Part shown: positions 1 to 64,000 of the stretch, one piece after another
How positions within the stretch are numbered: position 1 is the first letter of the stretch
Layout: every line of letters begins with the position of its first letter
Origin: Sinorhizobium meliloti
GTDB taxonomy: Bacteria > Pseudomonadota > Alphaproteobacteria > Rhizobiales > Rhizobiaceae
Length of the DNA: 64,000 nucleotides
Reading direction: 5' to 3'
Assembly: GCF_035610345.1 (NCBI RefSeq)
Contig: NZ_CP141213.1
Span: 248,001 to 312,000 of the forward strand
The notes under the pieces: model-generated
The model's database searches: none
What the model saw: only the letters and a program-made list of their open reading frames with translations
Told to the model about the DNA's origin: nothing
Program-made: the position numbers and the translations under genes

Positions 1-727
1 CCAGATCGCCGGCCTTGCCGCCTTCCTTCGGATAGCCGGTGACGTCGATTTCACCCTTCGGCGAACCATGACAGGAAAGACAGGACTCCGTGTAATATTC
101 CGGCAGCAGCATCCGGAACGCCGGGCGGCCGTTCACCTGCGTCACTTCCGTATAGAGTTCACCCCTCGGCCTCTGCGGATCCGAGAAGACCTCGTTGATG
201 ACCCGGGCCTCCCAGGCATCGGGAAGCGACTTGCGGTTGCGCACCAGAACCTCCGGCGCCGTCACGCGGACCAGCGCCTCATTGCCGGCCTTGACGGCAA
301 ATTTCTCGTTCATCAGACGCGCGAAAATGGCCGGGACGAAACCCTTGAACCCGATCCCGGGGCGGTTTATGTCGTCCTGCTCTTCATTCACGACTTCCCG
401 CATCGCCTCGATCTGCGCCTGGAGAAGCTTGCGGTCGCGATCGCCGAGATCATCCGAGATCAACGGATGGCCGGTGCGCTCGCCATAAAGGGCGATCGCT
501 TCGGCCGTGAACCGCTCGCCGTCGAGTTTCTTGTCTCCGATTGCCGGGTCATTGATGAGCGACTGGTAATTCGAAAGGACGTTTCGGGCGGCTCGCAATA
601 ATTCGGCAAGCCGCGTCCCGGTCGCGACGTCATCGGCCTCCTCGGCAGCAAGCGAAGGTGCGAAGAGCGCGCAACCGCACAATAGCGTGACGATGCAGTT
701 TCGCGCCAGGGCTGCAAGAGCTTCCAT
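1..727 (-). CDS. Tll0287-like (DUF3365) haem-binding periplasmic protein, truncated by window edge
   Basis: The minus-strand frame opens with ATG at 727, preceded by a G-rich ribosome binding site, and stays open to base 1, so only the N-terminal ~242 residues are visible. Residues 1-28 form a signal peptide ending near SLAAEE. The rest is helical and polar, and a c-type haem motif CLSCH lies at residues 216-220 followed by GSPKGE. This arrangement matches the DUF3365/Tll0287-like domain, a haem-binding sensor-like domain found alone or fused to kinases and chemoreceptors. Whether this protein continues into a signalling domain lies outside the window. It follows apnL on the same strand after a 122-bp gap, but nothing ties it to apiose use. 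Domain call fairly sure; role unknown. Confidence 0.75.
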   Translation of the reverse strand, partial: MEALAALARNCIVTLLCGCALFAPSLAAEEADDVATGTRLAELLRAARNVLSNYQSLINDPAIGDKKLDGERFTAEAIALYGERTGHPLISDDLGDRDRKLLQAQIEAMREVVNEEQDDINRPGIGFKGFVPAIFARLMNEKFAVKAGNEALVRVTAPEVLVRNRKSLPDAWEARVINEVFSDPQRPRGELYTEVTQVNGRPAFRMLLPEYYTESCLSCHGSPKGEIDVTGYPKEGGKAGDL

Positions 728-849
728 TTTCTTACCCCCCAGGAGGAAGCGCAAGCCGAGAGGATACCACAGGAGGGCGCGTGGAAGGAGTCTTCAGAAG
801 TCGTCGCTCTCGCGCTTTCGCGCTCAAGCCTTCATCCGACCGACGTGAA

Positions 850-2769
850 TCACTGCATATCGATGCGGGCAGCCGCATAAGCGGACAGGTCGAGGCTGTC
901 GCTTTGGTGCGCTTTCGCCTTCGGTTCCTCCGCGCCATTGCGCAACCAGCTCTCGTCGAGAAGCGTAAGGCTAAGCGCGCCGGCCTCGGGAAGCATCACC
1001 CGTTGCAGATCGGGTGTGAGATTGGCAAGCAACAAGGTACTCGTTCCATTCAACGCCGCACCAAGGCCGGCAACGCATTCGGGCGCGGATGTTTCGACCG
1101 CGATCCGCATGCCGTCCGACAGCTGCGCGAGCCAGGTCAGGACATGAGACAGCGGTCTCGTCCGACCGGCTTCGACGGGCTCCCCGGCGCCGGCGATCAG
1201 GCCGAATGGTCCGGTAAGCGTCGAAAGCGTCAATAGCTCCGGCTCCGCATCGGCAACCGTCGCGGCATAGGCAAGCGTCCAGGCAGCGCCGAAGAGTGCG
1301 TTATGTCGGGGGTCCCGCGCCGCCATGGCGATCCGCTTGCCGAACGGATTGTCCTTCGTCGCGCTGCCATAGGGGTTCTGGCGCATGGCAATCGTGGAGG
1401 GACCTATGCGATAGGGCTTCGCGCCATAGATCGCGCGGACGGACCGGGTTACGTCCCGCAGCGCCTCGAAGGTCTGCATCACACTCGTGTCGTCGGCCGC
1501 ATGGACGATCGGGCTGGTGCAGTGGGTGACGTAGGAAAGTCCTTCGGCGGGCACCCGCTTGCGGTTGAGCTCGGTGAAATAGCTGAACATGCCGCCGCCG
1601 AGCGGTACGCCCGGAAATGCCTTCCGAGCGGCCGCATAGATGTCTTCGAGCGGCGGGCAGTCCGGCCAGACGCTACCGGGCGGCGTCGACTGCCGGTCGA
1701 CCGAGGGAGAGACGGCCAGGCTTGCGAGGTCGAGGCCGCTCTGGCGCACAAGCTGCGCGATCTCGCCGAGTTCCGCATCGAGGGGTCGCTTGCATGGAAC
1801 GAAACATTCGAGTGTCACCGCACAGCCCGACGCGTCGGCCACGCCTCGGAAGTGCCGAAGGTCAACCAGACCGTGACCGGCATCCGGATCGAAATGGCAG
1901 ACGAGATGCCGTGCGCCGACGCGCTTCACAAGCCCCGCATTGTCCAGCTCTTCGGCTGCAGCGTCGGGCCGTAGGCCGACGCCGATCTCGGGCAATCTTC
2001 CCGCATCGCGCCTGAGTGAAAGGCGAATTTTATCTTGCCTGCTCTCTTCCTGCTCGACGGTGTCCTCAGCCGCGAGGATGGACAGCGTCACGCCCTGGTG
2101 CACCGTCTCCCCCGCCTTCAGCAGATAGGGCCAGGGCAGTTCCAGCGGACGCACGTAGGTCTTGTAGGAGCCGTCGGTCCAGTTTCGCTGGTCCTCCATC
2201 TCGAACACGTCGCCGGCGAAGCGGCACTCGGCCTTGATGTCGGGCGACACTTCGTGAGTAATTGCCGCGATGTCCATGAACGGCTGCCAGGGCTCGATGA
2301 GGTCCGGGAAGACCGACCGTTCGACCGTGCCGTCTCCATGTTCCACCTCGACCGGCCGCCCGGCAAGGCCTACGATCGGATGCAGGACGGCGAAGCCGGC
2401 GCGCGCCGTTTCGAAATCGCGATCCGGCGTGAAGCGCGCGCCGAAGACGAGGCGGTCGGGCTTCAGGTCGATGGTCGCGCTGCAATCGAGAAGAGCCCCG
2501 TCCGGCGACCGGAGCCTGGCGGAGTACCGAACGACTGTCCCGGCCCGGCCCTCCTCAAATGTCAGATTGCCGATTTCCGCCTCGCAGGTACCCCAATCCC
2601 GGTCTCGGACGAGAAAGGAGATGGCCCTGAGTACCTCCTTGCCGGCAAAGCGGATCGTGCGCAGATTGCCGCTAACGAAATCGGCGCTCAAGCGGCCCGC
2701 CTCGATCCTGCGCGCCTCCGGCTCCTTCTCGTCGGTGCCGAAGAGGAGAAAGGCACGGGAGACCGTCAT
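850..2769 (-). CDS. apnL: D-apionate lactonase (D-apionolactone hydrolase)
   Basis: This 639-residue protein resembles the rhizobial D-apionate lactonase family, recognised from overall sequence and from its position beside apsD. It is predicted to hydrolyse the D-apionolactone made by ApsD to D-apionate, in the cytoplasm (no signal peptide). The N-terminal third is beta-rich (residues 1-230, with WNTDGSYKTY-like strand segments around 195-205), and the C-terminal half looks like a TIM-barrel-type glycosidase fold. Its ATG overlaps the apsD stop by four bases (ATGA), implying translational coupling. It is the last gene of the apiose module, and the strand then has a 122-bp gap. The family assignment is strong because the neighbours agree; activity is inferred. 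Confidence 0.8.
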   Translation of the reverse strand: MTVSRAFLLFGTDEKEPEARRIEAGRLSADFVSGNLRTIRFAGKEVLRAISFLVRDRDWGTCEAEIGNLTFEEGRAGTVVRYSARLRSPDGALLDCSATIDLKPDRLVFGARFTPDRDFETARAGFAVLHPIVGLAGRPVEVEHGDGTVERSVFPDLIEPWQPFMDIAAITHEVSPDIKAECRFAGDVFEMEDQRNWTDGSYKTYVRPLELPWPYLLKAGETVHQGVTLSILAAEDTVEQEESRQDKIRLSLRRDAGRLPEIGVGLRPDAAAEELDNAGLVKRVGARHLVCHFDPDAGHGLVDLRHFRGVADASGCAVTLECFVPCKRPLDAELGEIAQLVRQSGLDLASLAVSPSVDRQSTPPGSVWPDCPPLEDIYAAARKAFPGVPLGGGMFSYFTELNRKRVPAEGLSYVTHCTSPIVHAADDTSVMQTFEALRDVTRSVRAIYGAKPYRIGPSTIAMRQNPYGSATKDNPFGKRIAMAARDPRHNALFGAAWTLAYAATVADAEPELLTLSTLTGPFGLIAGAGEPVEAGRTRPLSHVLTWLAQLSDGMRIAVETSAPECVAGLGAALNGTSTLLLANLTPDLQRVMLPEAGALSLTLLDESWLRNGAEEPKAKAHQSDSLDLSAYAAARIDMQ

Positions 2770-3800
2770 CCGAGAACCTCCGCGAGTGAGACGGTTCGCG
2801 CTTCCGCCGCGCTCAGATAGGAGGCCTCAACCAGGGCGAAGGTCTCGAGATTGTCGCGGCCGGACGTATCCGGCTCGCGTCCGGCCCGCAAGGCTTCAAT
2901 CCAATGCTGCTGGATCAGCGCGACGCTCTCCTGAATGTTGTGCCAGGGAGGCGACGCCCAGGAAAGGACGGGCGGTTCCACATTCGTCAGCTTGGTAGCC
3001 GCCTTCGCGTGAACGGCAAGGTGATAGCCCTGCGTTAGCCGCAAGGTGCCCTTGCTCCCGTCCACCTCCACGAGGGTCTCGGGAAAGGGCTCGATCGGCA
3101 GCCTGGTCGCGTAGCTGCAGTCGACGATCGATGTGATCCCCCCGTCATGGTCCAGGAGCATCGTCGCGACGTCCTCGCCGGCAATCGCCGGATTGACTCG
3201 GCGCGTGCGCGCGGTCACCGCCGTCGCATCTCCGAAGATGTAGCGCGCGACGTCGAGCGCATGAATGCCGAGATCCTCGATGATGAAGCGCTTGCCCGTG
3301 GCGAGATAGGGCTGGCCGGAGAAGACGTCGTAACCCGATCGGAAGCTTATCCGCCCCCAGAACACCTCGCCGATCGCGCCGCTGTCGATCGCCGCCTTTA
3401 CCGCCCGTATCGGCGACTGCCAGCGGAAATTCTCGTGAACCATGAACGCCACGCCTGATTTCGCGCAAGCCGAGACCATTGCCTTGGCGTCCTCCATGGT
3501 GGGCGCGATCGGCTTTTGACAGATCGTCGCGACCCCGTGTCGTGCGGCCATTTCCACCAGCGCCCGGTGACTTCCCACGGTCGTCGCGATGTCGACGAAA
3601 TCGAAGCCGCCATCGGCAAAAAGGTCCTCGGCGGAGGTGTAGCGCCGCTGAATGTCGAACGCGTCGCCAACCGCCTTCAGCCTCTCGGAGTCGCGATCGC
3701 AGATCGCAACGATGCGTGCCCCTTCGGCGTCACGCCAGCCGTGCATCTGGTTGACTGCGAAGAACCCGCAGCCGATCAGCGCGCCTTTGAGATCTGTCAT
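2766..3800 (-). CDS. apsD: D-apiose dehydrogenase, Gfo/Idh/MocA family
   Basis: The 344-residue protein has the Gfo/Idh/MocA layout. An N-terminal Rossmann motif GCGFFAV lies at residues 10-16. The segment CQKPI near residue 95 replaces the usual EKP nucleotide-binding loop, and EDLGIHALD near 178-186 carries the expected catalytic His and Asp. It closely matches the rhizobial D-apiose dehydrogenase group, which oxidises D-apiose to D-apionolactone with NAD. It is cytoplasmic and sits between the transporter permease (6-bp gap upstream) and apnL (4-bp overlap downstream), so it belongs to one operon with a sugar importer and the next enzyme. The general family is certain; the apiose specificity rests on similarity and context. 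Confidence 0.85.
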   Translation of the reverse strand: MTDLKGALIGCGFFAVNQMHGWRDAEGARIVAICDRDSERLKAVGDAFDIQRRYTSAEDLFADGGFDFVDIATTVGSHRALVEMAARHGVATICQKPIAPTMEDAKAMVSACAKSGVAFMVHENFRWQSPIRAVKAAIDSGAIGEVFWGRISFRSGYDVFSGQPYLATGKRFIIEDLGIHALDVARYIFGDATAVTARTRRVNPAIAGEDVATMLLDHDGGITSIVDCSYATRLPIEPFPETLVEVDGSKGTLRLTQGYHLAVHAKAATKLTNVEPPVLSWASPPWHNIQESVALIQQHWIEALRAGREPDTSGRDNLETFALVEASYLSAAEARTVSLAEVLG

Positions 3801-3806
3801 GCCCCG

Positions 3807-4871
3807 TCACCCCTTTTTCGCAAGCTGCATCAGCGTGACCTGTTGCTGCAGCCGGCGTTGCGCCTGATCCACCACGACGGCGACGATGATCACGATCCCC
3901 TTGATGACCATCTGCCAGAAGGACGAGATGCCCATCATCACGAGACCGTCGGAAAGAATGCCGATAACGAAGGCGCCGATGATGGTGCCGCCAATTGTCC
4001 CGCGGCCGCCGGACATCGACGTGCCTCCGAGAACCGCTGCGGCAATGGCATTGAGCTCGAAGGAATTGCCCGTCGCCGGGTGTGAGGCCATGAGTTCCGA
4101 CGATATGACCAGTCCGACGATCGCCGCGCAGAAACCGGAGAACATATAGACGAACATCTTCACCCGGTCGACCCGGATGCCGGACATGCGGGCGGCACGC
4201 TCGTTGCCGCCGACGGCGAAGATATGCCGGCCGATCGGCGTGTACCTGGCCACGTACGCGGCCGCGAGCGCCACGACGATGAGGATCCAGATCGAAACCG
4301 GCAGACCGAGAAGCCGGCCGGAACCGAGGAAGGCAAAGCCCGTCGTCGCGAGTTCCGGCTTGCCGACTAGGTTGGGGAATGTCTGGCCGCCCGATGAAAG
4401 CAGGGCAAAGCCACGCGCGACATAAAGCGTGCCGAGCGTGGCGATGAAGGGTGCGACGTTGAGCTTGGTGATCAGGAGCCCGTTGACCGCGCCGATGACT
4501 ATCCCGACGGCGAGCGTGATGAGGCAGACCTCGACGACGTTGAAATAGACCGTGTAGCCGAACTGCAGATCGATGCCGTTGAGGATGAGCCCGCCGGCCA
4601 CCATGCCACAGAGCCCGACGATCGAACCGACGGAAAGATCGATGCCGCCGGTGATGATGACGAAGGTCATGCCCATGGCCAGGAAGGCGTTGAGCGCCAC
4701 ATGCTTCGACATCAGGATCAGATTGGCGGTCGAAAGAAAGTTCGGCGCGAAGATCGAGAAGAAGGCGATAACCGCAAAGAGGGCGATGAACGTCCTGAGC
4801 TTCATCAATGTGAGCAGCACCGAGCCGCTCGTCGCGTCGGTTGCGTTGGTGGTCGTCGTTGCCGTCGTCAT
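3807..4871 (-). CDS. Ribose-type ABC transporter permease (probable D-apiose importer)
   Basis: This 354-residue inner-membrane protein belongs to the RbsC/BPD_transp_2 family. It has about nine to ten hydrophobic segments, starting at residue 28, and the conserved stretch GGIDLSVGSIVGLCGMVAGG near residues 76-95. Family length is normal. The ATG shares one base with the ATPase stop (TGATG), indicating coupled translation. It forms the translocation pore with the double ATPase (4871-6421) and the binding protein (7228-8169). Substrate is inferred to be D-apiose because the operon encodes apsD and apnL directly downstream and apnO upstream. Confidence 0.88.
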   Translation of the reverse strand: MTTATTTTNATDATSGSVLLTLMKLRTFIALFAVIAFFSIFAPNFLSTANLILMSKHVALNAFLAMGMTFVIITGGIDLSVGSIVGLCGMVAGGLILNGIDLQFGYTVYFNVVEVCLITLAVGIVIGAVNGLLITKLNVAPFIATLGTLYVARGFALLSSGGQTFPNLVGKPELATTGFAFLGSGRLLGLPVSIWILIVVALAAAYVARYTPIGRHIFAVGGNERAARMSGIRVDRVKMFVYMFSGFCAAIVGLVISSELMASHPATGNSFELNAIAAAVLGGTSMSGGRGTIGGTIIGAFVIGILSDGLVMMGISSFWQMVIKGIVIIVAVVVDQAQRRLQQQVTLMQLAKKG

Positions 4872-6421
4872 CAGGCGTGTTCCCTTGTCGTTTTATGACC
4901 CTCGGCCGAAGCCTTCACGATCATCTCTTCCGTCGCGTCCGCGCGGTCGATGACCGTGACCAGCCGTCCGTTGCTCATGACGGCGATGCGGTCAGAGAGC
5001 GCCATGACCTCTTCGAGGTCGGAGGTGGAAAAGAGGATGGCGAGCCCCTCGCCGGCAAGCCGGCGCATGGTGCGGAAGACGTCCGCTTTGGCGCCGACAT
5101 CTATGCCGCGGCTGGGTTCGTCCATCAGCAGCACCTTCGGTTTGGTCATCAGGGCCTTGCCGATGACGACCTTCTGCTGGTTGCCGCCGGACATCGAGGT
5201 CACCTCGAAGTCCGGGTTGGGTGCCTTGATGGAAAGATCGCGGATGGCCGCCGCGATCGAGGCCTGCTCCCGCGCGCCGACAATATGGAAGCCGAAGCGC
5301 ACGAAGCGGTCGAGGCTCGCAAGCGTCAGATTGCTGGCGATGGAAAGCGCCTGGACGAGACCCTCGCGCTGGCGATCTTCTGGAATGAGCGCCAATCCTG
5401 CGCTGATCCTGCCCGACGTGTCGCTGGCGTCGACCTCCGTCCCGCCGACGAAGATCCGCCCCGAGGAATGCGGGTGCTGACCCATGACGCATTCGAAAAA
5501 CTCGCTGCGGCCGGCCCCCATCAGCCCGTAGATACCCAACACCTCGCCCGCACGTACCGAGATCGAGACATGGTCGACCGCGAGCCCGCCGGTCCGGCGC
5601 GGCAGGCAGATCTCCTCGGCGCGGAACGCCTCCTCCCCGAGGCGGTGGTCGACCGATTTGGCGAAGTCCTTCGCGTCCGAGCCGATCATCGACCGGACGA
5701 TCCATCTGGTATCGATGTCCTTGACCATAGCGTGGCCGGTGATCTGTCCATCCCTGAGCACGGTGATGTAGTCGCCGATCCGCATCAGCTCTTCGAGCCG
5801 GTGAGAAATGTAGACGATCGCCACCCCTTGCGACTTCAGCTCGCGGATGACCTTGAAAAGAACATCAACCTCCGCCGCCGAAAGGGCCGACGTCGGCTCG
5901 TCGAGAATAAGGATGCGCGTATCAAGCGAGATCGCCTTGGCGATCTCCACCAGCTGCTGCTGCCCGATCGGCAGGTCTTCGACGAGCGTCTCGGCATCGA
6001 TCCCGGCATCGAGCCTGTCGAGGAACCCGGTGGCCCTCTCGACCTGCGCGCGATGATCGATGCCGCGAATGCCCCGGGTCAGCTCACGGGTCGCGAAGAT
6101 GTTCTCGGCAACCGAGAGGTTGCCGAACAGGTTGAGTTCCTGAAAGACCATGCCGATGCCGTGGCCCTGCGCGTCGGCGGGCGAATGGAATTCCACCTCC
6201 TGCCCGTCGAGCAGGATGCGGCCGAGCGAGGGCTTCTCGACGCCGGCGATGATCCGCATCAGGGTCGACTTGCCGGCACCGTTTTCGCCAACGAGCACGT
6301 TCACGGCGCCGCGGCGGAGCGAAAGGTTTGCGTGGCGCACCGCAACGATGCCCGAATAGACCTTCGTCACGTCTTCGAGGCGCAGGACGCAATCGTCGTC
6401 GTCAGCTGGGTGCATGATCAT
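4871..6421 (-). CDS. Ribose-type ABC transporter ATP-binding protein, two nucleotide-binding domains (probable D-apiose importer)
   Basis: A 516-residue RbsA/MglA-type ATPase with two ABC domains. The first has Walker A GENGAGKST near residue 45 and Walker B ILDEPTSAL. The second is degenerate at Walker A (GLMGAGRSE) but has a signature SGGNQQK and Walker B LLMDEPSRG, as is usual in this family. I chose ATG at 6421 because it overlaps the DUF2291 stop as ATGA. The frame is open farther upstream to 6589, but that stretch lies inside the DUF2291 gene. It energises import with the permease at 3807-4871. Function is secure; substrate is from context. Confidence 0.9.
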   Translation of the reverse strand: MIMHPADDDDCVLRLEDVTKVYSGIVAVRHANLSLRRGAVNVLVGENGAGKSTLMRIIAGVEKPSLGRILLDGQEVEFHSPADAQGHGIGMVFQELNLFGNLSVAENIFATRELTRGIRGIDHRAQVERATGFLDRLDAGIDAETLVEDLPIGQQQLVEIAKAISLDTRILILDEPTSALSAAEVDVLFKVIRELKSQGVAIVYISHRLEELMRIGDYITVLRDGQITGHAMVKDIDTRWIVRSMIGSDAKDFAKSVDHRLGEEAFRAEEICLPRRTGGLAVDHVSISVRAGEVLGIYGLMGAGRSEFFECVMGQHPHSSGRIFVGGTEVDASDTSGRISAGLALIPEDRQREGLVQALSIASNLTLASLDRFVRFGFHIVGAREQASIAAAIRDLSIKAPNPDFEVTSMSGGNQQKVVIGKALMTKPKVLLMDEPSRGIDVGAKADVFRTMRRLAGEGLAILFSTSDLEEVMALSDRIAVMSNGRLVTVIDRADATEEMIVKASAEGHKTTREHA

Positions 6422-7062
6422 CCGCCCACCGTCAGTTGAGCCGGAACGAACAGCGGCAATTGGCCCTTGGCGGGCAGCGGATAGGCGCCGACAGCGTCGA
6501 GTTTCTTGCCGACAAGTCCGTCGCGGGACAGCTTTTCCAGCACCAGTCCGTTGACATGCGTGTTGAAGGCCTTGCCGAACTGCGCCCACTCGATCTGGTT
6601 CTTGAATTCGTTGAAGTTGACGAAGTCGAGGCTGTCGCGGATCGCCGTGCCGCGGATCGCCGGGCCGATCTGCACGCGCGCGTCCGCCTTGCCGTCGCCG
6701 TTCGCATCGACTTCCACATAGGCCGAACGCGACTTCGTTTCGGCCTTGACGATGGTGCCGGAGAGACGCGCCGCAAAAGTCCAGGGGGCACTTCCCTGCT
6801 TTTCCTTGTGGCCGTATTTGGCACCCGCCGCCTGCGCATCGCTCTCGGCAAGAGCTGTCACTTCGACGAACGGACCGGCCTTTCTGTCGAGATAGGGGAG
6901 CACTTCGGCGTCCCAGATCTCGGCGACCATGCGATTGGGATTGAAGCCGCCGGAGGCAGCCTCGGCGGCCTCTTCGGCAGTCGGCGTCTTGATGATCTTG
7001 CAGCCCGAGAGTGCCATCACGCCCGCAACCACGAGTGCGGCCGCGACCTTAAACTTCGGCAT
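6418..7062 (-). CDS. DUF2291 family lipoprotein linked to sugar ABC transporter
   Basis: A 214-residue protein with a lipoprotein signal: charged start, hydrophobic residues 6-18, lipobox LSGC with the lipid-bearing Cys at 21. The remainder is a soluble beta-rich domain containing DANGDGKADARVQIG around residues 120-135, which resembles a calcium-type DxDGD loop. It matches DUF2291, a family repeatedly found inside ribose-type ABC operons. It lies between the binding-protein gene and the ATPase, with the ATPase start overlapping its stop (ATGA), so it is produced with the transporter. A periplasmic, membrane-anchored accessory role in uptake is likely, but no biochemical function is established. 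Confidence 0.82.
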   Translation of the reverse strand: MPKFKVAAALVVAGVMALSGCKIIKTPTAEEAAEAASGGFNPNRMVAEIWDAEVLPYLDRKAGPFVEVTALAESDAQAAGAKYGHKEKQGSAPWTFAARLSGTIVKAETKSRSAYVEVDANGDGKADARVQIGPAIRGTAIRDSLDFVNFNEFKNQIEWAQFGKAFNTHVNGLVLEKLSRDGLVGKKLDAVGAYPLPAKGQLPLFVPAQLTVGG

Positions 7063-7114
7063 CGAAATTCACTCCATGACAGGACAGGCGCGCAGCGTAT
7101 CGGCCGCGTGCCAA

Positions 7115-7162
7115 GCGCATCGACCCGAAAAGCGGAACCGGTTTTCGGTAAGCACGGTGCGC
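7115..7162. repeat. Rhizobial intergenic palindromic repeat (RIME-like)
   Basis: An imperfect palindrome between the binding-protein gene and the DUF2291 gene. The ends GCGCA/TGCGC are complementary and the interior CCGAAAA...TTTTCGG (7124-7130 and 7142-7148) forms a second stem around a GGAACC centre. The form resembles short dispersed rhizobial elements. Being transcribed between two operon genes, it may act as an mRNA-stabilising or partial stop structure. The repeat-family assignment is from memory of the motif. Confidence 0.5.
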
Positions 7163-7227
7163 AGATTCGAAGGCTTAGCGGGTGCGGACGGTTTTCGCCC
7201 GCTCCCGCTCAAACTCCCTGGAGCCGA

Positions 7228-8238
<1,011 letters not shown>

Positions 8239-9066
8239 TCAGGTAATGCGGCGGATGCTGTCGGCGATCTCCTGCGGCTCGAAGACGCGTTTCCAGTCCT
8301 CTCGCATGAGCATCGGCTTGCCGAATTCGATGGCCTTGTTGCAGGCGTCGGAGAAGACGCCGGGCGTCTCTTCGAAGATCACGGCGCCGAGCACGTTCAT
8401 GTGGCCGAGCAGGAAGTCGCGCGCGGCCTCTTTCGGCACGCCACGCTTGACGCACTCCTCCATCGCCTCGCGCATCACGACCAGCAGCGAGGCGCAGACC
8501 GTTTCGGAGAGGCCCGGCTCCAGCAGCGCAATCTGTTCGACCGTCACCCGGTGCGAGCGCATTACCGGCGCCCAGATGACCTTTGCGATCTCCTCGCCGA
8601 GCGCATAGGCCTCTTCCGGCCCCTGCATCAGTGCGGAGACGATGTGCTGCTTGGCGGCGACACCACCGAAGAAGTCGCGCTTGGCCGCCGGGTCCGTCTC
8701 GTCGTTGAAGATCGGCGGGTGGCAGGGATGGGTAACGAAATAGGTAAGATCGCCGCGCTCCGGCAGATGACCGGCATAGGGTGCGGCCGCATCGAGGACG
8801 ATAACCATCGTTCCGGGCTTCAGCCTATCCACAATCGCGGAAGCAACCTTGCCGATCGCCGTATCCGGCACCGCCAGAATGACCACCTCGGCACCGTCCA
8901 GCGCCTCATCGGCAGCGACGGCCTGAAGCCCGAGCTCGTCGGCCAGCCGCGCCTTGCCCGCCTCGCTCACTTCGACATGGCGCACGTCGAAACGCGAGCC
9001 TTTGAGGTTCTTGGCCAGGCGGCAGCCCATCTTCCCGCCGGCGCCGAACAGGGCAATCGATGTCAT
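8239..9066 (-). CDS. apnO: D-apionate oxidoisomerase (3-hydroxyacid dehydrogenase-like)
   Basis: This 275-residue cytoplasmic protein starts with a Rossmann motif GAGGKMG at residues 8-14, followed by VVILAVPDTAIGKV around 59-72, typical of NAD-dependent beta-hydroxyacid/phosphogluconate dehydrogenases. The helical C-terminal half (about 150-275) matches the special C-terminal domain seen in D-apionate oxidoisomerases, which convert D-apionate to 3-oxo-isoapionate. It is the first gene of the minus-strand apiose module and is divergent from a TetR gene. The next steps (Oia transcarboxylase, decarboxylase or kinase) are not present here. Superfamily is certain; the specific name is supported by apsD and apnL nearby. 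Confidence 0.75.
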   Translation of the reverse strand: MTSIALFGAGGKMGCRLAKNLKGSRFDVRHVEVSEAGKARLADELGLQAVAADEALDGAEVVILAVPDTAIGKVASAIVDRLKPGTMVIVLDAAAPYAGHLPERGDLTYFVTHPCHPPIFNDETDPAAKRDFFGGVAAKQHIVSALMQGPEEAYALGEEIAKVIWAPVMRSHRVTVEQIALLEPGLSETVCASLLVVMREAMEECVKRGVPKEAARDFLLGHMNVLGAVIFEETPGVFSDACNKAIEFGKPMLMREDWKRVFEPQEIADSIRRIT

Positions 9067-9094
9067 TCGCTACTCCTCAGCTATCTCGACGATC

Positions 9095-9123
9095 CGAATA
9101 GCCGAACTGGTATGATGAGTCAA
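9095..9123 (-). promoter_or_regulatory. Candidate promoter of apnO
   Basis: On the minus strand a -35 box TTGACT (9123-9118) is followed after 17 bases by TATTCG (9100-9095), placing the start of transcription about 20-25 bases before the apnO ATG. The spacing is ideal and the -10 is moderate. No obvious operator overlaps it. Confidence 0.4.
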
Positions 9124-9163
9124 TGAGCATATCAGCAGCCGATAGCCGCAAAGCAGTCAGCGG

Positions 9164-9214
9164 TTGACAAGTAACAGTGTTCGGATTATCACTGACGAAA
9201 TTCGAAATTCGTCA
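9164..9214 (+). promoter_or_regulatory. Promoter and TetR operator of the tetR-RND genes
   Basis: TTGACA (9164-9169) with TTATCA (9186-9191) at a 16-base spacing forms a good promoter. Immediately downstream, 9193-9214 is a 22-bp inverted repeat with arms TGACGAA and TTCGTCA and centre TTCGAA, with one mismatched pair. It covers the presumed transcription start, as expected for autorepression by the TetR protein encoded 20 bases later. Confidence 0.6.
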
Positions 9215-9233
9215 CTAATCAGCAGGAGACAGG

Positions 9234-9842
9234 ATGAGCGATCTCGCAGACAACGCCGCCGACGCAGCCCGCCAGGAAAACGTGACGCGTATTCTTGAAG
9301 CCGCGGAGCGGCTGTTCCGCCATTACGGCTATGCCAAGACAAACGTCGCCGATATCGCGCGCGAGCTCGATATGTCGCCGGCCAACATCTACCGTTTCTT
9401 CGCGTCGAAGACGGAAATTCATCAGGCGCTTTGCTCGCGCATGCTCGGGGCAAGCTATCAGCAGGCGCTGGAAATCGCGCGTCTGCCGCTCAGCGCTTCC
9501 GAGCGGCTGAGGCGCTACGGGCTGGGGCAGCACAAGCTCACCGTCGAGACAATGCTCGACGAACAGAAAGTCCATGAAATGGTCGTCGTGGCGATCGAGC
9601 GCGACTGGCACGTGATCGAGAAACATATCGGCCGTCTGGACGAGCTCCTCGCAGCTATTATCCGCGAGGGGATCGAAGCCGGAGAGTTCGCCGAACAGGA
9701 CCCCGCTATCGCCGCCAGATGCTTCGGCGCCAGTCTCGTCACCCTTTGCCATCCGCAGATCGTCGCCCAGTGTCTCGCCAAGGAAAACCGCGCGACACCC
9801 GAGGAGCTCATCGAGTTCGCGATCCGGGCGCTGAAAAAATAA
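9234..9842 (+). CDS. TetR-family regulator of the adjacent RND efflux genes
   Basis: A 202-residue TetR/AcrR repressor. The N-terminal helix-turn-helix spans about residues 25-65 (ILEAAERLFRHYGYAKTNVA, then MSPANIYRFFASK). The C-terminal ligand domain is unremarkable in length. AGGAGACAGG precedes the ATG well. It sits upstream of the membrane-fusion/RND genes on the same strand and overlaps its own operator region, so control of efflux is the simplest reading. It is also divergent from apnO, and a role there cannot be excluded. A terminator directly follows its stop codon, suggesting the pump may be transcribed separately. Confidence 0.85.
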   Translation: MSDLADNAADAARQENVTRILEAAERLFRHYGYAKTNVADIARELDMSPANIYRFFASKTEIHQALCSRMLGASYQQALEIARLPLSASERLRRYGLGQHKLTVETMLDEQKVHEMVVVAIERDWHVIEKHIGRLDELLAAIIREGIEAGEFAEQDPAIAARCFGASLVTLCHPQIVAQCLAKENRATPEELIEFAIRALKK

Positions 9843-9848
9843 GGCTTG

Positions 9849-9871
9849 CCGCTCCAAAACGGAGCGGTTTT
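9849..9871 (+). terminator. Intrinsic terminator after tetR
   Basis: CCGCTCC (9849-9855) pairs with GGAGCGG (9861-9867) around a five-base loop and is followed by TTTT. It starts seven bases after the tetR stop. It probably limits read-through into the efflux genes. Confidence 0.6.
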
Positions 9872-9932
9872 GGGGCGAAGCCATGCACAAAAACGCCGCG
9901 CCGCCGCAGAGCGGCCAAGGAGAGTAAGAGCG

Positions 9933-11087
9933 ATGTTTTCAGGAAGCGCCCTCAACCGACCATTCGCCGCCCGTCTCCTCACCGCGATTCTGCTGGGTGC
10001 CGTTCTCTCCGGCTGCTCGGAGGAGAAAGTCGAGACGAAGGAGACCATACGCCCCGTCAAGGTCGTGGAGATTGCTCCGGCCGGCGAGCCGCGGGAGCTT
10101 CACTATTCCGGCTCGGTCAAAGCGCGCACGGAGATGAATCTCGGTTTCCGCGTCGGCGGCAAGATCACCGAACGGCTCGTCAATATCGGCGACCGGGTCA
10201 AGCCGGGTGACATTCTCGCCCGTATCGACGCCACCGACTATCGGCTTGCGGTCACGAGCGCAGAGGCAGACCTGCTTGCCGCCGAAAAGCAGGTGCGGAC
10301 GACAGCGCTTGCGAAACTCCGGGCCGAACAGCTCTTCAGCAAATCGTTTTCCTCCCAGGCTCAACTCGATCAAGCGACCCTTCTTTACGATCAGGCGGTC
10401 TCGACGCGAGACGCCGCGGCTTCGTCGCTGAGCCAGGCGAAGAACCAGGTAAACTATACGGACCTCAAGGCCGACCATAACGGCATCGTCACGATCGTAA
10501 ACGCCGATATCGGCCAGGTCGTCGGCACCGGCACGCCCGTCGTGACCGTCGCGGTCGACGGCGAGAAGGAAGTCGAAATCGCAGTGCCGGAAACGGACAT
10601 TGCCGAATTCAAGCCCGGCAAACGGGTGGGGGTGCGCTTCTGGTCGGACGACATGCTTGTGCTCGACGGACATGTGCGCGAAGTTTCCGGCAGTGCCGAT
10701 CCGCGCTCGCGCACCTTTTCCGTACGCGTCAGCCTACCGAACGACGGGCGCGTGCTTCTCGGCATGACGGCGACGGTCGAGGCGGCTGCGGAAAGCTCGG
10801 CGCCGCTCGTTTCCATCCCCCTGAGCGCGCTGTCGAAGAAGGACGGCCAGAATATCGTCTGGATCGTTGATCGTGACTTCTCGACCGTCCATGCGCGCCC
10901 GATCAAGCTCGCCGATTTCGCGGACAACGGCGTGCGGGTCGCCGCAGGCCTCGGCGCCGGCGACCTCGTCGTTGCCGCAGGCACACAGTTCATGGCCGAG
11001 GATCTGAAGGTGAGACTGCAAGCGGGCGAACAGCAATCGGCCGAGCAGCAGTCCGCCCGGGCCGAAACGCCCGAAATTCTCCGTTAG
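9933..11087 (+). CDS. RND efflux system periplasmic adaptor (membrane fusion) lipoprotein
   Basis: A 384-residue HlyD/AcrA-family adaptor. Residues 1-26 form a lipoprotein signal with lipobox LSGC. The layout is classic: barrel-sandwich segment GFRVGGKITERLVNIGDRVKPGDILARID cut in two halves (from about residue 70 and again near 185), a coiled-coil hairpin rich in Ala/Gln between them, then a beta-barrel domain. It bridges the inner-membrane pump to an outer-membrane channel, which is not encoded nearby. I start at ATG 9933, which has AAGGAGAG eight bases upstream; the longer frame to 9846 lacks a site and starts inside the terminator. The RND pump gene follows after 114 bp. Confidence 0.88.
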   Translation: MFSGSALNRPFAARLLTAILLGAVLSGCSEEKVETKETIRPVKVVEIAPAGEPRELHYSGSVKARTEMNLGFRVGGKITERLVNIGDRVKPGDILARIDATDYRLAVTSAEADLLAAEKQVRTTALAKLRAEQLFSKSFSSQAQLDQATLLYDQAVSTRDAAASSLSQAKNQVNYTDLKADHNGIVTIVNADIGQVVGTGTPVVTVAVDGEKEVEIAVPETDIAEFKPGKRVGVRFWSDDMLVLDGHVREVSGSADPRSRTFSVRVSLPNDGRVLLGMTATVEAAAESSAPLVSIPLSALSKKDGQNIVWIVDRDFSTVHARPIKLADFADNGVRVAAGLGAGDLVVAAGTQFMAEDLKVRLQAGEQQSAEQQSARAETPEILR

Positions 11088-11125
11088 AGCTCGCAGCAAA
11101 GTAGCGCTCTGACACTTTGAACTAT

Positions 11126-11170
11126 GCACTTCCCACGGAAAACCGGTTTTCACTTTTCCTGGAAGTGCTT
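11126..11170. repeat. Dispersed palindromic repeat between adaptor and pump genes
   Basis: Ends GCACTTCC (11126-11133) and GGAAGTGC are exactly complementary, with an AACCGGTT-centred inner palindrome. The same sequence pattern (GCACTTCC, GAAAACCG, CACTTTTCCTGGA) recurs at 22295-22340, and a partial copy lies at 30643-30662, so this is a repeat family. It may moderate the relative expression of adaptor and pump. Confidence 0.6.
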
Positions 11171-11201
11171 CAACCTCCACCGGTAGAACGGGACGACGGC
11201 C

Positions 11202-14200
11202 ATGCACGCCTCCACCGAGGACAAGAAACCGTTCAATCTTTCGCGCTGGGCAATCGGGCATCCGAGCATCGCGCGCTTCCTGCTGGCGCTGATCATCATC
11301 ACCGGCGGGCTTGGGCTCCTGCGCATGGGGCAACGCGAGGATCCGGAATTCACGTTCCGCGTCATGGTGGTGCAAGCCGTATGGCCGGGAGCTTCCATCC
11401 AGGAAATGGAAGATCAGGTCGTCAACAAGATCGAGCGCAAGCTGCAGGAAACGCCGCATCTCGATTTCGTCCGTTCCTATACGCGCGCCGGCAGCGCCAT
11501 CATCACGGTCCAGATCGAGGGCGACACCGACGCAGACGAGGTCGCCGACGCCTTCTACCAGGTGCGCAAGAAGGTGGGCGACATCACCAACGAGCTGCCC
11601 GAAGGCGTGCTGGGCCCCTATTTCAACGATGAGTTCGGCGACACCTTTATCACCCTGCATTCGATCAGCGGCGACGGCTTCAGCTATCCCGAACTGAAGC
11701 GCTTCGCGATCGAGGGGCGGGACATGCTGCTGACGACACCAGGCGTCGAGAAGGTCGTGATCCTCGGGGACCAGCCCGAGAAAATCTATATAGACCTCTC
11801 CTCCAAGGTTCTTGCAGAGCGCGGCCTGACGTTCAACGACCTGCGCAATGCGATCGCGGGTCAGAACAACGTCGATCATGCCGGCTCTGTCGACACCGGT
11901 ACGCGCTCGGTACGCATCTCCGTCGAAGGAGACGTCACCAAGGTCGAGGACATCCGTGAACTGCGGCTGAGGGCGGGAAACCGGACCATCCGGCTCGGCG
12001 ACATCGCGACCGTGACCTCCGGGCTGGAAGATCCCTATGCACGGAAATTCCGATTCAACGGTCACGACAGCGTCCAGATCGGCGTCGTCATGGCAAAGGG
12101 CTTCAACGTCACGGACGTAGGCAAGGCAGTGGAAGCGACCTACCATCGCTTTGAGTCCGCCCTGCCCTACGGCGTGTCGGTCGATCAGGTCTCCAATCAG
12201 CCGGAAGTCGTCACCGAAGCGATAACCGAGTTCAGCCACGCGCTCATCGAAGCGCTGATCATCGTCCTCGTCGTCTCCTTCCTGTCGATCGGCTGGCGCT
12301 CCGGTCTCGTGATCGCGATTGCCATTCCGCTCGTACTCGCGGCCACCTTTGCGATCATGTACGAGCTGGGCATCGACCTCCAGCGCATCTCGCTCGGGGC
12401 GCTGATCATCGCTCTCGGCCTGCTTGTCGACGACGCGATGATCGTGGTCGAGATGATGGAGCGAAAGCTCGAAGAGGGGCTGGAAAAGATCGACGCGGCG
12501 AGCTTCGCCTATTCCTCGACCGCTTTTCCCATGCTGACCGGCACTCTGATCACTACCGCCGGCTTTATCCCCGTCGGCTTCGCGGAATCGACCGCCGGCG
12601 AATATGTGCGCTCGCTCTTCTACGTCGTCGGCATCGCGCTGGCGGTCTCCTGGTTCGTGGCTGTCTATTTCACGCCCTGGCTCGGCTACATGATCCTGAA
12701 GCAGCGTCACCACGCCGGCACCCATCACGACGTCTTCGATACGCGCTTCTATCGCCGCCTGAGGGCGACCGTCGGCTGGGCAGTGCGCCATCGCGTCGTC
12801 GTGCTCCTGACGACGCTTGCCATCTTCGTGACGAGCCTCTGGGCATTTCAGTTCATTCCGAAGAATTTCTTCCCGCAGTCCTCGCGCCCGGAAATTCTGG
12901 TCGATCTCTGGCTGCCGGAGGGAACGAGCATCAAGGAGGTCGAAAAGCAGGCGAAGGCGCTCGAGGAGCGGATGATGGACGATGAGGACAAGCGCTTCAT
13001 CGCCACCTATATCGGCGAAGGCGCGCCCCGCTTCTTCCTGCCACTCGACCAGCAGCTTCGCAATCCGAACTTCGCGCAGCTCCTCGTCATGGCAAAGGAC
13101 GAGGCGGCCCGCGAGCGGCTGATCGTCAAGCTGCGCACGATACTGGCCGAGGATTTCCCCTCCATCCGCACCAAGGTCGACCGGTTGTTCCTGGGACCGC
13201 CGACCGGATGGCCCGTGCAGATGCGGGTGATGGGCCCCGACCGCGAGGAAGTCCGTCGCATCGCCGACCAGGTGAAGGCGAAATTTCAGGAAAACCCGCT
13301 GCTCGGCGCCATTCATGACGACTGGCTCGAACCTGTGCCGGCGATGAAGCTGGTGATCGACCAGGACCGCGCCCGCGCCCTCGGCATCACGTCGCAGCGC
13401 ATCCGCCAGATGTTGCAGGCGGCAATGTCCGGCGTCCCGCTCGACAGCTTCCGCGACGGCGAGGAAACGGTCTCCATCGTGGCGCGGGAACCCGGCGGCA
13501 ATCGCCACCTGCTCTCTGCCGTCCAGTCGGTCTATGTGCCCACCGATTTCGGCGGCTTCGTTCCGGTCTCGCAGATCGCCAAGGTCGTTCCCGTCATGGA
13601 ACAGGGTATCGAGTGGCGGCGCGACCGGCTGCCCACGATCACCGTGCGCGGAACGCTGCCTGACGGCGTGCAGCCGAACGACGTGGCGATGCAGCTCTTC
13701 AACGAGCTCAAGGGACTGAGGGAGGGCCTTGCGCCCGGCTACAAGGTGGAGATCCAGGGCGGCGCCGAAGACAGCGCCGAGAGCCAGGCCTCGATCGCCG
13801 CCAAGGCGCCGATCATGCTGGTGGTGATCGTCATCCTCCTGATGGTGCAGCTCCAGCATTTCGGCAAGGCGATGCTGGTGCTCGCAACCGGTCCGCTCGG
13901 GATCATCGGTGCCGCGGCGGCCCTCCTCATCAGCGGAGCACCCTTCGGCTTCGTCGCCATCCTGGGGGTTATCGCGCTGCTCGGCATCATCATCCGCAAC
14001 TCGATCATTCTGGTGGACCAGATCGACCAGGACATCGCGGCCGGGATGGAACGTTCCGAGGCGATCATCGGCGCGGCGGTGCGCCGCTTCCGACCGATCA
14101 TGCTGACGGCGCTCACCGCGGTGCTGGCATTGATCCCGATCTCCCGCGGCGTCTTCTGGGGACCGCTCGCCTATGCGATGATGGGCGGGATACTGGTTGC

Positions 14201-14351
14201 CACCGTTCTGACGATCCTGGTTCTGCCGGCCGGTTATGCGCTCTTCTTCGGCAAGGAGCCGAAATCGCGCAAAACGGACCCGGAGCCTGCCGACGCGCAG
14301 AACGATTCGGACGAACAGGAGCGCTACCCGGCGCCGCTTGCGGCAGAGTAA
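11202..14351 (+). CDS. RND-family multidrug efflux pump, inner-membrane permease
   Basis: At 1049 residues this has the normal length for an AcrB-type proton-driven pump. One membrane helix near residues 25-43 is followed by a large periplasmic loop with WPGASIQEMEDQVVNKIE. A bundle of helices from about 345 contains GALIIALGLLVDDAMIVVEM (helix 4, the two Asp that relay protons are present). A second periplasmic loop and the helices from about 870 complete the duplicated fold. The protein trimerises and exports hydrophobic or amphiphilic compounds with the adaptor at 9933-11087. A 70-base hydrophilic tail ends the protein. Substrate cannot be predicted. Confidence 0.92.
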   Translation: MHASTEDKKPFNLSRWAIGHPSIARFLLALIIITGGLGLLRMGQREDPEFTFRVMVVQAVWPGASIQEMEDQVVNKIERKLQETPHLDFVRSYTRAGSAIITVQIEGDTDADEVADAFYQVRKKVGDITNELPEGVLGPYFNDEFGDTFITLHSISGDGFSYPELKRFAIEGRDMLLTTPGVEKVVILGDQPEKIYIDLSSKVLAERGLTFNDLRNAIAGQNNVDHAGSVDTGTRSVRISVEGDVTKVEDIRELRLRAGNRTIRLGDIATVTSGLEDPYARKFRFNGHDSVQIGVVMAKGFNVTDVGKAVEATYHRFESALPYGVSVDQVSNQPEVVTEAITEFSHALIEALIIVLVVSFLSIGWRSGLVIAIAIPLVLAATFAIMYELGIDLQRISLGALIIALGLLVDDAMIVVEMMERKLEEGLEKIDAASFAYSSTAFPMLTGTLITTAGFIPVGFAESTAGEYVRSLFYVVGIALAVSWFVAVYFTPWLGYMILKQRHHAGTHHDVFDTRFYRRLRATVGWAVRHRVVVLLTTLAIFVTSLWAFQFIPKNFFPQSSRPEILVDLWLPEGTSIKEVEKQAKALEERMMDDEDKRFIATYIGEGAPRFFLPLDQQLRNPNFAQLLVMAKDEAARERLIVKLRTILAEDFPSIRTKVDRLFLGPPTGWPVQMRVMGPDREEVRRIADQVKAKFQENPLLGAIHDDWLEPVPAMKLVIDQDRARALGITSQRIRQMLQAAMSGVPLDSFRDGEETVSIVAREPGGNRHLLSAVQSVYVPTDFGGFVPVSQIAKVVPVMEQGIEWRRDRLPTITVRGTLPDGVQPNDVAMQLFNELKGLREGLAPGYKVEIQGGAEDSAESQASIAAKAPIMLVVIVILLMVQLQHFGKAMLVLATGPLGIIGAAAALLISGAPFGFVAILGVIALLGIIIRNSIILVDQIDQDIAAGMERSEAIIGAAVRRFRPIMLTALTAVLALIPISRGVFWGPLAYAMMGGILVATVLTILVLPAGYALFFGKEPKSRKTDPEPADAQNDSDEQERYPAPLAAE

Positions 14352-14458
14352 GTGGAGATCGGCCACTCTTGCCCAATTCTGTCGAATTCGGAATAATGTG
14401 ATAATCTCACGGGGTTTCGATCCCCATGACGGATACAGGATCAGAGGCAGGAGCAGGA

Positions 14459-15415
14459 ATGAGCACGATCATGTTCCCGCAAAGGGACCTGCGCGAAGAG
14501 ACCGCAGCCCTTCGCGCGCAGATTCTCGACAGGCTGTCGAAACTGCCCTGGGACGGGCTTTCCTTCGCGCATCCCGTTCCGGGCCTCTCGCTCTATCGGA
14601 TCGTCGAGCCGGCGGGCCCCTTTTCGAGCGTTTACGAGCCAAGCCTCTCTTTCATCATCAAGGGAAGCAAGAATGTCCGCGTCGGCAACGAGACGCTCGT
14701 CTACGATGAAGGCTGCTTCTTTCTCACCGCCATCGGCCTTCCCGTAACTGCGCAGATCTGCGCGGCAAGCGAAGGGGAGCCCTATGTCGCAGCGGCCTTG
14801 CGTCTGGACATGGAAAAAGTGCGGCGCATCATTGCCGATCACGACATACACCCGACCGACATTCCCGAGCGCGACCTTGGTGTGGCTGTCGGCACCGCGA
14901 CGCGCGAGCTCTTCGACGCCCTGTTCCGGCTGATTTCGCTTGCAGGCTCACCGGCCGACATTCCGTTCCTGGCCGGCCATATCCAAAACGAGATCCTCTA
15001 TCGGCTTCTCACCGGCGAGCAGGGCGCGCGGCTCCGGCGCTTCGCGCTCGCGGGCACGAACAGCAACCGCGTCGCGAAGGCGGTCCTATGGCTGAAGGAA
15101 AACTACACCAAACCGCTTCGCGTGGAAGAACTGGCCGAGATCGCCAATATGGGCGTCTCCACGCTGCACCACCACTTCCGAGCCATGACCGCAATGAGCC
15201 CGCTGCAGTTCCAGAAGCATCTGCGACTGCATCACGCACGGGAACTGATGCTCTCCAAGTCGCTCGATGCGGCGACGGCGGCGCTGCAGGTCGGCTACGA
15301 GAGCCCGACCCAGTTCAACCGGGAGTACCGCCGGGCATTCGGCCATCCGCCGCTGCGCGACATCAGGGCGATTCTGAATTCCAGCGATTCGACGAGGCGG
15401 AACTCCGCGGGATGA
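14459..15415 (+). CDS. AraC-family transcriptional regulator (AraC_N type)
   Basis: A 318-residue regulator with an N-terminal AraC_N domain (about 30-190; LSLYRIVEPAGPFSSVYEP is typical) and two C-terminal helix-turn-helix motifs (about 215-310; VEELAEIANMGVSTLHHHFR, then ATAALQVGYESPTQFNREYR). Members commonly sit beside oxidoreductases and respond to reactive aldehydes. Here it precedes the molybdenum hydroxylase genes by 273 bp in the same direction, so it likely regulates them. I prefer ATG 14459, with AGGAG five bases upstream, over ATG 14426, which has only a weak site. Confidence 0.82.
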   Translation: MSTIMFPQRDLREETAALRAQILDRLSKLPWDGLSFAHPVPGLSLYRIVEPAGPFSSVYEPSLSFIIKGSKNVRVGNETLVYDEGCFFLTAIGLPVTAQICAASEGEPYVAAALRLDMEKVRRIIADHDIHPTDIPERDLGVAVGTATRELFDALFRLISLAGSPADIPFLAGHIQNEILYRLLTGEQGARLRRFALAGTNSNRVAKAVLWLKENYTKPLRVEELAEIANMGVSTLHHHFRAMTAMSPLQFQKHLRLHHARELMLSKSLDAATAALQVGYESPTQFNREYRRAFGHPPLRDIRAILNSSDSTRRNSAG

Positions 15416-15688
15416 TTGCTGCCCCACCCGGTGCGATGATCACGATCTCGTCAACCTGGCAGGAATGGGCAATAATTCGGCAGGATTGAATCTACCAGCC
15501 CGGCGAATGGTCTTCTAAGCTCCAGGTCTCGTTCATGGTCTTAGGTCAGGTTGCCTGACTCGTGAGCGTGAGTAATTCCAAGAGCTTGAGCGGAATGTGG
15601 GCGGAAGACCTTTCCACATCCGCGCCAGCGGCAGTCCGGCATGTGGCAGCGGCATCCGCTTCACGCGCCGAAACGCGAGGAGAACACC

Positions 15689-16147
15689 ATGGTGACTGTT
15701 AAGATCAACGGCGTCGAACACAAGATCGAGGCCGAGGCGGATATGCCGCTTCTGTGGGCAATCCGGGACCTTGTCGGGTTGACGGGCACGAAATTCGGCT
15801 GTGGCATGGCGCAATGCGGCGCCTGCACGGTCTATGTCGACGGCTCGCCCACTCGGTCCTGTCAAACCTTCATCGGCGACATCGAAGGAGCCGAGGTGAC
15901 GACGATCGAGGGACTGAACGGAAAGGTTGCCGAGACGGTGCAGGCGGTCTGGGCCGATCTCGACGTTCCGCAATGCGGCTACTGTCAGTCCGGCCAGATC
16001 ATGTCCGCTACGGACCTTCTGGCCAACAATCCCAAGCCGACGGATGCCGACATCGACGCCGCCATGTCCGGCAATCTCTGTCGGTGCGCCACCTACCATC
16101 GTATCCGCGCGGGCATTCACGAAGCCGCGAAGCGTCTGGAGGCCTGA
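15689..16147 (+). CDS. Isoquinoline 1-oxidoreductase-type alpha subunit, two [2Fe-2S] clusters
   Basis: A 152-residue small subunit of the xanthine oxidase family. Residues 1-75 form a ferredoxin-like domain with the plant-type cluster ligands in [18 protein letters not shown]. The helical C-terminal domain carries the second cluster, CGYCQSGQ and NLCRCATY. It passes electrons from the molybdenum site in the large subunit. GCGAGGAGA precedes ATG 15689. The large-subunit gene starts one base after its stop. No dedicated cytochrome c gene follows, so the electron acceptor is unknown. Confidence 0.9.
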
Positions 16148-16148
16148 C

Positions 16149-18362
16149 ATGATACCGAAACTGATGCAATCGATCGCCCGTCCTGCCGCCCGGATGGAAA
16201 CGTCGCGGCGACAATTCCTGCTCGGCGCGCTCGCAGCCGGGACCGGCATTGCCGTCGGATACAGGGTTCTCGCCGCCTCCCCGGCATTTGCGGGCGAGGC
16301 GGAAACGGAGAGCGGCTCACACGCATTTTCTCCCTACCTGATGATCGGAGCGGACGGAAAGGTCACCGTGCTCTCGTCACAGTTCGAGATGGGTCAGGGT
16401 TCCTATAACGGCGTCGCCACGCTGGTGGCGGAAGAACTCGACGCCGACTGGTCCACGATCGATGTCAAGGGTGCGGCCGGAAACATACCGGCCTATGGCA
16501 ATATCGCCTTTGGCGGGACCATGCAGGGCACGGGCGGTTCGACCTCCATGTCCACCTCCTGGGAACGCTATCGCAAGGCAGGTGCCGCCGCCCGGGCGAT
16601 GCTGGTTGCTGCAGCCGCGGCCGAGTGGGGCGTCGACGCGGCCGAGATAACCGTCGAGAACGGCACCCTTGCCCATCCCTCCGGCAAGAGCGGTGGTTTC
16701 GGCGCATTTGCGGCAAAAGCGGCCACGATGCCGGTGCCGAACGACGTAAAGCTCAAGGAACCGGGCGTCTGGAAGCTCATCGGCAACGCCAAGCTGAAGC
16801 GCTTCGACAGCGCCCGGAAGGCAAACGGAACCGAGCAATACACGATCGACGTGAAGCTCCCTGGCATGCTGACGGCGGTGATGATCCACCCGCCCCTCTT
16901 CGGCGCCAAGGTCAAGTCCTTCGACGCTACGGCCGCCCGCGCCATCAAGGGCGTGGTCGACGTGGTGGAAACGCCGCGCGGCGTGGCGGTGGTCGGCGAA
17001 CATATGTGGGCCGCGATCAAGGGCCGGGAAGCGGTCACCGTCGAGTGGGATGAAACGGACGCCGAAAAACGGGGCACGCCCGAGCTCATGTCCACCTATC
17101 GCGACCTCGCCGGCAAGACACCGGCCGCATTCGCGCGCAACGACGGGGATGCCGACGCCGCATTCGCATCGGCCGCAAAGGTCATCGAAGCGACGTTCGA
17201 GTTCCCCTATCTCGCGCATGCCGCCCTGGAACCCCTGAATGCGGTCGCACGCAGGAACGAAGACGGCACGATCGAGGTATGGGGCGGGCATCAGCTCCCC
17301 GACGTCTACCAGAAACTCGCCAGCGAAATTGCCGGCGTACCGGTCGAAAAGGTCCGGCTCAACGTCATGAAGACCGGCGGCAGCTTCGGCCGGCGTGCGG
17401 TATTCGACGGCGACGTCGTGGCCGAAGCCGTCCATGTGGCGAAGGCTCTCGGTTTTCGTGCACCGGTCAAAGTGCAATGGACCCGGGAAGACGATACGCG
17501 CGCCGGGCGGTATCGGCCGGCCTATGTGCATCGCCTGAAGGCCGGCATCAACGCAAGCGGGAAACTCGTTGCCTGGAGCGATCACATCGTCGGTCAGTCG
17601 ATCGTGGCGAAAACGGCCTGGGACGGGATGGTCCAGAACGGGGTCGACCCGACATCCGTCGAAGGAGCAAACAACCTGCCCTATGCCATCCAGAACCAGA
17701 CCGTCGGGCTTACGACCACCGACGTTCGCGTTCCGGTCCTCTGGTGGCGCTCCGTCGGTTCGACGCACACGGCATTCGCAGCCGAAGCCTTCCTGGACGA
17801 GGTCGCCGAGGCTGCCGGGCAGGATCCCCTGGAGTTCCGCCTGTCGATGCTCAAGCCCGGCTCGCGCCACGCGACCGTTCTCAAGCTGGCGGCGGAAAAA
17901 GCCGAATGGCAGAAGCCTCTGCCCGAAGGCCGCTTCCGCGGGGTCGCGGTCGCCGAGAGCTTCGGTTCGGTGGTGGCTCAGATTGCCGAAGTTTCCATCG
18001 AAGGCGAGGGCATCAAGGTCGAGCGCGTCGTTGCTGCCGTCGACTGCGGCCTGGCGATCAATCCGGATCAGGTCCGTGCTCAGGTCGAGGGCGGGATCGG
18101 CTTCGGGCTGAGCGCCATCCTGGGCGAGGAAATCACGCTCACGGAAGGCCAGGTCGATCAGGGCAATTACGATATGTACACACCGCTCAGGATCGACGCG
18201 ATGCCGAAGGTCGAGGTCCATATCCTCGCCTCTGCCAACCCGCCGTCGGGGATCGGCGAACCCGGCGTTCCGCCGATCGGGCCTGCGGTTGCCAACGCGG
18301 CCTTCAAGGCGCTCGGCAAGCGGATTCGCGTCCTGCCCTTTGCAAAGTCGCTCAACGCCTGA
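16149..18362 (+). CDS. Isoquinoline 1-oxidoreductase-type beta subunit, molybdopterin-binding, Tat-exported
   Basis: A 737-residue molybdenum-binding subunit of the aldehyde oxidase/xanthine dehydrogenase family in the single-gene isoquinoline oxidoreductase arrangement. A twin-arginine signal, [14 protein letters not shown], lies at residues 18-31, so the folded heterodimer is probably periplasmic, with the small subunit carried along. Segments such as [20 protein letters not shown] and [14 protein letters not shown] are characteristic of the cofactor-binding domains. The substrate could be an aldehyde or an N-heterocycle; the sequence does not say. ATG at 16149 directly follows the partner stop. 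Confidence 0.88.
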
Positions 18363-19076
18363 GCGCTCATGCCGGCCGCCAGCGCGGCCGGTATCTTCCC
18401 GCGCCCAAGTTACGCCGAAGAATTTGCGGAAAGCTCCATTTCTCGGAAGCACCCGCACCGCAGCCTGTTGGGCGCCGTCGCTTCCTCGAGGCGACACGTT
18501 CAGAAGAGCGGATGGGCTCTCGTCCCTCCGTCGAAGCCGACCCGGGCGCGTCCCTCGCTCTCTCCCCCTCCCCTGGGGCGTCGCCGAGCGCTGCGGAAGA
18601 TGCCTCCTCCGCAGCGCCGCCGCCTGGAAGGCACCGCCGATGTTCATTGCGCGATCGCGGTTGAAGATATCGCCACGCAGGATGCGGTTCCCGTGGGAAG
18701 GAGCATCGCATGGCCCTGGCCGTTACCAAGCTGGTAGGTCTGGATGCCTAAAAGCGTGTCGGCTGCCGTGCCGCCCCAAGGCAGCACCCAGCGCCAGCAG
18801 CAGGCGGGAACTCGGCCGGCTCGAACCTTGAAAGTTGGCGACGAAACATTCCTTATAGGCAAATAAGAGTTGCGCATTGGCGCCGCCACGACACGCACAG
18901 GCTGATCGGCATCACTCCCCATGATGCGGAAATCGTTGATGATTATTGGTCTTTCGGTCTGCAACGCATTACGCCCGCTCCGGTGGCGCCGCAACCGGCC
19001 CAGGCTCCGCTTCGAGGCGGCGCGATGCATCGGGTGATTCGCGAAGCGGAACGGCCTGCGCGTCCGCGCGCGCGGG
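18363..19076. other. Gene-poor stretch after the molybdenum hydroxylase
   Basis: No frame here has convincing codon use, a ribosome binding site and a plausible protein together. A plus-strand frame ending near 19090 reads RLIGITPHDAEIVDDYWSFG, which looks protein-like but has no clear start, so it may be a decayed remnant. A GC hairpin lies at its left end. I see no repeat or RNA gene. Confidence 0.4.
18372..18391 (+). terminator. Possible terminator hairpin after the molybdenum hydroxylase genes
   Basis: CCGGCCG (18372-18378) and CGGCCGG (18385-18391) form a seven-bp stem with a six-base loop, nine bases past the stop codon. The following TATCTT is only weakly T-rich, so termination may need Rho. 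Confidence 0.35.
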
Positions 19077-19181
19077 CTAACCGAAGAACAGGGACGCGAT
19101 CATGATGGCGGAAACCAGGCCGAGGGCGGCGATGAACACGATCAGGTCGATCGTAGGGTGATGGCGCAGACCGCGTCGCAT
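19077..19181 (-). CDS. Very small single-span membrane protein (34 aa)
   Basis: GGAGGAG stands six bases before an ATG at 19181. The 34-codon frame ends with TAG at 19077. It encodes a basic head (MRRGLRHH) and one long hydrophobic helix from about residue 11 to 33 (DLIVFIAALGLVSAIMIASL), ending FFG. The strong ribosome binding site and the clean positive-inside membrane helix argue it is real, although it is shorter than most annotation cut-offs. No family is recognised. It lies downstream of two other small minus-strand genes. Confidence 0.55.
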   Translation of the reverse strand: MRRGLRHHPTIDLIVFIAALGLVSAIMIASLFFG

Positions 19182-19280
19182 GGCGAACTCCTCCACCCGT
19201 TGCGGGTCAAGCAGAACGTCCATGCGACGGATTTGTTCATCCTGCGGCCATAGGATTACGCGCAGCCGGGTGTTGCCCGA

Positions 19281-19478
19281 TCAGTGTCCGCCCTTACGGC
19301 GCGAATCGTGGCTGTGGTGGCGGTCGTGCTCGCCTCCGCCTCCGGAAACCTTGCTGCGCGTCCGGCGCTCGGACTCGGCCGGCGGCTTCTCTATTTCGAG
19401 CGGGGCTTTCGCATTTTCGTGGGAGGCGCCGGGACCGCCCTGGCGGATACTTGCGGGTGTCTTCTTGGAAGTGGACAT
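19281..19478 (-). CDS. Small hydrophilic hypothetical protein (65 aa)
   Basis: A 65-residue polar protein with no hydrophobic segment. It begins MSTSKKTPASIRQGGPG and ends in a basic, His/Gly/Arg-rich tail (GGGGEHDRHHSHDSRRKGGH). Such composition suggests an intrinsically disordered, possibly metal- or nucleic-acid-binding peptide, but no function is known. It starts 10 bases after the stop of the next small gene upstream (19489-19668), with GAGGCAG as ribosome binding site, so the two are probably co-transcribed. I am moderately confident it is translated. Confidence 0.5.
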   Translation of the reverse strand: MSTSKKTPASIRQGGPGASHENAKAPLEIEKPPAESERRTRSKVSGGGGEHDRHHSHDSRRKGGH

Positions 19479-19488
19479 GCGCTCTGCC

Positions 19489-19668
19489 TCATCTGTCCTG
19501 CTGATAGCCCTGATGGGTCGTATTGACCTTGGTGTTGCCCTGCTGCCCCTTCTTCTCCGGATTTTCTGCGAGGTCGGGCTTCTTCGCCCCGGCGGATACG
19601 GTTCCAGGCTCTCCGGCTCCCTTGTGGCTGCGGTTGTCCGACGGGATGGGTGGTGGTCGGCTGCTCAT
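19489..19668 (-). CDS. Small hydrophilic hypothetical protein (59 aa), rhizobial type
   Basis: GAGGAGG lies seven bases upstream of ATG 19668. The product is 59 residues, Pro/Lys/Gln-rich and without hydrophobic stretches, ending GNTKVNTTHQGYQQDR. This C-terminal signature is one I associate with short conserved hypothetical proteins of rhizobia, although I cannot verify that here. A start at 19683 is in frame but falls within the ribosome binding site. Function unknown. Confidence 0.6.
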   Translation of the reverse strand: MSSRPPPIPSDNRSHKGAGEPGTVSAGAKKPDLAENPEKKGQQGNTKVNTTHQGYQQDR

Positions 19669-19736
19669 TCGAGACCTCCTCACTGTGCCGTGGCATCTTT
19701 AGCGCCAGCGTCTTGCGGGTATGCGGCCCTAACCTG

Positions 19737-20234
19737 TCAGGAAGGGCGTTGTTCCTGGTCGTCGAAAGGCAGGACCGTGCCGGCGGCTGCGGCATGCAGG
19801 TATGTTCCCAGGACAAGGCCGAGACCCATGGCGACATAGGCCGTCATCAGGTCCGATTTCGGCAAAGCGAGCTCCCAGCCGGGCGTGAGGCGCTTGGGGA
19901 CCAGACCGTAATCGACGAGGGCTGCAAGAGCGGTAGTGCCTGCCGCTGCGGCGACGACCCGCGAGGGCGAAGGCCGCGCGCTGCGCCCGATCATTGCCGA
20001 GAACGGGAGTGCCCACCAGAACGAGGCGAGCATGTGCGTTGTAAAGCCGGTGCCGGTGTGGGCGAGATCGGGACGCGATACCGACCCCGAGCGCGGGCCG
20101 TATATCCAGTGGCTCGTCGCGTTGATCGGCCGCCACGGGCTCCTGTTCCGGCGCTCCGCCGAAACCGCCAGCGCCGCGAGGGCGGCGAGTCCGGCGCATA
20201 ATCCGCTGGCGGCTATGAGTGATCCTCGTGCCAT
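19737..20234 (-). CDS. Small integral membrane protein, unknown function (165 aa)
   Basis: A 165-residue protein with about four hydrophobic segments (residues 5-25, 65-85, 88-108, 130-152) and a short polar tail. GGGAGAGACGG precedes the ATG at 20234. Its frame happens to be open upstream through the MFS gene, but that upstream part is a shadow in another frame. It follows the MFS gene by 77 bp on the same strand and may be in its operon. A conserved-looking central stretch WRPINATSHWIYGP is notable. No family is recognised with confidence. Confidence 0.65.
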   Translation of the reverse strand: MARGSLIAASGLCAGLAALAALAVSAERRNRSPWRPINATSHWIYGPRSGSVSRPDLAHTGTGFTTHMLASFWWALPFSAMIGRSARPSPSRVVAAAAGTTALAALVDYGLVPKRLTPGWELALPKSDLMTAYVAMGLGLVLGTYLHAAAAGTVLPFDDQEQRPS

Positions 20235-20311
20235 CCGTCTCTCCCGTAATCGTGACAGGCCGACGGATGAACCGGCGGCCTGCCTCTTTGTTCCGGCCAG
20301 AAGGCGGTGCT

Positions 20312-21529
20312 CTACTCTGCCGGCTGCGGAACCGCTGCCGCGAGCGCTCCGCCGCCCGCAAGGCTGCGCTGGCCGGCCGCTATCGTCACGACGGTCGCCA
20401 CCCCGGCGGCCACGGACACCCAGAAACCGTTCTGCGCGCCGAAATTGTCGACGACCCAGCCGGAGACGAACGCGCCCAAGGCCATGCCTATGCCGATGCC
20501 GGTCATCACCCAGGTAACGCCCTCCGTCAGCATCGACTCGGGTACGCGCCGCTCGATCAGCCCGAATGCCGTGATGAAGGTGGGCGAAATCGCGATGCCG
20601 CTGGCGAAAACCGCCAAGGCGAGGAGCGGCACGGTGTCCGCAAAGAGAAGAGGCACCGACGTTATGGCGATGACGCTCACGGCGATCAGGAGCTGCCTGT
20701 GCAGGGGCATGGCGGGGTTCAGCGCACCGAGCGCCAGGCCCACCAGGAAGGAGCCGACCGCATAGACGCCGATGACGAGGCTCGCCGCCTGCGGCTCTCC
20801 GAGCTCCTTGGTGATCGCGACCGCACTGACTTCCGCCGTGGCGAAAATCGAACCGACGAAAATCAGGGCAAGCGTGATGATCTGCACGGGACGCTGACGG
20901 ATTGCCGAGGCCTGCGAGATGCCGGCCTCTAAACGGCGCACCTTCGGCTCGGTCGAGCGCTGCAGGATGAAAGCCGCCGTCCCGAGCGCGAGGAATATCG
21001 TGCTCGTCAGCATGCCGGCTTCCGGAAACAGAGCGACGGCGAGGGCGACCGACAGCGAGGCGCCGGAGATATAGACAAGCTCGTCTGCCGACGATTCGAA
21101 GGCGAAGGCTGTGTTCAGCTCGGGTTGATTGCGGAAGATCTCGGTCCAGCGGGCGCGGACCAAGGCGGGCATGCTGGGCATCGTGGCGGCGAAGAAGGAA
21201 GACGCGAACAAAGTCCATGCGGGCCAGTCCCGGTTGGCAGCGATGATCAGCGCCAGGAATGCGGCGACTGAAACGATCGTCGTCGGAACGACCACGGCGG
21301 TCTGGCCGACCCGGTCGACGAGCCGCGATATCTGGGGCGCGACAAGCGCATTGGTGAGGGCGAAGGTAGCCGAAACCGCGCCTGCCAGCCAGTATTCGCC
21401 ATGGGTCTGCGACAGCATTGCGACGATTCCGATCGGTGCCATCGCAATCGGCAGTCGTGCGAAGAAGCCTGCTGCCGAAAAGCCCTTGGCTCCCGGCGCC
21501 CTGAAGATTTTCCCGTAGGGATTGGACAT
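20312..21529 (-). CDS. MFS transporter (probable efflux permease) under TetR control
   Basis: A 405-residue major facilitator protein with about twelve hydrophobic segments. A cytoplasmic motif ISRLVDRVGQTAVVVP between helices 2 and 3 resembles the family motif. Family length is typical. It is divergent from a TetR gene and shares with it a 115-bp control region containing three palindromic operators, an arrangement typical of inducible drug or metabolite exporters. Substrate is unknown. Confidence 0.88.
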   Translation of the reverse strand: MSNPYGKIFRAPGAKGFSAAGFFARLPIAMAPIGIVAMLSQTHGEYWLAGAVSATFALTNALVAPQISRLVDRVGQTAVVVPTTIVSVAAFLALIIAANRDWPAWTLFASSFFAATMPSMPALVRARWTEIFRNQPELNTAFAFESSADELVYISGASLSVALAVALFPEAGMLTSTIFLALGTAAFILQRSTEPKVRRLEAGISQASAIRQRPVQIITLALIFVGSIFATAEVSAVAITKELGEPQAASLVIGVYAVGSFLVGLALGALNPAMPLHRQLLIAVSVIAITSVPLLFADTVPLLALAVFASGIAISPTFITAFGLIERRVPESMLTEGVTWVMTGIGIGMALGAFVSGWVVDNFGAQNGFWVSVAAGVATVVTIAAGQRSLAGGGALAAAVPQPAE

Positions 21530-21552
21530 GAGACGCTCCTTGGAAGATGGTG

Positions 21553-21628
21553 CTAGATGACATACGCGGCGTATGTCATCTAGTTAGTTGCATACGCGCC
21601 GTATGTCAAATAAAATACGAGGCGTATG
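21553..21628. promoter_or_regulatory. Three palindromic TetR operators between MFS and tetR genes
   Basis: Box 1 (21553-21583) is a perfect 31-bp palindrome: 15-base arms around a single G, with the core CATACGCGGCGTATG. Box 2 (21591-21605, CATACGCGCCGTATG) and box 3 (21614-21628, AATACGAGGCGTATG) repeat the core with one or two changes. Centres are 30 and 23 bp apart. All three lie between the two divergent starts, so the TetR protein probably represses both genes. Confidence 0.8.
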
Positions 21629-21644
21629 CGAAATGGGAGACGAC

Positions 21645-22238
21645 ATGAACAGACCGCGAAAGGAAATGATCGCCAAGACCCGCGCAAAACTGATCGCGGC
21701 CGCCAGGCACTCCTTCGGCACCATCGGCTATGCGGACTCGTCGATGGACGATTTCACCGCCGAGGCCGGTTTGACCCGCGGTGCGCTCTACCATCATTTC
21801 GGTGACAAAAAGGGGCTGCTGCAGGCGGTGATCCGGGAGATCGACGCCGAGATGACGGCGCGCCTGAACAAGGTCTCTTCGGAAGCACCGACGCGCTGGC
21901 AGGGGTTCGTGGACGAGTGCGTCGCCTATATCCGCATGGCTCTCGAACCGGAAATTCAGCGCATCATGTTCCGTGACGGACCGGCGGTGCTTGGCGATAT
22001 ATCGCAATGGCCTATGAACGAAGGCTGCATAGCGGCGCTGGCGGGAAGCCTGGCTCGCCTCAAGGCCGAGGGGGCGGTCATCGACGTCGACACGGAAGCT
22101 GCAGCCCGTCTTATCAACGGAGCGAGCAGCCATGCAGCGCTATGGATCGCCAATTCCGACGACCCGCAGGAAACGTCGAAAAAGGCTGTCGAAGGCTTTC
22201 GGGCGCTGCTCGAAGGCCTGAGGACCGGAAAGGGCTAG
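21645..22238 (+). CDS. TetR-family repressor of the divergent MFS gene
   Basis: A 197-residue TetR/AcrR protein with an N-terminal helix-turn-helix at about residues 15-60 (RHSFGTIGYADSSMDDFTAE, then LTRGALYHHFGDK). The C-terminal domain resembles that of TetR regulators of efflux pumps. GGGAGA stands four bases before ATG 21645; longer starts at 21633 and 21588 would overlap operator box 3 and are less likely. It is divergent from the MFS gene with three palindromes between, indicating autoregulation and repression of the exporter. The inducing ligand is unknown. Confidence 0.87.
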   Translation: MNRPRKEMIAKTRAKLIAAARHSFGTIGYADSSMDDFTAEAGLTRGALYHHFGDKKGLLQAVIREIDAEMTARLNKVSSEAPTRWQGFVDECVAYIRMALEPEIQRIMFRDGPAVLGDISQWPMNEGCIAALAGSLARLKAEGAVIDVDTEAAARLINGASSHAALWIANSDDPQETSKKAVEGFRALLEGLRTGKG

Positions 22239-22277
22239 CCGCGTTTCAGTGTTCCAGCAAAGCGCCGGAACGCTTCC

Positions 22278-22341
22278 AGAGCATTTGATCCAACGCACTT
22301 CCGGACAGAAAACCGTTACACACTTTTCCTGGATGTGCTCT
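22278..22341. repeat. Dispersed palindromic repeat, second copy
   Basis: AGAGCA (22278) and TGCTCT (ending 22341) bound an imperfect palindrome. Its inner part, 22295-22338, repeats the pattern at 11126-11170 (GCACTTCC, AGAAAACCG, CACTTTTCCTGGA, GTGC). It lies between the convergent tetR and outer-membrane genes and reaches the latter's stop codon, so it probably serves as a two-way stop or stabilising structure. Confidence 0.6.
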
Positions 22342-23131
22342 AAAAGCGCACCACAAGCCCGAGGATCGGCCCCTGCTCGACGACGTCGAAGACGAATCCG
22401 TCATTGCTGTAGTCGACACCCAGCGCGCGGTAACCGGCAAGCGCCGAAACGGTATCGCTGAAGCGGTAACCGATAGCCGCGGCGACATCCCAGTCGAGAT
22501 CCGCGCCACCGGCGCCGACAAGGCCCCAACCGGTCATGTAGATCTCGGGCGTAAACGAATAGGTCCCGCGAAAGCCGGCGATTCCGTCCACCCAGGTCGC
22601 ATCGTCGGTCCTTGACACACCATCGAGAGCGCCCCCTTGAAAGGAGAGCTCGCTCTTGACGGACCACACACGCACGCCTCCGACGATATCGAGCCGTGCG
22701 GCGCTGTCCTCATAGATCGCGTAGCCGGCGCCGAGTGTGCCGGCGAAGGTCTCCGTCGAAAGCTCGACATCCTCTGCGAGAACGCCCCTGGGCGTGCCGC
22801 CTTCCCCAGAAAGCTTGATGTACATCGCGTCCCCGAAGATGCTGTAGGGCCCGTTGCGCGCTTCGGCGATCGCCATCGCAGCGAAATCCAGGTGGTCGAA
22901 GACATCACTGAAACTCGCGTCGACGTCGACCGCAGGCAAGCCGAACTGCTCGATATCGCCCGAAAGCCCCGCCGCCCAGAAGTAGGGCGCGAAGGAAAAT
23001 GTCCAGCCGCTCTCCGTGGTGACCTGCTGGGTTTCCGGTGCCACCGGAGAATAGATGTCCGCCGCCGTGGCAGTGCCGGCAAACAGGCAGGCTCCGATGG
23101 AAGCCAGAGTCGCTATGAAACGAGATGTCAT
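22340..23131 (-). CDS. Outer-membrane beta-barrel protein, unknown role
   Basis: A 263-residue protein with a Sec signal peptide (cleavage near TATAAD, residue 24). It consists of alternating amphipathic strands and ends in LVVRF, where a terminal Phe marks beta-barrel assembly substrates. The strand pattern suggests about ten to twelve strands. GGAGG lies five bases before ATG 23131; a GTG three bases earlier is too close to it. It begins the envelope-related island and may share transcription signals with nothing nearby. Similar small porin-like proteins are often stress-related, but no function can be assigned. Confidence 0.7.
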   Translation of the reverse strand: MTSRFIATLASIGACLFAGTATAADIYSPVAPETQQVTTESGWTFSFAPYFWAAGLSGDIEQFGLPAVDVDASFSDVFDHLDFAAMAIAEARNGPYSIFGDAMYIKLSGEGGTPRGVLAEDVELSTETFAGTLGAGYAIYEDSAARLDIVGGVRVWSVKSELSFQGGALDGVSRTDDATWVDGIAGFRGTYSFTPEIYMTGWGLVGAGGADLDWDVAAAIGYRFSDTVSALAGYRALGVDYSNDGFVFDVVEQGPILGLVVRF

Positions 23132-23300
23132 CACATCCTCCGATATTGCCCGCCGTCACGATCGGCCGCGGCTCGACAAAGTCTTTCAATCCTTAAGCGA
23201 TTCAGTGAAATACTAAAACGCCACAACTCTCTGAAACCAGGCAGTTCCGCACACAATCATGCCATAATTGGCCGGGAGACCTTCTAAGTCCCTGGCTAAG

Positions 23301-24569
23301 TCACTGGGTCGGGTTTTCGCTTGTCTCGGCGCTTGTCAGCGTCTCCTCGAGGTTGACCTTCTTGCGGCGCGTCCCGCTCTGTTCGATGATATTGACCGGC
23401 GCGGAAATCGTGGCGGCCGCAACGTTCCCGACATTCTTGGCGGTGCCGGCGACGACGGCCGTGATTCCGTCGCCCAGAGTGATTTCGGAATCGGTCAGCG
23501 TCTGGCCCTTGATGATCCGCTGCCCGATCAACTGCACGATTTCCGGACTTTCGGCGAACTTGCCATGATGCAGGCCGTCCTCCGTCTCGACCTTGGTCAG
23601 GTCGATTGCGGTGATCCCGGCATGTTCCAGTTGGGTACGGTAGGGTTCGGCAGTCGGGTCGATCGCGCCGAGCCGCGACACGTCGCCGGAGATCAGGCGC
23701 GAGACCGCCAGCGCGCGGTCGTCCTGTGAAACGAAGACCGTGAACTTCGGCCGTGCCTTGCCCATGTCGACCCATTGCTTGGCGAAGACGTCGAGGTCGA
23801 TATCGGGCGAAGCGAGGATCACGTTCTCGATCTTCGGCGCGATCTTTCCGTCACGAATTCCCATCTGGCGCAGCGCTTCCATCGTCAGCCAGGTTCCCAT
23901 GGAATGGGCGAGGATGGTGACGTCCTTGACGTGCGGAGAATTCGCAAGCGTGCGCAGCGTATCTTCCAGCGCCGTGCGGGAGTAGTTGGTGCTCTCCTTG
24001 TCGTAATTATAATCGAACACGCGCGCCCGCGATGGCCAGGTAAACAGGATGGGCGTCGCCTGCGCACCGGAATCGTGCACGATCTGCGCCAGCCGGAAGA
24101 CCGCATCTTCGTAGCGATTGTTGAAGCCGTGAACGAAGAGAAGCACGTGGCCGCCCTCATTGTGCATCTGGAACCAGCTGCGCGCCTCGTCATCCGATGC
24201 CAGCTCGCGCACCCGCGTCACGGCGAAATCCGTCTCCGGGTTGGGCGGCAGCTTGCGCGGCCACTGCACCGTGCCCGGCTTGCGGCGCGAGTCCGGCGGG
24301 ATCGAGACCGCCACGTCGGTCATCGAAAGCGTCGCACTGCGCTCACCCGAAAACAGGGTCGCCGGGTCTCCCGAGGGCTCGCGGGTCGTGGCCACCAGCA
24401 TGTCGACCTGAGACGTCGTAGATGGCTGCGCCAGAGCCACCGGAGTCATCACGCCTTTCGGGTGACCGCCGCAGCCGGCCAGAAGGGCGAGCGCGACAAA
24501 CCCCGACAGAGCCGCGCCCCCGGCTTTCGCAACGCGGAGCCGCCCTCCGCACGAACCTACACTCAGCAA
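23301..24569 (-). CDS. Alpha/beta-hydrolase lipoprotein (DUF900 esterase/lipase-like)
   Basis: A 422-residue protein with a lipoprotein-type signal (hydrophobic GFVALALLAGC, Cys near residue 33), so it is probably anchored in the envelope. Residues about 140-330 form an alpha/beta-hydrolase core of DUF900 type: oxyanion strand LLFVHGFNNRYEDAV, nucleophile elbow AHSMG, and an acidic residue later in VFVSQDDRAL. Ser/Asp/His candidates are all visible. The C-terminal 80 residues are a Thr/Ala-rich extension. The start is uncertain: the frame begins at a TTG with GAGG seven bases upstream. It probably cleaves an ester, substrate unknown. Confidence 0.8.
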   Translation of the reverse strand: MLSVGSCGGRLRVAKAGGAALSGFVALALLAGCGGHPKGVMTPVALAQPSTTSQVDMLVATTREPSGDPATLFSGERSATLSMTDVAVSIPPDSRRKPGTVQWPRKLPPNPETDFAVTRVRELASDDEARSWFQMHNEGGHVLLFVHGFNNRYEDAVFRLAQIVHDSGAQATPILFTWPSRARVFDYNYDKESTNYSRTALEDTLRTLANSPHVKDVTILAHSMGTWLTMEALRQMGIRDGKIAPKIENVILASPDIDLDVFAKQWVDMGKARPKFTVFVSQDDRALAVSRLISGDVSRLGAIDPTAEPYRTQLEHAGITAIDLTKVETEDGLHHGKFAESPEIVQLIGQRIIKGQTLTDSEITLGDGITAVVAGTAKNVGNVAAATISAPVNIIEQSGTRRKKVNLEETLTSAETSENPTQ

Positions 24570-24716
24570 AACAACGCCTCACAAACTCCGGGCGCCGTCG
24601 CGCCGCCCCTCACATTCGATCTGCAACCTAGACCCTTACACGGCCAGATTGAAACCCGTGTAACGATCCCATTCAAACTGCGCATCCCCGCCGGCCCGGA
24701 TGCCCGGTCACCCATC

Positions 24717-25682
24717 TCAGCGGACGCGCCTGACACAACGAAAACCGACATGGCTGGTCGTCGTGTCCGTCTCCTGCGCGTGCCGGGCTGCGGGACGATA
24801 CCGCCGGCAATAGTTGGGCGCGCAGAGATGCGATCCCCCCTTGAGGACGCGGCGCGGAACCTTCACTCTTGCCGCGGGATCGATGCTGGCCTCCACATCC
24901 CCATTGCGCGGATTGCTCGGAATGCAGCACGGCTTCGCAGCCGCCTCCGGGTGGCGCACGGACCAGTAATCGGTGGTCCACTCCCAGACATTGCCGATCA
25001 TGTCGTAGAGCCCGCAGCCGTTCGCCGGGTAAAACCTCACCGGGGACGTGCGCGCGAAGCCGTCCTCCAGCGAATTCTCCACCGGGAAGCTGCCCTGCCA
25101 GGTATTGGCCATGTGATTTCCGCCCGGGGCGAACTCGTCCCCCCAGGCAAACTCGGCCTGATCGAGACCGCCGCGCGCCGCGAGTTCCCATTCGGCCTCG
25201 GTCGGCAATTCCTTGCCGGCCCATGCGGCATAGGCCTTTGCATCCTCATAGGAGACATGGACGACCGGGTGGTCCAGAATCGCTCCGATGCTGCTCTTGC
25301 GCCCGAGCGGGTGCCGCCAGTTGGCGCCGAGGGTGAATATCCACCATTGCGATATGTCGCTTCCCTTCAGCGGGCGTTTCGGGGGCGTGAAGACGAGGGA
25401 GCCTGCTCGCAGATTGGACGGCGGGGCGCCGGGATAGTCTTCTGCGCGCGGCCGCTTTTCTGCGAAGGTCACATGTCCGGTCGCATTGACGAACTCCAGG
25501 AACTGACGGTTCGTGACCGGCGTCTCGTCCATCCAGAACCCGTCGACCGTCACCGGGTGCACGGGCGCTTCCTCGGGATAATGGTCGTTCGACCCCATCA
25601 TGAAGGTCGCACCGGAAATCCAGACCATTTCCGCCGCGGGTTGAACCTCGGCCGCGGTGTGCAAAGACGACTTCATTGGCAT
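24717..25682 (-). CDS. Formylglycine-generating enzyme (sulfatase-activating), FGE/SUMF1 family
   Basis: A 321-residue FGE-sulfatase domain protein. The fold is covered end to end, from MVWISGATFMMGS (19-31) through ELPTEAEWELAARGG (158-172) and GLYDMIGNVWEWT (224-236) to HVGFRC at the end. The two catalytic, copper-binding cysteines of true FGEs are present as LCAPNYCRRYR (Cys287 and Cys292), matching the vertebrate and bacterial enzymes and unlike many EgtB/PvdO relatives. It oxidises the sulfatase active-site Cys to formylglycine in the cytoplasm. I start at 25682; the frame is open upstream, but that region holds a regulatory motif. The likely client is the arylsulfatase at 44401-46059. 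Confidence 0.88.
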   Translation of the reverse strand: MPMKSSLHTAAEVQPAAEMVWISGATFMMGSNDHYPEEAPVHPVTVDGFWMDETPVTNRQFLEFVNATGHVTFAEKRPRAEDYPGAPPSNLRAGSLVFTPPKRPLKGSDISQWWIFTLGANWRHPLGRKSSIGAILDHPVVHVSYEDAKAYAAWAGKELPTEAEWELAARGGLDQAEFAWGDEFAPGGNHMANTWQGSFPVENSLEDGFARTSPVRFYPANGCGLYDMIGNVWEWTTDYWSVRHPEAAAKPCCIPSNPRNGDVEASIDPAARVKVPRRVLKGGSHLCAPNYCRRYRPAARHAQETDTTTSHVGFRCVRRVR

Positions 25683-25740
25683 TCTCACTGAAACCGGTTC
25701 CTGGATCTTCCGCCGACGGCTAGCAGCCCAATTCATGCAG

Positions 25741-25760
25741 GGCATCTTGGACCAAGCCCG
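25741..25760 (-). promoter_or_regulatory. TTGGTCCAA regulatory motif upstream of the FGE gene
   Basis: Minus strand: CTTGGTCCAA core, about 60 bases before the FGE start. It shares the core with motifs at 29408, 33780 and 46154 but is less similar outside it, and the matching -10 (TGCTAG, 22 bases downstream) is weak. Probably a site for the response regulator encoded at 31100-31759. Confidence 0.5.
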
Positions 25761-25903
25761 CGATATTGTCCGCATTCGCCTTTCGATGGAAGGGCTGCAG
25801 GCGGCATAAAATTCCTTGCTGTTGCCGACGCATCGCACCCCTTCGCATCACACGGCTGCTGCGGCGCCGTTCCGGCAAGCCCGGCGCACCGGGGTTCGCG
25901 CCC

Positions 25904-26869
25904 TCAGTCTTCGGCGATCGCCCAAGCGTCGCCCGGGTTGAATGTGCGGATGTCGGCGGCAGTCTTCTCGGTTTCTTCCCCGAGATCCGCTTCGTAGACG
26001 ATGCCGTTGCGGTTGACCACGAAAGTCTTCAGCCCCGAGACGCCGTATCTCACCGGCCAGGCCACCAAGCCGAAGCCGGCGATCATGTTGCCGTTGATGA
26101 CATAGTCGAACTTGCCGCCCGCGATGTTGTCGCCCTGACTTGTCAGGATACGGTAGCGATAACCTTGATAGCCCTGGCCGGCCTTCGCCCGTTCCAAGGC
26201 ATCGCCCTCTGCAAGAGCCGCGGCTGCAGGGCTCTCCTCCCCTTCGAACTTCTCTGCAGGCCAATAGAGCCCGTTCTGCGTACCCTCGTCGCTGATCAGT
26301 TTCTGCGCGTATTCCAGGACGCCGTCGCCGTCGTGATCGCCGAGCGCATATTCCTCCTGTGCTCCGACATAGGCGCGCATGGTGGCTAGCGTCGCCAGTT
26401 CGTTGTCACCGACTCTCCGGTTGGCGATCTCCTCCAGTCCGACAAAGGTGTCGAAGGCCCATTTGCCGTCGTCCCCCTTCGAGATCGGGAAGGGAAACGG
26501 CCACAGCTCGTCGCCGATCTCGAGGACCTTGCGGCCCTCCACTTCCTCGACGACGACCTTCTCCTTCACGCCTTCCTGAATGTCGGCATAGGTCTCCATC
26601 ACCCCTTCGCTCGACCTTGTCTTGGCCGGGTCCAGCCCGACAAGCACTGCGAGCTTGTCGAAATCGCCGCCGGTGACGGTCGTCTTGAAAGCCTCGACCG
26701 CCAGTTCCGGCGTGTCGAAAACGGGCGGATCTTCTGCCGCCGCATAGTCTGCAAGCGGCGTATCCTCACCGGCTTCCTGGGCCAGGACTGCCGGAGCGAG
26801 CGCCGTGCCGCCGAGGAGGATCATCCCGAAGAGCGAGAGAGCGATCCCGTCACGAATGGATTTGGTCAT
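25904..26869 (-). CDS. DUF2950 family periplasmic protein
   Basis: A 321-residue exported protein with a signal peptide ending near VLAQEAG (about residue 31). It matches DUF2950: FDTPELAVEAFKTTVTGGDF at the start of the domain, DGKWAFDTFVGLEEIANRRVG in the middle and QGYQGYRYRILTSQG near residue 225. The family is of unknown function and often encoded beside DUF3300 proteins, as here, 18 bp downstream of it. GGGAGG precedes the ATG. The pair is probably one transcript. An envelope-stress or surface-structure role is only a guess. Confidence 0.85.
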   Translation of the reverse strand: MTKSIRDGIALSLFGMILLGGTALAPAVLAQEAGEDTPLADYAAAEDPPVFDTPELAVEAFKTTVTGGDFDKLAVLVGLDPAKTRSSEGVMETYADIQEGVKEKVVVEEVEGRKVLEIGDELWPFPFPISKGDDGKWAFDTFVGLEEIANRRVGDNELATLATMRAYVGAQEEYALGDHDGDGVLEYAQKLISDEGTQNGLYWPAEKFEGEESPAAAALAEGDALERAKAGQGYQGYRYRILTSQGDNIAGGKFDYVINGNMIAGFGLVAWPVRYGVSGLKTFVVNRNGIVYEADLGEETEKTAADIRTFNPGDAWAIAED

Positions 26870-26887
26870 CCTAGCCTCCCGATCTGA

Positions 26888-28270
26888 TTACCGCCGGCGT
26901 CCGCCGCCACGCTTCACCATCTTGTGCCCACCGCCGCCACGATGACCGCCGCCCATGGAATGGTGGCCGCGGCTGGACGACATGTGGGTTTGCCGCTTGT
27001 TGCCGACCTTGCCGAGCGCCGAGTGCTTGCCGCCGGACGAATGTCGCACGTTGTGTGCACCCGGTTTCGGTGCATGCGCCTTGCGGTGGACGTTCGACCG
27101 TGCGCCTGTGGCCTTGCCTGTGCTTGCACGGGCGCGGTTCGCCGCAGCCCCGCCATCGCGGCGCGGTGCGTCCACACGACGCTGGGCATTGCCCGCCCGC
27201 TCCCGTTCGGCCCGAACGCGGTTCGCATCGACCTTGCTCTTGCGGATGTCGTCGACGGAAACCTTGCTCGGTCTGCGAGCGATTTCGCCTCGGTCGCGGC
27301 GTACGTCCTTCGCCCGGTTGGCGATGTTGTTGTCGCGGTTTGCCTTGAAGTCGTTCGTAAACTTGTCGCGATCGATATTGGCAAACTGATTCTTGTCGAA
27401 CTTGATCTTGGACCGGTCGACATTCTTCCAGTCGACATCGTTCATCTTGAATTTGTCGCGGTCGATATCGATGTCGTTGAAGCAATTGTCGCAGTCGATG
27501 TCGACGTCGCCGTTCCAATGCCCGCCCCAGACGCCCCAGTCGTCCCAGTCGACGGCCGCCGCCCATATCGCAGCCCCGGTGATCGCGGCGGCAAAATAGG
27601 GGGCGGTCGGGTAGTAATAGCTCGGATAGGGATCGGGATAATAGGCGATTGGCGCCGGCGCATAGCCCGGCTCGTAGAGCATTTCCGGCTCGTATCTCGG
27701 GACGTAGATCTTTTCCGGATCCGCCGCCTGGATGACGATGTTGTCGCCTTCGTTGACGACCTTCACCTTGTCGTCGGTCTTGATGACGCCGTCCGCCACC
27801 GCCTTGTCGCGCAGAGTCTGGACCGCGATCAGAACGTCTTTCTGCTGGTAGGCGAGCGCGCTGCCGAGCGCCTGCGTCCAGTCCAGATCGTCGCTCATCA
27901 TCTTGACGATCTCGGGATAGTTGAGAAGCGATATCACGCTGTCGTCCCAGCTCTCCTTCGGCTGCAGCTCCTTGTTCGTCTTCTTCTCTTCGAGGAACCG
28001 CGCCGCCTCCACGATCTGCAATGGAAAGAGCGAAGCGGAGCTGACCAGCGCGACGAGCTCGTCCGGATAGAGCGCGATGCGCGCGACCATGGTTTCGAGC
28101 TCTTCCTCGGTCAGGAGAGCGGGTTGATCATCGCTCGCCTCGCCCGCCTGAGCCTGCGCGGCCTGCTGAGCAAGACCTCGGGGAACCAGGGCCGGACCCG
28201 CAGCCATCAAAATTGCGAGCCCCGCGACACCGATCGGACGGGCGATCAGTCTGAGCAACTCAGTCGGCAT
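26888..28270 (-). CDS. DUF3300 family exported protein with repetitive Asp/Lys and basic tail
   Basis: A 460-residue protein with a signal peptide to about residue 34. Residues 50-235 form the DUF3300 domain (LVALVSSASLFPLQIVEAA and IYVPRYEPEMLYEPGY are typical). After a hydrophobic Tyr/Ala-rich stretch comes a region of short Asp/Asn/Lys-rich repeats (DIDRDKFKMNDVDWKNVDR pattern, about 255-310). The final 130 residues are strongly basic, His/Gly/Arg-rich and low in complexity. The protein is thus an exported domain with a disordered, charge-segregated C-terminus that might bind polyanions such as LPS, DNA or phosphate polymers. DUF2950 follows closely. Function unknown. Confidence 0.85.
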   Translation of the reverse strand: MPTELLRLIARPIGVAGLAILMAAGPALVPRGLAQQAAQAQAGEASDDQPALLTEEELETMVARIALYPDELVALVSSASLFPLQIVEAARFLEEKKTNKELQPKESWDDSVISLLNYPEIVKMMSDDLDWTQALGSALAYQQKDVLIAVQTLRDKAVADGVIKTDDKVKVVNEGDNIVIQAADPEKIYVPRYEPEMLYEPGYAPAPIAYYPDPYPSYYYPTAPYFAAAITGAAIWAAAVDWDDWGVWGGHWNGDVDIDCDNCFNDIDIDRDKFKMNDVDWKNVDRSKIKFDKNQFANIDRDKFTNDFKANRDNNIANRAKDVRRDRGEIARRPSKVSVDDIRKSKVDANRVRAERERAGNAQRRVDAPRRDGGAAANRARASTGKATGARSNVHRKAHAPKPGAHNVRHSSGGKHSALGKVGNKRQTHMSSSRGHHSMGGGHRGGGGHKMVKRGGGRRR

Positions 28271-28404
28271 AGCCTCACTCCCTGCGTTTGCAATCAGCTT
28301 ACGGTCTCGAGCGTCAGCTCAACCTCTCTCTCATGCTTCGCGGGCCGCCATGGCGCCGCTGAACTCGTTGCGAAGCGCTCCGAAGGCTCTTCGCGGGGCC
28401 CACC

Positions 28405-29271
28405 TCACTTCGGGAAAAGGAAGGTGACGGCGAGGCGTGCGCCCCAGCCCTGCGGCCCGTTGTCCGGTGCGGCCGCCCAGTAACGGGCGCCGGCAGTAAT
28501 GCTCACCGGCTGCTCGCCGAACTTGACCAGCTTGGACACCTGGAAGTTGACCGGGACGGACCACTCGTCGCTTTCCCAGTCATAGGTGCTTTCGGTGTTG
28601 AGCGCGAATGTCCAGGCGTCCGGTGTCGTGTAGGAGACGAAGGGCTGCAGGAAGGTCGAGTTGACATCGGCCCTGTCGTCATTGCCTGCGAAGGACCAGA
28701 TGTGATTTGCCAGAGCGCCATAGGTCCAGGGGCCGTCCTGCTTCAAGACGACGGCCGTCGGTCCGATGCCCCATTTCTCGCTGCCGAGCAGATCGTCCGT
28801 GGCTGTCGGAATGAGAAAGACGGGACCGACACCCCAGATGATCCCGCCCGCCGTCGGCTCCTTGGGCGAGAAGAAGAAGCTCTGCACGGTATCGCCCAGT
28901 CCGAACTGATCGCCGGAAGGTCCGGCAATGTCGTCCTGAGAGATGATCGGCAAGATCGTTCGCGAAATCAGGTTCCAGTCTTCATTGAGGCTGACCGGTA
29001 TCACCGGCTGCACGTTCAAGGTGACCCGGTGCCCGTCATCCGGTCCGAAACCACGGTCGTAGTTCAGTTGGAACGGCACGCTGATGAGCGAGGCGATTGG
29101 GTTCGACAACTGCTTGGCGAGGTCGGCGCCGGAGGAATCCTGTGCCTGGGCAACGCCGCAACCCGCCGCGACCGCAATGGCAAGCGCCGCTGCATGCGGG
29201 AAGGTCGGCGCCGATGTTCCTGCCCTACGCACCCGACCTGCTCCTTCGGATCGTTTTCTGTCGAGCGTCAT
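28405..29271 (-). CDS. Outer-membrane beta-barrel transporter-like protein
   Basis: A 288-residue protein with a signal peptide (start region to about GVAQAQDSS, residue 45) and alternating strands from residue 65. The pattern NPIASLISVPFQLNYDRGFG and the closing AVTFLFPK match the group annotated simply as transporter, related to the MetA phenol-degradation barrel family. I choose ATG 29271, with AGGGAGA upstream, over a longer frame to 29310. It lies upstream of the DUF3300/DUF2950 pair (134-bp gap) and is divergent from the HAD phosphatase, with which it shares a control region. Substrate unknown. Confidence 0.75.
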   Translation of the reverse strand: MTLDRKRSEGAGRVRRAGTSAPTFPHAAALAIAVAAGCGVAQAQDSSGADLAKQLSNPIASLISVPFQLNYDRGFGPDDGHRVTLNVQPVIPVSLNEDWNLISRTILPIISQDDIAGPSGDQFGLGDTVQSFFFSPKEPTAGGIIWGVGPVFLIPTATDDLLGSEKWGIGPTAVVLKQDGPWTYGALANHIWSFAGNDDRADVNSTFLQPFVSYTTPDAWTFALNTESTYDWESDEWSVPVNFQVSKLVKFGEQPVSITAGARYWAAAPDNGPQGWGARLAVTFLFPK

Positions 29272-29407
29272 CCAAGATGTCTCCCTGCCTGCACGTCCGT
29301 CCGATTGCAAGAATAACTACCGGACTTCCCTTGGTAGAACGCTAGCGCGGAAAGTAGTTGCACCACTGGCATTACTTGCGGATACGTGGCGAATTGAACA
29401 GCGGCAA

Positions 29408-29454
29408 GTTGGCCTTTGGTCCAACTATCGCTGCTCCGCAAACAGCCGAATGAT
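29408..29454 (+). promoter_or_regulatory. TTGGTCCAA motif and -10 box upstream of the HAD phosphatase gene
   Basis: The motif (29408-29429) reads GTTGGCCT, then TTGGTCCAA, then CTATC, followed after 24 bases by AATGAT (29449-29454) as a likely -10. It lies in the 329-bp divergent gap 29272-29600, which holds nothing else I recognise. The predicted leader to the phosphatase ATG is about 140 bases. The near-symmetric core could also serve the leftward gene. Confidence 0.6.
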
Positions 29455-29600
29455 ATTGTCGGCGTGCGTCTGCGAAGGAATGCCTTTTGCCACTGCTTTC
29501 GATCCGTGGCCGGCATGCCGGCGCGTACATTCGGAAGCCTCGACGTCCTCGTCGCCCAGGGCGTTCGTTCATCGTCAACGTCAGTTCAGGAAGATAGATC

Positions 29601-30602
29601 ATGTTCGAGATCAGCCGCCGCTCGGCCTTGAAAATCGTCGCTTTCACAGCCGCGAGCTCCTCGGTTCGTCATGCACTGGCCGAAGGAACCGAGACCTTGC
29701 CCTCATGGGCCGAGGGTGACGCAAAGGCGCGTATCCTGGAGTTCGTGGCGGCGACGACGACGAAAGGCAGCCCCGATTTCGTCGAGCCTGCGGCCCGCAT
29801 TGCAGTGTTCGACAATGACGGGACGCTCTGGGGCGAACAGCCCATGTATGTGCAGCTCGCTTTCGCGCTCGACCGCGTCAGGCAGCTGGCGCCGCAGCAC
29901 CCGGAATGGCAGACGACGGAACCGTTCAAATCGGTGCTCTCGGGGGACATGGCCGGAGTCGCGGCGAGCGGCGAACGTGGACTGCTGGAACTCGTCGCCG
30001 CAACCCACGCCGGCATGTCCGCCGAGGAATTCGAGAAGATCGTCTCCGATTGGATCGAAGGCTCTCGGCATCCGACATCGGGCAAACCCTATACCGCACA
30101 CATCTTTCAGCCGATGGTCGAACTGATCGACTATCTGAAGGCGAACGAGTTCGCAGTCTTCATCGTCTCGGGTGGCGGGGTGGAGTTCATGCGCCCGTGG
30201 ACTGAACGCGTGTACGGGATCCCCCCGGAAAACGTCGTCGGCTCCAGCATCAAGACCAAGTACGAACTGCGGGACGGCCATCCGGCGATCACGCGTCTGC
30301 CCGAAATCGACTTCATTGACGACGGTCCGGGCAAACCCGTCGGCATCCACAAGTTCATCGGTCGACGGCCGATCGCCGCTTTTGGGAATTCCGACGGCGA
30401 CTTCGAGATGCTGGAATGGACAACCGCCGGCCCCGGACGCAGCTTTGGCCTGATCGTTCACCACGACGACGCGCAGCGCGAAAACGCCTATGATCGCGAC
30501 TCCCATTTCGGCCGCCTCGCACGCGGCCTCGACGAGGCGTCTGCACGCGGCTGGACGATCGTGAGCATCAAGAATGACTGGAAGGTCGTTTACCCGGAGT
30601 GA
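29601..30602 (+). CDS. HAD-superfamily phosphatase, Tat-exported
   Basis: A 333-residue haloacid dehalogenase-type phosphohydrolase. An N-terminal twin-arginine-like signal (EISRRSALKIVAFTAA) suggests periplasmic location. Catalytic motif I, FDNDGTLW, supplies nucleophile Asp71 and acid/base Asp73. Motif II is the Ser of FIVSGGG (about 190), and motif III/IV lies in FGNSDGDFEML. The helical cap between motifs I and II is large, as in phosphoserine-phosphatase-like members. It probably removes phosphate from a periplasmic small molecule; the substrate is unknown. AGGAAGATAGATC precedes ATG 29601. The promoter region carries the TTGGTCCAA motif, tying it to the two-component system next door. 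Confidence 0.85.
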   Translation: MFEISRRSALKIVAFTAASSSVRHALAEGTETLPSWAEGDAKARILEFVAATTTKGSPDFVEPAARIAVFDNDGTLWGEQPMYVQLAFALDRVRQLAPQHPEWQTTEPFKSVLSGDMAGVAASGERGLLELVAATHAGMSAEEFEKIVSDWIEGSRHPTSGKPYTAHIFQPMVELIDYLKANEFAVFIVSGGGVEFMRPWTERVYGIPPENVVGSSIKTKYELRDGHPAITRLPEIDFIDDGPGKPVGIHKFIGRRPIAAFGNSDGDFEMLEWTTAGPGRSFGLIVHHDDAQRENAYDRDSHFGRLARGLDEASARGWTIVSIKNDWKVVYPE

Positions 30603-30683
30603 GTGAGCGATAACCGGAAGGCGGAGCGTCTCTCATGGAAAATGCACTTCCGGAGGGAAAACAACCCATTCCGTCCATCGGGT

Positions 30684-31085
30684 CTATCTGGAGCGCGGCG
30701 CCGATATCGGGCGCCGATCGTCTCGCAGGCCATCGATGGCCGCTGACAGCGAGGCGCGGGAGAGCGGCTTGTTGAGGAAACCCGCAGCGCCCGCGCGCAT
30801 GCAGCTCTCACGCACCCCCTCTTCATCCGCGCCGCTTATGACGATTACGGCGAGCCTTGGCTGCCTTCCCCTGAGCTCGTGCAATATGTCGAGCCCATTC
30901 ATGTTCGGCATGTGAAAATCAAGGAGTACGCAGGACGGCTTGGCCTCTTCGAGTTCTTCGAGGAACATTTCGCCCGAGGCGAACGCCACCGGCTTGAAGG
31001 ACAGCGACAGCACGAGTCGACAAAGCGCGCGACGAACCAGCTCGTCGTCATCGACAATGGCAATGATACGCTGACCCTCGCTCAT
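30684..31085 (-). CDS. Stand-alone receiver-domain response regulator
   Basis: A 133-residue single-domain response regulator with acidic pocket Asp12-14, phospho-acceptor Asp56 (LLDFHMP), Ser near 83 (VIVISGA) and Lys near 105 (FLNKPLS). No output domain follows. It is the last gene of the kinase/regulator cluster, 14 bp after the LuxR-type regulator. It may act as a phosphate sink or as a protein-protein output, as single receivers do in other rhizobial systems. A weak TTGGGACCAA element lies at 31128-31137 just upstream. Confidence 0.88.
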   Translation of the reverse strand: MSEGQRIIAIVDDDELVRRALCRLVLSLSFKPVAFASGEMFLEELEEAKPSCVLLDFHMPNMNGLDILHELRGRQPRLAVIVISGADEEGVRESCMRAGAAGFLNKPLSRASLSAAIDGLRDDRRPISAPRSR

Positions 31086-31099
31086 CCATCATTCATATA

Positions 31100-31759
31100 T
31101 CAAGGCCCTGGCTGATCGTAGTTGGACTTGGGACCAATGCCCCCGGCAGGAGGGTCTGCAACAGCGACCAGGCGAACAAGGTCGGCGACCGTTCGTACGC
31201 CCAGTTTCGCCATCATGCGGCCCCGGTGAACCTTGATGGTCTTTTCGACCGTCCCGAGATCGGCCGCTATCTGCTTGTTGAGAAGGCCGGCCACGACAAG
31301 ATGCATGACCTGCGTTTCCCGGGTGGTCAGGCTTTCGAGCCGCCTCACCACGCTCGCCTTCTTCTCTTCCGTCTCACGCCAGGAGCGTGCGCGCTGGCGC
31401 GCTACGTTTACGGCAGCCAGCAGCGTCTCCGCCTCGACGGGCTTCGTCAGGAAGTCGACGGCACCCGCCTTCATCGCACGCACACTTGCCGGGATATCGC
31501 CCCTGCCCGTCAGGAAAACGATGGACTGGCTTCCGCCAGCCGCAGCGAGTGCCTCCTGCACGCGAAAACCGTCGGAGTCCGGCAGACCTAGATCCAGTAT
31601 GACGCAATCGGCCGTGTGGAGATCCTCGGATGCCAGGAACGCGCGGGCATCCCGGTACACCGTCACCAGGTAACCCGAAGCCGAGAGCAGCCTCCTCAGA
31701 GACCGCAGCACGGATTCGTCGTCGTCCAGCAGCAGTACTTTTCCGGCGTTTTCCCCCAT
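31100..31759 (-). CDS. FixJ/NarL-type two-component response regulator
   Basis: A 219-residue regulator. The receiver domain (1-120) has Asp12-14, phospho-acceptor Asp56, Thr84 and Lys106 (FLTKPVE). The C-terminal LuxR-type helix-turn-helix (about 148-203) reads LTTRETQVMHLVVAGLLNKQ, then KTIKVHRGRMMAKLG. The overall pattern is that of FixJ. It lies 9 bp downstream of the sensor kinase gene. It is the only DNA-binding member of this cluster and so the best candidate for binding the near-palindromic TTGGTCCAA motifs found around it. Confidence 0.9.
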   Translation of the reverse strand: MGENAGKVLLLDDDESVLRSLRRLLSASGYLVTVYRDARAFLASEDLHTADCVILDLGLPDSDGFRVQEALAAAGGSQSIVFLTGRGDIPASVRAMKAGAVDFLTKPVEAETLLAAVNVARQRARSWRETEEKKASVVRRLESLTTRETQVMHLVVAGLLNKQIAADLGTVEKTIKVHRGRMMAKLGVRTVADLVRLVAVADPPAGGIGPKSNYDQPGP

Positions 31760-31768
31760 AAGACACCT

Positions 31769-33604
31769 CTAGGCTGACGGCAGAATGACCACGGCCCGCG
31801 CTCCCCGCTTCACGGCATCGTCGAAGAACAACTTCCCGCCCTGCGCCTCGACGATGCTCCGGCAGATGGCGAGGCCGAGACCGAGGCCGCCTTTCTTCGA
31901 GCTCACAAACGGCTTGAACACCTCGCTGCGCATCTCAGCGGGAATGCCGGGTCCCATGTCCTCGACGGACAATTCACAATACCCATTCTTGCCTTTCGCA
32001 ACCGCTATTTCAACCCGCCGTTGCTTTGGCGGGATGTCAGCCATCGCATCCGCCGCATTCACGAGCAGGTTCAGGATCACCTGCTGAAGCTGAACGAGGT
32101 TGGCCTTGACGCGCACGCTCGCCCATTCATCCTGGACCTCCACCTCGGTGCGGCGCGCCACCATCTCTGCCCGCGCCAAAGCGACGGTCTGGCGTACGGC
32201 CTCGTTGAGGTCGAGGATTTCCTGTGAGGCCTCACCCTTCAGCATCATGCTGCGCAACTGCGAAATCACCGAGGAGGCGCGTCTGTCGTCTGCGACGATA
32301 TCATCGAAGATCGCACGGATTTCTTCCATGTCCGGGGCCGGCTCGCTGGCGATCTTCTGCCCCGCCTCGGCGTTGGCGAGAATGGAGGTAAGCGGCTGCG
32401 TCAGTTCATGCGCGAAGGCGCCGGAGAGTTCTCCGAGTTGCGACCGTCTGGAAAGGTGTGCAAGCTCGATACGTTCGGAGGCGAGCGTCGCTTCGAGCCT
32501 CCGACCCCGCTGGTTCTGGTAGACGAGCGCGGCGATCGTCAGCATTTGCGCCGCCATCACGAGGAGTGCCGCGCTGATGGGCATGCGGTAACGCTCCCAG
32601 GCGCTTGGCTCGAAGCCCACGATTTCTGCGCCGTCGGGTATCAGAATATCGTCGATCCCCCAATGCTGGACTGCGCCCCAATCGACGACCGCCGCCTCCC
32701 GTGCGGGGGTGGTCTGCGGCGCCGAATGATCACCGAGCACGATGTCGAGCGAAAGCGCCGCCATCTGCGCTCCGGTGGACTGGAACGTGCCCACGTGACC
32801 GCCCACGACTTTCGAGCCGAAATAGGAACCATAGACCGAGTAGACGGGCGCATTCGATGCTTCCGTTATCGCGGCTGCCGCGTCGCGAGGAACGAATTTC
32901 GTGCCCTCGGCATCCTCAAAGACGGTGAGTATGACGAGGGCCGTGTCGGAGGAAAGGCCGGCGGCCGTGCTCCGGAAGCCGTCGAGCGAGAGACCGGAGA
33001 CATATTCGACGTCGAGGCCGGCGTAACGCTTCCCCAGCACGGCGAACGCGGTGTCGCCCCATCGCCGGTCGAACGGCGCCGAGCCGTACATCACCGTCAG
33101 CTTGCGTGCCTGCGGCTGAAGACGACTGGCCAGTTGAACGGTCTTGGCCAGATCGAATCGGCTGATCACGCCCTTGACGTCGGCGGGAAGGCTCCCGGGG
33201 GCCGCGGAACTCTCCGTGACCGCACCGAAGACGACGGGGACGTTCCTGGCGAAACGCTCACGAGTCTCCACGACGAATCGTAGCGCTCCGGGTCCCGCGG
33301 CCACCACGACATCCAGGTCCAACGGCCGGTATTTAGCCTCCAGAAAACTTGCAAGCCGGGCTCGGTGCTCCGCCGTTGAAAAGCGAAGGGTGTCGAGATA
33401 TTCCGTATAGTATTCGATGTGTTCCGGCGCGTTCGCTTCCATATACTCGTGGAAGCCCGAGGCGATCTGCTCGGCGGCAAGGAGCGTACTTTCGCTTTCA
33501 TAGACCAGCAGCACGCGCTTGGGATGATCGGCACGGCCACCAAAAGCCATCGCCAACAGCACAAACAAACTAAGAATGACCGCTCGCGGTCGAAGTCGCA
33601 GCAC
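31769..33604 (-). CDS. Sensor histidine kinase with periplasmic ABC-binding-protein-like domain
   Basis: A 611-residue kinase. A signal/membrane anchor at residues 5-22 is followed by a periplasmic domain (about 28-335) resembling ABC substrate-binding proteins of the PF04392 type (RVLLVYESESTLLAAEQIA; VVVAAGPGALRF). One membrane helix is at about 341-363. The kinase core has the H-box GAFAHELTQPLTS (His399), then N-box NLLVNAADAM, G1 DMGPGIP and G2 GGLGLGLAI. ATP- and His-dependent phosphotransfer to the two downstream regulators is expected. I prefer GTG 33604, preceded by GGGGGG and giving a clean signal segment, over TTG 33664, which has no site. The ligand is unknown. Confidence 0.88.
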   Translation of the reverse strand: MLRLRPRAVILSLFVLLAMAFGGRADHPKRVLLVYESESTLLAAEQIASGFHEYMEANAPEHIEYYTEYLDTLRFSTAEHRARLASFLEAKYRPLDLDVVVAAGPGALRFVVETRERFARNVPVVFGAVTESSAAPGSLPADVKGVISRFDLAKTVQLASRLQPQARKLTVMYGSAPFDRRWGDTAFAVLGKRYAGLDVEYVSGLSLDGFRSTAAGLSSDTALVILTVFEDAEGTKFVPRDAAAAITEASNAPVYSVYGSYFGSKVVGGHVGTFQSTGAQMAALSLDIVLGDHSAPQTTPAREAAVVDWGAVQHWGIDDILIPDGAEIVGFEPSAWERYRMPISAALLVMAAQMLTIAALVYQNQRGRRLEATLASERIELAHLSRRSQLGELSGAFAHELTQPLTSILANAEAGQKIASEPAPDMEEIRAIFDDIVADDRRASSVISQLRSMMLKGEASQEILDLNEAVRQTVALARAEMVARRTEVEVQDEWASVRVKANLVQLQQVILNLLVNAADAMADIPPKQRRVEIAVAKGKNGYCELSVEDMGPGIPAEMRSEVFKPFVSSKKGGLGLGLAICRSIVEAQGGKLFFDDAVKRGARAVVILPSA

Positions 33605-33779
33605 TGTGCCCCCCGGCCGTACTCCATGCTTCCGCCAACCGGCCGATAGAATAAAGCCAAACAATCATGTCAAGCTGATGACTATTTACCGTTGTGCGGC
33701 CTGCTTGACTCAATTGCAAGCCATGAAGTTTTGGGGGTATTCGAGCCACCGCCGGCAGCCGGAAAAACGGCGGACCCGA

Positions 33780-33826
33780 GTTGGCCCTTGGTCCATCTAT
33801 CACTCATCCCGAAAATCGCTGATGGA
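33780..33826 (+). promoter_or_regulatory. TTGGTCCAT motif and -10 region upstream of the membrane protein gene
   Basis: GTTGGCCC, then TTGGTCCAT, then CTATC at 33780-33801 matches the 29408 motif at 20 of 22 bases. The -10-like GATGGA (or overlapping GATAAA) begins 24 bases downstream. The predicted start is about 50 bases before ATG 33884. Its place between the divergent kinase and membrane-protein genes would also allow autoregulation of the kinase operon. Confidence 0.6.
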
Positions 33827-33883
33827 TAAATTACGGGCTCGTCGGCATATGCGAGTGCCGGTCCCGTTTTTGAGCGATGAACT

Positions 33884-35116
33884 ATGGTGGTCATGAGCGT
33901 GAACGGTGCTGCACATCCGTCGGCGGATAATGACGCGGTAGGGAACTCCCCATCTGCCGGCCTCGCCAATTTTCGCGCATCGCATGGCGGACCCTTTTTC
34001 GAGTTGCAGGCGCAGCTGAGGCTGCTGCGGGAAAACACGCTTCGGGCGGGAACGAGAGCCGTTCTCTTCGTTGCACTGGCCTGGGGCGTGCCATTCCTGC
34101 TCGGCATTCCGCGCAGCTTCTCCCTTGACCACAGCCACAACGCCTATCTCGCCGATCCCGGAGTATGGGCGAAATTCTTCATCGGCATCGGCTCCTTCGT
34201 TCTGGCGGAGCAGCAGGTCGAACGGGGTCTCAGGGCTCGGCTGGCGCAGTTCGTGCGTGCTCCGATAATCGCGCCGACCGCGATGGCCCAGGCCACGCGC
34301 GAACTGTCGGAGGCGCTGCGTCAACGCGACTCGCGACGTGCGGAACTCGTATGTCTCGTGGTCGCAATCTTCGCCGCAGCCCTTTCCTACCTCAACTTCC
34401 ATACGGTCGACGTTTCCTCCTGGGCGGTCGAGCACCGGCCCGAAGGCAACAGGATTTCTGCGGCCGGCTGGTGGTCGATCTGCGTCAGCCTTCCCCTCTT
34501 CGTCTTTCTCTTTCTCAGGGGCATGTGGCGGCACCTCGTCTGGGCGCACCTTTTGCGCCGTATCGCCGGGCTCGACCTTCGGCTGGTGGCGACCCATCCG
34601 GACGGAAAGGGCGGATTGGCCTTCATCGCCCGATACCCGAACGCCTACGTCTTCTTCGTCTTCGGAATGAGTTCGGCAATTGCGGCCGCAATTGCAAAGA
34701 ACCTCCTCCAGGAGGGTCTCTCCATGACGACGTTCAGCATGGTCATGACCGGCTGGCTCGCAATCGTCATCGCCTTTTTCGCCTATCCGCTTTCGGCCTT
34801 CACGCCTCCGCTCTCCCGCCTGAAGCAAGACGGCCTGGCATTGCTCGGCGCCCAAGCGACACGCTACCACCGGGCCGCCGAACGCAATGCGGTTGGCCGC
34901 AACATCTTCGAGGACCCTACGCCAGAGCCGGCAGACGACATTGCAGATCCGAGCAAGCTGTTCGATGCGACGCAGAAGCTCAAGACGGTGCTGGTCAGCC
35001 GCGCGGCGGTGGTGCCGGTGGCTGCAGCAGCGCTCATTCCCTTTGCCGTCGCCGGCGCGACGAAACTACCCTACAAGGAGGTTTTCTCAGTGATGAAGAA
35101 GCTGCTCCTCCTTTGA
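33884..35116 (+). CDS. Integral membrane protein of unknown function (410 aa)
   Basis: The protein has a polar N-terminus, then hydrophobic segments at about residues 60-77, 95-110, 150-165, 195-212, 260-280 and 285-305, and again near the C-terminus (VVPVAAAALIPFAVAGATK, about 380-400). An amphipathic charged stretch rich in Arg/Glu lies between helices 2 and 3. No family is recognised. A start at 33893 (MSVNGAAH) is also possible. It is divergent from the kinase genes, carries the TTGGTCCAA-type motif in its promoter, and precedes the MoxR operon by 425 bp. Confidence 0.7.
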   Translation: MVVMSVNGAAHPSADNDAVGNSPSAGLANFRASHGGPFFELQAQLRLLRENTLRAGTRAVLFVALAWGVPFLLGIPRSFSLDHSHNAYLADPGVWAKFFIGIGSFVLAEQQVERGLRARLAQFVRAPIIAPTAMAQATRELSEALRQRDSRRAELVCLVVAIFAAALSYLNFHTVDVSSWAVEHRPEGNRISAAGWWSICVSLPLFVFLFLRGMWRHLVWAHLLRRIAGLDLRLVATHPDGKGGLAFIARYPNAYVFFVFGMSSAIAAAIAKNLLQEGLSMTTFSMVMTGWLAIVIAFFAYPLSAFTPPLSRLKQDGLALLGAQATRYHRAAERNAVGRNIFEDPTPEPADDIADPSKLFDATQKLKTVLVSRAAVVPVAAAALIPFAVAGATKLPYKEVFSVMKKLLLL

Positions 35117-35541
35117 AGGAGGCGGAGTGGTCTCAAGGTTCCGGGCGCCGAGCCGAGCCAATCCCGGCAGTTTTGAGTGTGGCCATCTTACGCCGCCCGT
35201 ATAAATTGCCGCCCATTCATTGCATGCACATTCGTATTTTTACCGTTTCCGATGGCGGCATCAGTGACATTCATCCAGTCCCTTCTGCATCAGTCTCCCG
35301 AAATGTCGCTTTTTCCGGCGCTGGCGGGCGGATACTGGATCGGCAAGTTCCAGTTCGGAAATCTCGAACGTATTGCTGCCGCTCCTGGGGCCTGTGGTGG
35401 TCGCCACGATGCTGGCAAGTTAACGCGTGCCAGGGAAGCTTGGCGCGTATTGATGTAGCCTTCACGTGCACGCCGCCGTGCACCGAAAACGAAATGCTCG
35501 AATGCGTAACATGCGTACGCGAATGGACAGAGGGGAACGCG
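35117..35541. other. Gap between membrane protein gene and the MoxR operon
   Basis: No gene is supported in this 425-bp stretch: the open frames lack ribosome binding sites and look like read-through of neighbours. It should hold the promoter of the MoxR operon, but I see no strong -35/-10 pair and no copy of the TTGGTCCAA motif. Confidence 0.4.
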
Positions 35542-36513
35542 ATGGGAAACCGGGAAGATATTCAGGCACTCGGCAAAAGGATCGGGCAATCGATCATCGG
35601 CCAGGAAGCCATGATCGAGCGTCTTCTGCTCGGCCTGCTCGGCAACGGCCACCTTCTTGTGGAGGGCCTGCCCGGGCTTGCCAAGACCAGGGCGATCAAG
35701 AGCCTCGCCAAGAACCTCGAAGCCAGCCTGTCGCGCATCCAGTTCACCCCCGACCTGCTGCCCTCCGACATTACCGGCTCCGAAGTCTATTTCAGCGAAG
35801 GCGGCAAGGGCGAGTTCAAGTTCCAGCAGGGGCCGGTCTTCGCCAATCTGATCCTCGCCGACGAGATCAACCGCGCGCCGGCAAAGGTGCAGTCGGCGCT
35901 ACTGGAGGCGATGGAGGAACGGCAGGTCACGGTCGGCGGCCAGAGCCACCCGCTGCCGGCCCTCTTCCTGGTCATGGCAACGCAGAATCCGATCGAGCAG
36001 GAGGGCACCTATCCTCTGCCCGAGGCTCAGCTCGACCGGTTCCTGATGCATGTCCGCGTCGACTATCCGGATGCGAATTCGGAAGTCGCAATCATGGAGC
36101 TCGTCCGTTCCGAGGAAAAGGCGCCGCACGCCAGGAGCACAGAGGCGCAGAAGCTCGCCGCCGAGGTGGTGCTCGCCGCGCGCAGCGAAATATCGGAGGT
36201 TGCCGTCTCCAAGGCGGTCGAGGACTATATCGTCGCGCTCGTCATGGCGACGCGCTATCCTGACAAGATCGATCCGGAGCTCGCCAAATGGATCCAGGTC
36301 GGCGCCAGTCCGCGAGGCGTAATCGGGCTCGACAAGGTTTCGCGTGCTCGCGCCTGGTTGAAGAGTCGCGATTTCGTGACGCCGGACGACGTCCAGGCGA
36401 TCGTCCACGACGTATTCCGCCACAGGCTCGTGCTCTCCTACGAGGCACATGCCGGCGGGATCACCGCGGATCAGGCCGTCGACCGGATCGTGGAGAAAGT
36501 GGCAACCGCCTGA
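35542..36513 (+). CDS. MoxR-family AAA+ ATPase
   Basis: A 323-residue MoxR ATPase with Walker A GLPGLAKT at residues 42-49, Walker B LILADEINRAP near 104-114, sensor 1 MATQNPIEQEG and an arginine-containing C-terminal lid. GAGGGGAA lies five bases before ATG 35542; the frame is open far upstream but is a shadow there. MoxR proteins work as chaperones that load cofactors or assemble complexes together with von Willebrand A proteins, which are encoded directly downstream (DUF58, DUF4381, BatA, BatB, BatD). It is cytoplasmic and first in that operon. Specific client unknown. Confidence 0.92.
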   Translation: MGNREDIQALGKRIGQSIIGQEAMIERLLLGLLGNGHLLVEGLPGLAKTRAIKSLAKNLEASLSRIQFTPDLLPSDITGSEVYFSEGGKGEFKFQQGPVFANLILADEINRAPAKVQSALLEAMEERQVTVGGQSHPLPALFLVMATQNPIEQEGTYPLPEAQLDRFLMHVRVDYPDANSEVAIMELVRSEEKAPHARSTEAQKLAAEVVLAARSEISEVAVSKAVEDYIVALVMATRYPDKIDPELAKWIQVGASPRGVIGLDKVSRARAWLKSRDFVTPDDVQAIVHDVFRHRLVLSYEAHAGGITADQAVDRIVEKVATA

Positions 36514-36528
36514 TCGGGAGGACTTGCG

Positions 36529-37524
36529 ATGGCAATTTCTCTGCCCGCATTCGGAAGAACGAAGGAGATCGTACGCCGGGCCGCAGGCGATACGGATGGC
36601 GCCTACGTTTCCGTCGACAATCTCGTGGCGCTGGAATCGATCGCCACCGACCTGACGTTCCTGCGCAAGGCCCCCGTTCGCCGCTTCCTCGCCGGGCGCC
36701 ATGAATCGCGCATGCGCGGTCGTGGCCTGAGCTTCGAGGAACTTCGAACCTATATGCCGGGGGACGATGTCCGAACGATCGACTGGCGCGTCACTGCCCG
36801 CACCGGGCAGCCATTCGTGCGCGTCTATAACGAAGAGAAGGACCGCCCCGCCCTCATCGTCGTCGACCAGCGCACCAACATGTTCTTCGGAAGCCGCCGG
36901 TCGATGAAATCGGTAGCCGCCGCCGAGGTTGCGGCGCTATGCGCGTGGCGCGTGATGACGCTCGGCGATCGCGTCGGCGGCGTGGTCTTCAACGACGTGA
37001 AGCAGGAAGCCGTCCGGCCGCACCGGAGCCGCGGGGCCGTCATCCGTTTCGCCGAAACGATTTCGATCCAGAACAATGCGCTCAGCGCAGATTCCGACAT
37101 CGAGAGGTCGCCCGGTCAGCTGAATGCCGTTCTTGGCAGCGTCGCAGCCCTCGCCCGGCACGACCATCTGATCATCGTCGTCAGTGATTTCGACGGGCAT
37201 GGGCCGGAGACACGCGATCTTCTCTTGCGAATGTCCGTCGCAAACGACGTCATTGCCGTCCTCGTCTACGATCCTTTCCTCCTCGACCTGCCGCGCCAGG
37301 GCGAAATGGTCGTGAGCGGCGGCGCGCTCCAGGCCGAGTTGCAGTTCGGCCGCGGCAATGTTCGCGATGCGGTAGACAGTTTTGCGCGCAACAGGGGCCG
37401 CGAACTGCTTTCGTGGCAGGAGGAGATGGGGCTGCCCATGCTGCCTGTCTCCGCGGCCGAAGAAGTGGCACCGCAATTGCGCACGCTGCTCGGCCAACTT
37501 GCCTGGCGGCAAAGGAGGCGGTAG
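36529..37524 (+). CDS. DUF58 domain protein (VWA-like) of the MoxR operon
   Basis: A 331-residue protein with the DUF58 core: RGLSFEELRTYMPGDDVRTI and DWRVTARTGQPFVRVYNEEK (about 65-110), then a VWA-like strand VVDQRTNMFFGSRRSMKS whose DxRTxM stands in for the usual DxSxS metal site. No membrane helix is visible. GGGAGG precedes its ATG, 15 bp after the moxR stop. The next gene starts at the base following its stop. Partner proteins of MoxR ATPases carry this domain almost invariably; a cytoplasmic adaptor role is expected. Confidence 0.9.
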   Translation: MAISLPAFGRTKEIVRRAAGDTDGAYVSVDNLVALESIATDLTFLRKAPVRRFLAGRHESRMRGRGLSFEELRTYMPGDDVRTIDWRVTARTGQPFVRVYNEEKDRPALIVVDQRTNMFFGSRRSMKSVAAAEVAALCAWRVMTLGDRVGGVVFNDVKQEAVRPHRSRGAVIRFAETISIQNNALSADSDIERSPGQLNAVLGSVAALARHDHLIIVVSDFDGHGPETRDLLLRMSVANDVIAVLVYDPFLLDLPRQGEMVVSGGALQAELQFGRGNVRDAVDSFARNRGRELLSWQEEMGLPMLPVSAAEEVAPQLRTLLGQLAWRQRRR

Positions 37525-38046
37525 ATGGACCCGAGCCCCGCGCCCGATCCGATGCTCGACGCCACCTTGCGGCAGATGGCCGATATCGCATTGCCGCCGC
37601 ACGTATCGATGATGCCGGCCACCTGGGGCTGGGCAGCGCTCATCACGGCGGTCGCGCTCGTCCTCGCCTCGGTGCTCTGGCGCTGGCTCCGCCGACGCGC
37701 ACGGAACCGTTATCGCCGGGAGGCGCTTGCGGAACTCTCCTATCTGGAGAAGGCCATCGACACGTCGGCCGGGCGCAGACACGCCTTGCAAAGCCTGCCC
37801 GCGCTTCTCAAGCGCACTGCGCTCGCCGCCTGGCAGAGGGAAACGGTCGCCTCCCTCAGCGGTGAAGGTTGGTCCGATTTCCTCCGCGCACATGCAGGTA
37901 CGGCAAGGCTGGATGACGAAGCCTATCTTTTCTTCGCCGAGAGCGAATACCGCCCATCGGCGCTAGCCTCGACGGACGAGGCTACGACGCGTCGGAGCCT
38001 CGCGGCGGCACGCCAATGGATCGAGGCCCACGATGTACGTCCTTGA
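37525..38046 (+). CDS. DUF4381 membrane protein of the MoxR operon
   Basis: A 173-residue protein: a short cytosolic N-terminus, one membrane helix (about 35-52, WAALITAVALVLASVLW), an Arg-rich stop-transfer segment, and a C-terminal helical domain with the motif GEGWSDFLRAHAG. This matches DUF4381, found in Bat (Bacteroides aerotolerance-like) operons. It directly abuts the DUF58 gene and overlaps batA by 14 bases, so expression is coupled. Probably anchors the MoxR/VWA complex in the membrane. Confidence 0.87.
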   Translation: MDPSPAPDPMLDATLRQMADIALPPHVSMMPATWGWAALITAVALVLASVLWRWLRRRARNRYRREALAELSYLEKAIDTSAGRRHALQSLPALLKRTALAAWQRETVASLSGEGWSDFLRAHAGTARLDDEAYLFFAESEYRPSALASTDEATTRRSLAAARQWIEAHDVRP

Positions 38047-39037
38047 CCATCCCTGGGTCTTCGTGCTCCTGCCCGCGCCCCTTCTCGTCTGGTGGCTGCT
38101 GCCGCCATACCGGGAGCAGACGCCGGCGGTGCGCATTCCCTTCTTCGAGGACATCACCAGGGCCGCAGGCATCGGCCCGACGGAAGGCTCGGTCGTGCCG
38201 CGTGCCAACCTGCTCCAGAAGATCATCGCACCGATCTGCTGGGTTCTGGTACTGACGGCGCTCGCCCGCCCGCAATTCGTCGAGCCGCCGATCGAGAAGA
38301 CCGAGCCGCAGCGCGATCTCATGCTCGCCCTCGACCTTTCCCAATCGATGGACACGCGCGACTTCAGCGATCCGCAGGGTAATCTCGAGGCGCGAGTCGA
38401 TGCGGTAAAGGCCGTGGTGGCGGACTTCGTCGAGCGCCGCCCGCATGATCGGCTGGGCTTGATCGCCTTCGGCGACGCTCCCTACCCGCTCGTTCCCTTC
38501 ACCATGGATCATACGACCGTCCGATCCATGCTGACGGGCGCCTTGCCCGGAATGGCCGGCCCGCGAACCGCGCTGGGCGACGCGATCGGGCTGTCGATCA
38601 AGCTGTTCGAGGAGAGCCGGGCGCCCGACAAGGTGCTGGTGGTCCTGACCGACGGCAACGACACCGCAAGCAAGATGCCCCCCGACAAGGCAGCCGAGAT
38701 TGCGCATCAGAACAAGATCCGCATCCATGCGATCGGCATCGGCGATCCAAATGCCGAAGGAGAGGAGAAGCTCGACACGGCAGTTCTGCAGAAGATCGCC
38801 TCTGCGACCGGAGGGCGATATTTCTTCGGCCAGGACCAGCAGGCGCTTGCAGATATCTACGCTCTGCTCGACAGCATCACGCCGGCGAACCAGAAGACGC
38901 TGAGCTGGCGGCCACGCATCGAGCTGTTCCACTACCCGCTGGGTGCCGCCGTTCTCCTCGTGCTCGGCTATCACGGCTTGATGTGGCTGCTGTCGATCCG
39001 CGCCGCCCGCAGGCGTAACAGCGAGGCAGAAGCATGA
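38033..39037 (+). CDS. BatA-like von Willebrand A membrane protein
   Basis: A 334-residue protein with N-terminal hydrophobic segments (5-22, 58-75) and a C-terminal one (305-325) enclosing a VWA domain at about 90-280. The MIDAS metal site is intact: DLSQSMD (DxSxS), a Thr in the GPRTALGDAIG loop and the later LTDGNDTAS. It probably binds a partner through a divalent metal on the periplasmic side. It overlaps the DUF4381 gene by 14 bases and batB by four. Family role (aerotolerance, envelope stress) is known only loosely. Confidence 0.9.
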   Translation: MYVLDHPWVFVLLPAPLLVWWLLPPYREQTPAVRIPFFEDITRAAGIGPTEGSVVPRANLLQKIIAPICWVLVLTALARPQFVEPPIEKTEPQRDLMLALDLSQSMDTRDFSDPQGNLEARVDAVKAVVADFVERRPHDRLGLIAFGDAPYPLVPFTMDHTTVRSMLTGALPGMAGPRTALGDAIGLSIKLFEESRAPDKVLVVLTDGNDTASKMPPDKAAEIAHQNKIRIHAIGIGDPNAEGEEKLDTAVLQKIASATGGRYFFGQDQQALADIYALLDSITPANQKTLSWRPRIELFHYPLGAAVLLVLGYHGLMWLLSIRAARRRNSEAEA

Positions 39038-40602
39038 TCGGCGATTTCCACTTCCTTCGCCCGTGGTGGCTGCTTGCAGTCCTGGCGGCAGGACTGCTCG
39101 TATGGCTCATGCGCCGGCAATCGGATATGCGCTCCCGCTGGAAGCACCTGATCGCGCCCAATCTGCTCGATCACCTCCTCGTCGACCGTGGCCAGGCGCG
39201 CACGTTCCGGCCCGTCTATCTGGTGGCCGGCCTGATTGCCCTCTCGGGCCTTGCCGCGGCAGGCCCGACATGGGAACGCGAGCGTCCGCCCTTCGTCGAA
39301 GACACGGCGCCGCTCGCGATCGCGGTCGATATGGGCCGGACGATGAATGCGACCGACATCTCGCCGACGCGGCTGGAGCGCGCCAAGCTCAAGGTGCGCG
39401 ACATCATGGCCAGACGGAAAGGCGCCCGGACGGCATTGTTCGCCTATGCCGGCTCGGCCCACATGGTGCTGCCCCTGACCGAGGACGCGTCGCTTATCGC
39501 CACCTATCTCGCAGCCCTGTCGCCAGCCCTCATGCCCGTCGAAGGCAAGGACACCGCCATGGCGCTCGAAGCCGCCGAGGCGGCCCTGGCCGCCGAGCCG
39601 GCGCCGGGCACGATCCTGTTTCTGACCGATGGCGTCGAGCAGGGCGCATTTGCCGCTTTCTCGCAATATACGGGCCGCAACGACCTGATCGTGCTGGGCA
39701 TCGGCACCGAAGAAGGCGGCCCGGTGAAAATCGGCAGCGGAGAATATCTGACGGACAGCAGTGGCGCCCGCGTTCAGGCACGGCTCGATGTCGACGCTTT
39801 GAAGGAACTCCAGTCGGCCTCCTCTGCGCAGGTGGCGACGGTCACCCTGGATGATGGCGACGTCGACTGGATCGTCCGGCGCATACAGACGTCCTTCGCA
39901 CAAAGAACGGAGGAGGGTCTTACCCGTTGGCGCGATATGGGCTGGTACCTGACCATCGCGGTCGCGATCCTGGTCGTGTTCACCTTCCGCCGGGGTCAGA
40001 GCGTCCGTTGGCTCGGGGCCGTCGTGGTGCTCCTGTCGTTCGCCATGTCCGGGCGGGGGGAGGCGGCGGATTTCGTGGACCTGTGGCTGACGCCCGACCA
40101 GCAGGGACAGCGCGCTTTCTCCCGCGGCAACTATGCCGCCGCGGCAGAACTCTTCGCCGAGCCGCAATGGCGCGGTGTTTCGCTCTATCGTGCCGGCCGT
40201 TATCAGGACGCGATCGACGCCTTTGCCCAATCCACGGCACCGGAGAGCTATTTCAATCAAGGCAACGCCCTGATGCATCTGGACAAACCCGACGAAGCGA
40301 TCGCCGCCTACCAGCAGGCTCTCAAGCAGCGCGGCGGTTGGACCGAGGCAAAGACCAATCTGGCGCTTGCGCAAAGGCGCAAGAAGGAGAAGGACAAGCA
40401 GGAAGAGGAGAAGCAGCAGGAGGCCGCCGGACTGGACCCGGACGACGTACAGTTCGACGACAAGGCCAAGCACGGCAAGAAAGGTCAGGTCCAGGCCGGC
40501 GCGCAGACGGCGGAGATGTGGATGCGCAACATCCAGGTTTCGCCGGCCGCACTTCTCGCACGCAAGTTCGCGATCGAGGCATCGGAAGGGGACCGACAAT
40601 GA
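39034..40602 (+). CDS. BatB/BatC-like fusion: VWA domain plus tetratricopeptide repeats
   Basis: A 522-residue protein combining the two polypeptides often called BatB and BatC. Two N-terminal hydrophobic segments precede a VWA domain (about 85-290). Its MIDAS motif is altered: VDMGRTMN has Gly where the first Ser is expected, with Thr next, while FLTDGVEQG is kept. A helix near 310-345 follows, then TPR repeats (about 370-440, SYFNQGNALMHLDKPDEAIA) and a highly charged Lys/Glu/Gln tract. ATG overlaps the batA stop. The altered metal site suggests a partner-binding rather than metal-gated role. Confidence 0.88.
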   Translation: MIGDFHFLRPWWLLAVLAAGLLVWLMRRQSDMRSRWKHLIAPNLLDHLLVDRGQARTFRPVYLVAGLIALSGLAAAGPTWERERPPFVEDTAPLAIAVDMGRTMNATDISPTRLERAKLKVRDIMARRKGARTALFAYAGSAHMVLPLTEDASLIATYLAALSPALMPVEGKDTAMALEAAEAALAAEPAPGTILFLTDGVEQGAFAAFSQYTGRNDLIVLGIGTEEGGPVKIGSGEYLTDSSGARVQARLDVDALKELQSASSAQVATVTLDDGDVDWIVRRIQTSFAQRTEEGLTRWRDMGWYLTIAVAILVVFTFRRGQSVRWLGAVVVLLSFAMSGRGEAADFVDLWLTPDQQGQRAFSRGNYAAAAELFAEPQWRGVSLYRAGRYQDAIDAFAQSTAPESYFNQGNALMHLDKPDEAIAAYQQALKQRGGWTEAKTNLALAQRRKKEKDKQEEEKQQEAAGLDPDDVQFDDKAKHGKKGQVQAGAQTAEMWMRNIQVSPAALLARKFAIEASEGDRQ

Positions 40603-41948
40603 TGACCCCAGCGTCCCGTTTGTGCCGGCTCGTTGCAGCGCTGTTCTGCTGGGTCGCTGCCGCCGGTCCGGCCCTGTCCGCCGATCCGCTCGCCCGGGCC
40701 GCATTGCAGTCGGAGGGAACGCTCTATGCCGGTCAGCAAATTCTCATAGACGTCGACGTGCTTGTCCCGAATTACTTCCTGCAGCCACCGCAATTCCCCG
40801 CGATCGACCTGCCGGGCGCGATGGTGACGCTTGATGACGGGCGGGCGCTCAACCTCAACGAGACGATCGACGGGACGGCTTACTCGGGCATTCGCCGCAC
40901 CTATATCGTCACGGCTCAATCGCCGGGCGATTTCACCCTGCCTCCTGCCGTGATCACTTTCGGCTATGCGGCAGTACCCCCTCAGGCCACTCGCGGCGAA
41001 GTTACGCTTCCACCGCTTCGCTTCACCGTCCGGGAAGCACCCGCGAATGCCGGAGAACGTCCCGGTGTGGTCGCCGCAAAGGTCAGCATCAGCCAGGAGC
41101 TCGATCGGGATCCGGCAGCTTTGAAGGCGGGAGACACACTGGTCCGGACGATCGCCGTGCGCGCCGTAGGCCTTCGCGCCATGATGATCCCCGAGCCGGA
41201 TTTTTCAGCCCCGGACGGGGTACGCCTCTACCGGCAGGATCCCGCACTTTCGGAAGAAACGGACCGCAACGGCCAGTCAATTGCGGGTATCCGCAAGGAT
41301 GTTGCAAGCTATCTCTTCCGGGAGCCCGGCACCTATGTCCTGCCCGCGGTGGCCCTGAGCTGGTTCGACCCGGCCTCCGCGGCGACGGAATCGGCAAGCG
41401 CACCCGCCATAGGCGTGACCGTCGCAGCCGCGGCCTCCCACTCCCCGGCCATCGCGCCTCCGGCGGCCGAGCCGCAACGCCCGCCCTTCGACTGGCTGCG
41501 GCTGGCTGTGATCGGCGGTGGCGTGTTGCTCACTGCCCTCGTCCTTTGGGCTTCGGCCAACGGACTGAGCCGGCTGGAAGCATGGTGGCAGGAACGCCGC
41601 TCGAAAGAGCGGCAATCGGAGCCGGCATTTTTCCGTCAGCTGGAGCAGGCCTGCAGGAGCGGCTCGGACGAGGCCATCGCGCGCGCGCTCAACGCCTGGT
41701 CTCGCAAGGCGGGAGTGATGCCGCTCGAATTCTGGCTCGACCGATTTGCCGACGCCGAAACGCAGCAGGTCTACCGGACCCGGCAGGGAGCGCTTTACGG
41801 CCTTGCGAAGGCATCTTCCCCGCCGGTGCGCGGAGACCTGCTCCTTCCGGGGCTGAAAAAGGCACGGAAGATCTGGCTGACTCAAGGAGAGAAGGCGCCC
41901 CGACGCCGCGAGCCCGCCTTGCACCCACTCAACCCGACCATGCCCTGA
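40599..41948 (+). CDS. BatD-like membrane protein
   Basis: A 449-residue protein with a signal peptide (to about SALSADP, residue 27), a large beta-rich periplasmic domain (30-300) that fits the BatD/oxygen-tolerance family, and one membrane helix at about 305-325 followed by a cytosolic tail with helices (QLEQACRSGSDEAIARALNAW). ATG 40599 overlaps the preceding stop as ATGA. Last gene of the MoxR/Bat operon. The periplasmic domain probably forms a complex with the VWA proteins. Confidence 0.87.
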   Translation: MMTPASRLCRLVAALFCWVAAAGPALSADPLARAALQSEGTLYAGQQILIDVDVLVPNYFLQPPQFPAIDLPGAMVTLDDGRALNLNETIDGTAYSGIRRTYIVTAQSPGDFTLPPAVITFGYAAVPPQATRGEVTLPPLRFTVREAPANAGERPGVVAAKVSISQELDRDPAALKAGDTLVRTIAVRAVGLRAMMIPEPDFSAPDGVRLYRQDPALSEETDRNGQSIAGIRKDVASYLFREPGTYVLPAVALSWFDPASAATESASAPAIGVTVAAAASHSPAIAPPAAEPQRPPFDWLRLAVIGGGVLLTALVLWASANGLSRLEAWWQERRSKERQSEPAFFRQLEQACRSGSDEAIARALNAWSRKAGVMPLEFWLDRFADAETQQVYRTRQGALYGLAKASSPPVRGDLLLPGLKKARKIWLTQGEKAPRRREPALHPLNPTMP

Positions 41949-42095
41949 TACGAAGAATGCGAAACCGGGTCGTCTCTATCGATGCGTCGGTGCGATGTGC
42001 AGGCGTGCTACTATGCCGGAAGGGATTCGAGGGAGATCACACGTCCTTTTCCTCGTCCTCTCTTGGGCGCTGAATCTGTGGGGAGGTGGCATTAA

Positions 42096-44075
42096 GTGCA
42101 GTATCTCAAAGTGAATATGCCGGTATTCGTGGGTTCGGTGGGCGTCATCGCTCTGTTCGTCGGGATAGGTGTGATTGCGCCTAAGAGAGCTGAAGCGATT
42201 TTCAGCGGAATGCAATCTGCGATCCTGTCCGGTTTCGGTTGGCTCTACCTGCTCGCGGTCGCGATCTTTCTGTTTTCGATGCTCTTTTTGGCGTTCAGCC
42301 GCTACGGCGAGCTGAAGCTCGGGCCGGACGATTCAGAACCCGAATTCAGGTACCTGTCCTGGATCGCCATGTTGTTCGCCGCCGGCATGGGCATTGGCCT
42401 CATGTATTTTGCCGTCGGCGAGCCGATGACGCATTTTGCTTCGCCGCCGGAAGCCGAACCGCTGACGATCGCAGCCCAGCGCGAGGCAATGAGCGTGACC
42501 TTCTTCCATTGGGGCGTGCACGCCTGGGCGATATACTCGGTCGTCGGGCTGTCACTCGCCTATTTCGGATACCGTTACAACTTACCCCTGACCGTCCGAT
42601 CCGGCCTCTACCCGCTCCTCAAGGAGGGTATTCACGGGCCGATCGGACATGTCGTGGATATTTTCGCGATCTGCGGGACAATGTTCGGGCTCGCAACCTC
42701 GCTCGGATTCGGAGTCCTTCAGATAAACTCCGGACTGAACTATCTGTTGGGTGTCCCCCAGTCGATCTACGTCCAGCTCCTGCTCGTGACCGTGGTCACG
42801 GCAATAGCGACCGTTTCGGTGGTCAGCGGCGTCGAGAAGGGTGTCCGCATTCTCAGCGAGACCAATCTGTTCCTGGCAGTACTGCTGATGCTCTTCGTGC
42901 TCGTGGTCGGACCGACGGGCACGCTCATGCGCGACTTCGTCCAGAACATCGGTCTCTACCTCGATAGCCTGGTTTTGCGAACCTTCAACATCTATGCCTA
43001 TGAGCCGCGCCCGTGGATCGACAGCTGGACCCTGTTCTATTGGGCATGGTGGATTTCCTGGTCACCCTTCGTCGGCATGTTCATCGCGCGCATTTCCCGT
43101 GGGCGCACCGTGAGAGAGTTCGTCACCGCCGTCCTCTTCGTACCCGCCCTTTTCACTTTCCTCTGGATGACGGTCTTTGGAAACACGGCGATCTACGTGG
43201 ACACGACGATCGCCAATGGCGAGCTGGCGCGTGACGTGAAGGCGGACCTTTCGGTCGCCCTTTTCCAGTTCTTCGAATATCTGCCGTGGCCCGCGGTAAC
43301 CTCGACGCTCGCGGTTCTGCTCGTCAGCATATTCTTCGTGACCTCCAGCGACTCCGGCTCGCTGGTGATCGACACGATTGCGTCCGGCGGCGAAACGGCG
43401 ACACCTGCTCTTCAGCGGATTTTCTGGTGTTCCCTCAGCGGTATCGTGGCGGCCGTTCTGCTCTCCACCGGCGGGCTGACGGCACTCCAATCCGCCACGA
43501 TCTCCACGGCACTGCCGTTCAGCTTCGTGATGCTCATTCTGGTTTGGTCGCTGTTCGTCGGGATGCGGGCCGATCTCGCCCGCACACAATCACCGGGATC
43601 GGTCGGTCCGAGAGCCTATCCCGCGTCCGGTGTGCCCTGGCAGCGGCGGCTGGCGATGACCTTGAGCACGCCGGACAAACGGGCGGTGGAGAAATTCCTG
43701 CAAGCCTCCGTGCTCCCGGCACTGGAGGCAGTGGCCAAGGAACTGACGCGCCGGTCCCGGCCGGCTTCGGTCGATCGGGATGCCGAAACGGGAGCACTGA
43801 CCCTCACGGTTCCGGCCGAAGGCCATCGCGATTTCGTCTATGGGGTGCAAATGTCGGAACACAAACTTCCGGCATTCACCGCGCACGACGCAACCGTGGC
43901 AGATGTCCGCTACGAGGCGCGCACGTTCTTTTCGGACGGTAGCCGCGGCTATGACATCATGGGAATGGCGGACAACCAGATCATCAACGATGTTCTGTTT
44001 CAGTTCGAACGATACACGGGCTTCGTACGGTCCCCGGCGTCCTCGCTGCTGGCGACCTCGCCCGAAGAGCAATAG
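42096..44075 (+). CDS. BCCT-family betaine/choline/carnitine transporter with C-terminal regulatory domain
   Basis: A 659-residue transporter with twelve expected membrane segments, starting at a GTG (42096) that follows GGGAGG at proper distance; ATG 42117 is the fallback. The conserved BCCT stretch is complete: [15 protein letters not shown] early and [20 protein letters not shown] then [12 protein letters not shown] in the helix 7-8 region, including the aromatic box. The final ~140 residues are a soluble BetT-like tail, linked in relatives to osmotic regulation. It takes up a quaternary ammonium compound with Na or H. It starts 147 bp after the Bat operon. Choline, betaine or choline-O-sulfate are all possible. 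Confidence 0.92.
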
Positions 44076-44277
44076 AGCACTTCCAGAGACCTTGCGCGTC
44101 TGTGCTTGTCACAGAGATCCAGCAGCGCCGCGTCTGCGGCGCGGGAAGCGTTCTTTCAGCCCAAGGACTTGGTCTGGCTCGATCCTGTGACGAGCACAGG
44201 GATAAGGCGATCGAACGAGACGCAGCGGGTGGCCCGAATCTCAACAGGCCTTGGAACATTGCCAGGAAGTCCGAAAA

Positions 44278-44307
44278 GGAAAGGCGGAGGCTTCCCCCCG
44301 CCTTTCC
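44278..44307 (-). terminator. Terminator for the arylsulfatase gene
   Basis: On the minus strand GGAAAGGCGG (44307-44298) pairs with CCGCCTTTCC (44287-44278) around a ten-base loop and is followed by TTTTCGG. It lies 94-123 bases past the sulfatase stop in the convergent 325-bp gap 44076-44400. The same gap has a GCGCCGC/GCGGCGC hairpin at 44125-44142 that may end BCCT transcripts. No gene is seen in the gap. Confidence 0.7.
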
Positions 44308-44400
44308 CGAAGATCGCAATATGGCTGGAATATGCGATCCTCGTTACTCGTCTGCATTGCCCACCCTACTGGCGATGGCGGCGGGCTTCGAAGACGTGCA

Positions 44401-46059
44401 TCAACGCGGCGCCAGGCTTTCCAACTCTCCGAGCCGCTTGAGCGCGGCCTGCTGTTGCAGCCAGGTATAGCTGATACCGCTGGCGTTCAGAGTGCTGCCC
44501 GGCTGGTAGGGATACTGGTCGAAGTCCTGGAAGAACTCCTTGATCTTGCCCTGGATCGGCACCAGGAGCCACATGTTTCGGGCGATGAAATCCATGGCCC
44601 CTCCCCCTTCTTTTGCACCTCGCTCATAGGGATCCATTCTCAGATTGGTAATATTGGCCCAGCTCGGCGTCTCGCGGGTGGCCGTGGCGATGTTGCCTTC
44701 ACTGTTGATTGCGAAGCTGAGTTTCCAATCGTTCCACCGGATCGCATTCAGGTTGCCGCCCTGGTCGAAATAGTAGACCGCTTCGCGGGGCGGTTCCTTG
44801 GACTGGCCCTCCAGGAGCGCGGTGAGGTCGTAGCCGTCGAGATGGACCTTGAAGTTCTTGTCGCCAGACTGGAAGCCCGTCTTCATCTGCTCCTTGACGT
44901 CGGGGACACCGGCGGCGGCCGCGAAGGTCGGCATCCAGTCCATCAGGGTCACGGGATCGTTGATCTGCGTGCCCGGTTTCACCACGCCCGGCCAGCGCAC
45001 CATCATAGGAATGCGGAAACCACCTTCCCAGGTTGTGCCCTTTTCCCCATGGAACATGGTCATCGCGCCATCCGGCCACAAAGCGAGCTCGGCGCCGTTG
45101 TCGGTGGTGTAGAGCACAATCGTGTTTTCGGTGATGCCGAGGTCGTCGAGCTGCTGCAGAAGCTGGCCGACATGGCCGTCATGCTCCACCATGCCGTCTG
45201 CGTGGATGCCCTTGCCCGTCTTGCCCAAGGATTCCGGCTTCAGATGGGTGAACACGTGCATGCGCGTCGAGTTGAACCAGCAGAAGAACGGCTTGTCGGC
45301 CTTTGCCTGACGATCGATGAAATCCTTCGCGGCCGCGAGGAACTCCTCGTCGACGGTCTCCATGCGCTTGGTGTTGAGCGCTCCGGTGTCTTCGATCTTA
45401 CCGTCCGCGCTCGATTTGATGACTCCGCGTGGCCCGAAATTCTTCCGGAACTCCTCGTCCTTCGGGTAGAAGTAGCCTTCCGGCTCCTCTTCGGCATTCA
45501 GGTGGTAGAGGTTGCCGAAGAACTCGTCGAAGCCGTGGTTCGTCGGCAGGTGCTCGTCGCGGTCCCCCAGGTGATTCTTGCCGAACTGGCCGGTTGCGTA
45601 TCCCTTGGACTTCATGACGTCGGCGATGGTCGGCATCCAGTCTTGAATGCCGTGCGGGTCGCCGGGCATCCCGATCGTCAGCAGCCCCGTGCGGAACGGT
45701 TCCTGGCCGAGAATGAAGGAGGCACGCCCTGCGGTACAGCTCTGCTGCCCGTAAGCATCGGTGAAGATCGCGCCCTCGGCGGCGATACGATCGATGTTCG
45801 GCGTGCGATAACCCATTAGGCCCATGGTGTAGGCGCTGATTTGCGGAATGCCGATGTCGTCGCCGAAGATGACGAGGACGTTCGGCGGCTTGCCGGTGTT
45901 TGCCACCGGTTGCTCCTGAGCCTTCGCGCTGCCCACGGCCACGGCCCCGTTTGCCGCAGCAGCAGCTGCAAGGATCGTACCGCCCAGCAGGAGGCTCCGA
46001 CGATCTATAGAGATCGATTCTTGCGCATTTTTGCGCTTTTCAGCATCTGGAAGGCCCAT
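44401..46059 (-). CDS. Arylsulfatase, formylglycine-dependent, Tat-exported
   Basis: A 552-residue type I sulfatase. A twin-arginine signal (SIDRRSLLLGGTILAAA, about 17-33) sends it folded to the periplasm. Metal ligands include Asp67-Asp68 in FGDDIG. The activation motif CTAGR (Cys108 to Arg112) is converted from Cys to formylglycine. Further catalytic residues occur in GKNHLG and YTTDNGAEL. The Cys-type motif with Ala at position 3 needs an FGE, and a fully conserved one is encoded at 24717-25682. The promoter has the TTGGTCCAA motif. It probably releases sulfate from organic sulfate esters; the natural substrate is unknown. Confidence 0.9.
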   Translation of the reverse strand: MGLPDAEKRKNAQESISIDRRSLLLGGTILAAAAAANGAVAVGSAKAQEQPVANTGKPPNVLVIFGDDIGIPQISAYTMGLMGYRTPNIDRIAAEGAIFTDAYGQQSCTAGRASFILGQEPFRTGLLTIGMPGDPHGIQDWMPTIADVMKSKGYATGQFGKNHLGDRDEHLPTNHGFDEFFGNLYHLNAEEEPEGYFYPKDEEFRKNFGPRGVIKSSADGKIEDTGALNTKRMETVDEEFLAAAKDFIDRQAKADKPFFCWFNSTRMHVFTHLKPESLGKTGKGIHADGMVEHDGHVGQLLQQLDDLGITENTIVLYTTDNGAELALWPDGAMTMFHGEKGTTWEGGFRIPMMVRWPGVVKPGTQINDPVTLMDWMPTFAAAAGVPDVKEQMKTGFQSGDKNFKVHLDGYDLTALLEGQSKEPPREAVYYFDQGGNLNAIRWNDWKLSFAINSEGNIATATRETPSWANITNLRMDPYERGAKEGGGAMDFIARNMWLLVPIQGKIKEFFQDFDQYPYQPGSTLNASGISYTWLQQQAALKRLGELESLAPR

Positions 46060-46127
46060 GCTTCACTCCTTGATTAAACTTGTACGTTCGAAGCCATGCG
46101 GGATCCGCGCACTCTGGAGCCCGCATG

Positions 46128-46175
46128 ATTATCGGCCGAAGCATCTGGCGAGAGAAGTTGGACCAAGGGGCAACG
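46128..46175 (-). promoter_or_regulatory. TTGGTCCAA motif and -10 box upstream of the arylsulfatase gene
   Basis: Minus strand: GTTGCCCC, then TTGGTCCAA, then CTTCTC (46175-46154), followed after 25 bases by GATAAT (46133-46128). The leader to ATG 46059 is about 60 bases. It lies in the 406-bp divergent gap 46060-46465, which contains no gene or other clear element; the SPW gene's own promoter was not identified. Confidence 0.65.
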
Positions 46176-46465
46176 CGACGGACGTTGCGCCGCCGTTTTG
46201 ATTTTCTACAACATCCGAAAGGACGCACGAAGGCGCAGCAGGCGGTCACTGCAGTTTCCATGAGCTGGTCATGCTCTATGGAAGCCCTAGCGGGCGTCAA
46301 AACTCCGCGTCTTGATGGATTCCTTGAAACACCCGCGGTTTGCGAGTAAAATTACGGCAGCAATTCAAAGCGTTACAAAACCGTGCGATCGGAGGCGAAC
46401 GGAGTTGCAACGTAAGCTGCACGCGAGTGGTGACGCTTTGCCAAACTTCATATGTGGAGGTTGTC

Positions 46466-46822
46466 ATGCCCAACACTCTGATGGCAGGAAGAAGAAGCCA
46501 GGATTGGGCAAATCTGGTCTTGGCAGCGTGCCTGTTCCTCTCTCCCTGGGTCATCGGCTTTGCGGCTGAAGCCGCGCCGACGTGGAACGCCTGGATCGCC
46601 GGTATCGTGCTCGGCGCCCTTGCGGTCGCAACCCTTTCGGCCTTCGCCGAATGGGAGGAATGGGCCAATATGATAATCGGCCTGTGGTTGATCGTTTCTC
46701 CCTGGCTGCTCGGCTTCATGGGAAATGTGAACGCGATGTGGACCCATGTCATTCTCGGCGTGCTCGTCGCCGCAATCGCAGCATGGGCGGTCTGGGACTA
46801 TCGTCACCATTCACACGCCTAG
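46466..46822 (+). CDS. SPW-repeat membrane protein
   Basis: A 118-residue protein with four hydrophobic segments and two SPW repeats (LFLSPWVIGF near 29-38, LIVSPWLLGF near 76-85), which define the SPW family. ATG 46466 has TGGAGG five bases upstream; the frame is open to 46340 but without a site there. The two SPW motifs are set in tandem helical hairpins separated by a polar loop with EWEEW. Function of the family is unknown. It is divergent from the arylsulfatase gene. Confidence 0.87.
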   Translation: MPNTLMAGRRSQDWANLVLAACLFLSPWVIGFAAEAAPTWNAWIAGIVLGALAVATLSAFAEWEEWANMIIGLWLIVSPWLLGFMGNVNAMWTHVILGVLVAAIAAWAVWDYRHHSHA

Positions 46823-46881
46823 ATGACGATGACTCCAGGTCGGGTCGACCCAGGAGCATCAACGATTCAAGTGGATTTAAA

Positions 46882-46910
46882 GCGCGCCGCATCGGTTGAA
46901 CGCGGCGCGC
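46882..46910 (-). terminator. Terminator for the thu operon
   Basis: GCGCGCCGC (46882-46890) and GCGGCGCGC (46902-46910) form a nine-bp stem. On the minus strand TTTAAATCC follows, giving a rho-independent form. It lies in the convergent gap between the SPW gene and thuB and probably serves thuB. Confidence 0.65.
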
Positions 46911-46934
46911 AGGGGTCCAGCGGTCGTGCCCGTA

Positions 46935-48017
46935 TCACCCCACAGCGCGTTCCTGCACCACCGTGTTGATGTCCGGTACGCCGAGTTCGCGGCGTGAGCG
47001 CTCCGTCTCGATGGCGAGATCGAGCACTCTCTGCAGGTCCGCGGCATGGCGGAAACCCGGTTCGACGGTTCGGCCGGCCTTCACCGCCTCGACGAATCGC
47101 TGGTAGTTGGTGGGCACGGTGCCGGCATCGACGGTGCGCCAAACGGCCTTTTCGACATCGGGCCCCATGCAGCCGCGCAGGCTCGAACCGTCAGGCGTAT
47201 GGATTACTTCCAAGGCTCCCCTGTCGCCGTGCAGCCTGAGCCTCAGCTCGTTGAGATGGCCTGTCGCCCAGCGGCTCGCATGAATCACGGCCATCGCGCC
47301 GTTTTCGAACTCCGCCGTCATGGCGAAGCTGTCATTGGCGTCGAGGTCGTACTCGCCGATACGGTTGTCCGGCGCCTTGTCGAATGCTTTCAGGCGCGCG
47401 AATACCCGCTCGACCGAGCTGTTGGCACCGTAGCCGGCGAAGTCGAGAATGTGGATGCCGACATCGCCAAGCACGCCATTGGATCCGTGTTTCGTCGACA
47501 GCCGCCACAGCCATTTCGACTCGCTTGCCCAATCGCCCCAGGCCCGCGACACCAGCCAGCTCTGGAGATAGGAAGCCTCCAGATGCCGCACCCGGCCGAT
47601 TTCGCCGGCAACCACGAGTTCACGCGCTTTCTGCAGCGGAGCGACGTTGCGATAGGTCAGATTGACCATGGTGACGAGGCCGGCCCGCTCGGCTGCGGCC
47701 GCCATCTCGGCGGCCTTCTCATAGTTTTCTGCCAACGGTTTTTCGCACAGCACATGCTTGCCGGCGGCAATGAGCGCCAGGGTCGTCGGGTGATGCGCCT
47801 TGTCGGGCGTCACGTTGGTGGCCGCGTCGAACTCTCCCCAGGCGATCGCCTCGTCGAGAGAGGTGAAGGTGTTTTCGATACCGTGCGTGACGGCAAAGGC
47901 CTTGGCACGGGACGGGTCCACGTCGACGGCGCCGACCATTTCGACGCCTTCGATCTCAGCAAAGGCTTTCGCATGGCTGTTGGCCATGCCGCCGGTTCCG
48001 AGAATTAGCAAACGCAT
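46935..48017 (-). CDS. thuB: ThuB, Gfo/Idh/MocA-type disaccharide dehydrogenase
   Basis: A 360-residue oxidoreductase with the Rossmann motif GTGGMANSHA at residues 7-16, LCEKPLAEN near 94-102 (EKP motif intact) and DVGIHILDFAGYG near 177-189. It matches ThuB, which with ThuA converts trehalose and related disaccharides to 3-keto forms in Sinorhizobium and Agrobacterium. I start at ATG 48017, preceded by AAGGGGA; an ATG at 48032 overlapping the thuA stop is the alternative. It is the last gene of the thu operon. Confidence 0.87.
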   Translation of the reverse strand: MRLLILGTGGMANSHAKAFAEIEGVEMVGAVDVDPSRAKAFAVTHGIENTFTSLDEAIAWGEFDAATNVTPDKAHHPTTLALIAAGKHVLCEKPLAENYEKAAEMAAAAERAGLVTMVNLTYRNVAPLQKARELVVAGEIGRVRHLEASYLQSWLVSRAWGDWASESKWLWRLSTKHGSNGVLGDVGIHILDFAGYGANSSVERVFARLKAFDKAPDNRIGEYDLDANDSFAMTAEFENGAMAVIHASRWATGHLNELRLRLHGDRGALEVIHTPDGSSLRGCMGPDVEKAVWRTVDAGTVPTNYQRFVEAVKAGRTVEPGFRHAADLQRVLDLAIETERSRRELGVPDINTVVQERAVG

Positions 48018-48028
48018 GGGGGTCCCCT

Positions 48029-48820
48029 TCATCGATAGCCGGCTTCGCCGGCCCGGTGCAGTCTCGGTCCGCGCTCGACGATCGGCTCCAGCGCCTTCTC
48101 CACCGGGACGTTCGGCGCATCATGGATGGCCTTATAGGTGCCCTGCGGGTTATACGCCCATTTCACCGCGTTCCGCAGTACCTTGTGTACGGTCGCGTCG
48201 TGATAGGTCGGGTAAGTCTCGTGCCCGGGGCGGAAATAAAAGACATTGCCCGCGCCGCGCCGCCAGGTGAGGCCCGATCGGAAGACCTCGCCGCCGGCAA
48301 ACCAGGAGATGAACACCGTTTCAAGCGGCTCCGGCACTGAGAATTGCTCGCCATACATCTCCTCGTTCTCGATGACGAAGTTCTCGCCGAGCCCTTCGGC
48401 GATCGGGTGGCGCGGATTGACGACCCAGACGCGTTCGCGCTCTCCAGCCTCGCGCCACTTGAGCGCGCAGGGCGTGCCCATCAGCCGCTTGAACACCTTG
48501 GAGAAGTGGCCGGAATGGAGAACGATCAGACCCATGCCTTCCCAAACGCGTTTGGCGACGCGCTCTACGATGGCGTCGTCGACGGCGCCATGATCCTTGT
48601 GGCCCCACCACAGGAGCACGTCGGCGGCGGCGAGCCGCGCCTCGCTGAGCCCGTGTTCCGGCTCCTGCAGCGTCGCCGTCGTCGCATCGATCCCCGGGTC
48701 GGAATTGAGTGCGGCTGCGATCGTGTTGTGCATGCCGTCCGGGTAAATCTCCCGAACCACCGCATTCGTCTGCTCGTGGATGTTTTCACCCCACACGATG
48801 GCATTGATAGACAAGGTCAT
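48029..48820 (-). CDS. thuA: ThuA-like trehalose utilisation protein
   Basis: A 263-residue ThuA-family protein (class I glutamine amidotransferase-like fold) with [15 protein letters not shown] near residues 70-84 and [14 protein letters not shown] near 101-114, and [13 protein letters not shown] toward the end. It acts with ThuB on imported trehalose, maltose or sucrose in the cytoplasm. GAGGAGA precedes ATG 48820; the frame is open upstream to 49066 without a site. A stem-loop separates it from thuK. Confidence 0.9.
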
Positions 48821-48950
48821 TCTCCTCGTGATTTGGGGCACCCGCTGCCGGATGCCGACCGTCCGTGACTTGAAGTGTGGGCGCGGAGCCGGGCCGGGAA
48901 AACCACACAGGTCCCCGCCCTTTTCTGCCCTAACGTTTGAGGCTTTGGAA

Positions 48951-48972
48951 TGATCCGAAATCCTTCGGATCA
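48951..48972. other. Intercistronic stem-loop between thuK and thuA
   Basis: TGATCCGAA (48951-48959) and TTCGGATCA (48964-48972) form a perfect nine-bp stem with a four-base loop, inside the 196-bp thuK-thuA gap. There is no T-run on the minus strand, so it looks like an mRNA processing or stability element rather than a terminator. Confidence 0.45.
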
Positions 48973-49016
48973 GCCTTGGTTTCGAGACTTTCCGAGCGAA
49001 ATCGGGTGGCTGCGTT

Positions 49017-50045
49017 CTAGGCCGCACCCCGCATTTCCGTCCGTCCGAGGGCCCGGCCGCCCGCATCGAAGCGGTGAACCTGGCCGGCGGCCGGCGAGAT
49101 TCTGATCGTCTGGCCGGGCTGATGCTTGGCGATGCCGCTTTCGCGGACGATCACCGGCTCGCCGGTCCCGATGTCGAGATAAATATAGCTGTCGGAACCG
49201 AGCATCTCCGAATGGATGACGGTCCCACTCCACTCACCTCCCTGTTCCTCGATCTCCAGGTGTTCCGCGCGGATGCCTATCGTGTCCGCCTTGTATGGCT
49301 CTGCGAAGGCGCCGGAAAGAAAATTCATCTTCGGCGAACCGATGAAGCCGGCGACGAACACCGAATTCGGCGTCTCGTAAAGCTCCAGCGGCGTGCCGAT
49401 CTGTTCGACGAGACCGTCCCTCAGGACACATATCCTGTCGGCGAGCGTCATCGCCTCGACCTGATCATGTGTCACATAGATCATCGTCGTCTTGTGCATG
49501 CTGCGGTGAAGCTTGGCGATTTCGAGCCGGGTGGCCACACGCAACGCCGCGTCGAGGTTCGAAAGCGGCTCGTCGAACAGAAAGACCTTGGGATCGCGAA
49601 CGATCGCACGGCCGATCGCGACGCGCTGGCGCTGCCCGCCCGAAAGCTGGCGCGGCAGGCGTTCGAGATAGGGCGTGAGCTGCAGCATTTCCGCCGCCGC
49701 CTCGACCCGCTTGCGGCACTGCTGCTTGTCCTTGCCTGCGAGCTGCATGCCGAAAGCCATGTTTTCGTAGACCGTCATATGCGGATAGAGCGCATATGAC
49801 TGAAAGACCATGGCGATGCCGCGGCGCGAAGGCGTCAGCCGATTGACGACCTGGCCGTCGAAGGCAAGGGTTCCGGAGGTGATTTCCTCCAGCCCGGCGA
49901 TCAGTCTCAGGAGGGTCGACTTGCCGCATCCGGAAGGGCCGACGAAGACCATGAACTCGCCCGACCTGATTTCCATGCTGACGCCCTTGATCACATCGAA
50001 GGCGCCGAAGGATTTGCGGATATCGCGCAATTGAAGCTCTGCCAT
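49017..50045 (-). CDS. thuK: ThuK, ATP-binding subunit of the trehalose/maltose/sucrose ABC importer
   Basis: A 342-residue MalK-type ATPase: Walker [10 protein letters not shown] (37-45), signature [12 protein letters not shown] (about 134-145), Walker [18 protein letters not shown]-loop [10 protein letters not shown]. The C-terminal regulatory (TOBE-like) domain (about 235-342) is present. It energises the ThuFG permease. Nine bp separate it from thuG. Assignment is clear from the complete thu gene order. Confidence 0.92.
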
Positions 50046-50054
50046 CTTGTTCTC

Positions 50055-50884
<830 letters not shown>

Positions 50885-50885
<1 letters not shown>

Positions 50886-51871
50886 CAGCGTTCCCCTCCG
50901 CTTAAATTTAGGCGGCCGAGCCACATGTAGAGGATCGTGATCGTCGCGATGATCAGGAACAGCATGGTCGAGGCGGCCGCCCCATAGGCGAACTTGTCGA
51001 AATCGAAAAGGTTTTCGCGCGCCATGACCGACATGGTCTTGGTCTGCGCGTTGTTGGGCGTCAGCACATAGATGAGGTCGAAAATGCGCAACGCGTCGAG
51101 CATGCGGAAGATGACCGCGACCATCAGCGCCGGCCGGATCAACGGCAGGGTGACCCGCCAGAAGATCCGTACCGGATGGACTCCGTCGATTCTGGCCGCC
51201 TCATAAATATCGCCCGGCACCATTTGCAGGCCGGCGAGGATCAGGAGCGCCATGAAGGGCGTCGTCTTCCACACGTCCACGATCAGTACGGCGATCATGG
51301 CTGTGTCGGGGCTGGCGGTCCAGGCGATCTTCTCGCCGATCAGACCGAGGCCGAGCAGCATGTCGTTGAGGATGCCGAACTGGTCGTTGAGCATCCAGGC
51401 CCACATTTTCGCGGAGACGATGGTGGGGATCGCCCATGGGATCAGGATCGCGGCACGGACGAGGCCGCGACCGGGAAACTGCGCGTTGAGCACCAAAGCG
51501 ACGACAAGGCCCAGCGCCGTTTCGATACTGACCGAAAGAACCGTGAATTTGAGCGTGTTCCAGACCGCATTCCACCAGGCGGGATCCGCAAGCAGGCCCC
51601 TGTAAATCGTCCGCCCGCTCTTCAGGGTGACCCATGAGAGATAATTGGCGAAGCCGACGAATTCGGCGCCCGACAGATTGGTCAGCGACGCGTTGGTGAA
51701 GCTGAAATAGATGGTTCTGATGAGCGGCCAGCCGGCGACGAGCGCCAGGACGAGGAAGGTCGGCGCGAGAAAGAGCCAGGCCGAACGGACCCGTTGCGCC
51801 TGCAGGTCCGAGCCTATCCTGCCGCCATGCGCAAGCGCAGCCGGCCGATCCGCGAGGGAGAGATCAGTCAT
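50885..51871 (-). CDS. thuF: ThuF, permease of the trehalose/maltose/sucrose ABC importer
   Basis: A 328-residue MalF-type permease. Six hydrophobic segments start near residue 30 (SAWLFLAPTFLVLALVAGW), and an EAA loop is present (DIYEAARIDGVHPVRIFWRV, about 215-235). It pairs with ThuG. The gap to thuE (87 bp) contains a strong stem-loop that likely limits its expression relative to the binding protein. Confidence 0.92.
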
Positions 51872-51921
51872 GACGTGAGCCTACCGTTGGCGCAGGGTCC
51901 CGCCCCGTGCCGTTTGATCTT

Positions 51922-51951
51922 GGCCCGGACGGCATAGCCGCCGTCCGGGCC
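51922..51951 (-). other. Stem-loop between thuE and thuF
   Basis: GGCCCGGACGGC (51922-51933) and GCCGTCCGGGCC (51940-51951) form a perfect 12-bp stem around ATAGCC, seven bases after the thuE stop. No T-run follows on the minus strand (AAGATCAAACGG). Such structures stabilise the upstream binding-protein mRNA or stop part of transcription. Confidence 0.7.
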
Positions 51952-51958
51952 TCGCGAT

Positions 51959-53230
51959 TTACCAGGCGTCGCCCTTGAGTTCCGTGAGTTCGACTTCGAG
52001 AAGCTCGAGATTCTCCGCCGCCGTTCCGTTACCCGAAAGCGTGTTGTGCACGGCGCTCCAGAATTTGGAGGACACTTCGTTGTACTTCACCTTTGCCACG
52101 GCCGAGGGGCGCGGCACGGCGCTCTGGAAGATCGGCTTCCAATGCGGCATGAACGGCTGGGCGGCCGCGACTTCCGGATCGTCGTAAAGCGCCGCGATCG
52201 TCGGCAGGTTCGAAAGCTCGATGGCGCGCACCTTCTGGGTTTCGGCCGAGCCCAGGAACTTGACGAAGGCGATCGCCGCCTCCTGCTCGTCGGAATATTT
52301 CGAGACCGCGAGGTTCCATCCGCCCAGTGTCGAGGACGGCTGATCGCCGTCCGTGGCGGCCGGAAGCGGGGCCACCTCGAATTTGCCCTTTACGGCGCTG
52401 TCGTCGCCGTTGCCGAGCGCGTAGGCATAGGGCCAGTTACGCATGAAGACTGCGTTGCCGGTCTGCCAGACGCCGCGTGATTCCTCTTCCTGATAGGCAA
52501 GCACGCCCTTCGGCGCGATCGTGCCGATCCATTCCTTGACTTTCTCGACGGCCGCCGCCGCCTTTTCGTTGTTGACGGAGATCGTGCCGTCGGGCTCGAC
52601 GATCTGACCGCCGCCGGACGACTTGATCCACTCGAGCGCGTTGCAGGTGAGCCCCTCATAGGCATTGCCCTGAAAGACGAAGCCCCAGATATCGGCACTG
52701 CCGGCGGCACGCTCCTTGTCCTGAATCTCCTTCGCCGTCGCCGCCAGTTCGTCCCAGGTCTTGGGTGGCGTCTTGCCGTATTTGTCGAGCAGGTCCTTGC
52801 GGTAATAAAGCGCCGGCGCGTCGGTATAGAAGGGCAGAGCGACGAGCTTGCCGTTGACCGTCTGCGACTGGATGATCGAGGGGAAGTGCTCGCCGACCAC
52901 ATCCTTCGTCGCCTCTGTCAGGTCGACGAACTGCTCGGCGAGCTGCGGAGCCCAGATGACGTCCGTCTGGTAGACGTCGACATCCTTGTTGCCGGCCGCA
53001 AGCCAGAGTCGATACTGGCTGAATTGCTCGCTGCTCGAAGCCGGCATGGTCACGAGGTTGACCTTGTGACCGGTTTCCTTCTCGAACTTGGCGATCTGGT
53101 CCCGCAGAAAGCTCAGATTCTTGCCGGTCGAATTGGCCGCCATAGACAGTTCGGCGGCCGCAGCAAGGTCGATTGCGCCGACGATCGCCGCGCAGGAAAT
53201 CAGCGTCCTTACAAATGGCTTCACGTTCAT
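51959..53230 (-). CDS. thuE: ThuE, substrate-binding protein of the trehalose/maltose/sucrose ABC importer
   Basis: A 423-residue periplasmic binding protein of the family 1 (MalE-like) type, with a signal peptide ending near LAAAAEL (about residue 30). The two lobes include TDAPALYYRKDLLDKYGKTP near 140-160 and EEESRGVWQTGNAVFMRNWP near 250-270. TTGGAGGGACC precedes ATG 53230. It is first in the thu operon and divergent from thuR, with operator-like palindromes in between. It binds trehalose, maltose and sucrose in characterised relatives. Confidence 0.92.
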   Translation of the reverse strand: MNVKPFVRTLISCAAIVGAIDLAAAAELSMAANSTGKNLSFLRDQIAKFEKETGHKVNLVTMPASSSEQFSQYRLWLAAGNKDVDVYQTDVIWAPQLAEQFVDLTEATKDVVGEHFPSIIQSQTVNGKLVALPFYTDAPALYYRKDLLDKYGKTPPKTWDELAATAKEIQDKERAAGSADIWGFVFQGNAYEGLTCNALEWIKSSGGGQIVEPDGTISVNNEKAAAAVEKVKEWIGTIAPKGVLAYQEEESRGVWQTGNAVFMRNWPYAYALGNGDDSAVKGKFEVAPLPAATDGDQPSSTLGGWNLAVSKYSDEQEAAIAFVKFLGSAETQKVRAIELSNLPTIAALYDDPEVAAAQPFMPHWKPIFQSAVPRPSAVAKVKYNEVSSKFWSAVHNTLSGNGTAAENLELLEVELTELKGDAW

Positions 53231-53278
53231 TGGTCCCTCCAAAACTCCCCCCGATTCCGCAGGCTCCTCAGCAATTCG

Positions 53279-53327
53279 AAAACGGTTTGGGTGCGCAGAA
53301 GCTGTCAGAAGGACAATCTGCTGTCAA
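53279..53327 (-). promoter_or_regulatory. Candidate thuE promoter with LacI-type operator
   Basis: Minus strand: TTGACA (53327-53322), 17 bases, CAGCTT (53304-53299; weak), then an operator-like CCAAACCGTTTT at 53290-53279, just after the presumed start. Its core matches the element at 53475-53486. The 446-bp divergent gap 53231-53676 contains no gene; AAAACGTTAATC at 53386 is a third, poorer match. Confidence 0.45.
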
Positions 53328-53474
53328 GCCGAGGTCGAAGCGGAAGTAAATGCCATGGATATTTCGGATTTTTTAGCGTATAATCAAAACGTTAATCAAA
53401 CGCGCAACGCCGCATCGCCACAACCAGGCTCGGCGCTCAACCGGTTTGCAAGAATACTTCATCCACAGGGATTT

Positions 53475-53486
53475 AAAACGATTTGG
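53475..53486 (+). promoter_or_regulatory. Second candidate ThuR operator
   Basis: AAAACGATTTGG shares AAAACG-TTTGG with the thuE-proximal element at 53279-53290. The CG centre flanked by A-rich and T-rich arms is the pattern of LacI-family operators. A paired site could allow looping across the divergent region. Confidence 0.4.
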
Positions 53487-53676
53487 ATCATGTCCTCGAC
53501 GCAAAGGCACCGATTGTGACTGCCGGCAAACCGGGTATAGTCCGGCCGCGAATGTCTGCAGGGCCGAGCATCGAAGCGATGCGCAAAAACGAGCGAATGC
53601 AGCTTTTCGATTTGCTGCGTGACTTGCTTCGGAAGCGATCCCCGGACAATACGCAGAAGGGGCGCAGGGAAGAACA

Positions 53677-54693
53677 GTGAAGCTTAAGGAATTCGCCCAA
53701 CAGTTGGGGCTCTCTCCAACGACGGTAAGCCGTGCTCTGAGCGGCTATCCGGAAGTCAGCGAGAAGACCCGCAAGCGCGTTGCCGAGGAGGCTGTGCGCC
53801 TCGGTTACCGGCCGAACATCAACGCCGTGCGCCTCGTCACGGGCCGCGCAGGCGCGATCGGCGTCGTTATGGGCCGCAACGAATTCCAGTTTTCCGAATT
53901 CATGAGCGGCATGGCCGAACGGCTGGACAGCGAGGATATAGACATTCTCGTGAGCCCGGTTGCCGACCATGATATGAAAGCCGAGCTCCAGCTCTATAGC
54001 CGGCTGGCGACGAGCGGACGGGTCGACGCCGTGATCATCCATTCACCGAGGCCGAACGACGAGCGCATTCTGCTGCTCCACAAGCTCGGCATTCCCTTTC
54101 TGGTCCATGGCCGCTCCGAGACCGACGTGCCGCACGCCTGGCTCGATATCGACAACGAAGGCGCGATCCGCCGCGCCACCTCGCACCTCCTAGACCTCGG
54201 CCATAGACGGATCGCACTCATCAACGGCCGCGACGGTCTCACTTTCACGCACCACCGCGACAAGGGCTATCGCGAGGCGCTTGAACAGCGCGGGCTGCCC
54301 TTCGATCCGCGCCTCGTCACGCATGGCCAGTTCACCGACGAGATCGGTTTTCGCGCGGCCCGTTCCTTCCTCGAGCAGTCCCCCCGCCCGACGGCCTTCG
54401 TCGCCGGCTCGATGATGACGGCGCTCGGCGTCTATCGCGCCGTGCGTTCGGTTGGCCTCGTGGTCGGGCAGCACATCTCCGTCATCGCCCATGACGATGT
54501 CTTCCCCTATCTCACGGCCGACAACATGGTCCCGTCCCTTTCGACGAGCCGGTCGTCCCTGCGCGCCGCCGGCGCGCGCTCGGCCGACCTCACCCTGCAG
54601 CTGCTCACCGGACGGCCCGCCACGGAGATACATGAGCTCTGGCCGGTCGAGCTGATCCTGCGCGAGTCGACCGGTCGGGCGCCGGAGGCTTGA
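53677..54693 (+). CDS. thuR: ThuR, LacI-family repressor of the thu operon
   Basis: A 338-residue LacI-type regulator starting at GTG 53677 (AGGGA upstream). The N-terminal helix-turn-helix reads KEFAQQLGLSPTTVSRALSG (4-23), with the hinge helix near 50. The sugar-binding domain (60-330) has LGHRRIALINGRDG and ends at the usual length. Its position divergent from thuE and its family agree with ThuR of Sinorhizobium, which represses the thu genes until trehalose or sucrose is available. Confidence 0.9.
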   Translation: MKLKEFAQQLGLSPTTVSRALSGYPEVSEKTRKRVAEEAVRLGYRPNINAVRLVTGRAGAIGVVMGRNEFQFSEFMSGMAERLDSEDIDILVSPVADHDMKAELQLYSRLATSGRVDAVIIHSPRPNDERILLLHKLGIPFLVHGRSETDVPHAWLDIDNEGAIRRATSHLLDLGHRRIALINGRDGLTFTHHRDKGYREALEQRGLPFDPRLVTHGQFTDEIGFRAARSFLEQSPRPTAFVAGSMMTALGVYRAVRSVGLVVGQHISVIAHDDVFPYLTADNMVPSLSTSRSSLRAAGARSADLTLQLLTGRPATEIHELWPVELILRESTGRAPEA

Positions 54694-54714
54694 CCACCCT
54701 TCTCTGGCGGGGCT

Positions 54715-55374
54715 CTACTCGCGTCCCTTCAACCGGAACAGCAGGTCCTCATGCACGGCCTTGAGGTGGAAGACCAGGAAGCCGGCCGCCTCCTCGAAAG
54801 CGCCCGCGCGGCAGAGGCGGATCAGCTCGGCATGCTCTTCCATCGCTCGGGTCATCGCTGCGACGCTTGAGAGCTGGACGCGCGTGTACCGGTCGCTCGT
54901 CTGCAGCAGGGACGCGACGATCTGCTGTGTCCGGGGCATCTCGGCGCGCCGGTAGAGGGCCAGGTGCAGCTCGGCATTGAGCTGGCCATAGGAGTCGATT
55001 TCTCCTGTGGCCGTCGCCCTGAGGAATCGGTTTTGAACCTCCTCCACCCGTGCGAAATCGTCGCCATCGAGAAGAGGCGCCGCTTTGCGGAAGAGCCGCG
55101 GTTCCAGAAGCGCCCGCAGCTCGAAAACGTCGTTGATCTCGGCGAGCGACAGTTCGGAGACGATCGCCCCCTTCTGCGGCACGATCCTGACCAGCCCTTC
55201 GGCTTCGAGTTGAAACAGGACCTCGCGCACCGGAATGCGGCTGACGCCGTAGGTTTCGGCCAACGCATCCTGGCGCAGCTGACTGCCGGCCGAATAGCGC
55301 CCGGAGAGAATCGCCTGCCGGATTTCCTCGATTAATGCCCCGGAGAGGGTGCGATGTTTGAGATGTGACACCAT
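54715..55374 (-). CDS. GntR-family (FCD type) regulator of the TRAP transporter
   Basis: A 219-residue GntR protein with an N-terminal winged helix (about 8-72: LIEEIRQAILSGRYSAGSQL, then YGVSRIPVREVLFQLEAEGL) and an FCD ligand domain (80-215) with metal-ligand-type His residues (LHLALYRRAEMPR; EEHAELIRL). It is divergent from the TRAP genes at 55462-58356, with an 87-bp gap holding an inverted repeat, so it probably controls them in response to an organic acid or related metabolite. Confidence 0.87.
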   Translation of the reverse strand: MVSHLKHRTLSGALIEEIRQAILSGRYSAGSQLRQDALAETYGVSRIPVREVLFQLEAEGLVRIVPQKGAIVSELSLAEINDVFELRALLEPRLFRKAAPLLDGDDFARVEEVQNRFLRATATGEIDSYGQLNAELHLALYRRAEMPRTQQIVASLLQTSDRYTRVQLSSVAAMTRAMEEHAELIRLCRAGAFEEAAGFLVFHLKAVHEDLLFRLKGRE

Positions 55375-55423
55375 GGACGCTCGCTACAGGAATACCGCCA
55401 AAAATGATATTGACTCGAAGAAT

Positions 55424-55443
55424 GTATAAAATCTACTTTATAC
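55424..55443. promoter_or_regulatory. Candidate GntR operator
   Basis: GTATAAA (55424-55430) and TTTATAC (55437-55443) are perfectly inverted around six bases, 18 bases before the first TRAP gene. It is the only clear symmetric element in the divergent gap. The site may also contain a -10 box. Confidence 0.55.
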
Positions 55444-55461
55444 GGAAACCGGGGAACAGTC

Positions 55462-56067
55462 ATGAACCAGTCAGTCGCGCCGCCGCTTTATGCGCGCGCC
55501 ATCGTTTCTCTCTCCGAAGCCATGCTCGCCCTCGAAAAGTGCGCTGTTGCCGGATTGATGTGCGTGCTTCTCGCGCTCATCCTTCTGAACGTCGTCACCC
55601 GCTACAGCGGACATCCGATCTATTGGGTCGATGAATCGGCCGTATACGCCATGGTCTGGCTTGCCTTCCTCGGAGGCTCGGCGCTGACGCGTCTCCGACT
55701 CGATTTCGCCGTGACGCTGCTGACGGATTACCTGCCGCCCGCGGCGGCGCGCTGGATGCGCGCGGCCTCGACACTGCTCGTCCTCCTGTTCGCCCTGGCG
55801 CTTGCGGCATTCTGCTGGATGTGGATGGACCCCGTCGGCATCATCCGCGCCGGCTTCGACGCTAAGGCCTTCGCGGCCGAGAGCTTCAACTTTCTCTATA
55901 CCGAGCGCAGCCAGACGCTGAATTGGCCGATCTGGGCGATCAGCCTCGTCATTCCGCTCTTCGCCGTGACCATGACCGTCCATTGCGCCGCCAATCTCGT
56001 CGAAGACCTGGGTCTGTCGCCTCAGCGTGAGCGGCGCGAACTTTCGAGCGCCGAGGGAGTGAACTGA
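55462..56067 (+). CDS. TRAP transporter small permease (DctQ type)
   Basis: A 201-residue integral membrane protein with four hydrophobic segments and the DctQ motif NVVTRYSGHPIYWVDESAVY (about 47-66). It acts with the large subunit in Na-coupled uptake. Its stop overlaps the next ATG as TGATG. The first gene of the three-gene TRAP operon. Substrate unknown. Confidence 0.9.
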   Translation: MNQSVAPPLYARAIVSLSEAMLALEKCAVAGLMCVLLALILLNVVTRYSGHPIYWVDESAVYAMVWLAFLGGSALTRLRLDFAVTLLTDYLPPAAARWMRAASTLLVLLFALALAAFCWMWMDPVGIIRAGFDAKAFAAESFNFLYTERSQTLNWPIWAISLVIPLFAVTMTVHCAANLVEDLGLSPQRERRELSSAEGVN

Positions 56068-57332
56068 TGGTCACCACCGCCGCCTTCCTCCTCTTCATGC
56101 TCGTCGGCGTTCCGATCGGCGTCTGCCTCTGCCTCGGCAGCATCGTCTATATCTTCGCCTCCGGAAATCCCCTGCTCTTCCAGAGCTTTCCGACGCAGCT
56201 CTTCGGCGGCGTCGACAATTACGGGCTGATCTCCATTCCGCTCTTCGTGCTGATCGGCGAGATCATGAACGGCGGCGGCATCACCCGGCGCATCATCGAC
56301 ATGACGATGGCTTTCGTCGGCGCGATGCGCGGTGGGCTTGCCTATGTCAACCTGCTCGCCAACATGTTCGTCGCCTCGATACTCGGATCGGCCACGGCGC
56401 AGGTTGCCGTCATGGCGCAGATGATGGTGCCGGAGATGGAGAAGAAGGGCTATGACAAGACCTTCGCCGCCGGGCTCACCGCCTATTCGGGCATGCTCGG
56501 TCCCATCATCCCCCCGTCGATCATGTTCGTCGTCTACAGCGTGCTCGCGCAGGTTCCGGTAAGCGATATGCTGGCCGCAGGAATTGTGCCCGGAATTCTG
56601 CTGACTGTCGCCTTCTGCCTCGTCATCGCGGCGATGGGTTTCGTCTACAACTATCCGCGCGGCGAGCGCATGAAGCTCAAGGAGCGCATCCGTATCGTCC
56701 TGGATGCGCTGCCTACGCTTCTCATCCCCTTCGTCATCGTCGGCTCGATCCTCTCCGGCCTCGCCAACGCGACGGAGGCCGCAGCCGTCGGCGCCGTTGC
56801 AGCGGTGCTCGTCGGCCGCTTCTGGATCGGCGAGCTCAAATTCTCCGATCTTCCTCGAATGATGCTGCGCGCCGGGATCTATTCGGCCGTGGTCCTCTTC
56901 CTCGTCGCGGCCGCCGCGGTCTTCTCCTGGGTACTTGTCTACGGCATGGTGCCGCAGCAGGTCGCCGGCTGGGTCCAGACCGTCGCCTCGGATCCGGTCA
57001 CCTTCATGTTGCTCGTCAACGTCATCCTGCTCGTCATCGGCACGGTGATCGACGGCGCCCCCGGACTCATCATGACCGTGCCCATCCTCCTGCCGATCGC
57101 GACCGAGGTCTACGGCATCGACCCGATCCATTTCGGCGTCGTCGTGGTCGTCAACCTCGTGCTCGGCTTCCTCTCGCCGCCGGTCGGGCTCTGCTTCTTC
57201 GTGGCGGCCGCGGTGACCGGCGCAAAGCCCGGCAAGATGTTCCTGGTGACGCTGCCCTTCTTCTTCGTCTCCTGTCTCATGCTCGTGCTCCTGTCGCTCA
57301 TTCCCTCGCTCTCGACCTTCTTCGCCCGATAA
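56067..57332 (+). CDS. TRAP transporter large permease (DctM type)
   Basis: A 421-residue DctM-family protein with about twelve to thirteen hydrophobic segments and the conserved GPIIPPSIMFVVYSV (about 149-163) and TEVYGIDPIHFGVVVVVNL (about 346-364). It is the transport subunit. Length is typical, and translation is coupled to the small subunit. Confidence 0.93.
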   Translation: MVTTAAFLLFMLVGVPIGVCLCLGSIVYIFASGNPLLFQSFPTQLFGGVDNYGLISIPLFVLIGEIMNGGGITRRIIDMTMAFVGAMRGGLAYVNLLANMFVASILGSATAQVAVMAQMMVPEMEKKGYDKTFAAGLTAYSGMLGPIIPPSIMFVVYSVLAQVPVSDMLAAGIVPGILLTVAFCLVIAAMGFVYNYPRGERMKLKERIRIVLDALPTLLIPFVIVGSILSGLANATEAAAVGAVAAVLVGRFWIGELKFSDLPRMMLRAGIYSAVVLFLVAAAAVFSWVLVYGMVPQQVAGWVQTVASDPVTFMLLVNVILLVIGTVIDGAPGLIMTVPILLPIATEVYGIDPIHFGVVVVVNLVLGFLSPPVGLCFFVAAAVTGAKPGKMFLVTLPFFFVSCLMLVLLSLIPSLSTFFAR

Positions 57333-57360
57333 CCACAACGAACCAGCCAGAGGATCTTCC

Positions 57361-58356
57361 ATGACATTTTCCCGCAGAACCTTCCTTGGCGGTGTTGCCG
57401 CCGGCGCAGCCCTCTCGCTCGCCACGCCGTCGCTCGTGCGCGCGCAGGAAACGCGCACCTTGCGCCTCGGCATCGTCACGCCGCCGGGACATCCCTGGAA
57501 CAATGCCGCACTCAAGGTGGGCGAAGCCCTCAAGGCAGAGACGAACGGTCGCCTGTCGATCTCGGTCTTTCCGGCCGGCCAGCTCGGCAACGAGGCCGCG
57601 ATGCTGCAGCAGATGCAGAGCGGCGCGCTCGATCTCGGCTGGATCATGACCGCCGAACTCGGCTCGCGCATTCCCGCCGTTGCCGCGATCAACGCGCCCT
57701 GGGTCGTCGATTCGACTGCCAAGGTCGCCAAGCTCGTGCGCGAGCCGGTCGCCATGAAGCTCCTCGACGTCCTTCCGGCCGAGACCGGAACGGTCGGCCT
57801 TGCCTGGGGCATCACCACCATGCGCGTCGTCTTCTCGGCCAAGGAGATCGCCGGGCTCGACGACATCAACGGCATGAAGCTGCGCATCAATACGACGCCC
57901 GCCTATCGCGATTTCTACCAGCTCCTCGGCGCAGCGCCGACGCCGATTCCGACGCCGGCTGTTTTCGACGCCATGTCGAACGGCCAGGTGGACGGTCTGG
58001 AGGCGGACCTCGACTTCTCCTGGAACCAGCGCTTCGACAAGGTGTCCAAGACCATGCTGAAGATGAACGCCATCTTCATGCCCTGCGTCGCGCTGGCCTC
58101 CGGTCGCGTCTGGCAGACCCTTCCCGAGGCCGACCGGGAGATCATCGCCCGCCTTACCAAGGCGGCGCTCGACGAGCAGATCGACGCGACCGTCGCCAAC
58201 GAGCCGGCCCTCCTCGACAAATTCGCCGGCGCAGGCATTCCGATCAAGGATGTCACCGTCGCCGATGCCGGACGGATCATCGCCGAATACGATAAGATCT
58301 GGCTGCCGAAGGCACCGGTTCTCGCCGAACTTCGCAAGGTCGGCGCAACGCTCTGA
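57361..58356 (+). CDS. TRAP transporter substrate-binding protein (DctP type), Tat signal
   Basis: A 331-residue periplasmic binding protein. The leader contains SRRTFLGGVAAG, a twin-arginine signal, with cleavage near VRAQE (residue 31). The DctP fold is visible: PGHPWNNAALKVGEALKAET (42-62), GMKLRINTTPAYRDFYQLLG (about 171-190), with the conserved Arg for carboxylate binding in KLRIN, and NGQVDGLEADLDF. It delivers a carboxylate-type ligand, so C4-dicarboxylates or sugar acids are both possible. A strong terminator follows. Confidence 0.92.
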   Translation: MTFSRRTFLGGVAAGAALSLATPSLVRAQETRTLRLGIVTPPGHPWNNAALKVGEALKAETNGRLSISVFPAGQLGNEAAMLQQMQSGALDLGWIMTAELGSRIPAVAAINAPWVVDSTAKVAKLVREPVAMKLLDVLPAETGTVGLAWGITTMRVVFSAKEIAGLDDINGMKLRINTTPAYRDFYQLLGAAPTPIPTPAVFDAMSNGQVDGLEADLDFSWNQRFDKVSKTMLKMNAIFMPCVALASGRVWQTLPEADREIIARLTKAALDEQIDATVANEPALLDKFAGAGIPIKDVTVADAGRIIAEYDKIWLPKAPVLAELRKVGATL

Positions 58357-58363
58357 GCCTCTC

Positions 58364-58399
58364 GGATGGGGAAGGCGGCCCGCGCCGCCTTCCCCATCC
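58364..58399 (+). terminator. Strong hairpin terminator after the TRAP operon
   Basis: A perfect 15-bp stem: GGATGGGGAAGGCGG (58364-58378) with CCGCCTTCCCCATCC (58385-58399), loop of six, eight bases beyond the stop. No T-run follows, but the length makes it an effective block. Confidence 0.75.
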
Positions 58400-58526
58400 G
58401 GTTCGCGAAAACCCCGCACCCTTTCCCCATCCCGCCAGCCGCTTGGCACGCAAATCGCCTCAATCTGCTTGCGCCCTGGCCCGCCGCAGGCCAAGAGAGC
58501 CTGAGGAGATCCTGGGTGGTCCACAG

Positions 58527-59744
58527 ATGGAAAGAAAAGAAATCGCAATTATCGGCGGCGGTCCCGCCGGTCTGATGGCCGCGGAAGTCTTGTCCCGCTC
58601 GGGCCATGCGGTGACCGTCTACGAGGCTATGCCGACCGCGGCGCGCAAATTCCTGCTCGCGGGAAAATCCGGCCTGAACATAACCCATTCCGAAGCGTAC
58701 CGGGACTTCGCAGCGCGCTTCGGCGATGCTTCGGCAAGCCTGCGCCCGGCCCTTGATGCCTTTACCCCGCAGGACGTGCGCGCCTGGGCAGCCGGACTTG
58801 ACGCGGAGACCTTCGTCGGCTCTTCCGGCCGCGTGTTTCCGAAGGCTATGAAGGCCTCGCCGCTGTTGCGCAGCTGGCTCCGCCGGCTGGAGGGCCAGGG
58901 CGTCCGGCTTCTAACACGCCATCGCTGGTCGGGTTTCACGGAGAATGGCTACGTATTCGATACGCCGGAAGAAAAGACGGTCGTTCGTTGCGACGCGGCT
59001 CTCCTGGCGCTTGGCGGCGCAAGCTGGCCACGGCTCGGCTCCGACGCCGCCTGGGTGCCGTTGCTGCGGGCAAGAGGCGTGCCGATCAGCGATTTCCGCC
59101 CTGCCAATTGCGGTTTCGACGTCGCCTGGACGCAAATTTTCCGCGAGCGTTTTGCCGGCCAACCGCTGAAAGGCGTTACCGCAACATCCGATGCGGGGAC
59201 GATCCCGGGCGAATTCGTGGTGAGCCGCCACGGCATCGAAGGCAGCCTCGTCTACGCCCATGCGGCAAGCCTGCGCGACCGGCTGGACCGGGACGGCAAG
59301 GCGGCGCTCCTCCTTGACCTCACACCCGGCCGCACGGCCGAGAGGCTCGCGCGGGATCTCGCGCGACAAGACCGCAAGGCGAGCTTCTCCAACCGCCTGC
59401 GCAAGGGCGCGGGGCTCGACATTGTCAAGGCGTCATTGCTGCGCGAACTCTCGACGGAGGCGGCACGAGCCGCGCCGGAGCAACTCGCTGCCGTGATCAA
59501 GGCCTTGCCCGTTCCGGTGCTCGCAACACGGCCGATCACCGAAGCGATCTCATCGGCCGGCGGGATCCGCCTGAACGCCATCGATGACCGCTACATGCTG
59601 AAGGCGCTCCCCGGCCTCTTCGCCGCCGGAGAAATGCTCGACTGGGAGGCGCCGACCGGCGGCTATCTCCTCACCGCGTGCCTTGCCATGGGCCGTGCTG
59701 CGGCCCGCGGCGTCGAAGCATGGCTCGCCGATGTCCTTCAGTAA
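58527..59744 (+). CDS. FAD-dependent oxidoreductase, HI0933/BaiN family
   Basis: A 405-residue flavoprotein with FAD-binding dinucleotide fold IIGGGPAGLMAAEVLSRSG (8-26) and the HI0933-type markers ARKFLLAGKSGLNITHSE (about 39-55) and GEMLDWEAPTGGYLLTACLAMG near the C-terminus. The ribosome binding site for ATG 58527 is modest (TGGGTGG). It is not related to the TRAP operon, from which it is separated by a terminator, and is convergent with an ABC permease. Activity and substrate are unknown. Confidence 0.87.
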   Translation: MERKEIAIIGGGPAGLMAAEVLSRSGHAVTVYEAMPTAARKFLLAGKSGLNITHSEAYRDFAARFGDASASLRPALDAFTPQDVRAWAAGLDAETFVGSSGRVFPKAMKASPLLRSWLRRLEGQGVRLLTRHRWSGFTENGYVFDTPEEKTVVRCDAALLALGGASWPRLGSDAAWVPLLRARGVPISDFRPANCGFDVAWTQIFRERFAGQPLKGVTATSDAGTIPGEFVVSRHGIEGSLVYAHAASLRDRLDRDGKAALLLDLTPGRTAERLARDLARQDRKASFSNRLRKGAGLDIVKASLLRELSTEAARAAPEQLAAVIKALPVPVLATRPITEAISSAGGIRLNAIDDRYMLKALPGLFAAGEMLDWEAPTGGYLLTACLAMGRAAARGVEAWLADVLQ

Positions 59745-59782
59745 CACTGCGGATCGCAGCACGTCTTCACATCCGTCAGCGC

Positions 59783-60814
59783 TCAGCTTTTCGGTCTGAT
59801 GGAGAACATGGCACCGGCGGCGACAATGAAGAGCCCGATGATTGCAAGTTGAAATGTGCTCGGGATGCCGACGAGGATCAGCACATTGTTGACGAGCGTG
59901 ATCAGCAGTACCCCGAGAAGTGTTCCGAGCACCGTACCCGAGCCTCCGGTGATGCGCGCGCCACCAAGGACGACCGCGGCAATGACGTCCAGCTCCGACC
60001 CCGCCAGATCGAAAGGGTTGGCGAGACGATTGCTCGACACGTGCATGATACCCGCGATCCCGGCGAGCAGACCGGCATAGGCAAAGACGTACACATGGAC
60101 AGTGCGCAGGTTGTATCCGAGACGCGAAGCGATACTGGCGTTTCCGCCAACCGCATAGATAGCCCGGCCGATAAGGGTCCGCTTGAGGATATACCAGGTG
60201 GCGAGTGCAGCGACGACCAGAACGAGGAAATAGGCGGGCAAAGTCGAGACTGCACCATTCGCCCCCTCGTGCCGTAAAAGCGCGAGCTTTCCGAAAGCGT
60301 CCATGGATTCGGGGATGTTCATGAACAGTGCCGTTCCGACGAAGGTCAGCAGAAACCCGCGGATCGCATATTGCGTGCCGATCGTCACGATCAGTGATGG
60401 CGCCTTCAATGCGTGGACCAGCAAGCCGTTGCAGATGCCGAGGATCGCGCCGCCGGCGGCTGCGATGCCAAGGATCGGCCAGATGGACAGATCCGGCGCA
60501 TAATTCGTGACCAGCATGGTGATGACGTACATCACCAGCGCAGCAATGGCCGTGAACGAGACGTCGAGCCCGCCGGATGCCAGCACGACGAGAACGCCAA
60601 GCGCGAAGAGGCCGCGCACGACGGTGGAGCGTGCCATGTCGAACAGGTTGGAAACCTGCCAGAAGTCCGGATTGATCGTGCCCACGACGATGCAGACGAT
60701 CACGACGAGGAGGAAGGTAACGGCCGGAGGGTGGCGGATAAACCAGCGCATGGTCCGGACTGCGGCGGGCACTCCCTCGGTCCCGCTGACGGGGGTCGCT
60801 GCGACATCGGCCAT
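59783..60814 (-). CDS. Ribose/autoinducer-type ABC transporter permease
   Basis: A 343-residue RbsC-like permease with about nine to ten hydrophobic segments, starting at residue 33, and the conserved LASGGLDVSFTAIAALVMYV (about 78-97). It ends at the usual length. It follows the ATPase by one base. A second permease gene lies at the right edge (63567-64000) before the binding protein, so the importer has two different permease subunits, as in Lsr- or rhamnose-type systems. Confidence 0.9.
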   Translation of the reverse strand: MADVAATPVSGTEGVPAAVRTMRWFIRHPPAVTFLLVVIVCIVVGTINPDFWQVSNLFDMARSTVVRGLFALGVLVVLASGGLDVSFTAIAALVMYVITMLVTNYAPDLSIWPILGIAAAGGAILGICNGLLVHALKAPSLIVTIGTQYAIRGFLLTFVGTALFMNIPESMDAFGKLALLRHEGANGAVSTLPAYFLVLVVAALATWYILKRTLIGRAIYAVGGNASIASRLGYNLRTVHVYVFAYAGLLAGIAGIMHVSSNRLANPFDLAGSELDVIAAVVLGGARITGGSGTVLGTLLGVLLITLVNNVLILVGIPSTFQLAIIGLFIVAAGAMFSIRPKS

Positions 60815-60815
60815 G

Positions 60816-62402
60816 TTATTGAACTCCCTGGCCGTCTTCGGCCATCATCGACTTGTAGATTGCATCTTCCTCAAGCCCTTCGGCCGGAAAGATATCGGCG
60901 ACCCGGCCTTTGCGCATCACCATCACGCGGTCGCAGTTCTGCAGAAGCTCGGGCAGATCATCGCTGATGATGACGACGCTCATGCCGTCTCCTGCAAGGC
61001 GCTGAATGATGCGGAATATCGTGTCCTTCGATCCGACGTCGACGCCGACGGTTGGGCCATGCAGGATGAGCAGGCTCGGCTCGATCGTCAGCCAGCGGCC
61101 GATCAGAACCCTCTGCTGGTTGCCGCCTGAAAGGGACATGACGGGGTTGTCGATATCCGGGGTCGCCACCTGCAGATCGTCGACCGTTTTCTGTGCCAAA
61201 GCCTTCGCCCGGCGGCTGTCGAGCAGGCCGAAAGCCCCCCGCAGTCGGTCGAGGACCGCCATGACAATATTCTCGCGGATGGATTTCCCAAGGAAAAGCC
61301 CTTCAGACAGGCGGTCCTCCGGAACATAGCCGATGCCGGCCTCGATCGCAGAGGCGGGCGACGACAGATCGGCCCGTCTGCCTGCGAGCTGTACCGAGCC
61401 CCGCCGCGCCGGTTCCACGCCGGCCAGCGAAAGCGCAAGCTCGTTTCGCCCGGAATCGAGAAGTCCCGTAATCCCGAATATCTCGCCCTTGGAGACCGTG
61501 AAGCTGACATCGTCGAAGCCGGCGGCCCCGAGCCGCTCCACCGAGAGCAGCGTCTCGTCACCATGCGAATCGACGCGATAACGCGTGTCGTCGAGTTTCT
61601 TGCCCGTCATCCAGAAGCCGAGTTCGGTCTTCGACTGAGTGGCGACGTCGCATTCGGCAACCTTCAGGCCGTCCCGCATGATGATCGCCTGCCCGCCGAT
61701 TGCCTTGCATTCGTCGAGCTTGTGCGTGACGAAAAGGACAGATACGCCCTTGGCGTGCAGGCCGTGCACGACGCGAATGAGGTTGTCCACTTCGCGCCGC
61801 GTCAAAGCGGTCGTCGGCTCATCCATGATGACCAGGCCGGCATCGGAAGCGATCGCGCGGGCAATGGCAATGAGCTGGCGCGTTGCGATGGGGAGTTCTT
61901 CGACGGGTGTCGCCAGAAAGGCGGGCTCCGTCGGCAGACCGACGTCCTTCAATGCACGGACGGCCGTCTCCCGCAGACCCTTGAGGTCGAGACGCCGCGC
62001 GAGGCTGCCGTTGGAGGCAACCAGCTGCTGCGTCAGCGCGACATTCTCCTCGACGCTCAGATTGGGAAGAAGCGACAGGTCCTGATAAACCGTCTCGATG
62101 CCGGCTGCCAGGGCGCCGATCGGCGTCAGGCCCTCGACCTTTTTACCGTTGATCGCAAGCTCACCTCCATCTGCCGGCTGGGCGCCGGAGATGATCTTGA
62201 TGAGCGTGCTCTTGCCGCATCCGTTCTCGCCCATGAGATGGTAGGTGCGGCCGCGCTCGATCGTGAAGCTCACCCCCTTCAGGGCGCGAACGCCGCCAAA
62301 GCGCTTCTCCAGGTCGCGAACTTCCAGGAAAGGCGTCGTATCGCTCCGCGCCTCTGCGGAGGACATCTTCTTCTTGGCAATGATAGTCGACTGCATTGGC
62401 AT
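60816..62402 (-). CDS. ABC transporter ATP-binding protein, two domains (sugar type)
   Basis: A 528-residue double ATPase. Domain 1 has Walker A GENGCGKST near residue 55 and Walker B LVIMDEPTTAL. Domain 2 has SGGNQQRVLIG and LLILHGPTVGVDVG, in which the Walker B Glu region reads HGP instead of DEP, and its Walker A is degenerate (GLLDSGRNE). The start at 62402 is doubtful, with ATG 62396 in frame two codons later. It drives import for the permeases at 59783 and 63567. Confidence 0.9.
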   Translation of the reverse strand: MPMQSTIIAKKKMSSAEARSDTTPFLEVRDLEKRFGGVRALKGVSFTIERGRTYHLMGENGCGKSTLIKIISGAQPADGGELAINGKKVEGLTPIGALAAGIETVYQDLSLLPNLSVEENVALTQQLVASNGSLARRLDLKGLRETAVRALKDVGLPTEPAFLATPVEELPIATRQLIAIARAIASDAGLVIMDEPTTALTRREVDNLIRVVHGLHAKGVSVLFVTHKLDECKAIGGQAIIMRDGLKVAECDVATQSKTELGFWMTGKKLDDTRYRVDSHGDETLLSVERLGAAGFDDVSFTVSKGEIFGITGLLDSGRNELALSLAGVEPARRGSVQLAGRRADLSSPASAIEAGIGYVPEDRLSEGLFLGKSIRENIVMAVLDRLRGAFGLLDSRRAKALAQKTVDDLQVATPDIDNPVMSLSGGNQQRVLIGRWLTIEPSLLILHGPTVGVDVGSKDTIFRIIQRLAGDGMSVVIISDDLPELLQNCDRVMVMRKGRVADIFPAEGLEEDAIYKSMMAEDGQGVQ

Positions 62403-62423
62403 GGTCCGGAGTTGCGGTCAGTT

Positions 62424-62467
62424 CGCCGGCAGGGTCATCCCTGCCGGCGGATGCGGCTGCAGCCGCG
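62424..62467 (-). other. Two hairpins between binding-protein and ATPase genes
   Basis: CGCCGGCAGGG (62424-62434) and CCCTGCCGGCG (62439-62449) form a perfect 11-bp stem with tetraloop. GCGGCTGCAGCCGC (62454-62467) is a perfect 14-bp palindrome directly beside it. They lie 18 bases or more past the binding-protein stop and lack a T-run, so they resemble stabilising intercistronic structures. Confidence 0.65.
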
Positions 62468-62485
62468 TATCCCTTCGATGCGCGA

Positions 62486-63487
62486 TCAGAACGGATACTG
62501 GCTGTAGTTGGACTTATCGACGTCGACCCAGGCTTCGCCGACAACGATGATGCCGTCGCCAGGGCCCTTCTTCACCGACACCTTGTTGTAACCCGGCACC
62601 CCGAGATCCATGCCGTCCGTGATTTCCTTGCCCTCGATCACGAGCTGGGCGACCTTGTTCATGACGTAGCCGGCATCCTTCGGGTCCCAGAAGGAGATGC
62701 TCTGGACGGCACCCGATTCGAGATACTTGGCCGTGTCCTTCGGCAGACCGAGGCCGACGACGCAAACCTTGCCGACGAGGCCGGCTTCTTCGACCGCGCG
62801 GCCGATCCCGATCACGTCAATGGCCGAACCACCCTGGAAGCCCTTGATGTCAGGATACTTACGCAGGATCTCGCGCGCCTTCTCGTAAGCCTTGTTGGCG
62901 TCGTTGAAGGATTCGTTCTTCTCCGAAACGAGTTCCATTTCCGGATATTTCTTGGCGTTCTCCGCGCCGCCGTCGGCCCACTGCACGTGCGTGAGGCTGC
63001 CGAGCGAGCCGACGAACGACGTCCACTTGCCGGACTTGCCCATGCATTCGGCCAGCTTCTCGTTGAAGCGCGCGCCGAAGACCTCGTTATCGAAGGCCTC
63101 GATATCGACCTGCGTGTTCTTCAGGCTGTCGGCTTCGTGCGTGATGATCTTGATGCCGCGGTTCATCGCCCGCTTGAAGACGCCTTCGAGAGCGGAAGGG
63201 TCCATCGGCACGACGGCGATTGCGTTGACGTTCTTCGCGACGAGGTCTTCGATGAGGCGAAGCTGCTGGGCCGCGTCGGCCTTGGCCGGTCCGATCTGAC
63301 TCGTCGAGACAGCTGGATTGTCCTTGCCATAGGCAACGACACCTTCCTCCATGCGCGTGAACCAATTCTCACCGGTCACCTTGACGACGGTAACGACGGA
63401 GGGGGCGTCCTGCGCGACCGCAAGCTGGGCAGCGCAAAGCGCACCCAAAGCGACCGTGCAGGCGGCAATCTTCTTGTAGACAGACAT
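62486..63487 (-). CDS. ABC transporter substrate-binding protein (LsrB/RhaS-like)
   Basis: A 333-residue periplasmic binding protein; signal peptide ends near LAVAQDA (about 25). The mature start VTVVKVTGENWFTRMEEGV and the segments VVPMDPSALEGVFKRAMNRG (about 94-113) and FQGGSAIDVIGIGRAVEEAG (about 215-234) are typical of the peripla_BP_4 group that includes LsrB and RhaS. GAGGAGA precedes ATG 63487. Ligand unknown; the linked catabolic genes, if any, lie beyond the right edge. Confidence 0.9.
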   Translation of the reverse strand: MSVYKKIAACTVALGALCAAQLAVAQDAPSVVTVVKVTGENWFTRMEEGVVAYGKDNPAVSTSQIGPAKADAAQQLRLIEDLVAKNVNAIAVVPMDPSALEGVFKRAMNRGIKIITHEADSLKNTQVDIEAFDNEVFGARFNEKLAECMGKSGKWTSFVGSLGSLTHVQWADGGAENAKKYPEMELVSEKNESFNDANKAYEKAREILRKYPDIKGFQGGSAIDVIGIGRAVEEAGLVGKVCVVGLGLPKDTAKYLESGAVQSISFWDPKDAGYVMNKVAQLVIEGKEITDGMDLGVPGYNKVSVKKGPGDGIIVVGEAWVDVDKSNYSQYPF

Positions 63488-63566
63488 GAGTGTCTCCTCA
63501 TCACTTGTTGTTTGCCCGACCAGAAATCGACGGCGGGGGGCATTGCGCCGTTTGGGGACCTCGGGA

Positions 63567-64000
63567 TCAGCGTCGCGGCGAAAGATATGCGCGGAGATCG
63601 ACGCGCGACGTTGCCAGGAACACGATCAGAAGCAGTCCCCAGGCGCAGTCGCGGAAGAAATTCGAGATATCGAGGAAATTGAACAGGCTGGACAGCATCT
63701 GAAGCGCCGTCGCGGAGAGGACGACGCAGACCGTGCGTCCATACCCGCCGTCAGGCCGTACACCCGCCATCACGACGATCAGAATGGCGATGAGGACGTA
63801 GGAGCTGCCATAGTCCCACTTCACGCTTGAGGTGCGGGCGGCGATGATGATCCCAGCGATGGAAGCAAGCACTCCGCAGACGGTATAGGTCAGAAGAAGC
63901 ATCCGGCGCTGCGGAATGCCGGCGTAACGAGCGGCCTTGGCATTGCTGCCCATCAGGTAGAGCTTGAAACCGAAAGGCGTGAAGCGGAGCACGACACCGA
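63567..64000 (-). CDS. ABC sugar transporter permease, partial (N-terminus outside window)
   Basis: The frame is open through base 64000, so the start lies beyond the window; the GTG at 63992 is internal. The visible ~144 C-terminal residues contain GFKLYLMGSNAKAARYAGIP, a coupling-loop segment of RbsC-type permeases, and four hydrophobic segments. It precedes the binding protein by 79 bp and belongs to the same importer. Confidence 0.88.
   Translation of the reverse strand, partial: GVVLRFTPFGFKLYLMGSNAKAARYAGIPQRRMLLLTYTVCGVLASIAGIIIAARTSSVKWDYGSSYVLIAILIVVMAGVRPDGGYGRTVCVVLSATALQMLSSLFNFLDISNFFRDCAWGLLLIVFLATSRVDLRAYLSPRR

Follow-up and report, generated by a model that had tools for sequence, protein, structure and literature searches.

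Among described response regulators, NarL of Escherichia coli recognizes arms of the form TACYNMT. Work on derivatives of the ogt promoter describes single-site activation by NarL from a 7-2-7 site centred at -44.5 (PMC7419079), and StyR is reported to activate from the inverted site STY2 at about -40 (PMC2442086). In root nodule bacteria, induction of the DUF3300-DUF2950 gene pair is reported from two RNA-seq studies of symbiosis, and in the same account the pair's gene neighbourhood gave no other hint and no function was known (PMC4653623).

For the window, i.e., the whole 64,000-nucleotide stretch of Sinorhizobium meliloti DNA analysed here, we consider it likely on sequence grounds that a phosphorylated response regulator, with the kinase encoded beside it as its partner, binds 7-2-7 dyads and activates sulfatases and helper genes. 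No prior description of this regulon was found in the open-licence PMC literature; one of the operator strings is contained in 154 papers there, and among the 15 listed none deals with bacterial regulation, judging by title and abstract. The two regulatory genes are:

31100..31759, minus strand, FixJ/NarL-type response regulator, the proposed binder
31769..33664, minus strand, sensor histidine kinase with a periplasmic-binding-protein-like outer domain (true start uncertain)

The regulator consists of an N-terminal receiver (PF00072, 84.2 bits, cut-off 30.2) and a C-terminal GerE (LuxR) helix-turn-helix (PF00196, 64.7 bits, cut-off 23.5), which places it among the FixJ/NarL-type regulators. 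Like NarX/NarL, the system combines a receiver-GerE regulator with two 7-bp arms and a 2-bp spacer predicted to lie near -44.5; unlike NarX/NarL, it has other arm letters, another kinase input and other genes, and its regulator reached only 68.8 of the 250 bits of the NarL equivalog (NF007935). The closest solved relative of the regulator was 1yio (E 7.3e-44), which we take to be StyR, suggesting a likeness to StyS/StyR of Pseudomonas, although that system serves styrene catabolism. With FixL/FixJ of rhizobia it shares a FixJ-like regulator (176.5 bits; E 1.9e-35 against 5xso) and a FixL-like kinase core (134.3 bits), but both scores lie below the curated cut-offs (255 bits for NF006900 and 850 bits, respectively), and the kinase is predicted to carry a periplasmic binding-protein fold where FixL has a haem PAS domain. 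The tetrathionate regulator equivalog TtrR (NF040749) was likewise missed, at 164.1 of 290 bits. The adjacent DUF3300-DUF2950 pair is the same here, but it is tied to a formylglycine-generating enzyme (FGE), sulfatases and a two-component operator.

Sensor domain of the kinase

The kinase matched HATPase_c (PF02518, 78.3 bits, cut-off 26.4) together with a dimerisation/phosphoacceptor domain (PF00512) at 26.5 bits, just below the cut-off of 26.9, a combination characteristic of two-component histidine kinases. Pfam gave no placement of the sensor domain, residues 46-352, which was modelled alone because the top rows for the whole-kinase model matched kinase cores only. The resulting model adopted a binding-protein fold, suggesting a periplasmic substrate-binding-protein sensor, and its closest solved relatives were 3lft (with L-Trp, by its title) and CD0873, which hint at the ligands to be considered first. 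The structure alignments omit locus L105, since its kinase frame contains stops.

Operator shape and the four sites

A dyad of 16 bp, TTGGnCC-NN-GGTCCAA, forms the operator and is found at four places in the window:

29409..29424, TTGGCCTTTGGTCCAA, operator 1, between the HAD phosphatase gene (plus strand) and the outer-membrane-like protein-DUF3300-DUF2950-FGE unit (minus strand), 23.7 bits, the top score in the window
31122..31137, minus strand, TTGGTCCCAAGTCCAA, operator 2, lone-receiver promoter, overlapping the 3' end of the regulator gene, 20.5 bits
33781..33796, TTGGCCCTTGGTCCAT, operator 3, between the membrane protein gene (plus strand) and the kinase gene (minus strand), 16.5 bits
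46158..46173, minus strand, TTGCCCCTTGGTCCAA, operator 4, sulfatase promoter, 22.2 bits

The earlier note had proposed a promoter element common to several genes, with TTGG-N-CCAA symmetry. All sequence letters that it quoted are present, its long sites at 29408-29429 (+), 33780-33801 (+) and 46154-46175 (-) match GTTGSCCYTTGGTCCAWCT exactly, and the shared element and the regulon are supported. The symmetry was wrong, because in relatives whose sites have AA, TA or CA instead of the central TT the 7-2-7 dyad is kept and the 9-mer palindrome is lost; the true axis lies 3 bases further upstream. In addition, the supposedly weaker element at 31128-31137 before the lone receiver gene does exist, but as part of the strong operator 2.

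Operator 1 was kept in five aligned Sinorhizobium loci, while all 16 columns of operator 3 (six loci, sequences anchored on these letters) and 15 of the 16 columns of operator 4 (four loci) were invariant. This invariance partly reflects selection, since the aligned sequences were anchored on the dyad letters, and scans permitting mismatches gave 4/19 and 1/10. As a side observation, operator 1 faces a sulfatase rather than the HAD gene in S. medicae, whose strain WSM419 has the cluster on pSMED01, and in S. meliloti ABS7 the outer-membrane-protein unit is its only recognised neighbour.

Statistical support and distribution

A scan of genome contigs yielded 565 confirmed loci, of which 80 were kept. 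Across 27 loci whose kinase was at most 48% identical (including three of the window's genus with a distant kinase, L074-L076), TTGnnCC-NN-GGnnCAA ranked first of 1024 half-sites. It gave 42 matches, versus at most 10 for each of 29 letter permutations and at most 3 for other spacers, in 34 loci comprising 31 in which kinase and regulator genes are adjacent and three continuation stretches (L067, L069 and L070). L105 and L244 apparently represent one lineage, and L071 and L240 are near-identical. With a matrix of 12 sites from genera other than the window's, recognised with the pattern first seen in the window, the four dyads had the four top scores (16.5-23.7 bits), the next best was 6.9, and none of 200 simulated windows contained four such scores.

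The earlier note had named density across the genome and conservation upstream of orthologues as checks. As for density, the 9-mer TTGGTCCAA proved near random, with 25 genome copies versus 15 for the reversed control and 79 matches at up to two mismatches in the window, below the shuffles (mean 112.5). The full dyad did not: its long form TTGNCCNWWGGTCCAWC had four copies in the own genome and 16 across 33 genus genomes, against 0 for the reversed control. At up to three mismatches, GTTGSCCYTTGGTCCAWCT was present at eight places in the whole genome (6.63 Mb; reversed control, six), and the sole further place with fewer than three mismatches was C1:33259, one mismatch away and upstream of a second sulfatase. 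The own-genome sites lie mostly within one cluster of common ancestry.

The dyad was also conserved upstream of orthologues. The 17-mer was found in all five genus genomes with a close kinase and in none of the 28 without, and in the order sample all six other genomes whose kinase is 42-50% identical carried the dyad. Moreover, G000 and G019 each have a site outside the cluster, ahead of a second sulfatase. In keeping with this, the sulfatase orthologues (85-88%) of two genomes without the kinase lack the dyad; on the opposing side, a third sulfatase homologue of the own genome (55%, C1:2674714) has none.

The own genome was searched by pattern, and the matrix was applied to fetched own-genome loci up to L206, with one best match each. 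An unconserved dyad at C2:1528228 scored 17.7 bits, above operator 3, and L187, L198 and L204 reached 15.5, 15.5 and 15.1 bits, so that genome-wide score alone does not part real from chance sites. This extra dyad, before a gene labelled sulfotransferase-like, was treated as a chance occurrence because it is intact in only two of five genus genomes (G000 and G100) and disrupted or missing in G019, G017 and G025, though the flanks are kept. The extra dyad, the 25 copies of the 9-mer and the resemblance of the FGE-side copy (see below) to a chance match would all suit an explanation by chance or coding constraint, with a common 9-mer upstream of several genes. Such an explanation is exceedingly improbable given the first rank in distant loci, the sites at second sulfatases outside the cluster and the constant -10 and ATG spacing; together with the simulated windows, these results already contradict it for the four dyads.

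Promoter geometry

The -10-like hexamers start at axis+33:

29449..29454, plus strand, AATGAT, HAD promoter
33821..33826, plus strand, GATGGA, membrane-protein promoter, a weak hexamer
46128..46133, minus strand, GATAAT, sulfatase promoter, 6/6 columns invariant in four loci
31092..31097, minus strand, TATGAA, lone-receiver promoter, 6 bases before the ATG

A fixed distance had been noticed before, given as 24, 24 and 25 bases; the hexamers in fact start 24 bases after TTGGTCCAA/T throughout. With the -10 at axis+33, the centre of the dyad should fall near -44.5, a prediction that replaces the proposed position of about -60 to -40, and this geometry is constant at four promoter classes. No good -35 box was seen by eye. 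The -10 peak was weak and at +34 for the receiver and FGE promoters, and the -10 towards the outer-membrane-protein unit was also weak. Autoregulation of the kinase-regulator operon was rejected as a candidate, no conserved -10 having been found in the direction of the kinase.

That the regulator binds the dyads but represses, or acts in a mixed manner (e.g., by blocking the divergent kinase promoter), would fit the two dyads between divergent genes, the missing kinase-facing -10 and the related StyR, which is described as activating and repressing from different sites (PMC2442086). We regard this as improbable, since repressors generally bind across -10 or +1. The constant -44.5 at four promoter classes, moreover, is the place from which NarL is described to activate at ogt (PMC7419079).

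The receiver ATG lies at axis+44/45 in 13 loci (axis+45 in the window). This position is the predicted transcript start, and as the ATG coincides with it, the lone-receiver mRNA is probably leaderless. Alternatively, the receiver may be translated from the kinase-regulator mRNA, with the fixed 44-45 bp reflecting something else. In the window it begins only 15 bases past the start of the regulator stop codon, making read-through translation possible, and the -10 match of receiver promoters is weak; the distance is kept, however, even where 65-168 bases separate regulator stop and receiver start (L072, L105, L121 and L245), and we hold this alternative to be possible but rather unlikely.

Regulator and recognition-helix covariation

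The LuxR/FixJ-type protein encoded at 31100-31759 had been named as the likely binder, and both the co-occurrence of sites and kinase and the covariation of operator and recognition helix argue for it. Base 4 of the half-site tracks the helix, with 68 G, 12 C and 0 T for KVHRxR regulators and 0 G, 6 C and 18 T for KAHR regulators. Against the proposed regulon stand six loci with KVHR[HR] helices, in which the gene set was present and a dyad of this kind absent; no dyad was found in L108 and L126 (KAHR), nor any at one mismatch in L104 (KVHRxR), and a motif search of the six KVHR[HR] loci plus L108 returned none.

Because the loci compared are related, common descent may account for part of the covariation, which leaves some room for the dyads being real but bound by a regulator encoded elsewhere, the neighbouring one having other targets. 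This is very improbable, considering that sites and close kinase go together, in presence and in absence, throughout the genus and in the order sample, that base 4 follows the helix of the neighbouring regulator, and that the receiver gene next to it has an operator at a fixed distance.

Predicted target genes and proposed function

The predicted targets of the neighbouring regulator are:

30684..31085, minus strand, lone receiver protein (PF00072)
29601..30602, plus strand, HAD phosphatase with a twin-arginine-like N-terminus (PF12710, sequence)
33884..35116, plus strand, membrane protein of unassigned family (no Pfam or NCBIfam match)
44401..46059, minus strand, sulfatase with a CTAGR motif and a twin-arginine-like N-terminus (PF00884, sequence)
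28405..29310, minus strand, protein labelled outer-membrane-like, heading the leftward unit, probable target (no Pfam match)
26888..28270, minus strand, DUF3300 protein, probable target (PF11737, 163.1 bits)
25904..26869, minus strand, DUF2950 protein, probable target (PF11453, 293.9 bits)
24717..25679, minus strand, FGE, at the end of the leftward unit (PF03781; start as in orthologues)

The sulfatase matched PF00884 with 163 bits (cut-off 25) and has the Cys-type motif as QQSCTAGR, while it reached 74.9 of the 433.45 bits of choline sulfatase (TIGR03417). The FGE (PF03781, 270.6 bits, cut-off 23.3) is a predicted maturase, and its orthologues align from residue 1. Four sites had been said to face a gene each; this holds for the HAD phosphatase, the membrane protein and the sulfatase, but not for FGE, which has no operator of its own here:

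25741-25760, minus strand, core 25747..25755, fourth site of the earlier note, rejected as an operator

The site exists but has only one arm. None of the six relatives read (two of them near-identical) has TTGGTCCAA in the gap between DUF2950 and FGE, where the best dyad had two mismatches in L238 and three to four in the others. FGE closes a run of four genes on one strand, with the 29409 dyad at the upstream end of the unit.

We infer that kinase and regulator form a two-component system in which the phosphorylated regulator, as a dimer, would occupy the dyad near -44.5 and activate promoters that have a -10 box and lack a good -35. Its targets would be the sulfatase, the HAD phosphatase, the membrane protein, the lone receiver, the second sulfatase on contig C1 (a likely further member of the regulon) and probably the outer-membrane-protein-DUF3300-DUF2950-FGE unit. 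FGE would mature the sulfatases in the cytoplasm, forming formylglycine at CTAGR prior to export. A feedback role as phosphate sink is conceivable for the receiver, whose mRNA, probably leaderless, would be started by the regulator itself. As to the signal, our guess is a small ligand in the periplasm that has a link to sulfate esters. A broader and doubtful extension would be a sulfate-ester regulon of plant-associated Alphaproteobacteria, in which a sensor resembling aromatic-amino-acid-binding proteins answers a plant or soil aromatic ligand with export-ready sulfatases and their maturase, the leaderless receiver drains phosphate to end the response, and the operator letters change in step with the recognition helix from one lineage to another.

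For a cluster whose DUF3300/DUF2950 genes are reported to be induced in symbiosis (PMC4653623), the analysis supplies a proposed regulator, an operator and predicted transcript starts. It places sulfatases and their maturase under one putative switch and opens this hitherto unexplained cluster of a Sinorhizobium-like soil and root-nodule bacterium to testing through sharp predictions, namely four 16-bp sites, a fixed -10 distance, a leaderless receiver and a base-4 specificity change (KVHR versus KAHR). In addition, the outer-membrane-like protein was 90% identical in G025.

Gene content of the sulfatase locus

The window is part of contig C2 (1.82 Mb) in a four-contig genome of 6.63 Mb. In the plasmid collection, the named entries closest to it were Sinorhizobium medicae and S. 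meliloti replicons (81–84% identity, ten best rows). The following features were recognized, with gene labels drawn partly from the S. medicae annotation:

Minus strand: FGE (formylglycine-generating enzyme), DUF2950, DUF3300 and outer-membrane-like protein (labelled by inspection), together the OM unit
29409-29424: operator, HAD/OM unit
Plus strand: HAD phosphatase
Minus strand: lone receiver
31122-31137: operator, lone receiver
31100-31759, minus strand: FixJ/NarL-type response regulator
31769-33664, minus strand: sensor histidine kinase
33781-33796: operator 3, membrane protein/kinase
33884-35116, plus strand: membrane protein of no assigned family (no match to Pfam or NCBIfam models)
MoxR/Bat-type set and BCCT-type transporter (labelled by inspection)
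46158-46173: operator, sulfatase
Minus strand: sulfatase

The BCCT-type transporter gene matched S. meliloti HM006 (L238 34039-35493) in broken pieces only. The DUF2950–FGE gap (25690-25895), within which falls a fourth site proposed in the earlier note (25741-25760), has the look of a short open reading frame in decay; in relatives the same gap is readable as a peptide with NADKxxxLxQDA, and the window copy seems frame-broken.

Sequence and symmetry of the operator

The three long sites claimed in the earlier note all matched GTTGSCCYTTGGTCCAWCT exactly, and the genome held one further match with one mismatch (C1:33259), upstream of a second sulfatase 55–61% identical to that of the window, depending on the stretch aligned. 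The 9-mer TTGGTCCAA was by itself common in the genome (25 copies vs 15 for the reversed control). Sites in relatives read TTGCCCC-AA-GGTCCAA (G017, G401 and G297), TTTCCCC-AA-GGTCCAA (G099) and TTGGACC-TA-AGTCCAA (locus L105). As relatives keep the arms and change the two central bases, the TTGG-N-CCAA symmetry first proposed gives way to a 7-2-7 dyad, and the operator is read as TTGGnCC-NN-GGTCCAA.

Across 162 upstream regions from 34 loci, allowing at most one mismatch in ten, TTGnnCC-NN-GGnnCAA gave 42 matches in 22 loci; the 29 other permutations of its letters reached 10 at best, and alternative spacers (0, 1, 3–7) 3 at most. In the 27 loci whose kinase was at most 48% identical to that of the window, it gave 25 matches in 15 loci and headed the ranking of all 1024 half-sites built on this pattern. 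With a matrix built from 12 sites of other genera, the top four scores belonged to the window dyads (23.7, 22.2, 20.5 and 16.5 bits; fifth, 6.9), and none of 200 Markov-simulated windows contained four scores of at least 16.5 bits (7 contained at least one). At the sequence level, we consider the operator set real with high confidence, noting that cluster-internal sites share the ancestry of the cluster. One dyad of 17.7 bits, scoring above operator 3, turned out to be unconserved, so single matches need orthologue checks. Two further own-genome dyads (1502-1517 of both L187, G000:C1:724039, and L198, C2:565473; 15.5 bits each) share the wider context GGACCTTt...GGACCAAGGTCC(G/T)ATA and could be sites for a different regulator with similar specificity.

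Co-occurrence of operator and kinase

Among 33 genus genomes, TTGNCCNWWGGTCCAWC was found in five, at 16 places (reversed control, 0), and the same five carried a close kinase (G000, 100%; G025, 85%; G019, 83%; G017, 80%; G100, 98%, part seen), while the remaining 28 had distant kinases only (best full-length, 37%) and no such site. All 16 places adjoined a regulon-type gene, in two cases (G000:C1 and G019:C40) a second sulfatase lying outside the cluster. In an order-wide sample of 397 genomes the pattern occurred in 12, with four reversed-control matches as the chance level. These were the own genome; G401 and G297, where it falls in the kinase–sulfatase interval; and nine others that, apart from one generic kinase stretch, lacked any regulon-type gene within 1.5 kb of the match. 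The kinase itself (E 1e-100 or better) was detected in nine genomes of an equal-sized order sample, namely the own genome, six at 42–50% identity, all with the dyad at a kinase/sulfatase or receiver promoter, and two at 33%; of this last pair, one showed a related dyad located downstream of its kinase gene, the other no dyad. A point against the regulon reading is that part of the wider kinase family lacks the operator.

Sulfatase orthologues in two genomes without a close kinase (G009, 88%; G005, 85%) lacked a dyad in the 500 bp upstream (closest, 4–5 mismatches; a fragment in G006 was left out), as did more distant homologues, including a third in the own genome (55%). A different upstream element, GTAACnGTTACGTA, was common to homologues in G009, G005 and G002 (L215, L216 and L217), which suggests another sulfatase regulator in those genomes lacking this kinase. 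In Bradyrhizobium (L125, L127, L128, L131, L133, L134, L139 and L142), related kinases (30–39%), mostly without an adjoining full regulator, lay about 5 kb or less from a DUF3300–DUF2950 pair, so the tie between kinase type and DUF pair extends beyond the sulfatase cluster.

Among named strains, dyads at cluster promoters numbered five in S. medicae WSM419 (pSMED01), five in ml29, and three each in S. meliloti HM006 (pSymB) and ABS7 (pSymA); in the last two, the stretch covered reached the sulfatase promoter only at its margin or not at all. The 29409-type dyad adjoined the OM unit whatever the other neighbour (HAD, sulfatase in S. medicae, or neither in ABS7), and this constant pairing speaks for OM–DUF3300–DUF2950–FGE as a predicted target. 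S. medicae-type loci carried an extra sulfatase between the OM gene and HAD, 51–52% identical to that of the window, with separate dyads for this sulfatase and for HAD:

L237 19622-21289
L240 19631-21214
L071 11017-12600

No description of this regulon was found in the open-licence PMC literature; a 7-2-7 two-component regulon is of a known kind, and the gene set linked here was hitherto unlinked.

Promoter geometry and the lone receiver start

Across 13 promoters of sulfatase, HAD and membrane-protein genes, similarity to TATAAT peaked 33 bases from the dyad axis (3.54 of 6; mean 1.36, sd 0.51 over offsets 13–60), with a weaker peak in eight receiver and FGE promoters (2.75 at +34; 2.62 at +33). 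Dyad and -10 were conspicuous in alignments of the intergenic regions, where invariant columns amounted to 16/16 in the dyad, 5/6 in the -10 and 53/207 elsewhere for the membrane protein (6 loci), 16/16, 5/6 and 53/212 for HAD (5 loci, a sulfatase in one), and 15/16, 6/6 and 34/257 for the sulfatase (4 loci), the dyad figures being partly due to selection and the -10 figures free of it. Against the regulon reading, the -10 towards the OM unit was weak and none was conserved in the kinase direction. Among solved structures, the regulator is closest to 1yio (StyR). Taking the hexamer as -12 to -7 places the axis at -44.5, the same spacing as for NarL, which activates E. coli ogt derivatives from a 7-2-7 site centred there (PMC7419079); StyR activates from STY2 at about -40 (PMC2442086).

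The lone receiver provides an independent landmark agreeing with this geometry, since its ATG coincides with the predicted +1. The distance fitted 13 of 18 loci examined in this group (axis+45 in 11, +44 in two; eight Sinorhizobium). Dyads with two mismatches stood at +45 in L241 and L243 and at +46 in L104, and L107 had no clear dyad. In L242 (G141, 3961-4100) the ATG lay at +45 with the receiver frame off by one just behind, either a sequencing error or a real frame break. In other groups the start was 82–148 from the axis (L116, L118 and L122), and the remaining loci had no dyad. With its ATG at the predicted +1, the receiver mRNA is predicted to be leaderless; in S. meliloti 1021, the 171 mapped leaderless starts are reported as all AUG (PMC3616915).

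Probable regulator recognizing the dyad

Half-site position 4, left unconstrained in the operator search, varied with the recognition region of the regulator, being 68 G, 12 C and 0 T with KVHRxR, 0 G, 6 C and 18 T with KAHR, and 5 C and 1 G in the remaining loci; the G/T split was complete between KVHRxR and KAHR loci, though related loci do not contribute independent half-sites. Such a dyad was missing from six loci with KVHR[HR] helices, for which no separate motif was found either; two KAHR loci (L108 and L126) had no dyad, and L104 (KVHRxR) had none at up to one mismatch. This covariation and the kinase co-occurrence back the choice of 31100-31759 in the earlier note as the likely binder of the dyads, and the same neighbouring regulator is likely to be the activator of the operator set. 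Perfect dyads of a TTGT version of the operator (TTGTCCC-AT-GGGACAA) lay between regulator and receiver genes in Bradyrhizobium (L116 12439-12454 and L118 12510-12525), with neighbours unlike the sulfatase genes of the window.
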